This document shows, in pieces, positions 1 to 64,000 of a stretch of 64,000 nt of DNA. The first letter of the stretch is position 1. Every line of letters starts with the position of its first letter. Source of the stretch: Ascidia mentula (taxonomy: Eukaryota; Chordata; Ascidiacea; Phlebobranchia; Ascidiidae); NCBI GenBank assembly GCA_947561715.1, contig OX387197.1, forward strand, positions 20,072,266-20,136,265. Direction: 5' to 3'. Both the position numbers and the translations under genes were made by a program. Below the pieces are notes generated by a model. That model had not been told where the DNA came from and ran no database searches. It saw only the letters and a list, made by a program, of their open reading frames with translations.

Positions 1-114
1 CATGAAAGTCGTACGAGGCTCCTAATTGGCAAAGAAGTTGCTGAACTGCACACACAGATTCCGCTTCGCAGCGAGCGAACGTTTCCGCGACTTACAATTC
101 TCACTCGGATTAGT
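1..114 (+). other. Candidate upstream coding exon of prickle (partial)
   Basis: The first 114 bases are open in the frame that begins at base 1 and end at a consensus donor (GTAAGT at 115-120). The exon would end in phase 0, which is the phase needed by the prickle exon starting at 1153. The deduced peptide (ending ...LTILTRIS) has no recognisable domain, and Prickle N-termini upstream of the Cys/His motif are poorly conserved, so homology cannot confirm it. An open frame of this length occurs fairly often by chance. It could also be part of a 5' UTR or plain intron. Confidence 0.3.
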
Positions 115-1152
115 GTAAGTGTGGCGCCGAGAGCGCAGTTGAAATTCGATTCGATATCGGACCTATGCGGGCCTTGGTTTCAATCGCTCCATGGATCGTT
201 GGCATCGTTTTGCCGAAATCTCGCAAAAGGACAGCTGCAGCTGTGGGAGCAAGATTGTCATCGCAAACTAAAAGGCACTGAAACTAACTTTTGCTATAGG
301 ACGATAATCTTAACACAAATGTTAGTTGTGTATCCCTGAAATATCATTTTAATATGCTTGTTTGTGAATTTTTGAAATCTATAAATTTGAAATTATATAG
401 CTTCGATTATTACGAAATTTACCGTTAGTTGTTTCAATTTCGTTAAGCCCTGGTGCGATACAAACTTTACCCGATAAATCAAGCAATCATGTGTTCGTGT
501 TGCTATGTTTGCTATTTCATAAGTTACATCCTAAAACGGTCGTAAATATTACGTACAAGGTCACGTATTTCTAGTTCCACAGACAAAAAACTAATAAACA
601 TGGGCTTGAACCCGCCATGTTTATAAGCTCATGTTGCGCATTTTTGTTCTGGAATCAAGTTTCGTCTGTGGTGCGTAAATCAACTTTGCGCATCGCTTCG
701 AAAACAAGCGATATACGCTGTTGAAAACCACCAGTCTACAATTACGTCCGTAACTTTAATTTGCACAAAAACAACACTGAAAGACTGAATGCTGAGTTTG
801 GCCATTTGAGGATTTATTTGCCAAGTGACGTATTTGAATCAAAAAGTAACTCACAACCATGAAATGGCTCAAAGTATCCGGTTTCCCCTCAAATATTTGT
901 TCACGTTCAAGCGTGGAACCATTACGCAGTTGGAATTCCACTCTATTGAAATGCACAAAATACAGCATGGGGACGAATAGGTATTTGTAACAATTCAAAA
1001 GTACTGTGCCACACCTGAAACTGGCTTCTTAACCAACTATGTGTATTTGCAAACGTGAAAGCTTAAGACCAAAACATTGTCCCAGTACAACTGTACTCGA
1101 CTTCATATCATTTGATAATCTTCAGTTAAAGGCATAATGTATTATTTTGCAG

Positions 1153-4100
1153 TTCGAAGCGCTGAGTGCATTTGTGATCGGCAAACAGTGTCTGTGGTGC
1201 GGCGACCGCTGTCCCGGATTCGCCCTTCATCCCTGGAGGTGAGATTATGCGTATTACTCATACATAAAAGTCTCAAACTTTGGCCACATGAGACTGGCTG
1301 GTCCCGATCAAAGTTAATTTGCGGCCTTGAAACAATGAATGCGTCAAATCCGGATATAGAGTGGAGTCTGCGCTGTTGATAGATACAGGTTTCCTTTGAC
1401 GTCTGCAAAGCACATCATGAATGCACACTCGCGACTATATGGTTGTTTACATTTGAATCAATTCATTCGGTGCGTGCTGATTGCGTTGGGAAGTAACAAT
1501 GGCCGGGTGTGTGCGAACCCCAGCAAGCGTTAATATACGGCCCTGGAAGCGAAAGGGGTTGAGCTGTGGCGGTAATACTTCAGGCAACGGGATTTGAAAG
1601 GTGCCACAGAGCGTTACTCGCTGCGAGCAAATCATGTTTACCGACCGGCACGCCATAAACCTGACTGTTCACGGAGTCCCACTATTCAACATAAATTTTA
1701 CGGTGCGCGTTGTTGCTGGTCTGCTGTTACGGCACCTTTGCGTACTACGCATACGGACCACACTTCAGACTTGTTTTAAGCACAATGCTTGTTGAGCCAC
1801 ACTGTTGTAACCGGGAGTAAGACAATATTTACCTCGTGCGATGAATGAGCGAATAACATCCACGCTTTCAGGGGTGATTACTGTTTGCTTACGTCTGTCG
1901 AATGCGCGTCGCTATGACTACATGGACATACTCAGAATGGAGCATTTGACAGCTCCATGGCGCCATCAAGTGACGTTTGGTAGTGCAGATTGCACAAGAC
2001 TTTCAATTTTCCCGTGGTTGCAGGGGGAAAATTGTAAAAAGCTGAATTTTACCAGATGAATACCAACAAGTGTAGTTGCAAAAGTTGTATTTAAGTGTTG
2101 AACGATCATCATGAAAAACGTGTTGAAAACAGAAAAACAGAAGTTACTTTCATATACTCCTTTTGTATCCACCCCATGGTGGCCCCCTTGATGGCGACAG
2201 ATTATTTTGAACGCGACTGGTAATTTCATATTCACGCGTCTGCTCCGCGTCATCAATCTTTCTGGATCCATCGCATGTGTTTTTGCCCTCCTCGATCCAC
2301 AGGGAGAATTATTCCCGTCTCGTATTTGCGCACCCATCAATTACCGCACAGGCAGATAATGATTCTCGGTCTTGTTGTCGCTGATGAGTTTGTTTGCTGA
2401 TTTCTTTTGTCCATGTGGTGTGGAGGGTATGAATTTTAAGAATGTCTACTTTTGTTCATTCGGCGACAAATAAACGCCACTCGTCGGCGCCATGTTTTTT
2501 TTGGAAATCACGAAAATTTCATATAGCTTTTCTCTTTAATCGATTTGTTTGGTCGCTCCCAATCCGCACGACTCTTATATGACATGTTTTAAAAGTAATT
2601 AGGTGATTTTGCGACGAAAATACAAGCAATTGCTCGGCGATAGCATAATTATTATCTTTTTGGGGCGAAACGCACTTACGCGATTAAATCGTACGAAGTC
2701 ATCGCCACTCTTGGGTATGATGCATGTCCGCGAAACGTCATTCAATGTCACTAGCAGACCCGCCAATCAAAATCAGACCTTATACTCTCTGTGTGTCCGG
2801 ATATAACCTGCGGTTTAGGGGTCACCCACGGTCGCACAAAAAGGTCATTGTGACCACGACGTGCCGCAGAAAAGTTGCGGTTTGCTATGTACACTTGTCG
2901 CTCATCGAAAACAAATCTGAACTGAGCTGGGCGGCGTTAAGGTGCTTTAATGTTGCCGATTCTTACTGTTTAACATACATTGTTTTCGCGATCATTCGCA
3001 CGCGGGTAAACACCGCACTTAAACGTTTGCATGACAAAACGTCCGAGCGACGTCTAAGCTTGTCCTCGGAAAACATTTCGACTGTTAGTTTAACACACAG
3101 TTTGACATGACTTAGGTATTGGCGTGTACCGCGACGGGCAGTGGTCGTGTTTTACAAAACTGCCCTGACAATTGGCAGCTTATCGTGACGTGATTTAAAT
3201 GGGAACGCGAACCACACCCGGCAGTGCATACAGGTGTGGCAACTTTCAAACTTTGTCAAAGTTAACTTGTGATTGATTGTTGATCAAGGAACAAAATACA
3301 TTTGCACTACCAAATGCAAGGTATCATGGATTGTCTTTTTCGACCGATATAATTTGAAAAATGATAGTTTTTCTTCAAATAAATGTACACAAAGCGGGGA
3401 TCCTATGTTAAGTCGTTATGTGCAAATGTATTTTAATCAGTATAACAAACCGCACATTGTATGCTATGTTATAAGCTTATTTCGAAACACAATTACCATT
3501 GAACCTTAATGCAAAACAGAAACGTTTGCCAATGAGGTTTAAAAAATTATTAAGTTCGACATCCATATACAAAGATAAGAAATCCCTCTAAGCGTATCTT
3601 TCAACCACATAAACCTGTTGGCCAAATGATATTACTTCCGATCGGTAATAAGTTACTTATTGCGCGCTTTGTTGTTTCCACTTCAAGAGAGACCAAAAGC
3701 GCTAGGGCAGTCGAGTCAATTTGCTTTGCAATTACAAGGAGCGAGCCGGGAAGATCCGAGCGCAAAACTAGAACTCACCAACCCTCCAATTACAATTGCG
3801 ATGAGTGCAGAACGCGTTTGCAGCCAGAACTGTGAGCGCTGTGTATTTCGGGCTGTTTCGCAATTTAATCGTGTGGTTAAAAGTTAAAACCTCTTCCTGT
3901 GTTTTGCTGTAAATATACGTTAATTTGAATTCCTGAAACGGTCTAGCTTAGTTCGTGTTTCAGAGGTCAAGGTGAGGGCAGTAACAAAGCTCGGAAAAGC
4001 GATGGTACAGTCGGAATGTGTTTTGTGGTCCTAATGCAACGCAAGGTGTAAACAAACAGGCTTGTGTATGTGCTTTGACAAAGACGGGACCAAAGAAACC

Positions 4101-7100
4101 AAAGAATTTGTTAGTTTTACGGTTACGGATCACAAACGATTGATATGCTGATGCATTTGTGACCTTCCTATAATTTTTTTACGTTTTGGCCTTCAACTTT
4201 TACTTAGCATGCGAATGGTTTATCAAAATAAATAATTTAGTTATTTTTTCCAAAAACGCAAAAGGTTGCCTATTTTTCCCGGAGGCAACAGGAAATAATC
4301 CCCACCAACATTATACGGAGATGAATATGCGCCCAAAATGAAATAGCCACCGTCGCTCGTTTTTAATCCACGAACAACAGAACATCCATGGGAAAGCTCA
4401 GGTTGCTTTTGTAACAAATATAACAACCCTAATTCTGCCTTCACCAGATCAGGCGCGGTAATTTTCGGCGGCGTATATATTCTTTCCATCCTTTAGCACT
4501 AAGACGTCACGTCTGACCTTTCTGGGAAAAGGAAGCGAATGTTTGTGGAACGTCGGCAGCTATCATCGTCACTTACGTTGTTTCCATTGCTTTTTGTGCT
4601 CGAGTTCAAATGCGAGCGTGTTGTGTTTGGTGTGTGATCGCGTTAAAAAGTTAACGGAACCTGACGTCCATTACTTTGTCGTCAACTCGTTTGTGGCATT
4701 GAGGGTGCGGAAAATGAGTCAATATGTACGTGGCAAATTTGTCTTTTTTTCCGGTATTCCGTCAATCCGCGATCCTGACAACAGGTTGATTCTGTATGGC
4801 TGTATGTCTTTCAGTTGTGCCCCTGTACTCGTTGTGATTGACCACAGTGGAAGAAATGACTTTGAAAAATGGAAGATTGGATTTGAAGGCAAAATATTGT
4901 TTTTTTTTCTGAGGAAACGTACGCACGTTGTTTCGTAATGAAATTCCCATTTCAGATGACGACGACAAAGGAAAATATAGTGGAATGAGGTTATTTATTT
5001 TACATGGACCTAAATACCTTGAAAATTGAAAATAATGTTTGTCACAGACTCGAAATTAGCCGAATTTGTTATTGAAATAGGTTTTCTGAAATTACTTTGC
5101 CGTTCAGATAAAATACGAGAACACAGCAAATAACAGGTTGTTTCAGATTTTCCAAACTCTTCATACAGTTAGTTCTGAAACGTGTACGGTTACATACAAA
5201 ATCCCGGGCACCCACTCGAGTCAAGGGCCTTACGACGAGGGACAAGTGCCATCAGCAAAAACACTAATGTAGGGGATTGTGTTGGCGCAGGTGCTTATAC
5301 TTTCTCTACAATGCCGCCGCCTCAAGTGACATTGTGTTCAAACGGGGAAAGTGTTCGTTTCGTTTAGTGTAAATCTGTCTGTGAATATTTCCCAGTTTTT
5401 TGGAAGAAACAAATTGGTGCAAATAATTTATAATTTTCGACCGTGTTTCGACATTTTTCTTCTTTTTACCTCCATTTAGAAAAGTTAAAGAGTAGTTTCT
5501 GCTATCAAACTACGACTATAGTAATGGGGTTAAGGTAGTAAACAGCTTCACGCAGTCGAAGCTTTTGAAAGCTCTTGAGAGTTTAATCTGTTTGAGTGGA
5601 TCCAACAACTTTCAGAGACTTTCTTGGCCGGAGTGTCTTGTTTGGTAGAAAGAAAACGTTTGTGCATCCAATAATAATAATAATAGATGTCATATATGGC
5701 GATGTGGCTGTTTTGAGGTGTGATAATGTTGATTACAGGCCGTTTGATGGTGGAGCTTATCTGTAAAACCTTTCGTGTTGATAAAAGCAAACCAGTTCTG
5801 TCTCCTAGTGGGCGCCATGGAGCTGCATAAATGTAAGAGGCTCTGCGTGGACCAGTTGTCCAAATTCGCTTCCCGTATGTCAAATTAAATAAATGAATTA
5901 AAATAAAGTTTCAGGTTTGGGGGGCTATCAAAATATTTCGGGTGTTGTATTCTGTATCAAATACGTATCATACACTATATATATATATATACCTACAATG
6001 GGTCAATGTTACTCATGTTACGAGATGAATGTATTTTAATTGTTGCGCACAGCTATTTTTTTGTTGAAATCATGTTTCAACTTCATATGTCAGTCGAAAC
6101 CTCAATACAAACAGCCAGCGGAAAGCAGAAAATAACGCCAATCGTGTTCAAGTTGTCTTGCCAACCGATTGCCAGTCGTAAAAACTAAATTTATTCGTGT
6201 GACAAACCATCCAGTCTGATGTAATGGTTGACTATTTCTGAATGCCCTGTTAAAAAAAGGGGGAACGGAATGACGTCTTAGGCCGCCCGGGCGCAGCCCC
6301 GCGATTTGCAACGTCACCGGATCTTATCTGGCCGACAATAAATACTGGTTCGATGTGAACTTTTACAACAACATAGAATCGCGCTGTTGCTACAGTAAAA
6401 ATACAGCGAACGGATAATACCCGGACCCCGATAATGATTAACCCAATTTTACGATGCCGTGTCTCTGGTGCAATTCTCACACAGACCTGCGTTTTCCGTC
6501 CCGAAACGAAGTGAAAGACACGTTTTGCCAAGGCAGCAGAACAGGAACGCGTTGGGTTCGACAGTTTTACAGCCTCGTCTAAAGTTCATTGACACGACCG
6601 TTTCAAACCAAAGCCTAAATGGGACAGGTACTAAATCAAGATGCGGTATCCTTTGTCCTTGAACTTGCTTTCTTTCCTCTGGTCTTACACGCTATTCAAT
6701 GATCGGCGCTGAACAAATGCCACAAATCATGATGTTTGTTCATTTTCCCCCTTTTTTTAATACCACTGTTTTTCTTGCAACACAATGTCATAATACGAAT
6801 GTTATGTCAAAAACTTTACTTAGGATACTGTTTTTTCGCGATGTTGTGGTACAGAAATAGAAGTAGCCATCGGGTGAGCATAACAATAAATACCTGTGTT
6901 CACGAAATCAGTTGTGAAATAACTCCTTAATTTTGGGTTGTTTATATGAGTAAATAATCACAACCAAGTTGCTTCCTCTATTCTTCGGCGAATCCCCGTC
7001 TTGTGCTCCTCCCCATCAGCAGGATAACAAACCGTCCTTCCTGCTGAACAAAATCTTCGCGCTTTACTGACGTAACCGATGTTAAGATGCTGCTTATCGC

Positions 7101-10100
7101 GTTAATCGCAGCTTCTAGCACGATAATTCAGTGATTACCGGTCATTAGAGTTATCTTCAGAAGACTTTCCCTTGGCACAATAGAAGCATTGGTTGATGCA
7201 AACAGTATGGGACAATATTAACGTACTGGTAAGAGATTTAATATCTCCACACTTTATGTCAATTTTAACGACTAAATTTAAAATTGCTTTTATATCTGGT
7301 TTATTTCGGATTTGACAATGCAATGCTCAAAATTCACCATCAAAGCATTCTTTCCGATTTTATATTTATCATTCTCCCACTGTCCGTGCTGTCATAAAAT
7401 CGAAAGGCGGATCTGTGCGATACTGTGTAAAATTTCAACGGAATGGCGCTGCAGATTTTATTAACATACTTTCGCAAGCTTTCAAGTCAGTTGCGACGTG
7501 GGCTGTAGCGCAGGTAGCAGAAACTTTAACTGCGCGTTAACGCAGCAGGTATTTTTTCTACCTTTGGTCGGCCGTATCACATATCACAACCGATACGGTC
7601 GCGGCGCCCCTGTCTGCGAGGCACGATCGGGTCTATGATGAATGGTGCGAGTCAGAATTATCTCATTTGCCCAGCACACTGTATAACATAATCCTTTAAC
7701 AAGGGCACCCGTCAGGCTTGGACCCTTATCGGCCGCACGCGCGAACAATGAAGGCTTTATATGGGGTTTCTGTCCGCATCAGGACTGGCAATATTGTCAG
7801 GGTACCATGGTCGCTTTCACTAATCGTGTCGTTGTAATCATGATATCTGTATATTTTGATTTTCTTTGTATGAACGCGATCGTTGCTCGTATCAGTATTA
7901 GCCCAGTCATTGTTTCGCCATAAACCGAAAACATGCCAAATGATATCAATCTGAAGAGAATTCGCGGACAAGTTCGCGATCACCGATACGAACCCAGCAG
8001 GTTTATTGGATCTGAATATGCATGAGTTATGGATTCGCTTTGTTGTCGAACATAATAATACGTAACTAAATTATCGAAAAATTATCGGCCATAGGCTGAC
8101 TGAGGGCTTCGTTTGGGGAATTTATTATCGACAGCAAATTATCGCATTCTGTTTATGTCAAAATTGCCGATCACTTTGCTATCCACTTCACGTTAGTCAT
8201 TTTAGATTGCGAATTAATATTTCATTGCGCAGACGATCGTTGCTATCCAAATTCAGCCACTTACGTCTCTCATTACGCTGTCTCGGCTATGCCTACGCTC
8301 TTCTGCGAGTAATTTGGATTCGCTAAGTGTAACCGGGCAATTGATGCGATAATGCGTCAAAAACAGCGGTTTAAGGTATCGAGGACCTGGACAATCAATG
8401 TCAATGTGGAAAGCGACCATAAAAGAAAATGTTGAAATCCTGTTGGCAAAAATGCCTTTCAAACTAAACTTTACAATACGGGTAGCAGAATATGGCAGAA
8501 GTTTCGAAGTAAAAATTTCCACTGACAAGTGTTATGCGGCTGTGGTCAATGTCAACGTTATCAGTTAGCCTCGCAAGACATGCGATGACTTCACATTCCC
8601 GTTTTGGCATTTCACGCGAATGGGCTTCCCACCCTTACATACAGGCGTTGTTTAGAGCTTATTGGAATTGCGACCCAATGGCGCGTTCCCTTGGCTGCTT
8701 TCATGTCCATTGTTGTCGCAGGTGCGAATCCCGAGCTTCGGGTGGAAATTAAACGATCAAACTTGTTATTTTCGCGCCGGCTTTTGAGCGGCCAGCCATA
8801 ATATTTTATTTACAAGTAATATATTTTATTTACAATTCAGGGGGTGGGAAAACGAAAAGGTCAATCCCTGTGATGTTATTAACACCGGCTCACTCAACTT
8901 TGATGAATATTTAATGGGATTTGCGTTGTTGGTTTTGGATTCTGTCACTTTAATTAACGAAATTTCAAGCCAATAAGTAATTTCTTGTGCCTAAAATACG
9001 ACAAGGAAACAGCAATACGGGTTCTCATTTAATAAAGCCTGAAATCTTGCAGTGAAGGTTGCTTGGCGGTTGTGGTTTACCCGCAGGATGAAGTTGAACC
9101 CAAACAGCGCCACGGCCCCCATAAGCACTCAGCAATACGTGTACCAACACGCGTCTCGTTACGCCTTCCTCGCTGCGCCAACGTTTGATTGCGATTGACC
9201 GCCGACGGAGCTGGCCTTTCATCCGACAAAATATGGAGTAAAATGCGACAAAACGTGCCAATTTATCGTGAGCGAACGGTTGATCAAAGGTTGACGCCCC
9301 TAATACACCCGCATGGACTTTCATTTCACCATTCGATGTCTTGTTACGATGTTGGTGGGAAATGTATGTGCAAAATAAGTGTTCACTGCGACGTCGCAAA
9401 AAACAATACTCGTCACGGCAACCAGTATTAGTGTTAAAGAACTGAAAATATATGTAATTTTTGTTGACGACTGGGAAAATTCAAATGTTTTATTGTAAAG
9501 AGTTTGTGAGAATACGGTCCTGATGCAAACAGTTTAAAATCCGACCATACAGCATTGAAGCTTTACGAGTATTCCCATTTGAATCCACTCACAGCAACTC
9601 ATTAAGGCCATTTGTATCGGAAACAATGAAGCCCTTTAGTGTATATGTATGGCTAAGTGGTTTTCACCTTCAACCTATGTTCTGTTCCCCCTGCTGTTTT
9701 GTTTGCATGTCGCTAACGACTACAAGTGTGTTGTAAGTTTGGTAGCACCTGTTGTCATAGCACCACGCGCAATCGCGTTTTGCGTTTGCCGCTACATCCA
9801 ACATTTTTTGCCATTTCACCACTACTTTTTGTTAACCTCAAGGTCCGGGGAAATTTTTTCGTGCGCTGCGAACATGCGGCGAGCATCAATAAAATAAAAC
9901 AACTCGTGTTCTGAACATTCCTTACGGGCCGTTTTGCACTTGATCGCTAACGACCTGATCGTTGATCATAGCATCTCAACACCGGCGGGTGACGTCCGAT
10001 TAATTGGCCTCCGCTCGGGGTCGCTCACCTCAGCTTCCGTTGGTTGAGCAGAGCAAGATCGATATACTGGTCCATTCCTGCTCTTGTTTACAAGCTCCTG

Positions 10101-13100
10101 AACTTTTATGTTGACGTATGCGCAAGTGGCCTTGCGGCGACGTCCTGTATGGGTGCTTCGAGGCGACACCGCGCCGACAAAAGTAAGCGACAACACGTCA
10201 ACTCTGCATCGCCTTTCTTGCTCGTAAATAAACCAACAAAAATGTCCAGTCGCCTTTATTGGCGGCTCGCTTCAGATGGAGATCTTCCACGTTGCCTTAT
10301 ATGTTTGTGGCTGGGCCGTTCTTGTTTGTTAAGGTCGAGACAGATGAGAATTGAGATTCCGTCCCACAGTTTGTTGTGCGCTTAATGGAGGAAGATTTTT
10401 ATCGGCTACGCTTTGCGCACGCCACTCTATTTTTAGTCAAGACTTCGAAGATAACATAAGCTGGGCCGGTTGGCGTTTTGAAGATTTTCAACTGTTTTGC
10501 GTGCCGTCCTGTGTCGGCGTCGCAGGGCAGTCGTACCGTAATTTAAGTTTTCGCTTCGCACCTATATCAAACATCCAGAAACTTGGACGCAGTAGTTTAC
10601 CCAACTGCTTAGAAGTCTAAACTTCAGTCGTTTCGCGACAAAGCACCGTGTGGCTTGTTTGCTCAAGCGCACCGCGTTTCAACGGGCACCTGCTCCATCC
10701 CGACTGTGCAGGATCACCAATCAGCACTGCATTGTTGCCCTCACGTGCGACCGACGCGTCACAAAGATGGATGGCCGCGTTCGAGCTTTCGCGAGTCAAT
10801 CAAAACTTTCGCGATTTGCTCGCGAAAGCGCGTCGGCTGTTTGCGCTGCGTCTTGGCCCACTAATCGCGTCAAAGGCTCGACCATCCGCGACCAACTTTC
10901 CTCGGCCCAGTTTCTTGGAGCAGTCACGTGATCACACGTCGCCCGTTCCCCCGGCGTCCCACAGAAAGCGTTAAGTCCGAGACCAGAGCCGTTATTATTC
11001 TTTTGTTGTGAAACGAGCCAGAAAACATAAAGCTAGTTTAAGACCGAGGTTGTTGCAGGTTCACTGTAAAAGATTTAAATGTCAGTTTTATGTTGTGTTT
11101 GCGAGTGTTAAGGTTTCCAACTATGCGATCTGATATAAACTAGTACCAGGTTGGATTAATGCGTTTTAAATGTCGAAGTTAACAGAAAGGCAGCTGTTGT
11201 TTGGCGAATAAGTTTTCAGCAATTCACAATGAATAATTTGCTTATGTAGTACAGTCAAGAGCTGATAGTCACTTCACAAAGTAATGCGCGCCAATTGCGT
11301 TTTGTAGTGGCCAATCCTATCAGTAGATGATTCCCGCTAAAACAAGGGGAAACTACCTACTGTTCTGTTTAGTGTTGAATAAGTCTTTTGAAAGACGCCC
11401 GATCAGTGGTGAAAGGAGCAGCAGGACGCGTCGTTTTGTTCGTTCGGTTGTTGTCAAAGCATAAATCGTGGAGTGTATACGCAAGTCTGCGAGGCGCCCG
11501 CATGGTGCCGGAAGTTAATAATGGGGCGAAAACGCTTTGACACTGCTTACCTTTATATTCTGCGTGGTCCCTTGGTAAACTGATCGCAAGCAGCTGCCTC
11601 CAGATCCGGGCTTTATTCGGATAATCAACGTAGCGATAAGCAGCAGAGCGCGGTCTCAATACATTAGCATCGGGTTTCAGCGCCGATCGGCACAATGGTC
11701 GCCCGGCAAAATCGTTGTTAACACCGGGCGGCTACAAGCGTCAGTTAGTTTTCTGTCGCCCTGTTCTAAACATACGAATTGTAACCGAATACTTTTTCTT
11801 GCTAACCAGTTGCCAATCAACGTATCACGATTGTCGTCGGGCGCCCACCCTGTTGCAATTGTTCGGTTCGTAATTTGATAGTTCGCATAGCTGTGAGCAA
11901 TGGTACTCTCTCGATCTTCGTCATTTTGGTAAAACCTGGTGAAGTGAATTTGTGCGGATTTTGGAAACGCTCATTTTCAGCCGTACTGGTTGGTTGTGCC
12001 ACAATGGACGGATGTTTTCTTTTCGCTACATCTTTTTGTGTTGGGCTTTGGGTCGAATGGATTTGCTTTCCTCTGTTTAGTTAAAATCCCGCAATTCAAA
12101 CGTTTAACAAAGGCGAGGAGTTCGGTACGTACCTTTGTGACAATGCACCCGATGGTTGGGGCAGGCGCCGTCCACACACACTGCGGCGTCATCGCTTCCC
12201 TCTAATTTTCCTTGCACTAATGGCCTGCGCGTGTGGTCCGCAAACAGGCGCCACCACGTTGTAAACATGAGGCCTGGCATCTTGACAAGGATCTAAATTT
12301 CATTACCGGAGCGGTCGGTGGTGTTTGGAAGGACGCGGGCACGTGGCACAAATAACCGGCCGCCGGGCCCATGCGTACCGTCCTGGCACTCACCTAGGCA
12401 CTTTAGAAGGCCAAGAAAAGCAACCGTCGGGTCTTTACGTATGCAACAGGGCGTAATAGGCACCAACTTATCAGTGACAGCCTCTCCTCCATGCATGCGC
12501 GCTATTGAATCAAATGGAGATCCATGAGCGAGTCGGACAGGTTGATTCGACGACATGAGAGGCCAAACTCGGACTCATAACGTCATCCTCATGCGCGTGC
12601 CTCGGCTGCATTTGGAGATAGCGGGAAGATAAGATAAGCGCCTCATTAGCACCGACCCCTCGCCAAGTTGAAGGTCGGTGGAATTCCGGGGAGATTTGTC
12701 ATTGCCCAAAAGGCGCTTATCAAGCTTCGAGCCAAGTATTAATTCGTATACTTACTTATCACAACAAAAAAGATCATTGTGTCTTAACCACCAGCCCCTA
12801 AAACATCGATGGTGCGAAGTAAATGCGTTTGCTTTATTAAATATTACTTTTGTTACTTTTTGCGTTCTGTTCATCGCATTTTGGTGTGGATTTTTTGAAA
12901 TTGCCGAGTCCTTATAATTGCTTTGAAATTTCACCGGTCTGCAAGCGCATATATCATTGATTAGACACCGCTGGTAATGGTATGCGCAAGTATGGTAGGA
13001 AAAAGACGAGTCTTTTGTCTTTGACATTGTGTAATACCTCTCTTCCAGGAGTTAAGTCGAGTCCAGTTGATTGCACAAAATACGTCGGCAAACATTTAGG

Positions 13101-16100
13101 TTTGCAGTCATGGCTATAATCGAATCATGGCAATGGCAATCTGATTGTTATGCTATTGTAAGTCCCGTTTGCCTTCAGTTTGGACGGACGACCCAATTTT
13201 CGTAGATTAGAGTCGGCTTCCAGCGATTAAACAAGCAGGATTAGACCGACGGCGGAACCGAGTGAATGGACGGGTGCGGGGTGGGTAATGAACACGCACG
13301 TGGTCGAATTCAATGCAAGAAACTTATCTGCATTTCATGGTTGAAAGTGAGAGCTGTGCTAGCGTTGAATGCAAAAATGAGAGTCACCTACTTTAATGGA
13401 GTAGTCATGTCATGAAAGGTGCTATGCCTCAATTGTAGAGGTTTTATGTAAGGCAATGGTATGTGGCTTAGAAATCTTGAGAAGTATTTTAAATCGAGTT
13501 TAAAATACCTAGGCGTGGTGGATATGCAAAGGTTAGTAGCACTTTACCACGTATTTTTAGCGAAGCAGGCTGTCTTTAGTCGGGAATGTCAGCTTATTGT
13601 TGGTTTTGAACTGGCTTTAAGTGACACGCGTTAAATCAGCCAAGCCTTTAGTTCAGGGTCATCTCGCTTCCCGCATAAAACTCTATAGGACTTTTGTTGG
13701 TTACTCCATGCTGATGTCATGTGTTTGGCTGCGAAAATACACGGGGATTTAGCTAAGCCTACCAAGGAATTGCGCATCATCCACTTCGCTATACGCGAAT
13801 TAGCGTCTCGTCAGATTGTCTGCGAAGCCTTTTGTGAAACGCATTCTCGTCTCATAGACCAAGTAAAGAAGTAAAAAAACAGTAATCGGTGCTCACCCGT
13901 TCACACGTGACTTGTGGCAGGTTGTCATTCTGACATGTGACGTCACGAAGATTTAATGGCTGGGAAACAAATCGCCGGGTGTTGTCGACATCGAGTGTCT
14001 TGTTTGCGATCTGCAACTGATCCTTTATTTATCAAACAAGCGATACTATTGCTTCAATACTCTCGTCGCCGGAGAAGTGCTCCTGTACGAGTGTGGTTAT
14101 GAAATCCAACCATGTACTAAGTGTTTACGGCTCCAGAATCGTCGAACAAATGATTCTCGTTCTTTCTGGGAAGCGCTCCGCAACGGGAAAACTTCGTTAC
14201 GCCCAAATCATAACACTTGTTGATAGTCTTGACGCAAATTGCAGCTACAAATGTTTATTATGGTCACGACCGACTGCTTATTTGCTCAACTGCAGATACG
14301 TTTGTCTTCCATGTGGATGGCGTAAAAATGTATTGCAGTAAGATGGTTGCATATGTTTGTTATTGCAACATACTAAATACTGATGGTTTCCACAAAAAGG
14401 CTGGTTATAATGCACATCCTTCGTTCCCAGAAATTTAAGGAGTAATTGACCGAATACATTACACAAACAAACTCGCAAAATCTGCCTGTCGAAAAAATGC
14501 TGCGCCTTGTCGACCTTCCTCGTCTAAAAATATACACATTTCTTCCAGCGTTTTTCACACAAACCAGCTTGTAGTCATTATGGTACGCTAGTAAATACCC
14601 AAACAGGGCTACGACGCGCGTCCTAGCTCACCTAATGCGGCAAAACAAAGCGTCCAACCGCAAGACTGTAATGAACGCCACAGTGGTGGGCGTTATCTGA
14701 TGCAGAGTGCGTCTCCAATTTTCCGCGCATCGAAGATTTCTCCCCAGACGGAATTTTCTGCGGGATTGCAGCGGTTTAGGGAAGTTTCTCCAAATGTCCA
14801 GGCACGCCAGGATCGCGATACTTTGGAGTGGCGCCGTGTGTTGAGTCTGCTGGTGGGCGCGCTGCTTGTTTGAATACTGTTATTGTAAGACCGAACGATT
14901 AGTAGGCACGAGTATATTGGACAATATTTGCTCTTCGGCGTGTCTGACCGCTTCAAGTCATGTCAAAAACTCATAAAATTCCTTCTCCGAATACCTTCGT
15001 AGTCCTAAAAATATTATTTGATGGAAAACGTGACAGACTGACGAGGTTAGTAGGTATGTTTGTTGACGGGATCAGCTCCGTTGAAGGAGCGGGACAAAGC
15101 CGGGTTGCATCTTCTCCAGCATGAGAAACTACCCAAACTCAAACGGCGTTATTCCCGTTCGAATTTTCTAATCTCAAACACAAACCTCAACATGCGCCTG
15201 GTTCAGTGGAAATACAGGGTCACGTAAACAATGAAATCAACCTGTTCGTTGTTGGAATTTGCTCTTACGTTGGTAAATTCAAATTCGTTGCAAAATGCCC
15301 AAAATGAAAGTGTTGGCCCAACAGCGGAACTTGACAATTTTGGTTACGCGCGCCATGCCAAAATCAACAGACCAACCTGCCGTTGTGGCGAGTGATAAGC
15401 GACACAACAAACCATTACCCGACAATTGTGATGTTGCCGGGTCGCGCTCAATTCCGCCGAAACCGACAATTTAGCCTGTTTTTGCGTTTCCGCTTCGACC
15501 GAGAGCGACCTGGTACCGACGTGGTTTTAGATCGATAACACTCAACACTTCTCAGGCAACACGCTCGTAGGATAAAGCGGTTTGCTTGTTTTCAGGCTGA
15601 TGTTTCTCAAAAGACGTCGTGCCACTAAATCCATGTTTTTTAGAGTTTGGGATGTTGATGAATTTTCTTTGTGGTTTTTCCCTTGTTGCCAAACGTTTAT
15701 GAATCATCAAGTTAATGCGATTTCCCGACCACTTGTTTTGGAGTTATCTTGTAACCGAAAACCGCGTTTCTATTGTGTTCACGCGGCTGCGATCATCAGC
15801 TGATGAAATTCATTCTTACCATCTGAATTCGTCCACTTTCTCCCAACAACGAGAAATTTCGCAGTAGCGCAAATTATGCAAGTCATCAATTCCAAGCCCG
15901 CTAAATCTGATTATCCCTGTAATCGTCGCGCGCCGGGCCTTTAATTTATCCTCCCATTAAAGAACGCTCCTGTTGTTGTTTCACGGGGATTCTAGCTTGC
16001 CTTCGCCATTCCCCCCCGTTCGGTTTTGATACGCATTCCTGCTTTGCGATAACGCGAGCTCACGTTCGCACAGCTGAAATGCCAAGATTATCGCTCAACG

Positions 16101-19100
16101 TCGGGTCGCGTGTCATAACAGTTCTGTTACGAAAATCTTATGCTGCCGTTTCCTATCACCTGTCAACGCCAGCTCAAAGTTTGTCCGCGCGTAATCTCTT
16201 CAATGACAGACAAATGACGTGTAACCGACCACTTCGTGACGCCATCCTCCGACACTATTTCACCCCAGTTTTCTCCTGTGTGGACCTGGATTTTTTAATG
16301 GGGACGTAAACATATAACCTTTCATTGAACAATACGTTAACACCTTGAGGGTTGCCATTTGTTCGCGATATTTTCGGGACTGTCCCAATGTTTCAACACC
16401 AGAATCAAGAGATTAATACAGACTTCTCCAAGGTGTCCAAACGTGTAACTATACAACCCGGTAATATTGATTACTTGAACACGCATCAAGCCTCGCCACC
16501 AATCGCTTCAAAAACAGTAATTAGTTTCAATCGCGTGCGTCGCTGTAATGCAGGTGGCTCCCGGTCACATCGTGCCACAATTAGCAATGTTGGAGTTTCC
16601 GCTGGAACACCCGCGTTGCACGTTTGGTCGAATATTTCGCCGAATCGGCTGTACAAGATCGCAGCCGCGATGACTGTTCGAGGTCCACTTCTCCGTCACC
16701 CGAAACCCCCAATTGACCAGTCACCGACCGTGTGTAATTGGGACCGCCCATGCGGTGGCTGTTCTCGCTTGTTTTAGTTGGCGTGTCCAGTTTATCCTTC
16801 CAGCGAAATCGCCATGCTAGTGTATTTCCTCCAACTTTTTCATGGCCTCACGATTATCCCGTTCTTAGGCGATTTCAAGCGAAACGGAAATCCTGCTCCT
16901 GCGTATCTGGGTCATTTTGTTTGGCGAATTATGGGCACTACATGGGTTGGCGCGGCACCTGTGTATGTTTACGGATTACTGCATCTTTACCACACACAGA
17001 CTGACGCGATGTATGTGCGCCGTCAAGTTCTCAGGTTTATCTTCAAACCAAAACACGTGTGCATCACATCGGGTCAAGATTGCGTTGTGTAGCCTTCGAC
17101 TTTAACCAACCCCGTTAGTGTTGCCGCCGGATTGCGGTGGAGGTTATGCGATAGACATGTCAGGGCATTTGCCGTTTTAGAATAATATCGACATGCGTCG
17201 TTTGTCAGCGACCAAATCCACCTTCATTTTTTACAAGTTTTGACCGTCTTATCGCACTACACCAATAATGACCTTCTTTGTGCGCTATTTATAATAAGTG
17301 AGGCCGAAGTTCACGTTGTCCCGGTTACACTAGCGCGCAATGCATGTAAGAGGATTCAAAGTTTTAACCATGCCATAGGCCGGATGCTTAACACAACTTA
17401 GCTTTTCACGCAATTCACCACCAATCCACAAAACCTGTGTTGATATCGATCGGTAAAGGTCAGGTCAGGCGGTCACATGGGCGAATAAATTTATAGTGAT
17501 CCGGGCTTTTCATAATGCCGGGCGATAGCCGTTAACAAGGGGCGCTGATTTTTATAGCCTTTTATGGCTTTTTTGTCCTCCGGGGTCGTGACACGCTGTT
17601 GTCCTTGGGGCGGTGTGCGGTTGGTGAGTTGATTGGAGCAAGGGAGGGAAGCGTTGCGAACTGGATTCACGCTCGTTCTGCGAACGGCCAGTTAATTAGT
17701 CGCTCTGTTCTCAAGACGCAGTGGGTTGAAATCAGGATGGTGGCGATTTAGAGATTTGCTTAGACGCTCTTTAAAGTTAATTGTGTACCTGGTATGTACG
17801 GTTGCAGTCGCAGTTGAAGTGTAGTGGTTAGTATACGTAAGCACACTATGTTGTTTGTTAAGTTTAAAGAGCGCAGACGGAAAAATGATAAAACTGAATG
17901 TTTTTAGCTTGAAAGTAGCAATGGTATTTGCAGCATGGCATTGTATCGAATTCCATATTACATTGTTTTTTGGATTGTCAATAAGAAGAAATTGCTCACA
18001 TGTACAAATTGCGTATTAACAGGTTAATGTATATCGAGAACAGACGATGCTGACAGACCATATCTTGTTTCCGAAAGATAAGCTTTTAAACGTAACGCAT
18101 CCATGCCCTTCAGTGATCCAGGGATGTCCGGAGATTTTTGCCGAATTGCGAAACGACGCGATCTGTTCCTTCGGCGCTTGCTCGTAAACGGTGTCGAGGG
18201 CGTTGTTCGCTATTTGCGCGCGACTGCTGTGTTCGTCTACAATTGTCGGCTCGAAGTTTTACTGCCTTGCGGAAAGTTCACTGGAGTGGGTCATTTCCAC
18301 GTGTGACCTTTTGTTCACCACTCCTAGGTGTCCAATCGGCTGTCCGCGCTTCTAATTCACCCACGCAATTAATGCAAGTTCAAAACGCTCGCTTTGTGAC
18401 TGATACGTGATGGCTGCGATATTTTAGAAGAGCTTTGTAGTTTATTGTCATATTTTTAGCATCTCGTTAATATTCTATGGCGAGGTTGCATCGTCACGTT
18501 GTTCTTAATGGACACGGCAAAATAAGTCACATTGCGCAAACGATAATAATGCAGTGGCATGTGCATTTGGTCGTTAGCACAACTGAACGACCTTAGCACG
18601 GAGTTTAAAATGCTGATTTAACTCACCCTTGTGCTATTTGTGGCCGCACGAACATCGTCTAACGAACATTATTGTCCTCGATATAGTCATTCACCTGCAA
18701 CGCAGCGATTTATTTGCATTCACGCGGTGACTGTTGCAGGAAAGGCTTCTGCGTTATGTTGTTATCCAGATCGGGTTTTTCACTCAATCTTTGTAACTGC
18801 GAGCCTCCTGTGTCGCAGAGGCGTCGTTTCTCATCTCAGCAAAGTTCAGGTTACATATTTTGTGGCTCGAGGTTTGGCAGAAGCGCTCGCGAATCTTCAG
18901 CCCTTTAAAAGTGCGCGTTCGTATAAGCCTACTGATGGAATCTCAATTGGCAAATCCTTCGCGTCACGTTCAGTGGTTTGTCGCAATGGCGACCGTAATG
19001 AGCGGAACTCTAGGGCAGTCCGACTTCGTAATTTCCAAAGGTTGTTTACCTGAATAAGGGCATTTTCCAGCCCAGAACGGATGCAATTTCCCGGGCGTGT

Positions 19101-22100
19101 ATACTAGAATTGTTTTGCGGGTGTAGATTTGGTGATAAGAGCTGTCAGGTAAATTCGGACAAAAGCTTACATTCCCTCCTTGCCTCCGTTTAGCGATACC
19201 TTGTTAACTGCGCGCATTCCGTTGTACTTGCTGTCAATGGCGCGTGAAATCTTGCAGGTGACATCGCGAACCTGGGGCAAGTCGGTGAGCGACAGGTCTC
19301 AATTAATGCCTCGTAGCACTGGATCTCCTTCCATTTCGGGGATTTGCGTGTTTGAGTACCGTCTCTCGACCGCCCGGTGTTCCACCGCGAGCACTCCCCT
19401 TCCTATAAGTTTGTGCAGGGTCGTGTTTGTATTTAGCTCTCGTTATTTTCGTTTCCCTCGCTCCCGGATTCGCCGGGCGCGAAGTTGACAAAACAGCGAC
19501 TCGCGGTGATTGAAGTGCGAACTGGAGGTTTAAAAGCCAATGGGGGGAAATGGTTCTGTGTGGTTTTTCCGGGGCTTGAGACCGATTGTGAGGACCAACA
19601 TTCCAAATTGCCGAAAGGGAACTTGAACATGCCTGCACGCCTCATCGAATATCAAGCTGCGATTCGATACTACTCCTATTTGCCCGGAAATTGTAGACAT
19701 ATCTTAGATGGCGGCGAAAATCATTTTCCCACGTTTGTCTTCTTTGTGCGCTCGAACATCTGTTCCCCTCACCCACAACGTTACTCATTCTCATTGTAAC
19801 CACAAACGCGATCCGTTTCTACCATAATGTCGCAATTCAAGCAACGTCAAGTCTTTTCATCGCAGTAACTTATTCGATGTTTCCATGTTTGAGTCATGAC
19901 TAACTCTTCAGTGAACGTGACATCATTCAACGAGAGGTGAAACAAAACTAACACGGTAGACCTCAAAGCATTCATACACAGGAGTCGCTTGTGGCTGTTG
20001 TTTTTGTACGTTATGGACGGTGGTCGTCGCACTGTGCCTCGATTAATGTCACCAGCTTGTATTTACACGCTTTTGTGCGGCCCAAGTTGTAAGTCCAAGC
20101 GGTCGTCGCTTTTCCTACGACAAAAGATTTCGGTGTTGACGGGCCGTCAACCACCGTTGTGACGTCACTGCCGTCGTTTGTCAAGCGGACCGCCGGCGTT
20201 TGAAGCGAAATGTTATTTAGTGTTTGTCGTAGTTTTCCGACATTGCTCCGACGCGGGTCAAAGTACCGCCATTGGCTAGCTTGTGGACACAGCGTCTTCA
20301 GCAATAGCGCCCGGTGTAACAGCGGCCTGCATGGCATCGGAAAGTGAATCAACAGCGCCTAAGCCTTGTGATTTATTTGCGCAGACAATTTGCGCAGGCG
20401 ATATGAAAGGGAACGCCTCGCGTGCAAGCGCTTGCGCACACAGCTTTCTCGGGGCTTCGGCGTGTTTGTTGCCGCCCGTATCTATAGTTGCCGACTGCAG
20501 TCAAATCAACAACTAAGAAAGGTACCGGTCAGTCGTCTTCTGTAAGGACACCGTTTGCCCCTATGTTTGCGAGCGACATGTGTATCTCCAGTAAAATACA
20601 TTTTCGTAACATTCCTATTCAGATTCCAGTTGGTAGTCAGTAAATGTAGCGACCCTTGTTGCGCTTTATACCCCGAAGTTATTTTTTACGCCCGGTCGTT
20701 TTGATTTGCGCCGAGTTGTGAATATTAAATACTGATTTTCTTTCATGACTGAATTTACACGGGTTCCATCATCCATGTTAGGCTGCAAATATATTCTTTG
20801 TCCCGACGATAACTATTCGACCTACCCGATTTGTTACTTGGACTTTGACGGAACTAACGCTTGTCTAACGCATACTTTTACAGAACTAACAATTTTGTCA
20901 AGGTAAACCAAAATCAAATAATTTAACTTCCTGAAATTCAAAGTTGTAACAGCGCACTGCTGCTCTATTTACAAAGGATAGAAATGTATTCGTTCAGCGT
21001 TTGCATGAGTTTCGGTAGCAATAGAAATTTAGTAGACCAAGCACATGCAATCCCTTTGGAAAGTTTTTGACCTCAGTGGTGGACCTTTGCACCATACGCA
21101 CTTGATGAGATTTGCTAAGAAACTTAAAATAGCAATTCATCGGAGCGAATTTATCGGGTTGTTGACGGGTGCCGATCGTTAATTCCAACCGGTCGGTACA
21201 AAGTTTTACGAGTGGGAAGATTTGGCGCGCTATCAACGGCGGGGTTGGCGACCGACGTAGCCCACTTAATGACTCTGGTTTTTCACTCGTAAACACGCAA
21301 GGTTTCCAGTTTGTCCTCTGGCAGACCTCGTCTCGTGTGTACAAGGTCATGGGCGGCATGGCTGTGGCATTTACAGCATCTTGTGTGTCCAACATCTTTA
21401 GTATGCTGTTGGGGCAAGTTCAAGTTAAAGTGATTTGAACTCAAAAACATAGTTACGATTGCGGCGTTTGTCGTCATCTAATGTTGCTAGATTCGTGTGG
21501 TCAGACCGACACCACTTCATACAACTTTACGTCTCGTCATACAAACCGTAATGTGCGAATCAAACCGTCCTAAATCACGACCGATGCGCATCGCCACATC
21601 AAAGCGACATGTCTTTTGATGCGCCATTTAATTACGCAAAGCGATCTCCCGCGTTCTCCTCTTCTGCCTGGGGTTAGATCACTGCGCCATCTGCGCTGTT
21701 CCTCTTAGATAAACAAATTGGCGAGGACGCGTTGTTGGGTCGCGTCGCTTCTTCGCCGGTGCGACAAGCGTCTCCAAAAATGAAGAATTGCCCGATCACA
21801 ATCGCCAGATTCTATCGCGCCGCTGTAAAAGCAAACTGCGCAGACGATTCCCACGCCGTGATGCCCGTTACAAACCTTTCTGAGATCTTTTCGGAGCCTG
21901 AAGTGGGAATTAGTCAGGCTCGTTTAGGGATGAACGGTTGTTTCGGAATAAACACCCGTCTATGTTCGGAAGTGTGGCGCGAATTCATTTTTCGTGCCAT
22001 GTTGGTTATGATCCATAAAAACTCCATACGAGAGAATGTAAGAAAAAGGACCATCAGTCAAGGGAGGAGAGAGAGGGCAGTTCTTCGCATGGCGAGCTTA

Positions 22101-25100
22101 TTGTTGCAGTTTCCACGATTTTACCTTGGTAAACTTGCCTGGAGCGACGCCACAGTTAGAGAGATGGACAGCTGCAATCGCCGGAACAGTGTATTGTGGG
22201 TACGGGTTTGTGCTAAACGTGCACCCCAACCACTAGCTTCAGTGATGTTTATGCATTGTTTGGTGTATCGTAGTTGCAGTATTTAAATTATCGGTCACAG
22301 CTGAAAACGCGCTGTTTCAAAACGGCAAACGCATATAAACGAAAATACAATAAGGAGGCCCAAATTTATTAACTTAGGAGTACGTTTATGCAGTAAAACT
22401 TGTGCTTGACGAGACCCAGCTACAGCAAAACAGTCACAAGGCTTCTCAGATTCACTATTGTGGCAGTTCACACAATGCCATTGTGACGCTGCAATTCGGT
22501 TTATATTGGCCTGGTGACAAGTCGGAACTGGGGAACAATGGCATATGCGAAATAAACTGCCTTCCAGCTGTCCTTAGAGTGTTGGTAAGTGGGTCGGGCG
22601 CGAGAATGGGATGCGGACGTGTTGAGATTAAACCGCCGGCAAATTGGTATGCGCGGGCGTTTCCAAGCAAGATTATTGCTGCAAAAGAGCAAACTTATTG
22701 CTTGCACCTTTGCGTCAGCATATTTATCACCAGTTTAGATGTAGCCGCTGCCTGCAAGACAGACATGTTTATGGTGCGGCACCGTTTAACGATTGACAGG
22801 TGTATGATGCTGCGTGAAATTGCTGCTGGTTGCATTTGTGGCTTGTCGGCAATCTGTGCGGAAATTGACTTCAGCGTATGTTAGGTCGATCATGATTTGA
22901 CAAATCACCGTGTCGTTATGACTATTTACAAATTGAGGTGCCTATTTCCTCGAAAAACAAAAATACAGACGCTTGTATACATTTGTGGATTTTTTACAAA
23001 CAAAACGAATACAAGTGTCACCGACGCATTCGAAGAAGCTGGCGTTGTTAACTCTCCGTCCAATCTACGAAAGAAGCTTAAAGGTTATTTCTCAGTCAAC
23101 ACCCAATCCGATTTGCTCATTTCTCGGTGTCAGCGCAAATGCGCATTTTTATTGCAATTCCAAATTAAACCGCACTCCAATAATTGTATTATCAACAAGA
23201 GCCAACGTGTCTGGAAGTGAAAGGTTCAAGGTCCGCATGTGTGCGAGCACGTTTTGAAGTTTAAGGGAGTTTATTTATATTATGCCTACCGTCGGATAGA
23301 TTCGCTTAGCAATACGCCAGACGATTTTTGGTTCAAGCCGCGAGTCAAATTAATTTCTCGCGTTTAATCGAGCCAATCCAAACAGTGCAAATAACACTCT
23401 GGAAGGGTCAGCGGCCAATCAGTGTGGGATCGCGAGAATTTCCCAGGTAAAATTAATCTCTCTGATAAATGTGGATGCTCACGTTGCGGCGCATAATATT
23501 TCGTTGGAAGTTACCACATCCGATTTGAACTTTTCCGTTTTGATGGGATCAAATTTTTTGTACTTTGCACTGTTGTTCTGTTTTAATCTTACCGCATATA
23601 TAAGAAGTTGTTGGCTGATTGTAAAAGATTTGTGGGAGAGGACGGGTTCACGTGCCGCTAATTATAATTTTGGAAGCCCTTTTCGTGTTTAGGAAATCTC
23701 GAGAAAAACAGCGGCGCGCCACCACCAAATCTTAAAATACGCTTATCTCACTACTTAACGCGAATATCGCCAGCATCACTATGCCCTTACATGAATTATG
23801 GTGAATCACCGAGGGCAAAAATTTTTGTCACAACCACCTTCTCCCAACCGAGTGCTCTACGTTTGGAATGCTTTCCGTCTTGTTAGGCATGCCAACGTCG
23901 CGGACACAACGTTTATTGCGTGTTTGGCCAGGCGTGACGTCAAACGCGGGCCTGCGTTGCCCAGCGACTTTGTTTCGTTTACTCTATGTTGTTTTACTGT
24001 GTTCCAGGCCTTGTTACTATGGCGCACATTTTGGGATACCGTAAATGTTTGAGTTATGAATAGCAAGCGATGTGTATAAAAATGTTGTAACTTTGATAAG
24101 CTAGCGTTGATGAGTGGCGGAATCCGGAATGTCCCAACGAAATATAAAAATATGTGAATTTGGAACGCGGGCGTTAATGTACTTCGGCCTCCCAGCGCTA
24201 TGTTTGTTTACGCGTTGTCGGCGCATCGTGGGAACGCGCGGGGTCTTCGCTCACTTCTTAACATACACAGTTAATTCCCGGCTTTCCTGGGCGCTCCAAC
24301 GGGACGAGCGAAGGTGCGACGGGAAGGGAAAGGGCGAGGAATCCATTGGCGTGTCTCCTTGGCACTACGCTTATAATGTCGGCTTGTATGTTTACATGTG
24401 GTCGTACACAAACCTTGATCGGATCGCTACTGTATTTTTGCGTATGACCGTTTACCCAGAACACGTCACCCCCTGAGGTCTAAATTACGGCAAGTGACGT
24501 AAGCGATGATGCCCTTTGAGATCCAACGGCGCGTATCGCGACCTTGGTGGGATTCGACAGCGTGCAAACACGGCGCTCCTTCATGGGCTTTGATATGCGA
24601 TATTCAGCAGCACCTGTAAATTAGAATTTCGTACTTAGGTGTCAATTGTTTGTGAATGCACAGAATCGTACGACTTCCGGTGTTGCCCCAAACCCAGACA
24701 TTTTTTTTGCATATGTACCTGTAGGCCTTGATTTGTTTCAGTCTAACAACCTGTTACCACAATGTTGTGTTAATCGTAACAACCTGTCATCTTCACGTAA
24801 GTTACTGCGTGTATCCACGGCGTATTCCATGCGAACCATAAAAAGACGAGTGAGCTTGCCAAAGTTTCAAAACCAAAGTAACGCATGTGTTATTTTAGGC
24901 CGCGTTTCACCAGATTTTCCCAGCGGGGTTCCGACTTCAATTTTCGCCGTGACTGATGGCCGTCTTAGCGCGTTCTGTGTTTTCGTTGGCACAACCTGGT
25001 ATAGTGAAACGGGTGTACGCGAGGCCGCAGCGCACCTGCCGATGTTAGTCAGTGCCGCTGCGCAACAACGGCAAACGTGTTTGAGTGCTTGAAAGGTCTC

Positions 25101-28100
25101 CACCCCCAAAGCGTTGACTGACTTTAATAAAAACAAATGCCCGCACATTGGCGCCGAACGTAAACAAGGGCAGGGCGGTAACGCTTTGTGGGTTTCGGGC
25201 AAGAAATACTTACACACTCTGACGCCTTGTGATGGGGTGTTGTGCGTCACCCATCAGAAGTGACACGGGTGAAATAAGTGCACTCCCTTATTCCTTTTTC
25301 GGGGCAAGTTCGTATCAGCGTATGCAACAACTGCCCTTGTGAAATCGTGTTGTGATGTTAAAAATTGTGTTGACAAGTGGGCGTACCGTCGGTTCTTCCA
25401 CCTTCCCTGTGATAGACGTGAGTGTGTATTAATAACAAATGCTGCTTTGACAACCCATTTTATGACCACCACATTTTGAACATTCTTCGCCTTCGGCGTG
25501 ATACTGTGTCCTAGACTTGCGACAAACACCGCCGCATGCAAATTGCCACACCGAGCAAATACAGACATCGCTGTGCACGCCTGGTCACTAACTGAGCCGC
25601 GAACTTTCCCATACGGATCGGAAGCGCTGAGCGGGATGCCACTCACCAAGCGTTATCGGTGCGTCTCCATCAGCGCCATTGTTTGTATACCTTGACAATT
25701 ATGCGCGATACATTGTTGCTAGTTTGCGGCGCGTGAGAATTGGGTCCCGACAGTGGCAGACTTTCTCGAACTTTTGCGGTTCTTGGGTTGGCTAGCCCAT
25801 TGTCAGCTAATGAGATCGAAATTCGGTGTCAGGGTGTTTCATTAGCATGCTGGTAATTCGCTGGCCAGTCTGGCGCGCCGTCTCAGTGTTTCCACGCAAA
25901 CGCGTGGTGCAAGTGCTTGGCTAATTGCTCAGCAAAGTGTGTACCCACATATACTGAAGCGTAAACAGTTATTCCCTGTCTAATTAGGCCTTATTACGCG
26001 GCCACAGAATTTGCATGATCCAATAATCGCAATTCACTTATATACATTACCGCGATAGTTTGTGCGTGGAGATTGTCTATTCCAGAACCATAGCCCGAGT
26101 CTTAAATTAATGGTTGTTTGGTTTCGAGCAGTCGAGCAAGTCAAGAGGGTTTCCATGTTCTCCGCATTGGGCCCACTCATAGCGTAGTTGGAAATCCTGT
26201 TGGATTATCGGACCGATCGCAATGCCTGTAGCCTGAAAGCGTGCTGCAGGGGGTCGAATCATTTCCACCTTTGAGTGTCGACACTGGTGCTTGCCGGTTT
26301 ACATTGTTTACTCGACATCATTTGTTATAACACTCTTGTCCCCTCGGACTCGGAGAGCTCAGGCTGCGAAGGTTTCCATTCGAATGGCGTTAATTCCACT
26401 TCGACTTTCGCCGGCTGCGAATGTGTTCGAATTTATTGGTCTCCTCACTTAGCGGCTTGCCACTCGTGCGCTGCGTTGGTCGCCATCGCGCGTCCACATC
26501 TGACGTTTACTTGATTTATGGCCCGAGAAATTTGTGCGCGAATCCGCAACTCTTGGTGCCTTGGTTTCCTTGCGCGCCCGTAAGCACAGCAGCAGCGCTT
26601 TTGCCATTCCGCCGCACAGCGAGAGGCGACCCAGAGCTTGGTCGACGAGAAAAACGCATCGCCGTCACTTATAAGGTGAAGCGCGCCTCTTCAGACAATT
26701 CAGTGTTTGTCGCCGTGCGCGGTCGTAAGGAGTGGAGTGCATGGGTGTAATACCGATGTTGCAAGGTGTATACATGTTGTGCAATTTTAAGAGTTGGGAT
26801 TATTTACGGACTGAATGTTACTGTGTAAATTAATTAGTAAGTTATATTGCAAGTACATCATCTCTGGACAGAAAACTGAGTAAGCGTCAGGACAGAAAGT
26901 CACAGTCTCTGCCGGCGTTCTGTTATCGAATCGCCGCAGGGAAGTGTAATCTCCCACCGAATCGTTACTTTCACTTTTATGATTTGCTTTCATTCAACAG
27001 AAGACTTTTAAAGTGTGTAGGCACGCAATGTGTAATAGCCTGTTTGAATCTATAGTAACCTGATGTGTCACATCTTACTGCTATAAGGCAAAAAAGGCTA
27101 CCACAACTTGTGCTACAGGAAATCGTGCGTTCACTGCAAGTGTTCGGTACCTCGACACATCGCTCACCCGCTGGAGTACGTTGACGACGTTGGCAGTGAA
27201 AGTGAAGTAAGCATGCCGGCTGCAACCGAGCCGAGTCGCAATCTGACGCAGATGAATAACTTAAATTCCATGGAAGCGGAGAAGTTGTCGCAGGTGGCTG
27301 CTCACCGGCCTACCGTCAACGACAACCGACGGAGGCGTCCACCCCGACGCCAACCCCGACATGTTCGCGGCTCTGACTCAGAAGAAGAGACCGTCGATAA
27401 CAGATCTACTTTGATGCAAGAGTACGCCTGGGTACCACCTGAGTTGACACCAGAGCAGGTACGTTATTTCAAAACTAATGCCCACGTCTGTTGCTGACCT
27501 AAAGTGAGCTTTTTGGTTGTGTGGTTTTACACTTAAGTTTGATAAAATAGATCCCGAGTGGCTTTGATGCTGGTAGAATTATCGGTGTAGATTTACTAAA
27601 CACACTGGCGCATTAAGATGGCGGCAATACGTTTGCTTCGTCGCAATACGTAAAGCGATACATAGAAGCGACCTTTGTTGGTTTTAGCTAAAATGCGTTT
27701 TTGTCCGCCATCAATCACGCCGGGTACCCAGGTCTTTCCAACCCATAGAACGGTCAATGGAGCACTGAAAGAGTCAAACATGTATGTGAGCGATAGCATC
27801 GCCCGACCCAAACGGCGATATTTACTTGGGGGAGCTTTTAACTTCTTGCCGGACTCGTAGCTGTTCGCCAGGCTGTCGTACCGCTGATGTCTGGATTAAG
27901 CGCCATGTAAGACCCTGCTCTGTTTGTCTTGGCCGAATACCGACTTAGAATTTGTGCCGCGCCGTTTGACATGCCAGAGGCCTTCGTTGCACGCCCGATG
28001 CAATGTTTTGAATGATTTTACTGGAGCATCCGAGCGATGTCAGGGTCGGTCGCCAAAACGTAATTTCAAACTTCATTAACCCTCGAAAAAGGTTCTTTTT

Positions 28101-31100
28101 TGGTAACAGCAGGGAGCAATCCGACACCATCCGTCTTCATTTATTCCTATCGCTAACGTGCTGTCCAAATGGTATGTGGTCACTTGCCATTCGATAGCCT
28201 TTCTGATCAAATAGCGCGCAGCCTTGATGCAATGGTTCAGCTAAATGGACCAATATCTTATCGGGCCTGCGGGGAGCAATGGCCTAAGTGCCCACACTGA
28301 AGCTAGTTTTCCCTCAAATGAGTAACGAAAATTGATTTGACATTCCTGTAAATTCTGTTTTGGGTCTCCCCATGTATTTCGATCCATAAAAAGCGGCAGC
28401 TGAAGTCGTATCGAAACGTTAGCATTTCCGCATTGCTTCGGATTACATTGAACTCGGCGCCGCAAGAAGATACGAGCTAAGCCCTTAAATCGCCATTTGA
28501 CCAGAGAACAAAACATCCGCCCTATCGCCAAAACGACATGTGTGCCAGCGTCTGTACGCATTAGCATTCCCATTCATCGCCGCGAGATTCTTATCTTGGT
28601 GCCAACACATCTAATCTTGTCGCTACGATCGTCTCTTCGTGAGACGTCTAAGTGTCGCTAATAAACATGTAGCTTGTACTCATACCACGCCCTTGCATCG
28701 CCTTTGAGCTCTTTTGCTTTTTGCTATAACATAATATTAACCGTTGGTTTATGTTTCTTCAGGTCCGCTTTTATTTCAAGGGTCTCCCTGTAGACAAAGT
28801 CCCACTGACTGACAGCATCGGCGACAAGTACAGAGTCCGCCAGTTGCTGCATCAACTGCCTCCGCACGACGACAAGGTGAGCCTTTGTTATCTCGTCGCA
28901 CGGTGGCTTCGCTGTTAGCGCAAGTCGAATCAAGTCCTCATTAATCACGCTACAGATGCGAATAAACAGCGATCATGTGCCAGGCGTGTAAACAGTGGCG
29001 CCAGCCGGAAACGCGATTGGGGGTGTTCAATGTTCGACCAATTATTCCCGGCACCCATAAATCACGCGCGCGTCCAAACACGCCAACCAGCGTAAATTTG
29101 CTCAGGAAAATCGAATTGTACCAGAAGTCGCAATCAGCACGCGATCTCCTGAGAAAATGCCCATCGTCGCGGCATGCGAACCAAATCTTCGCTGTCTTCG
29201 AGGCCGTGGAGGGCCGCACTTACCGCTTTCGCCACGTCCGCGCGCCCGCGAGCAAACACAAACCTAAGGATGGACGCGAAATACCTTTCCTCCCGCTGTG
29301 AGTTTACATTCGCCCGTTTGCCTCTTTGTCCGTGCTGATGGCAATCCATCTTCTGCGAGGCATTCGCGAAATCGGACAAAAGTCGTTCACCTCATATAGC
29401 GGGGATAATGGCCCGCGCCGTTGGAGGGCAAGGGGTATTCGGCCGATGCAAGGTAAATGCGTTATAATGTCGAGGGGAAGCGAGATTTGCAGTGTTGTCC
29501 AGGTGCAAAAATACCCGAGCCAAAACCATAATAGCCTTTGTGGTTTGGAGCTCAGGCCCTCATTTTGCGATTTGGCATCCGAGCCAGCCATTTGGTCACG
29601 TCAATCAATCAAGACGCGTCTGGTGCGATCGTGTGCCTCCGACACTGTGCAGTGTCGCGATGAGCGAGTAATATTGCCTCAAAAGGAGTTTAGACAACCG
29701 TTAGTCAGTCGTTCGAACGCGCGTCCGTCGGCGAAGGGCCAATGGCTGGAAAGCACCACGCCACGTAAAGCTACCCGCAGTATAACTGTCAGGTTTTTCC
29801 ATCACAGTCGTAGCAAATGGATTGTCCGACGCCAGGTGGAGCTGTGCACCAGCTGACGTCAAATTTGCTGTCTTACGGCGCTATAAATTGTTCCATGTGT
29901 TTGTCTGAACCATAAACGTTAAACATTGATCTCGTCTGTTGAACCATAATTGTGCTTGTTGCTAGGTTGTGGCCGGTTCATGTCCCAATGAAAGCTCCCA
30001 TAATATTTCGCAATCGCTCTTAATCGTGTCGGTATGTGAAATTACATTTACCACCCCGAAATTCCTCCCGCGCGCAAATAAACTTCGGTTTCGAAGCGCA
30101 AACTCTGGTTTGAAGGTCGCGACGGTTGGCTGAAATACAGGGTTGTAAACCGAAAGAGCGTTTTTTCGTTGTTCATTGTAAACGTGCTCATGTACCTGTG
30201 CACACGATGTAAACACTGCGGCGGCGACGATCTTTCAGCTTCTATGAGATAGGGCTTTAAAACAGTTTCCATTCCGAAACGCCCGACTACTGCAGACGCC
30301 GCTTCGCAGCCCCCTTATTGCGTTAAACACGATCGATTGACTCGCCCTTGCACAAGGCAGACGATGCCAGTGTTTACAACATGGCGACAAGGCGGGGAGT
30401 TGCAGCGACTGGCACCCGTACGATCGCGATGATGTTCGCCTGGTGCCGCGTTAAAACCCGGTGAGGAATGATAAGGGGATTACTGAAAGTGATGAGATGC
30501 GTCCTGCATGCGCTCCGCACACATCGCAGTATTGTGCCGACAAACCTGCAGCGAACGGCAAGAATTTCCATTGCCTTCTGTTCACCGGTCGGTCAATGTT
30601 GCTAGAGTTTATGGTTCTCGCGCCAGAAAATTGAAGCGACGTAGAAAGGTAATCCGATCCATTGCTTTAGTTATTTGGCAGGAGTCCCAATCGCAATTCC
30701 AATATAAATTGGCGCGAGGTCTGTGAGGCGTGTACATGGGGTTAAAATTAAATTGAAATTTTTGCTGTTTGTGTCCACATCAAGGCCGGAGGCTGCTCGG
30801 GGTGATGTGTAATGGTGCTGAACATTGTTTCAAAGTCACTTGAAACAATGCCGCGGCTTGTTTACCATTCCGAGATTACCAAAACCGCACATTCCGCGCA
30901 CGGCCAATTTAGTTCGGTGAAGAGGCGCATAAAATTGCATCAGCACGCCAGTCCTTTGTTTTCTTGCCGAATTTGATGCTGACTCGATGTTTTTCTCATC
31001 CTACGAGTATGGCATTTCTTCCTTACGAGGCCTTTCTCATTGCGAAACCACCCACCCTTCTAAGCCTACGCCGCCATACCAATCCTACCTTACGTTAAAG

Positions 31101-34100
31101 ATTAGGGCAACGATAAAACAAAACAGATTGGTGTCGCCGACTACAAGGGACGTGGTAAAGAAATGCCACGTTTAAAGCGGATGCCGAGCCTAACTAAATT
31201 AGCGACGTGACTCGCATGACGTTGTAGTGGTGTCCGACCGCGGACACAGAAAAAGCGGCAATTAGCACCTTTCCATTAAAAACAGTCGTTTGTCCGGTAT
31301 ACCGTTCAGGCTGCCGGCTTTGTTGGCTTCTAGAGAAACGCCCCTGTTACCGGTTGATGTTGGTGGATCACAGCTGGCCGGATAATCGCGTTTCAATCGC
31401 ATTACCTCACTTTTCCCAGCACGCGTGGCGGTGGGTGACGTCGTCGATTGGTGGCTAGCTTTTCACCTGCCACTGTGCAAATCCGCAAATGTTCGTGGTT
31501 TGCTAACGGCCGGCGCGCCGTGACATTCCTCGCATGAATGACCTCTTCTCAGCCTCCCGACTCATCCGGTGGCAATCCGATTCGGTTTTCCTCCATCCGC
31601 CGCAATACTTGACCTTACAGCAAATAACATTCAGTGGCACATTATCATAACATTAAGAATACAGCGCAAATCCGCTGTACATGACAATGTATGTGGTATG
31701 ACGTAACCTAATTTATAAATAGCCCCTTAAATTCACCACAAGACAGGTTGTTATGAGGGGAATCGTTAACTGCTTTCTCTGCAAAACCCCGTTTTGCCAC
31801 TCCCCGCCTTGTGACGCAACAACGGTGATGACGCGTTCGCGTCGCGGCAAGTAGCAATCAGCACACGTCACACCCTCCCCGGGGCGTGAAATCTGGCAAT
31901 TGCCTTTTGTGAGTTTGAAGGCGACTCGATTAATGTCGCGCAATTACAACCAGTCCCCCCCGTAAAACGTGAACGTGCTACGGCATAGGAGTAGCCGCCC
32001 GCCGCTTTTCGACCCACTTCCACGATTCTTCGCTCTACATTCCAGCTTGCCGCCAATCGTTATTTTATCCACCGGCGCGAATAACCCTTGTTGAGCGTAA
32101 CTTTATACAAGTTGCCAACAATTTTGATGTTACATGTCAATCAGCAAGAGCCATGTTACTTGACTCCGTCGGTCGCCATATACTTGCGAATGTATTTATT
32201 TTGGACAAGGTGTGGTTGATTGATGGTGCAATTTGTGTGCTCACTTGCTAATTGCTCGTTGGCGTCGGAGGCAATTACAACACTCATGGTAAATGTTATA
32301 ATCCCTATTCTGAGATATTCATTGCCGATGCACAGCGTAAATGTCACCTGGACAAACGACGACAGCTGCATCACCAAAATCCACCGTTTGTAATTTGCCG
32401 ATCAAGATCATTGTTTGTCACTTCAATGAACCTGGTGTTAGTAGCGGGACAGCGCCAGTGGCAAACTCTGTAATCCGCCGCTGTTCGATCATGAATATTC
32501 ATGACAAATCATGCGCATGACTGAAGCTCCCCCAAAGGCCGCCGCACCACTTCCAATTCCCTGATAAAATAATCCTCCACCTATATTTGTGTTGACATCT
32601 GTCGGGTGTCTGCGCGGATTGTCAATAATGCAATGTGGGATCAGATTGAGCTCGACATCGACTCATGTAGATTATTGCGCGTTATAATGACATTGGCGAC
32701 AAAGTGTGTTTTCGTCAATGGCGTAATCCCTCTTGAGCAAATCTGACCAAAACCGCAGGTTTTCAGTTGTCGCCTATATTTGTTGTGTAGTATACGAGCT
32801 TCGTGTTCTATTTTTACATCAGTGCGGGCACCTGCAGGGCGGAAGCCACGCCATGGGCGGCGCTCTATGGACATTGCGTCATAAAAGCGTTATGCGCGGC
32901 TCTTGCTTGAAGAAGGGGATTCGGGCCAACGCACCGAACATGTCATGGATCACGTACCTCCTGCTCGGTCAAAATTCCTCTTGTGTCGCTGGGCTCCCTG
33001 CAAAGCTGGCGACAACTGCCCGTGCGTGCGGGACTTTACGACTATTTAAAGCTGCCGCACACACGGCTCACAATAGGATTTGGTGGCGTCGACAAGTTTC
33101 CTTGGCCTCTCCTCCCGGTCGACGGCGAGCCAAAAATGGAAAACATTTTTGTTTTCGATCGCCCTGTGTTTACCTCTAGTCTGTGTCATCGCTCTGGAAA
33201 TTTCCACCTCATCTAAATGTTTCCGACCACAATCTTTTGCCGCTTGCCCCGACAACAACTTGCAGGTTTAATCAATCCACCACGTCCAGGTGTCCGCCAG
33301 CGCGTCCGTCTTTTAATCCACCTGTGCTTGTTTTGACGTCGCAATTAGCATTTAAGCCGATATTGGAGCAATTGAGCAATGATATGAACAACATCCCGAG
33401 CCTTGCGCGCGATCGCTTCCCGCGCTGGGATTAGCTCCTCGCGGCGGTTAAGGCGAACCGAGCGCCCGGCAAGTTCTTTGGGCTGAAGCGAGGACGATTA
33501 AAACTTTCTCAAACCCAGGGCCGTCGTTCGCCTGCTTGGTGACAAATGGATTACCGCTCTTGTATTTATGCGCTCCGTCCTGAGACGCCCCGATTTACGA
33601 CGAAAAACCTGTTCGCAGAGCGTTTAACCCACGCGCCTGCTTGGGTCAGTGCAAGATCGCCACGCAAATGGAATGCAACCTGCCCGTGTAACGTCAAGGA
33701 AGCTGCTCTGCTGTGGCTTATCAGCACCAGCTCGCATCTCCCTGCAATTTGATCCGATTTCGAGGCGATTTCGGCGACGACCTGTCCCTTTCTCAAATGG
33801 CTTTTAGTGCGATTAACGAAGCTCCCAGCGAAACAGCAGCCGATAAATGGGACACGGTCGGTTGCGACTCCTGTGTTCAACTTGCTTGCGACTTGTGGTC
33901 TGTAAAGCCAATTACTCAAAACACAAGAAGAGATTTGCAGGAAGAAAGAGCTTGAGTGACGTAATTTACGTGTCGCGATATTTCAGTCAGGGAAATCAGA
34001 TGGCGGGGTTGGAATAGATATCGCTTTTAAAAGGGATGACCTCATAGGTTTCACGTGGATGTCTGTACGATGAGCTAGTTTCCAGACAAGTGTTGTACAG

Positions 34101-37100
34101 ATAAAGGAACGAGATAAAAAGGCAGAAGTTTATGAGACAGCTTTCGGACGCACAAATTTATTTCCAGATGCGATCTTGCGCTTCCAGATGAAGAGTTGGC
34201 TTATCTCCAAGATTGCTTTGTTAAAATGTTGAGGATTTTCATATTTGCGCAGATTCCAAGTACATTCGCGACATAGACGGCATAATACCTGCGTCACTCA
34301 GAGCAGCATTAAGTGACTTATTCTGTTGTGTTTATGCACTGAAATCGCACGAGTAAACACGTGCTAGTAATTACGTTTCGTGCGCGTTATCGCAAGTTGC
34401 GGCCATTCTCGCCGATCCGGTTCGCATTCCAACGTAATGCATCCGACTGTTGGCCTCTGTGCTGCAGCCGCGTTGCGCGATTAAGCCCGCGTTGTCGCAT
34501 CTCTGATCAATTACGACCAACCCGCGATAGTGGACCGTGATGACATCCTCGGTTGTGGCGACGTAGACGCGCCGACTTTGGGGCGATAATGCCGCCTCTC
34601 GGGTTCGCGGATTATGAGTCATTTGCTCATTATCGGCGCGCAAACTGCAATGATTGAACGCGCCTGCTGACATTCGCAACGTCGCCCGCGATCATATCAC
34701 GACTGGATCGAGCGAATCGCGATATTGGATTTCGCGCCACAGCGCGGGAAGATAAACAACGTATCATTGTGCCCCTTGTCCCGTACCACCATAATAAGAT
34801 GCGACAGGAGAAACGTGATTTGTTTACGCGACCGAAGGATTAAAATAGCTGTCCTCTTGTTCGTAGGCGTGTCTAACTCGTGTTCCTCCGCAGGTGTGTT
34901 ACTGCAACGGACTCTCGGACGAGGAGAAAAGAGAGCTGCAACTCTTCAGCGAACAGAGGAAGAGAGATTTCCTCGGATGTGGAAAAGTGCGGACTCTTCC
35001 TTTAATGAATCCTGGGACCCCATGCTCAAAAGTAAATTTTTTGTCCTCTCGATTACCCGATGTTTTGAAGATTGCATTGATAACAATTGTATATTAACAG
35101 TGCGGACTACTTCTGCAAGGCGGAGAAATCGTTGTAGTTGCTGCTCGGGCTGAACCGGGTATGTGTTGGCACCCAGCCTGTTTTTGCTGCACCGTCTGTC
35201 AGGAACTCCTTGTCGATCTTTTTTACTTTTATCAAGTAAGTGCTCATCACCGAAAGAACAAGAGAAGATACGAACGCGAAATTAACTTTCATTATTTCCT
35301 AGGACGGAAACTTGTACTGCGGTCGCCACCACGCGGAAACTGTCAAACCAAGGTGTTCGGCTTGTGACGAAGTAAGATACAAAAATATTCAAGTTGGACA
35401 AACGTCATCCTGAATTGCGATTTATATTTGCTTATTTTGTTGCACAGATAATTTTTTCCGACGAATGCACTGAAGCGGAAGGCAGACACTGGCATATGGA
35501 TCATTTCTGCTGTTTCGAGTGCGACACAGTTCTTGGGGGTCAGCGCTATATTATGCGAGATGGCAAACCAAACTGCACGCAATGCTTCGAAGCTCTCTAC
35601 GCGGAATACTGCGACATGTGCGGCGATCTGATCGGTAAGCTTACTGCCACGTTTCATACGTGGCAGTTTGTGTGTCCTATTTTCCAAACTTAGTGTTCAT
35701 TTTCTTTACGTAGGTTTGGACGCCGGACAAATGCAGTACGAAGGCCAACACTGGCACGCCACCGACAAGTGTTTTTGCTGCCATCGTTGTCGGAAATCGT
35801 TACTGGGAAGACCCTTCCTGCCGAAAACCGGTCGCATCTTCTGTTCCAAGGCTTGTAGCCAAGGTGAAGATCCTTGTCAGTCGGAAACCGACTCACAGGT
35901 TGGTAAAATGTTCGTGTTTTTGTGCAAAATATACAGTGCCGTGCTTTGCGTTCAACTAAAAGTGGAATTTTATGCTTGCAGCATAGCTCGTCTCATTACG
36001 AGACCGCGCAAACGCCCAAGTCGCATAACGTGCGACATAGTCTTAACCTGGAGAACCTGTCGCAGCAGGAAAAGGCCTGGGACAACAAACCACCATCGGT
36101 GGGCGATTCAAACGTCTTCACAGACTCTCCTGTGGCTGCCTCCGGTCCCGAGGTCATGCGCTACGCGGACTCTGCCCACCCATACCTAGCCGTCGGTGCT
36201 TCCCCACATGCAAATTCTCCCACCACGGTTAACACACCGCGGAAGTCCAACGCGTCCTCAAACAACGAAGATGCGGTGACCTCGCCCAGCAGCACGGTGT
36301 CGTCCCGGACCAAAAACGGCGTACCATTCCCGCAAGGCCAGAACACTTACAACAGTACGGACAGCAGTGGATACAACAGCAGTAGCACGCTGGATGCCAT
36401 CGAGCATCAAAACAGCATCAAAATGAACGCTGGCGCCGCGTTTCACCCGAACATGTTTCGACCGTCTTCAAGTGCGAAAGTGACACGCCTCGATAAAGAG
36501 GCAGACGATGGAAGTCACGTTACCGCCACCGAGTTCGTGGCATACCAAGCCAACGGCCGCAGCTCGCCGCCCATTATCTCCGGTGCGCGAAAAATGTCGC
36601 CGGAGATGCAAAAAACCATCGCAGCTTTCGATAAACTTTCTACGAACGGAAATTCGCCGCCGGTGAAAGTGACCTCGGGACTTCCCCACTCTAACGCTCC
36701 GATTCCTGCACCACGTGCGAGATACCCAGCCTCCCACGTGCCTGTACCCAGAAAGCAGCCCTCGATTGAGGAAGAAAATCCGTGGATGAGGAAGACAGAC
36801 TTCCACGAGAGTGCGCGCAGGTCACCACCCCAGGAGAGGTCAAATGCACCCATGCAAAGAAACGCGGGCGAACGAATCATCAACAAAAACCGTTGCCGTG
36901 ATCCGATAAATTCTTTTGAACTCTCGCCATCGGATGAGAGCAAGATATTTACTTCGAAAACTCTCGATCACGAAGGTATGTTTTTTGCTGCCAACGATTG
37001 CAAATTCGCAAACTAACAAATACAATATTCTGATTACATTACGCATTACGCAGACGAGACAACCTCACTGCCACCCGAAGCGGAGAAGCCGGAAAAGGGA

Positions 37101-38531
37101 CTAAAGAGCATTTTAAAGAAAACCAATTCTACCATTAGGCACTGTCACCCACAGCTCGACTCCGCCCCCTTGGACCAAATCGACTCTGCGTTCAACCGTA
37201 AGTTATATATCGAGTACACTGCTAAGAGATTGTTAGCCTGCAGTGTTTTCATCAATATTTTACAATGCACAGAAAATATAGAATCAGATGACGAGGATGA
37301 CGCTGCAGGATTCGAAGACGCCCGAAACGACTTTTCGAGCTTTCAAAGAGGAAAGCGTCTTTCGGCAAGCGCCCGAATGCCCGCGCCCAATCAAGAAAGG
37401 CAGCCCAAACAAAAGTAAGTTTAATCTTGACCCTATCAACATATCAAATAGTTGCTTTTTCAATTTGCTGTCATCTTGCATGTTTTGTGTGTTGCCAATC
37501 ACCATCACATGAACGCATGGTAAAATATATGCACATTTGCACCATTTTAGATCGCAGCCCAAAGCGCGCTTCCATGAGAGTGCAATCGGCCGAACGCACA
37601 GTGCCCTGAATTTAGATGAAATGGACGATGCCTTCATGCGATTCGGCGGCAAACAGAAGACTTGCAGCAAAGCGAATTGGTTAGAATGAAGTGATTTGCA
37701 TGCAGTTATTTGCCACATGTAGTTTCGTGTAATTTATCCTTAATTGGGATTGCTTTGTGTTGTGTTCAATAACAAACGTAGTTGCGGACAAAAGTAGAAT
37801 ACAACATCCATCGAATATGTTTAATTTATTCTCGATTTTCCATTCTCAACATTAAAACGTTTTTTACAGCTCCAGCAAAACTTGCAGCAAGAAGTTGAAG
37901 CGAACACGTTCAACCGACTTTGCATTCGAACGTCCACCTCCTGGCTCTTCCAGGAAAAGCAGGAAGCACCGGAGGTTTATAGAAGACGAAGAAGACGACG
38001 ACTGGTGTTCCACCTGTACGTCATCGAGCGACGACAGCGATTATGAGCGATGGGACCGATTTGATGTTGGGTAAGAACTACAAGTCCAAAGTGTACATTT
38101 CTGCTGATGCTTTGACCTGGTTTTACAAATCGTGTTGTTTTCATTCAGAAACAAAACACCACTCAGCCCCAACACCATTATACGGCGTCTTTCCGCACCC
38201 AACAGCGTTCGCGTAAACGTCACCAAACCTCGTCATTCCCACCCTTTCCTTGGCGACGGGGCCGAATTCAATGCTGGGTTCCTCACGCAATCTTCCGGCG
38301 TACAACGACCTGGTATGCCAAGGAATTACTCCACGGCATCCCATTTGAGATATAGGTAGGTCAAATAGTAAGCGTTAATTTTGTACGAGAAAGATTTTGT
38401 GCACTCCCAAACATCGCTAACATCTGCAGAAACCATGCCTTTCCAAACTTATTGCTATTTTCGTGCCTCAACAACTTTTTTTTGTTTTTTGCAGACGAAA
38501 GCACGGGAAGAAGCATTGCATCGTTATGTGA
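1153..38531 (+). CDS. prickle: Prickle planar cell polarity protein (PET + 3 LIM domains), 5' end open
   Basis: Prickle is a cytoplasmic/cortical core planar cell polarity protein that works with Vangl against Dishevelled/Frizzled. In ascidians it is needed for notochord convergent extension (the Ciona savignyi aimless mutant). Exons: 1153-1238, 27119-27458, 28763-28876, 34894-35031, 35101-35235, 35303-35371, 35448-35634, 35714-35898, 35982-36975, 37054-37197, 37273-37414, 37551-37679, 37870-38070, 38149-38355, 38495-38531. All phases agree and give at least 1035 aa. Counting from the first residue of exon 1153, the order is: Cys/His motif ([17 protein letters not shown] then KSCVHCKC) at about 13-37; PET about 130-225, starting at [16 protein letters not shown]1 from about 224, LIM2 about 290-350, LIM3 about 352-408; Ser/Pro-rich linker; acidic [18 protein letters not shown] block; basic end with CaaX box CIVM, a likely prenylation site. 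The exon at 37551 uses a weak GTTAGA donor. An internal GTAAGC at 27206 is a possible alternative donor. The true start codon is upstream or in an exon not found. Confidence 0.93.
2842..2856. promoter_or_regulatory. Inverted nuclear-receptor half-sites with 3-base spacer
   Basis: AGGTCA TTG TGACCA is an IR3 arrangement of the AGGTCA half-site, one base from a perfect palindrome. It lies in the giant prickle intron. Receptors such as ERR can bind this class of site. No functional evidence is visible. Confidence 0.25.
3212..3239. promoter_or_regulatory. Inverted T-box-like half-site pair
   Basis: CCACACC at 3212-3218 and its reverse complement GGTGTGG at 3233-3239 form a 7-base inverted repeat. 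They resemble T-box half-sites (AGGTGTGA type). Prickle is known as a Brachyury-downstream gene in the Ciona notochord, which makes T-box motifs in its intron of interest. Such short motifs also arise by chance. Confidence 0.25.
5671..5685. repeat. Short (AAT)n microsatellite
   Basis: About five ATA/AAT units in the prickle intron. Confidence 0.8.
5976..5991. repeat. Short (TA)n microsatellite
   Basis: Eight TA units in the prickle intron. Confidence 0.85.
8801..8840. repeat. Two-copy 20-bp tandem repeat
   Basis: The 15-mer ATATTTTATTTACAA occurs at 8801-8815 and again at 8821-8835, giving a 20-base period with diverged ends. It lies in the prickle intron. Confidence 0.8.
10786..10828. promoter_or_regulatory. 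Cluster of three CTTTCGCGA motifs (E2F-like)
   Basis: The 9-mer CTTTCGCGA occurs at 10786-10794 and 10806-10814, and inverted (TCGCGAAAG) at 10820-10828. The last two form a perfect 9-bp inverted repeat with a 5-base spacer. The motif resembles E2F sites (TTTSGCGS) and the TCGCGA class. The block lies in a CpG-dense part of the prickle intron and may be a promoter or enhancer element; that is inference. Confidence 0.4.
12615..12760. promoter_or_regulatory. GATA-motif cluster with an 11-bp inverted repeat
   Basis: Five GATA-type motifs lie within 146 bases: GAGATA at 12615, overlapping AGATAAG at 12627 and 12632, and CTTATC at 12716 and 12755. GATAAGCGCCT (12633-12643) is repeated inverted as AGGCGCTTATC (12711-12721). 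GATA factors drive early ectodermal enhancers in ascidians, so this is a candidate enhancer in the prickle intron. Confidence 0.35.
27459..28762 (+). other. 1.3 kb prickle intron
   Basis: The intron lies inside the PET-encoding region, with a GTACGT donor and a CTTCAG acceptor. I see nothing else in it that I can support. Confidence 0.8.
28877..34893 (+). other. 6.0 kb prickle intron
   Basis: This intron splits the PET domain between the PPHDDK and VCYCNG segments. It is CpG-rich and I recognise no gene or transposon in it. It contains a hairpin-like inverted repeat at 30823-30850, a T-box-like TCACACCC near 31868, and one palindromic CRE (TGACGTCA) at 29854. Confidence 0.8.
30823..30850. 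promoter_or_regulatory. 11-bp inverted repeat containing Sox-like ATTGTT cores
   Basis: CATTGTTTCAA (30823-30833) is followed after six bases by its perfect complement TTGAAACAATG (30840-30850). Each arm contains an ATTGTT/AACAAT core typical of HMG-box Sox sites, facing inward. It could also be a simple DNA or RNA hairpin. Confidence 0.3.
35643..35667 (+). other. Perfect 10-bp hairpin in a 79-nt prickle intron
   Basis: ACTGCCACGT, loop TTCAT, ACGTGGCAGT. The hairpin starts nine bases after the exon boundary at 35634 in the intron 35635-35713, which separates the LIM2 and LIM3 coding parts. In RNA it would shorten the donor-to-branchpoint distance. Confidence 0.7.
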
Positions 38532-39221
38532 TCCCCTGATATGCGTTTCCATGACGTCAACATCATTCGCATCATAAGTTCCTTAATTCGTCGAACGGCA
38601 CTCAATACTCATCGCCACTCGACGATCCAATCTTAATCTCCAAAGCATTCTCTTGAGAAAACTTTTGACAAATCGGACGATATTGCGGACATCAAAACGC
38701 TTTTCCGCCTCTGCTTAACTTATTTTTTTCGCTTGCGTTTCCGCAACATTGTCGCCAAGTAAATTCACCACGAGCAGGTGTGAATATTTCTACCGTTGGT
38801 CGTTGCATGTTTTCTTTACCATGACAGAGTGGTGCACGCTCATTTGCGTTATTCTGATATTGAAGACTAGCTGCTCAATATCATTCAATGTGTTTCAAGC
38901 CAACTTAACAGGGAGATCTTTTCTCTGCTGTATAATTGCGTTCATTTTAATACGATTTGTTTTCTTTGGCATTCCCACTTCGACCACTACCCTTGTTTTA
39001 CTTTTGTCAGATTCCATGTTTTTTTTTTATCTTGCAGCGCTTTCACATCGACATTTTTTGTTTTGTTTTCTCTCTTTATTTTGTAAAAACCTGTTTTTGA
39101 AGATTATATTTGCGTGCATTGTTCTCTGTTCAAAGCTTTGCATATTTGCTCGCGACTGACCAATCACAAATGTCGCACGTCACGTGTTCACCGTTGATAT
39201 AAGCCTGAAACGTAAAATAAA
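38532..39221 (+). other. Prickle 3' UTR with AATAAA
   Basis: Noncoding, T-rich sequence follows the CaaX stop. The first AATAAA on + lies at 39216-39221, about 690 bases downstream, and is the likely poly(A) signal. A TGACGTCA palindrome is present at 38552-38559. Confidence 0.6.
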
Positions 39222-39689
39222 ATTTCTGCACCAAATATTGACGAAAATGCATTGATCTTGGTTTGGAACATTGTATTTAGTACAGGTTTAAGTACCATGT
39301 ATAGATAGGAATATCATGTATTATCAGGTGAGCTCGCATGAACCATGGGATGGGCAGTGTCCAAAAGAATTGCAAAAAATAATTCGTAGGATTTCTATTT
39401 ATGTGCATATTGTAACAAACCCCTGTAGGTAAATATGAACCCAAACACATGTAAACAAAGTTGTGACGTAAATGGCAAAATGGGTGTTAAATATTAGACG
39501 CGGCCCATGGGAGATCACTACGAGAAAAAAAGAAAGTTGGTGTTTCGTTTCTGTCGTGAAAGCAAAGTGTAGAATGTATAAACTCCTATTTACATAAACT
39601 CATAATTTGAACTTTACCACATAAACGTAAAGGCACTTGCTGCCTTCTGTCCAAACCTATTCTTGATTGACAGGCGAGTGTGTGTCGAA
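39222..39689. other. Intergenic region between prickle and SERAC1
   Basis: About 470 bases with no open frame that matches anything. It should contain the SERAC1 promoter. GATTGACAG at 39665-39673 is a possible splice or trans-splice acceptor 16 bases before the SERAC1 start. Confidence 0.5.
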
Positions 39690-42600
39690 ATGGGGGAATT
39701 TAAAGGTAAAGTACCGCCATTCGTCCCGCTTAAACTTGGCTCTTTGGGTTCTGTTGTCACGTAGTTTTGTCACCTCATCAACACCTTATGTCAAAAGGGT
39801 CAGCAACATGTACTGAGAACGGATCATTGCAACGCTGTGTTAACGTGAGCAGATGTTAGCATAGCTGATTTTCTGAAAAGGAATTCAAGTCATGAGCCGA
39901 TTTTCTGGCTTTGGAAAACACATCAAAACCTACTTTTTTAGACACAAAGGTGCCCATAATATTTTTGTGCCGCCGTAACTGTTTGTTACTCCAGCTACTT
40001 GTATTTAGGAAAAGTTGCTGCAGTTGGAATTGGAGCAAGTTGTTCATGTCTTGTTTACTGGGGTGCTGTAAACCTTTCATCAAACTTCAATAAAAAACTT
40101 AGCATTCCTACCAATGTTTTAGAAACTGAAAAACTTAAAGCATATTTATATCTTGGGTAAGGTTATTTTTGTGAACAGTGAAATTAAAATCAAAATTGAA
40201 TTACTTTGCCCACAGGCATTCTAACATAAGTAAATATACTTTTGTCTAGTTATTTTGGCTATATGATTTTTGCTCAGAATAATTGCATTTATTTTATTGC
40301 TAGCAACAATAAGTTCTCACCCTATCATGAAAACCCAAATAAAGGATCACTAAGCCCTGAAGCCAGGCAAGCTATAAGGGAAATTTTTCCCGCCCCATTA
40401 GGTAAGTACATACAAAATGAGAAATTAAACTATTCAACAACTATATTATTTTTTCCAGCAAAACTTATCCTTCTGGTTGACCGAAAGGGTGTTGATCTGG
40501 CTGAGGATTATGTGTCACCTTGGTCTGTTCTCAGAGATTCTTATTCCAGAAACAAAGACATCAGATTAAAAACTGTTGAAAAAATTGCCTCTTATAAAGA
40601 TTGGAGTGGTATGTATTGTTTTTTTGCAATGTTGTAAGTAACATGATTGAAATACTGTGGAGTTAAACTGCATCAGTTTTAAAAGTGTGAGTTAAATAGA
40701 AGCATGCCTTGTATCAATTTTTTTGCACAAGGTTTGTGGTGAGGATAGCAGAAAAGAATTTTGATCTGAAGCAATTGTCTGGATAACTGCATGTTTTTGA
40801 AAAATGTTTGAGTTTGTGTTAGTTTTAGGATGTGCACAGTTTTTTGATGAAATTAAAATCTGGAATGAGGTTTTGTGAAGCAAAGTTTTACTAAACAAAG
40901 CACGTCAGTTATTCAGGGACATGTTTTGGCACAAATATATGCAATATTACGAGTTTAAATGTTGTGAGACAGAAAACAGACACAGAAAGAATAGAATAGG
41001 ATGGAAAGCCTCGTATAAGTTTGATGATAGTGATGATGACTTTCAAAATATTGACCTGGGTAAGTTTGGTTGCAGACGATGTTAGTTTGTGAAACTTGTT
41101 TTCAAAGTCCATAGTTTGTGTTTTTCAGTTAAAACGAGCAAACTCTTGATTCGATATACAACATAAATTTAAAATAAAGCTATTGTGATTTTTTGTACCA
41201 TTTTGACACGTAAAAACTTCCATACATTGTAAGCATTTCCTGAACACTATTTCTGTTTGTTTTTTACCAACAAACTACTTATGTACAGATGCTGAGTTTC
41301 GAACCTTAGCACAGGCTTTAGATCCAGTCACACTGGTGGGACTTGCTAGAACTTTTGATGTTGATATGCGACTCTTTCTACCTCCACCACCACTGAAACC
41401 ATTAAAAAATAACAATGAACTGGGTAAATTTGACAATATTATTCTTTTAGATATGCCTTCCCATGTAGGTATGAGATGTTTTCTATGTATGACTATAGTG
41501 AATCAACTTTTTATACTCATGTTCAGTTCGTTACAGCCAGTAAATCTATCTCTACCATTAAAACAAGTTTACATAAATGGCTGTTGTTTGATTTATTCTT
41601 TTTAGAGGACTTTCTTCGTGAAATGCTCTTCAGACTACCTCAAGAAGATGTGGAACAGTGTGTTCGCTATTTTACTTCAGGTGCCCTCAGTCTTAGTGAA
41701 GAACAGCAAATGAAAAGAGTAAACAGAGCACTATATTTTTTCTGAAACATAGTGATCCACATCTGTGCAGGTTCTTTTTGCTTGTTTCAGGGTGGGTTGT
41801 GGTGTTTTGGCGGAAATGGTTTAAATTACACACGCGACATAATGCCCCAGGAAAAAGTGGAATCTTTCTGCCTGCAAGCTTTGGTCAAACACTCTAAGGT
41901 AATATTTTGCTAATGCTGCCAGGCATGTTACGGCTTGAAAAGAAGCGATTTTTTTTTTATTTTGACGGTTATGGCACTTTCCGGTTGTTCTACTTCGGGA
42001 AAAAAAAATTCGTTAGAAAGGGAAGTTGCCTTCCTTCCTGTAAGTAGGTTGTAACATATTTTTGGAACAGTTGTAATCCCTGGTTGCTTGCTTTCGATGC
42101 TTTGATCATTCGATCAGTCTAGATCTAGAAGGTGTTGACGGCCTAGAGCTTGTTTCGTGCCTTACAAACTCGTTAATGCCTGTGTACGTTTGTTTTAGCA
42201 AACAAAGTAAACTTTTTTAAAGTCAGCCCCATAGTGAAGATTCAATATCGTGTGTTGAGTGAAAATCTTGACGAAATCGCCATCTTTGCCTCCAGTGTCA
42301 AAAATATTTTAAAGCTTCATGTTACCGGAAGATATGGTTTTTAGTTTAGTCAAAATGTTTTGTTCACGTTAAGTTCTGGGCTGGGATTTGGCTTTTCTTG
42401 CTAACGCGCGTCGGCCGTTCGAAGAGTCTGTAGGGACGGATTTTAACTAATTCAGACAAAACCATCTCAAAAGCAAAATATGTGTGATTGTGAAGCTACG
42501 ACACATTACCAGAATCCATATCACCTTAGTAGTTTTAGGATTAAGATGTATTATCCCCTTACCGATTTGTATCTTGCTAACTACATCACACTAAAAACGC

Positions 42601-45600
42601 GACGACCCGAAAAAATAGCGCACTTACTCTTTGGTCGATGTTATGCTTAACTCAAATTGCACTATTTCAGGTAAGCGACTTCGTAACTCCATTACCGGGT
42701 TACCTTTATGTATTGGTGGTTGCGTCCAGTATATTGTAACAGACTTAAATCCATAAACTGAAAAACCTATTTTGTGCATTCTGTCAGTTTGAGGAGCATT
42801 GTGCGATGATGGTGGATATGGGTGTCTTGCAACTACTGCAAAGAATCAAAAAACTTCGCCCCAACAACTGGAAAATCCAACGTAACATAGTCAGGTTGGT
42901 ACCAAAGGCAAAGTATTTTGTTATAAAACCCAACGATACCAACTGTTGCAGGATAATAGGGAATATTTGTCGATACCAACGATTTCATCCTCAGATATAT
43001 CGTTCCGGTTGGGTGACTTTGCTCGCCGAACTGTGCAATTCCGGCCACGCACCCATGAGAATGCAGGTACGCCCATATTGCGCCACCTGACGACTAAAGC
43101 ACAATATTTCGCACTCACTACAAGCAATTTACATTTGGTTGCTTTTATTTTCAGGCCTCTCGTGCTTTGGCAAATCTGGACCGTGACACGATGAAAGACG
43201 TGTTTGAGGATGGGGCATATCTCGTCTATCCAAGATATAGATCGAAGTAAGGGGAAACTTCTTAAAACCAAACATAAACAAAGAAATTTTTTTCTAATTT
43301 CTGCCAACATTATGTCTAATGCTAACATCATTTCTATTTTGTTCGTATACTGTCCTCTCGTATGTCTGTATGCAGTTATATAACGTAGGTTTACGATCTA
43401 AAGTACTAAGCAAACGATTTTATCGTTGGTATTTTGTCCCGGGACTCAACTCTGGCCCAAACCAGTAATATGTAATCGCCAATGCTCAGTTCATGTTTGT
43501 CTACTAACACCGACAACAACACCAACCGCAAATGAAGAGAAAATCGCCCACTGAGCTCCGAAGCTTTTACTTACAAGCTAAACAGCTAAAACGGGCGCGA
43601 ATTTGTCCACCTGGAAATCCTTAATCGCCGCCCGAAAATCCATTCTCGCAGGGATTACGATTCGCATTTAATCCCGATCGACGCAGGAGAAGCGCTCCGC
43701 GCAGCGCACCCAGCGGAATTCGGGTATTTTGGTTCGAACGTGTTTGGTTTGTCGACAGATTAAAGCCCGAAGCCGATGTTGTGTTTATACACGGACTGAT
43801 GGGAGGAGCGTTTTACTCGTGGAGACAACAGGAGGGAGTGAACCAGAATGAGGAGGATCGGACCGATTGTTGGCCGGAAGTAAGTTTATCTATTTACCGC
43901 AAGATGGCGCTACATCTTGTGCACAAGTTTAGTTGGAAGTGCAAACGCACCCTGACGCATTGGTCGCGCCCGACCAATATACCAAGAAAAAAATCTGATC
44001 GGGATTCGTGCCCAGGATGTCCTGGGTTCAAATCCCGGTGTGGTCAAAAAAAACCTGGAAACCAAATTAAGATATTTGCAAATTAAATTTAAGTTGCGGG
44101 CTTTGGTAATGAACGACGCTCTGTTTGGCTTCGGATTGGTGGATACAGGGTATATGTGTTTTTTGCGGATACGAAATAGAAACAATGTATTATGTATTTT
44201 TTGTGTGTTATAATGTTGCAATATTCTGGAAAAATGTAAGTGCATGTTTAGATGCCAAATTTTTTAGACAAGTTCAGCAAGTCAGGGCAGAAGAACAAAA
44301 AAATACACTAAGAATTAACAAAGGCAACGAATTTAATCTTTTCTGCAATAAAACAGGCGGATAATTTTGCGTCTATGAAACGGTTACCAATTTTAACGCG
44401 GTGTTTTGTATCTCATTTCTACTCTGAACTTTGGCCTAAATTGATGTTTGGTACTTACTAAACTTTTGCAGAGAAAAAAATAGTTTTTTTAGTGAAACGA
44501 GAAAAACTTGTGACGTCACAAACCAATAGCAGCTGTCTGATTTGATTAAGTCTATCACAACCTATCTAATTTTCAATCGCTTGGTGGTGCAAAAGAAGCG
44601 CCAATGCTATTCCGGGTTTCTGTATTTCCTCGTTCACATGTCGAGGGTTGCCCTTTTGTTTAAATTTTCAAGAGTTTTCATTTCAAAGGACTGGATTCCA
44701 CGTGACCTCCCGGGTTGTAGGGTTATGTGTGTTGAGTACGACACCGAGTTGAGTGAATGGATGGCTCTGTGCCCCCACGAAACTGAGAGACGAACCATCT
44801 CTTTCCGAAGCAAAACAATTCTTGATAAAATGAAACTTGCCGGCCTCGGTGACAGGTAAATCACCATGACGTCACAAATTTATAACGTTGGTTCGTCCCT
44901 TTTTGTTTGCTCGCACGAAAAACAGTATTCCACATGAAGTACACCTAGCTCGATAACCGTCTTCCACACTTCTTTTATATTTGCATGTTAGTCTTATCAT
45001 GTAAAAACGAAGTATTTGACTTTATCACAGGCCAATCGTGTGGGTGGCTCATTCAATGGGAGGGCTTATCGTTAAGCACTTGCTCATGGACGCCATGCAA
45101 AACTCAAAGAAATACGGCAAGATACTGAAGAAAACCAAGTTTGTTGATCATGTTTTATTCGTACTTGCAATGCTAAATGCGTTTGTTTCTATTTAGGGGC
45201 GTGTTGTTCTACAGCACTCCGCACTTTGGTTCTCAACTGGCCAACTATTCACGCAAGATTCGACGTCTGCTTTTTCCTTCTGTGGAAGTGATGGAACTTA
45301 GCCATGGTAAGTTGAGGCTTATTTTGAAAAATCCAAATGATTTCGTTTCCACTAGTGTAAGTAGAGTGGTTAATATCGTAACATGTTGCCGGTGTCTTGG
45401 CGAACCCCTATATTTAGATAGATATTATACTTATTTTTGTATCTATTTTATAAATTATTTATCGTAAATTGAGCTGAAGAAAGTACATGCATTGCTTTGA
45501 TCTATTATGTCCCATCAGTGTACGTCACAGATCATTTTGGCTCATTTGCTGCTACAAAATGTCGAATGTGTTTTTAAAAGGTTACAACTAACTACTATTT

Positions 45601-47146
45601 CATACACTTTTCGTATCACTTTAAATTTGAGCTGTCGACATTTTTAGGGAAAACATGCATTTTCACGACACAAAAATCGTATACATATTTCGAATAAAGG
45701 TAGCGTTTAGTAATAATTTACATTTTACACAGACCATGCGAGTGTTGAGTGTTGTTTTTTCAAACCGTTGTTTTTCTGGAAACTTTTTTATCCAACAAAC
45801 CAATTTCATTAAACCCCCATCACTGACCATCGCAAAAGCTGATTTGTGAACAAAATCGAATCAAACATCAAATTGCGTAAAAAATTGACTTCATTAACCT
45901 GTCGTATTTTCGCAACAAGACCTTCCACGCAAGGCCCGAAATCGATCGACGGTCGGATAAGTAGGCGCATTTCTTTTATCTCGGCCTTTGGTATCTCGTT
46001 GACACATTAGTGCGCGGAAACGCATTGATTTTGTCACGGATTTGCTGATCTGTGTTTTTGCGTTAGATCGCGCCGCTCGATTGGCTGATGATGCACTCTG
46101 CGTCAAGTGTCACTCACACAAAACACAGACAACAAATTATTACCAATATTCCACAATAATGTCGGCTTTTCTTTGTTGTTTATCTGAAGTTCATCATTAC
46201 AACAATTACTAGCACATCTTCAGCATGACGAGTTGTCCATTGTTAAGCAAGCTCACTATATGGACTCATAATTTGAGGCGTTTAATCCTCTTGACACTTA
46301 ATATTTTTGCAGACTCGCCTACTTTAGGTGTACTTAACGAAAACTTGCGCCACCTGGTGGAGAACACGAAGTTGCGTGTGTTGAGTTTCGGGGAAATGCA
46401 GACCACCAACATCGGACTTGGGCCGCACATCAAGATCCATATCGTTCCGCCAGAATCGGCAGGTAACCCACAACCCCCATTAGTGTCAGAGTTTGAAATG
46501 ATTCAACTGTTTGTTATTAGGACTATTATAGCTTTGAGCCGTGTGTGTGCTTTGATTTTAAACAACTTATACATGCTGCAAAGTGTTGGAAAAATCAGTT
46601 TGCGTCATGCGCTATATCTGGTTGCCATGACATGGAGACGATGTTTGAAAGAGTGCGATGGTAGTCATCCTATTTCGGCACTACATAATAAGGTCTTTGT
46701 TATGGATTATGGGCGACTATTTCTTTAATGGTTGCCCTGTGACGCTAATCACTGCAGCAAGTTATTTGTGTTATTTTGCCTCAAAACCCCGAGAGACTTC
46801 AAATAAAGTCCATATATTTTGACTAAGTTTGTTTCTGCTTGTTTAGATGCCCAACATTTATTCAGTTTTTACCTCGTAGCGATGTGAAAATGTGTGTATT
46901 TCATAATTCTCAACCAACAACATTAAATATGCTTCAGATCCCGGCGTTGGAGAATTCATTCTTGCGGACACAAACCACCTGAACATATGCAAACCATCGA
47001 GCAGGCACAGTTCTTTGTATCAACAAACGGTCAAGTTCATTCGTTCGTGCGTGGCCCCGCCCCCAACCAGCGAAACGTCTGCCAGTGAATCAACACAGTC
47101 TCAACCTGACACCTCTCCTCTTAACAATAATCCGTTTGTCTGGTGA
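39690..47146 (+). CDS. SERAC1: SERAC1, serine active site containing protein 1
   Basis: SERAC1 acts at mitochondria-ER contacts in phosphatidylglycerol remodelling and cholesterol trafficking. Exons: 39690-39705, 40009-40156, 40304-40401, 40459-40608, 41289-41423, 41606-41718, 41791-41898, 42788-42894, 42952-43066, 43155-43246, 43759-43879, 44689-44855, 45031-45138, 45197-45306, 46313-46462, 46938-47146. The frame is continuous and gives 648 aa, against about 654 in human. One hydrophobic segment lies at about residues 7-22, then a helical (ARM-like) half with [10 protein letters not shown], then an alpha/beta hydrolase half: [12 protein letters not shown], the nucleophile Ser465 in VAHSMGGL (human has SHSMG at the same place) and NHLNICKP near the end. 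The start was chosen because MGEFKG supplies phase 1 for the next exon and sits in good initiation context; it has the least support of all exons. AATAAA is at 47183. Confidence 0.93.
43995..44045 (+). repeat. tRNA-like 3' half (possible SINE remnant)
   Basis: The sequence contains a perfect Pol III B-box, GGTTCAAATCC (44025-44035). It is flanked by a 5-bp T-stem (CTGGG/CCCGG) with a 7-base loop and followed by an acceptor-like GTGTGGTCA and an A-run. No matching 5' tRNA half or anticodon arm can be folded upstream, so it is not a working tRNA gene. It lies in a SERAC1 intron directly before the LINE fragment. Confidence 0.5.
44080..44345 (+). mobile_element. Decayed non-LTR retrotransposon (LINE) 3' end
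   Basis: Two overlapping frames together look like the C-terminus of a LINE ORF2. An upstream part reads [14 protein letters not shown] (from 44109). A part in another frame reads [19 protein letters not shown] followed by YNVAIFW (from about 44149), which matches the C-x2-C ... ET ... C ... FW finger of zf-RVT domains. A frameshift of the LINE frame lies between the two parts, and the His of the finger is replaced by Tyr, so the copy is dead. It is inserted in the SERAC1 intron 43880-44688 in sense orientation. The clade is not resolved. Confidence 0.6.
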
Positions 47147-47182
47147 CGTCAATGAACGTCATTTCGTGTAACTGTGATCACT

Positions 47183-47188
47183 AATAAA
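47183..47188 (+). other. SERAC1 poly(A) signal
   Basis: AATAAA 37 bases after the SERAC1 stop codon. Confidence 0.7.
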
Positions 47189-47623
47189 GTTTCGTTTTTA
47201 TAAGGTTTTTGCCTAAGTAGGTAAATTCCTCCAGTTTTATTTAAATTTCAAGTTGGCAGTGTTTTAAATTTGAAGTTTTCAGTTTGTCGTATTTGTTTTG
47301 TCATTTATGTTCCTTATGTGATCTGTGCAACTCACTGTGTACTTTTACCTTACTTTGTTCGCCTGTTGTTGCAAGAGCGTTCTTCGGTACAGTTAAGCAC
47401 GTTCTTTACCACTGACAATGTTTGATGCATGTTGTTAATATGCCTAATTTCATCTTATAACACAGATTCGTGTTTTATGTTCGCAGCTTTGTCCAGTTAT
47501 TTCTGGTATTAATATTAGTTAAACTACTGGAAAAAAAGAGTAAACAGCCGTGAGCAGGTACGTTTTGAGTATATGTTTAGTAATATTGTGTCAATAATTT
47601 TTTTGTGTATTTTTACTACTTGT

Positions 47624-47649
47624 TTTTTTTCCTGTTTTGTTTTATAGAA
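47624..47649 (+). other. Pyrimidine tract and AG two bases before an ATG
   Basis: A long T-rich tract ends in TATAG at 47643-47647, with the start codon of the dehydratase at 47650. This is either the acceptor of a 5' UTR intron (a possible 5' exon ends at 47557 with a GTACGT donor) or a spliced-leader trans-splice acceptor, as used by tunicates. Confidence 0.55.
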
Positions 47650-49700
47650 ATGGAAAGCAAACAGGAGTTGGATGCAGAGCTATTGGCTCGGGCACATAAT
47701 ATTGTTAAGGAATCAACGGAGTGTGTGAGGACACCCCTCTTAAAGAATGTGGAAAGTTTGGGATTTATTGACGCACCGGAAGGCGTGGAAGTCCATTTGA
47801 AGCTGGAAAACATGCAAACAACTGGTAATTATTTTATCACACTTTATTGTATCGATCTATGAACGGATTGTGACTAATCAAATATAATAATAAAGCTTAT
47901 AAACGTATGACATTCAACAATTTTTTTCATAAACTATTATCGACCTTTCATATAGGATCCTTCAAAAGTCGCGGTTTGGCCTCGCAAATGGCTTTTGCAT
48001 CGGAGGAAATTCTATCGGGTCGCAAACCTCTGGTAACCATGTCTGCTGGAAACTACGGTAAAGCTTTCGCCACAGCTTGCCGGAATCGAGGCCTAAAGGG
48101 GAACGTGATCATGCCCGTCACCGTCCCTGACAGCCGCCAGAAACTAATCGAGGTAATATTTTTAAGTGCGGGTATTGACTGGATAACGATTGCAGTAAAA
48201 ATCTCCTCATGGTAAATGCCTACGTTAAAAAATATTGGTTTTCAATCCCCTGTTATGACGTTGCGGCACTAAAACAAAATTCAATTCCAAGTAGATAAAG
48301 AAGGGTATTGAATTTGCAAAGATTAGTTTGCGTACTTCACTGTTCGATGAATGACGATTGTTTATTGGTCATTTGTATCGAAAGCCATGTAATTAGAATA
48401 TTACACTTGTAACATGTTCTGGAAAAAAACACATTTCTTTTTGTTTTCATTTTCGCATAACCGGAAAAGATCGATTAACTTCTCTAGATTCATCTAACAA
48501 TCAGATAATTATAATTGTAGAGCATGGGATGTAACGTCATTCGCGTACCTACCACTGAGTTGGCTTCCACCGTGGACAAGATGGTCAGCGAAGGCATGAC
48601 GTACCTTCACTCTTTTGATGACGTCAATATTATGGCTGGTTATGGAAGGTACATTACCTCATATTTATGACCACTGCCCAATGCCATAATAACACAAATA
48701 TGTTATTAATACAGATTTGTATGATATTTTAGACGCATATTGTCTAACATATTATTCAAGCGCATGTACGTTTAAGACACATATTGTGGACGTTGTATTT
48801 GGAAAACAATACAAGAATCCAAAAAATCACTGGCATTGTATATGTCTACCTACTAGAATCTGCACAAGAGCTAACAATTACATCCGTCACTAAGCAGTTT
48901 GTTACCGTTACACAGTGTGGCTGAGGAGATTACTGATGAGGTTACACCTGACATTGTGTTGGTTTGTTGTGGAGGAGGAGGTTTGGTTACTGGCATCGCA
49001 ACCTCGCTAAAGTTGCGAGGATTTGAAAAATGTCGAATTTACGGTGTTGAACCTGAAACAGGTAAGTTATATACCAAGTGTAAACTACGATGTCAAAGCA
49101 ACCAAGTCAAAATGTTTTTTTTGGAACATAAAATGAACTTGAAAAGCCCACATGTACGTACACGATTGTCAACATCCTAAGACGACAGATGATACCAAGT
49201 ATCGACCGACATTGTCATGCTATGTTTTGAATAACTTCTTACTAAAAAATAAGCATATGTTTTGAAATTATATTTTAAATGAAACACAGCAGACTTGCAA
49301 ATGCAGACAATTGCTTATATTTTCATAAACGTATTGGGTTTTCTTGTATATTACAGCCAATACAATGCAGCTTAGCTTCGAAATGGGAAAAGCTGCCTCA
49401 CTCCCAACCGTTCGCAGTATAGCCGCTGGTCTCGCTCCACCATTTGCCGGCACGCTTTGCTACAAATACGCGAGTCAGTATGTTGAAGGTATCATAACAC
49501 TAAGTGACGCCGAAATCGCCAACGCGACGAAGGCCCTCTACCATCGCGGCATTCTGGCGGAACCTTCTGGCGCCGCCGCTTTTGGGGCCCTCAAGTTTGG
49601 TAAAGTCCCCGAGCTGGGAGGTACCGTGGTTGTCGTGGTAACAGGCAGCAACGTCACGCCGTCTGAAATGGCGACGTTGTTCGAACAGTTCGCTTTGTGA
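47650..49700 (+). CDS. PLP-dependent serine/threonine dehydratase family enzyme
   Basis: This is a fold-type II PLP enzyme of the L-threonine ammonia-lyase / serine racemase / phenylserine dehydratase-like group, which deaminate or racemise hydroxy-amino acids. Exons: 47650-47824, 47956-48152, 48521-48648, 48916-49061, 49357-49700, giving 329 aa. The catalytic Lys is in TTGSFKSRG (Lys62), the substrate loop is SAGNYGKAFA, the phosphate-binding loop is CCGGGG, and VVTGSNV near the end replaces the usual SGGN. For the fourth exon the acceptor at 48914-48915 is preferred over the one at 48896-48897: both keep phase, but the first gives GYGSVAEEI, which aligns with the family without a gap. The closest relatives by memory are the invertebrate/fish threonine ammonia-lyase-like proteins rather than true serine racemase. 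It follows SERAC1 in tandem; no shared function is evident. Confidence 0.9.
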
Positions 49701-50329
49701 ATAATTTATTGGCGTACAGACAGGCGCTCTCCTGCTAATTTAATCCCGGTTCATTTTTCGATCTTGTGTCAACATGGTCGTCTGGAGCAAAGAACATAAC
49801 GCATTGATTTCAGATGATAATTTTGTTTTGATAGTTAACCGTGTGGCTCGCCTGCCTGTTTTATCATTAATTGCGTAAAGTTATGTGCATTCCAATACAC
49901 CTCAATCATTGTAATTGGTGACCACTGTTTTCCGCAAATATGCAATTTTTCGTTGGTGTTTTTTTGCATAGTTTTTCATGCTCAGTGCATCTGCACAATA
50001 CTGCTTTATGTGTTGTTGGTGTTTGGGGCTTGTATCAGTGTGTAGACAAGTGTAACACATGCGATGTAAATTATGCATGCCATCGATTTCGCACCGTTTT
50101 TCACGACAACACGTTTTATTATTGAAAAGCACGTCTGGAATTTCAGCAGTGTGGAGTCTCATTACCAATCCACCATCCGGCGACGAAAGCACCAAACAAA
50201 AAAACTAATTCCTTTAAAAAGCAAGTCGTTTATTCAATAACACTAAATTTTTCTTCCACAGATCATTTTTTCACAATCAAATACATGCATTTTATCCCAC
50301 TTCCGTGCATACAATAAAGTTGTTTGCAT
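49701..50329. other. Convergent 3' intergenic region
   Basis: This region lies between the dehydratase (+) and the SET gene (-). On the minus strand an AATAAA (50229-50234) lies about 100 bases past the SET gene stop and is its likely poly(A) signal. No canonical signal was seen for the dehydratase close to its stop. Confidence 0.6.
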
Positions 50330-51112
50330 TCATTTTATTGATTCGCCAGACACTAATGATTTGTCGTAGGGAAGAAATACCTCGCATGTGGCAGCACCAC
50401 AAAGGCACTTTTTTCTGTCCACGCCTTGAATGTTTTTCGCAGTGTTTGATTTTCCACCGCCGTAGTGGAAGGTGAGCTCTTCGCCAGGAAGAATAAACCT
50501 TCGAGCAAAAAGCGCCAAAAGCGGTATTTCCGAGTCCACTCTGACGGGTACCATGACCAAATTAGGGTCACAACTGTGGTTCATCCACCGACCCACGTTA
50601 CCACGTCTCCTTGGATCCACGTATGTCCGGGTCACGTGACCGTCCGCCTGATACTCTCGTACCGCAATGACGTAATTCATGTCGTCGGCCGACAGTCGCT
50701 CGTACCGTCGCACAGCCTCGTCGGCGCTTAGGACTTCGCCCGCATATTCGCAAACAAACTCACCACGATCAATGGCTTCCAAAGCTCGCGCGCCAACACC
50801 CTTGTCGCACTGGAACAATGTTATTGGCCGCTGCAGACGATTCTGCGCCAAACGATTCGTGCACTGGTAGCCGCATTTGCACATAGAGTTGCACTCAAAA
50901 ATTGGCGGCAGAGGATGGTTACAATCGCTGGAATGAGCATCAATGCTGATTAACATCCACTTTCCCGCCGAGGTCTGTGTGTAACTGGCTCCGAATCTTT
51001 CCAAACAGCTGCAATCGTCTCCACATGTCAACTTGGCGCACAAACACCCTTCGTAACATATTTCGCTTGGATCCAATCCGCTCGTGGATGACCGAACGTT
51101 GCAGGGAGTGTA
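50330..51112 (-). CDS. SETMAR-like SET-domain lysine methyltransferase (main exon, first exon missing)
   Basis: A single exon of 260 codons covers pre-SET, SET and post-SET. It begins at YTPCNV after a TTTGTACAG acceptor, which is the same place where human SETMAR has an intron before YTPDHV. Pre-SET cysteines run from CYEGCLCAKLTC to CNSMCKCGYQC. SET motifs are VGARALEAI, EFVCEYAGEVL, the SAM/lysine-binding GRWMNHSCDPNL and ELTFHYGG. The post-SET is CLCGAATC. Such proteins methylate histone H3 in the nucleus. There is no in-frame ATG upstream of the pre-SET in this exon, so a start exon must lie at higher coordinates; I could not place it. No mariner transposase follows, as expected outside anthropoid primates, where SETMAR is a fusion. 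Confidence 0.88.
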   Translation of the reverse strand, partial: YTPCNVRSSTSGLDPSEICYEGCLCAKLTCGDDCSCLERFGASYTQTSAGKWMLISIDAHSSDCNHPLPPIFECNSMCKCGYQCTNRLAQNRLQRPITLFQCDKGVGARALEAIDRGEFVCEYAGEVLSADEAVRRYERLSADDMNYVIAVREYQADGHVTRTYVDPRRRGNVGRWMNHSCDPNLVMVPVRVDSEIPLLALFARRFILPGEELTFHYGGGKSNTAKNIQGVDRKKCLCGAATCEVFLPYDKSLVSGESIK

Positions 51113-52781
51113 CTGTACAAACAATCACAAGTACGTTGATCTGAGCCACAAACAATTACGCATGTTCCAACCCATACGAAAAGTATACTAAATTTAAGTT
51201 TTTTTCAAGAACGTCATTACCTTTTTTTTAAAATCAAATCAAATCACTTTTATTTTGCACGCAAAGTTACTACGTACATGAACAATAGACGTAATGCATG
51301 AAATGGCATGGGCACCAATAAAACCATAAGGGTTATTGCGTCCGGCGCCAATTGGATTTTGCAGCAGAAAACTTGTTGCTCGCTGGAGTTTCGACAAAAA
51401 CAATTCACGATCGATCGGTTGTTCGCCACCGTGTTAACCTTTCCGTATGTCACAAGACTTTTAATTTAGTTTCCTTTCAATGTCACCCTGAGCTTATGAA
51501 TGTTAATTGTGGAGGAACGTTTGTTCGCACAAGGTAATTCTGAACGTCTTCCGCTCAAACGCCCTTGAACGACCCGCCTCCAGCAATTACTGACGTGATT
51601 AAAAAGGGGTTTACGCTTATGACTTTCAAAGCATGTCGCACAGCCAATGCATAATTTAAATTGCTTTTAAGTCTCTGCAAACTGTGCTGACATGCCGAAG
51701 TCAATTCTTCAGTCGGGCACGGGTGCCGTGGGATTCGTCTATAGTTTTAAACTGCGTTCAGGCGAAAACATTGAATCAGCGTCCAATGCACATGATCATA
51801 CGCCACACGGAAATAATTGGAATTCCTAGCTCCTGTCACACCAATCTCTTGACTAGTTATTCAATACGCAGCGACATACCCTAATTAGCCCGTGTTAGGT
51901 TTTTGTAGTTGCAAATTTTTCACTACAGTAGTTGCAAATTTTTCATTCCATTTATTCTTGCAATAATTAGGTTAATGTAATACTTGCGTTCAAAATGTAT
52001 TTCATGGCAAAACTATTTTGGAAAATTCTTGCAGGCTTTAGCCATTGTAGATATGTTTGGTGCCGTTTTCGCGACAATTTGCTTCACAAATAAAATAGGC
52101 ACAATACAATAGAACCCGTTAATTCCCAAGGCACCTTCAAGCGAAGTATTGGCTGCCACGATACGCTGACAGACAAAAGCCAGCAGTTAGTTAAGTCGGA
52201 GCGCAACGGGAAGCCGCGCATCGACCGCCTGCCAGATTTGACTGGAAACCCGGGAAGCGCGAGAGCTGAGCTGACGCGCGGTGTGTCGGTTTTACGAGTC
52301 CGTGGTTGTTTTTTTTGGCTTAGCGCGTTCCGTAGCCCTTACTAGGCGTCAAGTTTGACAAAAAATGTTTTTGGCCTACAAATGTGTGATAATTCGATAA
52401 GGAGCCGGTCCAGACGGACGGACTTTGGTTGATGGATAAACAACAATCCGAAAGTATGTCAGCATGTCAATTACAACTAAACTGTCACACGGGTTCTTCT
52501 TGAAATAAACAAAAATAAAACCTGCAGTAGCATAATGTATTGTCGCATGACCCACAAGGTCTATCGTTGCAAATTTAGCGTCTTAAAAATCACACTGTAT
52601 ATCGAAAAAAACTGAGATTGGCGGTGAATGGAAGACGACAACAAAACACTTTAGTTCCGTCACATCGGAGAAGAAATAGGTGCAGAGGGAAAGCACAATG
52701 ATAAACCGTCCACTTTCCACTTGCAAATGGAATGGAAAGCAAAATAACGCCGAGCAAATAACACAAAAACATGTTAAAAAA
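51113..52781. other. Region between SLC7A6OS and the SET gene
   Basis: It should hold the missing first exon and promoter of the SET gene and the 3' UTR of SLC7A6OS. Neither could be placed with confidence. Several short open frames on both strands show no homology. It contains the small tandem repeat at 51905-51945. Confidence 0.5.
51905..51945. repeat. Two-copy 18-bp repeat
   Basis: GTAGTTGCAAATTTTTCA occurs at 51905-51922 and again at 51928-51945 with no mismatch. Confidence 0.85.
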
Positions 52782-54049
52782 TCAGAAGTAATCCCCATCG
52801 CCGTCTCCACCAAAGTCATTTTGATCGAAATCGTCAAAATCAGCGCCAATGTCGTAATTGAGATCATCACCGTAATCAAGATCGTCCATGTCGTCATTTG
52901 CGCATTGGTCAATAGCGTCGTCGTTGCAGTTGAAAAATCCCCCGAAGTGATCATCACAGTCGTCCCGTGGTGCCAAGTCGCAATCATCGCTATCACATCG
53001 AGCATCTTCTTCTTCATCAAAAAAGAGCCTTCTTTCGTCTTCGTCGATACTGCAACAAAAAATCATGCACATTAGTTGATGTGCAACTTATTACGTGTTT
53101 TGTCATTTTGTTATGATGACATACAACTAAACTTGTAGCCACTATAACAGATTCTTACCTGTCCTCTTCATCTTCTTCATCAGGATAATCATTTTTATAA
53201 TGATCTTCATCGTTGCTGTCCTCGTCTTCCTCATGATATGCGGATTTGTGTTTATGTTGCTCAAAGCACAGATTCATGTCCCTTTACAAAACAACATCTT
53301 TTAAAAAATGGCATGTAGTTGGTGCACAAATCAACGATGTAAAATGCTTACCTGCACGGTTGCACATAAAGAATGTCTTTCACAGACCAGGAGCGATGTG
53401 TTCCTTGGCAATAATACAAGTCATAAACAAATTCATCTTCATCTGGTTTTGGTTCAGAAAAACATAGTTTCTCTCTGAGCATTTTTACTGAGTTACACAG
53501 AATGTCCTCTGGTTTATTTGAGGAGTTGCATTTCTTTGTTTCTTGCTCTTCCACATCAAGAATTGGGGTAAAGTAATTGCAAGCTTTTTTTTCCTCCTTG
53601 AGAATTTGCTTGGAGGGGGGAAGATTTGGCTTAACAGGATTTGCATTTTGCTCCTGTTGACTTTTCGGAGGTATATTTTCAAATCCTGGATTTCTGGAGG
53701 AAAGCCCGAGAAGCTTGTATTTTGGCTGCTCCTCAATTGACACTTGACCCGTTGGCATCCCTACAACTGAACTGTTATGTGTCACCAATGGTTGTGTTTT
53801 GTACAGGGAATTTATCTTGCTGTGAAGGACAATAGCATCTTTCACTTTGTTTTTCACTGTGTCATCCATTTTTGTGTTCATGTTTACAGTAGTTGCAAAG
53901 CGAAAAACATTTTCCTCAATTTGGATGATGTCAGCCATTCCACTTTTGCCAGAGAAATTTTCGTTGTGTTTCATCTTTTTGCTTGCAAGCAAAAGTGCCC
54001 CTGCAGGCTCTGCATGCCTCTTTCTTTTCACTCGTATCACTGTAGCCAT
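52782..54049 (-). CDS. SLC7A6OS: SLC7A6OS / Iwr1 family, RNA polymerase II nuclear import factor
   Basis: The Iwr1 family escorts assembled RNA polymerase II into the nucleus. Exons on the minus strand: 54049-53352, 53281-53159, 53049-52782, giving 362 aa (human about 309). The N-terminal VIRVKRKRHAEPAGALLLA matches the family signature. The Iwr1 core is recognised by DILCNSVKMLREKL and the block FVYDLYYCQ ... ILYVQP. The C-terminal part is very acidic, as in relatives, but longer, with many Asp residues and several Cys. The start ATG (54049) is followed directly by the conserved VKRKR segment. It is head-to-head with PHAF1. Confidence 0.9.
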
Positions 54050-57164
<3,115 letters not shown>

Positions 57165-58236
57165 CAGCTACCACAGCAAACTGTTTGGTAATTGCAGTGG
57201 TACCCTTTTTACTTGTTATGAACTTCATGAACCAAACTATACTCAGTGTTTATTGAAACATTTTCTGAATTCACGCCAGACGGAGTGACAAGTTATAACT
57301 TCCTCTTTTTTTCCAATTTTTTTTTTTGCTGAATAGAAGATACAGATATATGTATAGTTTGGTATATTTTCAAAACTTTGGCAAGTTATTTGATTTTCCT
57401 TGATTTCAGCAATATATTTGTTTTGCACTAATTGCTTGTTTTATTTCTTGTTATCTCACTGTTTCATCGTGGACTTTTAATACATATCTGTATTGACATA
57501 TGATCGTAATTCATATTTGTTTTCATTCATGAGCACAGGTTTATTATGAAGGTGTTTAAGTCATATAGCGTACTAAAAAATGCTGGCATTCATTTTTTTT
57601 GAAACAAATGCAATAAGCTGTAAACATTGGGTTGATCTGAAAACCAACTTCACAAGAAAAACAAATTAGCAACCTGAGTATATGTTGGTTTACACAACAA
57701 ACAATGTTCCAACTACTGTAATTAATATATAATGACACTACATTGAATATGAAATTACTAGGACCTTAATGATGGCATTAGGCAAACCAATAATAAACAT
57801 ACACTATAAATACATCTTACTAGCTACTGAAAAATACAACAATAATATATGAAAGCGCTAAAATCATTAAACTGCATTAAATGACCAACATGAACTTCCA
57901 CAAATACGTCACAGTTCATTTGGTTTAAGCCAGTACCACTTCATGATATAATTCTCAAAAATCTTTAACAGCCCCAATAATTTCAGAGCCGCAAGAACAG
58001 AAAGACATAAATCAGGTAAATGTGCAAATAAAACAACAAAAAGTGCATAGAGGACTGCACATAACAAGAATATAGTTTTTCTCTTAATGCTCACAATGCA
58101 CATGCTACAATTAAAACTCAGTAACGTATACTATGACATATATAACACTATTTTTTTCACCACGGCCTCAAAATGTCATGCAAGGCAACAAATCTTATAT
58201 CAAACAAAGATTTTTGAAATCAAAAAGGTTTTTGAA
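57165..58236. other. Convergent 3' region of PHAF1 and RELCH
   Basis: AT-rich sequence between two stop codons facing each other. Candidate poly(A) signals are AATAAA on + at 57792 for PHAF1 and reverse-strand signals at 57540 and 57440 for RELCH. If used, the two 3' UTRs would overlap. Nothing else is supported. Confidence 0.45.
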
Positions 58237-61200
58237 TTATTTCTTCCACCGAAACATGGTCGGGCTGGGAGGTGCCTTGAACTTGAATTGGTCGAATGTT
58301 GTGCGGATTTTTCTTCTAGCATCGTCAGCACCACTTGTAACAGCTTGACCAAGTTGCATTGTTCCGAAGCCACCAGAACCTCGATGTAACAACCTTGGAC
58401 TGCCAAAAAGTGCTCAGTTCAGGTGAATAAAAACCAACTTTAATTCTTGGCTAAGAAAATTATTTACCACTTTAATCTGATAGTTCTAGTTTTTTTTTTC
58501 ACTTTAAAAACACAGATATATAATTTAAGATTGTGACATTTCTTACAGCAGTGGACTGTAAACAAATTATTGTGCAATCTACACAACAATTACCATGCGC
58601 ATAGCAGCAAACAGTAAAACATATACTCACGACATGAAGATATTTTCACAACGTGTCAAATCAATTTTGTGAATTTTCTCTTTGGCTGCTTATTGCTTCC
58701 TGAGCCAACACTGCATGCATGGAAGAATACAACATCACAACACAACACACACTAACACAACAAATCACTGTCTAACCTCCCATCTGACACTATGCTACCC
58801 CGATCCAGTTTTTGTTCCACCTCATGCAGCAGACTTGATACCTCATCCTGGGTTTTTACAAATATAATTAAACATGTAAACAAAAATCACAAACAATAAT
58901 TAAGTGGAACATACCGATTTCTCAGGATGCATTGTTTCCATGTCGAGAAGTAAACACTTCAGAGCTGGTAGGAAGGAGCCATGAAGTAGATTTGTGGGAA
59001 TGACTTTAGGTCATTAGTGAAGGAAGCTTTTTTTCATAACCAACATTTTATCTTGATCAGATAATATTAGTCTGCTATTTATATTGATACTAGGTTTAAA
59101 TTGCATTGAACAATATTGTAGTTCACAAACATAAGCTAAGACAAACAGTAGCATGCAAGGCATGATTTTAAAACTGTTTAAAAGTAGGATACAGCAGCAT
59201 GAGAGGTTGGTGTATGTTTCCAGCAGCAATAAAGCAATTTCAGATCGTTTTGCTCGATCTTTCTGTTCGTTGTTATTGGCAGCAATCACAACTAGATGGG
59301 GTAACAAAACTGAAAAACAAATAGATTGTATTGCTAATCATTGTTAAGACACTTTATTAAACATAAACATTGTTTAGTGTTCTTGATAAGTTCACAGAAG
59401 AAACACAGATTTAGCCATTTACTATTAAATACAAAATTTTGATTTATCACCAAACATATCTATTTACTTAAATAAAAATACATAAAAAGTACAAGTTAAC
59501 AAAATTTGAGAATAAAAAACATACATTCATCTCTAAATTTGGGATGTGCAGTGGCAGCAATTTTGCATGCAGTCTTGACAAGTTGAAGTTGCACAGAATG
59601 CAAACCCAAAAGTGTTCCATCATATGAGTGTTCATGATAATCACTTGCACTTGCAGACACAACATCCGTCATCTGAGTTATGACACGTTCAACAGAATCT
59701 GATGTTACAGAAGCGTTTTCCACCACAGATGCAAAGGAAGGAAATGTTGCCACTCGCACGTCTCTGAAACAATATGGCATGCAAGTTAAAAGGATAGTTG
59801 CTGGATTCTTGCTGTAGGTCTTAATTACACGACATTGTAGATTTGGTAATCTGCAGACAGGGTGTGTACATGCACTGTTTCGACCTGTGAGGTCTCATGT
59901 CTGCAGCTTACCAATATTATTATGACTTTATTTGCACATATATTGTAGATTTGTTCTGTAAACTTAAAAAAACTATTTGTCCAAAATCCAGCAATGAAAG
60001 ACATGGTTTCAAAAGCAATAGTTTAAAATGCAAAACAACCCAAAAAAAACATTGTTAGCGCTAAAAATCACTCTCACATGTTTTCATCTGTAGAAAGTGT
60101 GATGAGAGCAGGAAGTACCCTGGATGATAAAACACGGGCATTCACATCACCAGTAGTCATGACAACACATAAAGATGCAGATGCTGCTCGTACAAGGGGT
60201 GACTCATGCATGACTCCTGACCACAACACTTGCACAATAGCATCATGTTGTTGGGCTGTTGTCCTAAACATTGTAAAAAATATTAAAATAGGGTTTCTTA
60301 ACTGGAGTCTATGGTTCCACAGCAAACTTTCCCATTGCTAAAATAATACTTTCAGCTTCGATGTTAATTTTGTTTAGTCTTAATGCCATAAAAACGTCTT
60401 TAAAATTTTTATCAGTGATTGTGGTCCACAAAAATTGGCCAAGACGCTGACCAACCCAAACAAGTTTAGAAACCCTGGAATACACCCTACGTAAGTAGTA
60501 AAATTTGTAGGCACTCAATAGACATGTATCAAACATGTTGTTGCTAAAAGTTAAGTTGCAAATCACTGCTTATCGCAAATTTGTGTTTATTAGTTCATTT
60601 AACTGAATTAATCTAAAAGATACAACCAAGCTCATAAAAATACACATTTTTAAGATATTGTGGACATTTCCAATCATTCTCCAATGATTTCCTTATAAAA
60701 GAATGCTGACGAAAGCTAAACTAGCATCATTATTTGTGATTAATTATGGAGCATTTGGTGTGATGTCATTCATATGTCACAAGAGGTATGACAAATATAT
60801 GATTGTTCATGGGGAGTGAACTCTTGCAGGCACCCAAGAAAATAAAAAAATCATTAATCACACAAACCCGCTTGTAAAATTAGATCAGTTATGACTTATC
60901 TGAATTGAAGGGAGCAGGAAAGGATAAAGCACAGATAGCAAACATTTAAGCAACAGAAAAATAAAAGAAAAGTATAATAAAATACAGAAAAAAAAAAAAA
61001 AATAGGTCACAAATGCAGCAGGTCAGTCCTGAGAATTTTTTGGTCCAAGGGTTGTAGCAATATTTTGATTATGCTATGACCAATTTACAATTTCAAGTTT
61101 ACTTTGCCCACAGATTTCCATGATGGCATCTTGTTGCTCATGTTTGCTAGTTTTGATTTTGTGTTTCTACTGTTGGATTGTGGTGAGCTCTTGTCCAACC

Positions 61201-64000
61201 AACTGTTTATGTAACGACAATACAGTCAACTGCAATAATGCAGGCTTGACTGAAATACCAAGTGAAGTGCCGAGGAATATCAACTCTCTAAAACTTGCAT
61301 ACAACAAGTAGGTTTTTTAATAATGTAGTAGGATTTAAGGATTTCATAATGCTTTTTTGAATCATATGTTTTACAAGAAAAGCTAATTTAATCTGTATGA
61401 TCAGATAACAAGGAAATTAATAAACATCATTGGTTAAACGATACAGAATATTCTGTCATACCACTACTTTCCCAATAAAGTTGTCTTTTCCAGAATAGAA
61501 AGACTGGAAATTACCAACGGTCAATATGTGACAGCCATTTTAAGTACAGGAGATTGTGCAAACAGTCCATTTGATACCATTACAAGCGTTGATGTTTCCA
61601 ACAACCTCATTACGGATATACACAGCATGCTTCTCCAGATTGCTTGTCACATGACAGAACTTAACTTGAACAACAACTTCATCACTAACCTACATAGTCC
61701 ACAAAACAATACAGTTGGTGCTTTTGAAGAGACAAACAGCCTGCAGAAACTGAGCCTTCAAAATAACAAAATATCTCAAATAACTGGAGTCAGTTTTAAG
61801 TCTTTAGTCCAACTGAAAGAACTTGATCTCAGTATAAATGGTATTCTACATGTTGGAGCTTCAGCCTTTATTCACAACAATCTTCTCTCTGAAATTAACC
61901 TGAGTAGAAATAAAATAAGCATCTTGGAAACCGGCTGCTTCGGTGGATTACATTATCTCGTCAAAGTAGATCTTTCATACAACAACCTGAAGTCATTAGA
62001 TAGAGGCATGTTTCTGAATCTCCAAACATTGAAAAGTCAGCTCCCTCATGAAGCAAAGATGGAATTTAATAAGTTAAGCCAATTGGATTTCTCAGAAAAT
62101 AAAATTGAAACTGTGGACACTGATCTCTTCCAAAACATGACAAAACTTTCCTTTGCGAACCTGAGTAACAACAAACTCCACCTTGACAGCATATTTTTAA
62201 GCGATTCCACTTTTGTTGTTGACTCTCAGTACAACCCAACAAATCCAACATGTCAACACTGGCAAAGCTTAACAAACAAACAGACAGATGCACAACTAGT
62301 CTGTTACAAAAAAGGAAGCCTTACAGTGGCAAAAGTTATTAGATCTACAGGGATTGTGTGCACTGTCAGTGGTAACTGTACACATTCAAAAAGTGCTCAT
62401 GAACTCATGGTCATGTGCGGATTGGCAACTGACATTTTCGATTACAGTTTGGTTATCATCCTTGTGGTGACAATCTGTGTTGTGACTGGTGTAATTCTAG
62501 CTGGTGTCATGATTTATCGGGTCAAAAGAACTAGGAGCATGGACATTGAAAAGTCGTCATGCAAAGAAAGTACCGGTCAGTATGAAGTTCCAACTGTGAA
62601 TAACTGGAGGAGGCAAACTTTGCGTCGAATGCGCCACAATCCACAGCATAGTGTGACTCCACATTCACCTGACAACATAAGGAGTTTGTCAATCAAGCAC
62701 TTCTACTATAGCATAAAGTTTAATCGGCAACAAGCAGAAGATAGTGAAACCTCTGAAACAAATGAAAGAATTTACAGCGAAATCAAGGAAGCTCTTCGGG
62801 GCCAAAGTAAGTATGGAAGCCGGAAAGATGTGGATGACTACATAGACATCAGCGACATCGCCACAACATCTTACACAACGACACCAAGAACCAGTGAAGG
62901 ACAGGTTGGGGTTGAATCCGTTGTGGGACAAAATCAACACTGTTTCCCACTGGAGCAAGCATTACCCATTAATGCAAGTTCAGAAATTATTACCACCAAA
63001 CCTGGAATCTCTAAATGCAAAGAGTTACCTCTGGCACAACCAGTCATGCTCAGAAAACACAGTGGTGACTTCGATGACTATGTACAACCTATGTCGCACA
63101 ACCGTGTATCATATTTAGAGTTGAGCCTCTAGGATCATGAAATTCCTTTCAAAATTCCAATTTCACTTTTGTGGGTATGAAAAGTACACGTGCTTTATTT
63201 TTTTACATGACTTTGGGGATGTTTGTTTTACTAATGTGAAATGTGTTTTGCCTGTGTTAATAACCTGTATAGTTTTAATAATGTACTAGTGTAGGTTTGC
63301 TGTTCCATACTAACCTTAATAAAGTTAATGTGGACATCATTGATGAAAGGGAAAGCTTTGATTTTGCCAAAGATATCACAGATTGAAGCAGAAATTCATT
63401 TAGCGCAGACTGTGATGTTTCTCCCTGCGTAAAAACAATTGTTAATATAAATCATAATATGTCCCATATATTACTTTGCTTTTGTCGACAGCGTTGGACA
63501 CTTACGTCTTCAGTGGAAACTGTGACAGTGGCAGCATAAACAGGAAGAACGCAAGTTGTGAGATGTTCAGGACATTCATTAAGAAACAAAACAAACTTCT
63601 TTAGCACCTATACAAGAATGTGGCAAACTGTCAATATCAGCCAGTGAATTGCATGTTGAATGTCAATTCAATAAATGTTCACCTTTTCTTCATAAAAGTG
63701 GTTTCCAAATACACATTTAAAGCAATGCATTAATTCAAAAAGTCTTTGTACAATAGGTTGTGATTGTGGGTCTGCAAACTTGCAAATTTTGAGAAATCTT
63801 GCAAAGCTGTGAAAAATAATGTTCTTGGTTGCAAGCAATCAGCAATATCATATTAACTCATATTAACATTTGCAATTAAAATATAGTGGCATTTTACATT
63901 ATACCAAACCAACATGATCAAATAGACTTACAACTGGTCTGTAGTCCACGAAAAAACTTCGTAAGATTTGAGGTCTTTGTTGTCATAAATAAGTTGATTA
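58237..64000 (-). CDS. RELCH: RELCH (RAB11-binding LisH/HEAT protein), 3' part
   Basis: RELCH (KIAA1468) binds Rab11 on recycling endosomes and helps non-vesicular cholesterol transfer to the trans-Golgi. Only the C-terminal HEAT-repeat region is present; the gene continues past the right edge. Exons on minus: 64000-63932 (partial), 63806-63683, 63607-63506, 63424-63315, 60263-60078, 59763-59525, 59309-59193, 59003-58915, 58847-58777, 58399-58237. Phases agree and give 422 residues. Matches to the human protein include VLPALITLSTDENIDVRVATFPSF (split at the 60078/59763 junction), KFRDEFLLPHL, NLSCCFIP, LPALKCLLLDME, and the C-terminus LGQAVTSGA ... MFRWKK. A 3.05 kb intron (60264-63314) contains the LRR receptor gene on the other strand. 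A possible alternative last exon (58710-58656) also fits the phase and would give a different tail. Confidence 0.92.
60988..61002. repeat. A-homopolymer run
   Basis: About 15 consecutive A in the RELCH intron, upstream of the LRR gene. Confidence 0.8.
61120..63132 (+). CDS. Leucine-rich-repeat single-pass receptor, nested in RELCH intron
   Basis: Two exons, 61120-61307 and 61494-63132, give 608 aa. Order: signal peptide at about 1-24; LRRNT cap with CPTNCLCNDNTVNC; a row of about seven to eight LRRs with LxxLxLxxN-type cores (for example LQKLSLQNNKI, LKELDLSINGI, LVKVDLSYNNL); a Cys-containing segment before the membrane; one transmembrane helix at about 381-404; and a cytoplasmic tail of about 205 residues. 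The tail has tyrosine motifs: YEVP, IYSEI, DDYIDI, DDYVQP and a terminal VSYLELSL. These suggest phosphotyrosine signalling through SH2 proteins. I cannot assign it to a named vertebrate gene. A TTTGCCCACAG acceptor ends 6 bases before the start codon, which fits a trans-spliced or short-5'-UTR transcript. ATG is doubled (MM). Confidence 0.88.
63318..63323 (+). other. LRR receptor poly(A) signal, inside a RELCH exon
   Basis: AATAAA lies 186 bases after the LRR stop and within the RELCH exon 63315-63424 of the opposite strand, next to that exon's donor. Confidence 0.6.

What the first reader, a model, noticed from the sequence alone, without database searches (positions are those of the whole stretch)
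1153..27458. A 25.9 kb intron splits the N-terminal Cys/His motif of Prickle
The exon 1153-1238 reads [16 protein letters not shown] and then Arg shared across the junction; the next exon, nearly 26 kb away, starts KSCVHCKC. Together they form the C-x2-C-x3-C-PGF-xx-H-x-W-R-x2-C-x2-C-x-C motif found ahead of PET domains in Prickle/Testin proteins. The exon was easy to miss because it is 86 nt long. An intron this large is far outside the usual size in compact ascidian genomes and is likely to hold regulatory DNA for a tightly patterned polarity gene. Skipping the small exon (86 nt) would shift the frame.
Basis: partly seen in the sequence, partly recalled or inferred. Interest (0 to 1): 0.7.

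Follow-up and report, generated by a model that had tools for sequence, protein, structure and literature searches.

The report
Sea-squirt Prickle gene's 26-kb intron
In a sea squirt, a small coding piece of the cell-polarity gene Prickle is separated from the next piece by an unusually long 26-kb stretch at a spot where its sister gene Testin has only 202 bases, so the splice position looks old and only the extra length, perhaps regulatory DNA, is special to Prickle.

Summary
Exon 1153-1238 (86 nt, phase 0 in, phase 2 out) encodes the first half of a Cys/His motif and 27119-27458 the second half; the GT-AG gap is 25,880 nt. The genome, very probably Ascidia mentula, gave one other match, in a Testin-like gene. 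That exon is also 86 nt, has the same phases and is split in the same Arg codon, but its intron is 202 nt. So the split is shared and only the length is peculiar to Prickle. The intron exceeds all 47 gaps measured in T-box and Wnt genes (median 413, maximum 7,583 nt; approximate). It shows no internal repeats, no Pfam-supported nested gene and no in-frame alternative coding first exon with a good donor. Skipping the exon gives 21 codons and a stop. The gene coincides with a 42-kb CpG-rich block, probably unmethylated. A regulatory role is plausible but untested; there are no RNA data, and the start exon was not found. Mostly ordinary biology.

The parts
1153..1238 (+). 86-nt coding exon of prickle: first half of the Cys/His motif (C-x2-C-x3-C-PGF-x2-H-x-W plus 2 nt of Arg); phase 0 start, phase 2 end
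   Evidence: paralogous 86-nt exon in the Testin-like gene
1239..27118 (+). 25,880-nt GT-AG intron, GC 0.45, CpG o/e 1.21, no internal repeats of 30 nt or more, no Pfam-supported nested gene
27119..27458 (+). 340-nt exon: KSCVHCKC half of the motif, linker, start of PET domain; in-frame ATGs at 27213, 27252, 27270, 27414
28763..28876 (+). PET-domain exon ([14 protein letters not shown]...PPHDDK), 114 nt
28877..34893 (+). second long intron, 6,017 nt, inside PET; absent at this place in the Testin-like paralog
34894..35031 (+). exon: end of PET, linker to LIM1
35101..35235 (+). LIM1 exon, first half
   Evidence: three LIM stretches in the spliced model
35303..35371 (+). LIM1 exon, second half
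35448..35634 (+). LIM2 exon
   Evidence: Pfam LIM on ORF 35376-35693
35714..35898 (+). LIM3 exon
   Evidence: Pfam LIM on ORF 35632-36189
35982..36975 (+). C-terminal region exon, edges chosen by eye at GT-AG sites; further 3' exons up to about 38,350 were only read by eye and not modelled

Best explanation
This is the 5' part of the only prickle gene that a PET-domain search found in the genome, very probably of the sea squirt Ascidia mentula. A small exon carries the first half of the Cys/His motif that precedes PET domains, and ordinary spliceosomal splicing joins it across a 25,880-nt intron to the exon with the second half. The phase-2 split inside the Arg codon most likely predates the Prickle/Testin duplication; it was kept in both genes while the intron is very long in Prickle alone. 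Shown by sequence: exons, splice signals, phases, shared position and exon length, lengths, no Pfam-supported nested gene. Inferred: that the two exons are joined in mRNA, that a further upstream exon carries the start codon, that the shared position is ancestral rather than gained twice, and that the intron is long because it holds cis-regulatory DNA, within a 42-kb CpG-rich, probably unmethylated block that coincides with the gene. My confidence figure is for gene structure and shared split; the regulatory step alone I put near 0.55.
For: Motif half unique in the window and completed in frame. Same exon length (86 nt), same start and end phase and same split codon in the Testin-like gene on C72, with introns of 25,880 and 202 nt. 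A second shared position (PEQ|VRF and EKL|ITE, phase 0) supports common gene structure. Spliced model scores PET at 114.4 bits over profile positions 10-102 and LIM in three stretches. Donors 6.48 here and 7.98 in Testin on a generic matrix typed from recall. Size against 47 gaps from T-box and Wnt genes: median 413, max 7,583, 0 of 47 as long. No direct or inverted repeats of 30 nt or more in the intron. 101 intron ORFs of 72 aa or more scanned: two families, one member each, E 3.8e-4 and 3.9e-4; the LIME1 match is under Pfam's cut-off, 20.4 against 27 bits. CpG score above the Ciona boundary of 0.721 from -2.9 to 39.5 kb.
Against: No transcript evidence. The start exon upstream of 1153 was not found: the best candidate in about 4.2 kb is no better than chance (58.5% of 200 Markov controls score as high). 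The regulatory reading rests on context only. The intron-size control is 47 gaps from conserved domains of two families, with edges taken from profile matches, so long 5' introns of those genes would be missed; two further control families did not complete. LIM1 boundary and the 6,017-nt intron are not shared with the paralog. The DUF7921 match (E 3.9e-4) was not traced: 39 of the 101 ORFs were rescanned singly without meeting it.
Confidence: 0.9

Rival explanations
1. The long intron contains a second promoter, so that the gene makes a long form with the Cys/His motif and a short form without it, starting at one of the in-frame ATGs of exon 27119-27458 (27213, 27252, 27270 or 27414) after a non-coding first exon. 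This can be true together with the best explanation.
For: Four in-frame ATGs lie in the exon. Fly pk-sple makes two isoforms with unique N-termini from one locus (PMC4764577, passages). From recall only: vertebrate Prickle1/2 start close to the PET domain without the motif, Prickle3 has it.
Against: No coding alternative first exon with a phase-2 donor scoring 5 or more in the intron: 0 of 472 candidates, best 4.56. This is weak evidence: 30 Markov controls gave 0 to 6, mean 1.57, and some donors used in this gene score far lower (0.02 to 2.4). Non-coding first exons are not excluded. No transcript data.
Confidence: 0.2
2. The intron is long for neutral reasons (growth tolerated in this lineage) and holds little regulatory DNA.
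For: No conservation could be tested. For huntingtin, orthologous intron sizes do not correlate between two Ciona species (PMC1636649, passages), so lengths can drift.
Against: No repeats inside the intron and no similarity at E 0.01 to 50 kb upstream, 25 kb of C72 or the window beyond 35 kb; GC and CpG are higher than in the flanks; genes upstream look closely packed (ORFs read by eye). Genome-wide copy number of the intron DNA was not obtained.
Confidence: 0.3
3. 1153-1238 belongs to another gene or is a decayed copy, and prickle starts near 27119.
For: Distance of 26 kb; start exon not found.
Against: Exact fit of codon split, phase, exon length and motif to the paralog; the only other genome match is in the Testin-like gene; the frame of exon 27119 runs open only from 27087 and has no ATG before 27213, so a normal start there would cut off the second motif half.
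Confidence: 0.03

Closest known systems
Testin-like gene of the same genome (G000 C72:221030-223765 as far as modelled; L014:31-2766)
   Same: 86-nt exon with the same motif half, same phases, same split Arg codon; PET domain; a second shared intron position
   Different: Intron 202 nt instead of 25,880; a start exon ([10 protein letters not shown]) lies 242 nt upstream; no intron at the place of Prickle's 6,017-nt one. The name Testin rests on recall of the human protein
TMA1/TMA2 motifs N-terminal of PET in TES-class LIM proteins (PMC3305314)
   Same: Conserved motifs that always lie N-terminal of PET; 18 of 28 Tes and Etes proteins have at least one; present in Monosiga (passages read)
   Different: The motif letters are in a supplementary table that was not read, so identity with this motif is likely but not checked
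Long 5' introns of developmental genes with enhancers
   Same: Large 5' intron in a patterned gene; Ciona enhancers often lie in the 5' flank or first intron (PMC3812116, passages)
   Different: No enhancer test here; this is the second or a later intron, since a further upstream exon is needed

Membership tests
Prickle (PET-LIM) proteins | PET domain | tested here: met
   PF06297 114.4 bits on the spliced model, cut-off 25; genome search finds the same exons
Prickle (PET-LIM) proteins | Three LIM domains after PET | tested here: met
   PF00412 86.7 bits in three stretches on the spliced model
Prickle (PET-LIM) proteins | C-terminal PKH region ending in a CAAX box | not tested
   An acidic [18 protein letters not shown] stretch is present near 38,000; the end of the protein was not modelled
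   Joined exons read it; the Testin-like paralog aligns without gap across the motif
Shared (ancestral) intron | Same codon and phase in the paralog | tested here: met
   AG|G in Prickle, AG|A in the Testin-like gene, both phase 2; no outgroup was available
Regulatory intron | Enhancer activity, open chromatin or conserved non-coding blocks | not testable with these tools
   No other tunicate genome or chromatin data held

The most novel reading that the evidence does not exclude
The intron grew only in Prickle because it became the main regulatory territory of the gene, including an internal promoter that yields a form without the Cys/His motif: one ascidian gene would then make, by promoter choice, the motif-bearing and motif-less forms that vertebrates split between paralogs (the vertebrate part is from recall).
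Probability: 0.15. Interest if true: 0.5.

Novelty: new member of a known kind. Interest (0 to 1): 0.33.

Why it matters
It gives a clean within-genome pair: what looks like the same old intron, 202 nt in a Testin-like gene and 25,880 nt in Prickle, in a compact chordate genome. That makes it a tidy place to ask whether long introns of polarity genes are kept for regulation. For annotation, it shows that the 86-nt exon must be included, since skipping it breaks the frame.

Tried and rejected
Start exon: ATG-to-donor stretches in phase 0 within about 4.2 kb upstream of 1153 (57 candidates) were scored; the best (617-670) is no better than Markov controls, so no start exon is claimed. Coding alternative first exons in the intron: 472 candidates, none with donor score 5 or more. 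Nested gene: 101 ORFs of 72 aa or more against Pfam gave two families, one member each, E 3.8e-4 and 3.9e-4. On rescanning 39 of the 101 singly, LIME1 fell on ORF 10621-10971 at 20.4 bits against a cut-off of 27; the DUF7921 match was not met again and stays untraced. Shorter ORFs were not scanned. RNA genes: no Rfam match at gathering score and no tRNA in the window; no tandem repeats. Solved structures: the matches to the first 180 aa are nuclear-receptor chains at E 0.3 to 5.3, taken as chance. Genome copy number of the intron DNA: not obtained; one query was over the length limit and one had too many candidates to be scored. Early exon tables had edges off by one to three bases (exon 7 also, where the phases of the last two exons are therefore wrong); one search is the corrected table. 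PF06638 and PF00063 intron controls did not complete.

Rows dropped before a count: of 38 T-box and 36 Wnt matches only neighbours on one contig and strand, in profile order, joined within -25 to +40 profile positions and 21 to 59,999 nt apart were kept, giving 23 and 24 gaps.

Full report
What is there. The window is G000:C1:20072266-20136265 in a genome of 195,842,439 bases and 79 contigs. Contig C1 is 27,920,005 nt and C72 is 19,661,885 nt. The Ascidia mentula genome note lists chromosome 1 as 27.92 Mb and chromosome 8 as 19.66 Mb (PMC11109543, passages), so the species is very probably Ascidia mentula.

The exon and the junction. Exon 1153-1238 is 86 nt, preceded by ttttgcag and followed by gtgagat, and reads [28 protein letters not shown] plus AG. 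The exon at 27119 supplies G, completing Arg, and reads KSCVHCKC. The intron is 25,880 nt, with no N in the window. The motif half occurs once in six frames of the window. The spliced model of eight exons scores PET at 114.4 bits and LIM in three stretches, as expected of a Prickle. The 86-nt exon holds no ATG, so a further upstream exon is needed. I did not find it: the best ATG-to-donor stretch in about 4.2 kb scores no better than controls (58.5% of 200 reach it). A zinc-knuckle ORF read by eye at C1:20068824-20069147 on the other strand suggests that the start lies within about 4 kb, but this is inference.

The paralog test. A search with the 29-aa exon gave 2 matches from 2 scored candidates: this exon and C72:221326-221388, near a PET match at C72:223124. 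The PET search gave 3 matches from 5 candidates, two of them exons of this gene. The C72 gene reads [54 protein letters not shown] and looks like Testin (name from recall of the human protein). Its motif exon is 86 nt, starts in phase 0, ends in phase 2 and is split in the same Arg codon, with a 202-nt intron. The two exons share 43 of 86 nt. A further position is shared at the start of PET (PEQ|VRF and EKL|ITE, introns 1,304 and 883 nt), and both genes have a boundary after CDE. Against full agreement, the boundary ahead of LIM1 is not at the same residue, and Prickle's 6,017-nt intron inside PET has no counterpart. So the split is shared, most simply because it is old; what differs is the length.

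How unusual is the length? Prickle's introns in order from 1239 are 25,880, 1,304, 6,017, 69, 67, 76, 79 and 83 nt. From T-box (38 matches) and Wnt (36 matches) I took 47 gaps between neighbouring exon matches: median 413, maximum 7,583, none as long as 25,880. These gaps are approximate and cover only conserved domains, so long 5' introns elsewhere in those genes would be missed; this weakens the statement 'far outside the usual size'. No published ascidian intron-size figure was found: a Ciona gene-model paper says only that size distributions were similar between two model sets, data not shown (PMC2760879, passages).

What is in the intron? No repeats of 30 nt or more, no similarity at E 0.01 to 50 kb upstream, 25 kb of C72 or the window beyond 35 kb, no Rfam or tRNA genes in the window. 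Among 101 ORFs of 72 aa or more, two families matched one member each near E 4e-4, about 0.04 expected for each by chance in 101 proteins; one is under its Pfam cut-off, the other was not traced in the 39 ORFs rescanned. No in-frame coding first exon with a donor score of 5 or more exists, but the controls range from 0 to 6, so this says little. Genome-wide copy number was not obtained. GC is 0.45 and CpG observed/expected 1.21, against 0.373 and 0.85 in 20 kb upstream and 0.379 and 0.80 at 39-64 kb. With the published Ciona boundary of 0.721 the CpG-rich run spans -2.9 to 39.5 kb, 42.4 kb (42.8 kb with 2-kb windows), ending close to both ends of the gene. The downstream edge is sharp (0.15 at 40-41 kb), the upstream edge mild (0.63-0.76). 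In Ciona, unmethylated tracts average 6.8 kb with SD 9.6 kb (PMC2957685, passages).

Function. Koch 2012 named two motifs, TMA1 and TMA2, that lie N-terminal of PET in TES-class proteins and occur in Monosiga (PMC3305314, passages; author name from recall). I did not read the motif letters. Six Cys and one His suggest zinc binding (inference). Skipping the exon gives 21 codons and a stop in the next exon, so skipping would remove the protein unless translation restarts at a later ATG. Ci-prickle is listed among early-onset genes controlled by Ci-Bra, and Ciona enhancers often lie in the 5' flank or first intron (PMC3812116, passages). This makes a regulatory intron plausible, no more.

Print. 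Five searches showed 10 of 10, 10 of 22, 12 of 539, 12 of 59 and 8 of 239 papers; by title and start of abstract none of those shown is about this intron in an ascidian prickle gene. Papers further down were not seen, and the 2005 ascidian prickle paper is not held. PMC6337844 (passages) reports shared intron positions among human, fly and Hydra Prickle-like genes and Limpet. It is therefore not claimed that the shared split is unpublished.

On rereading the calls I corrected the Testin-like coordinates, the words on the two weak Pfam matches, the strength of the first-exon control and the statement on the literature, and added.

Verdict. Observation confirmed; interpretation partly supported. 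Ordinary gene structure with one unusual length.

Noticed in passing
window -2.9 kb (L006) to 39.5 kb: GC- and CpG-rich block of 42.4 kb that coincides with the prickle gene; sharp drop downstream (CpG o/e 0.15 at 40-41 kb), milder upstream; probably an unmethylated tract, much longer than the Ciona average.
   Followed up: partly
28877-34893: A second long Prickle intron (6,017 nt) inside the PET domain, absent at that place in the Testin-like paralog.
   Followed up: partly
53001-64000: CpG-poor tract (o/e 0.22 to 0.71 per kb) holding a leucine-rich-repeat ORF at 61438-63132 (+).
   Followed up: no
50330-51124 (-) and 49329-49700 (+): SET-domain ORF and a pyridoxal-phosphate enzyme (PALP) ORF downstream of prickle; the latter reads by eye like the end of a serine racemase-like gene from about 47,600.
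   Followed up: no
40230-46728 (+): ORFs that read by eye like a SERAC1-like hydrolase gene; the two that were scanned (40230-40637, 44530-44859) gave no Pfam match.
   Followed up: no
G000 C67:34375-44074: T-box gene with a gap of 7,583 nt between its first two profile matches, the longest of the 47 control gaps.
   Followed up: no
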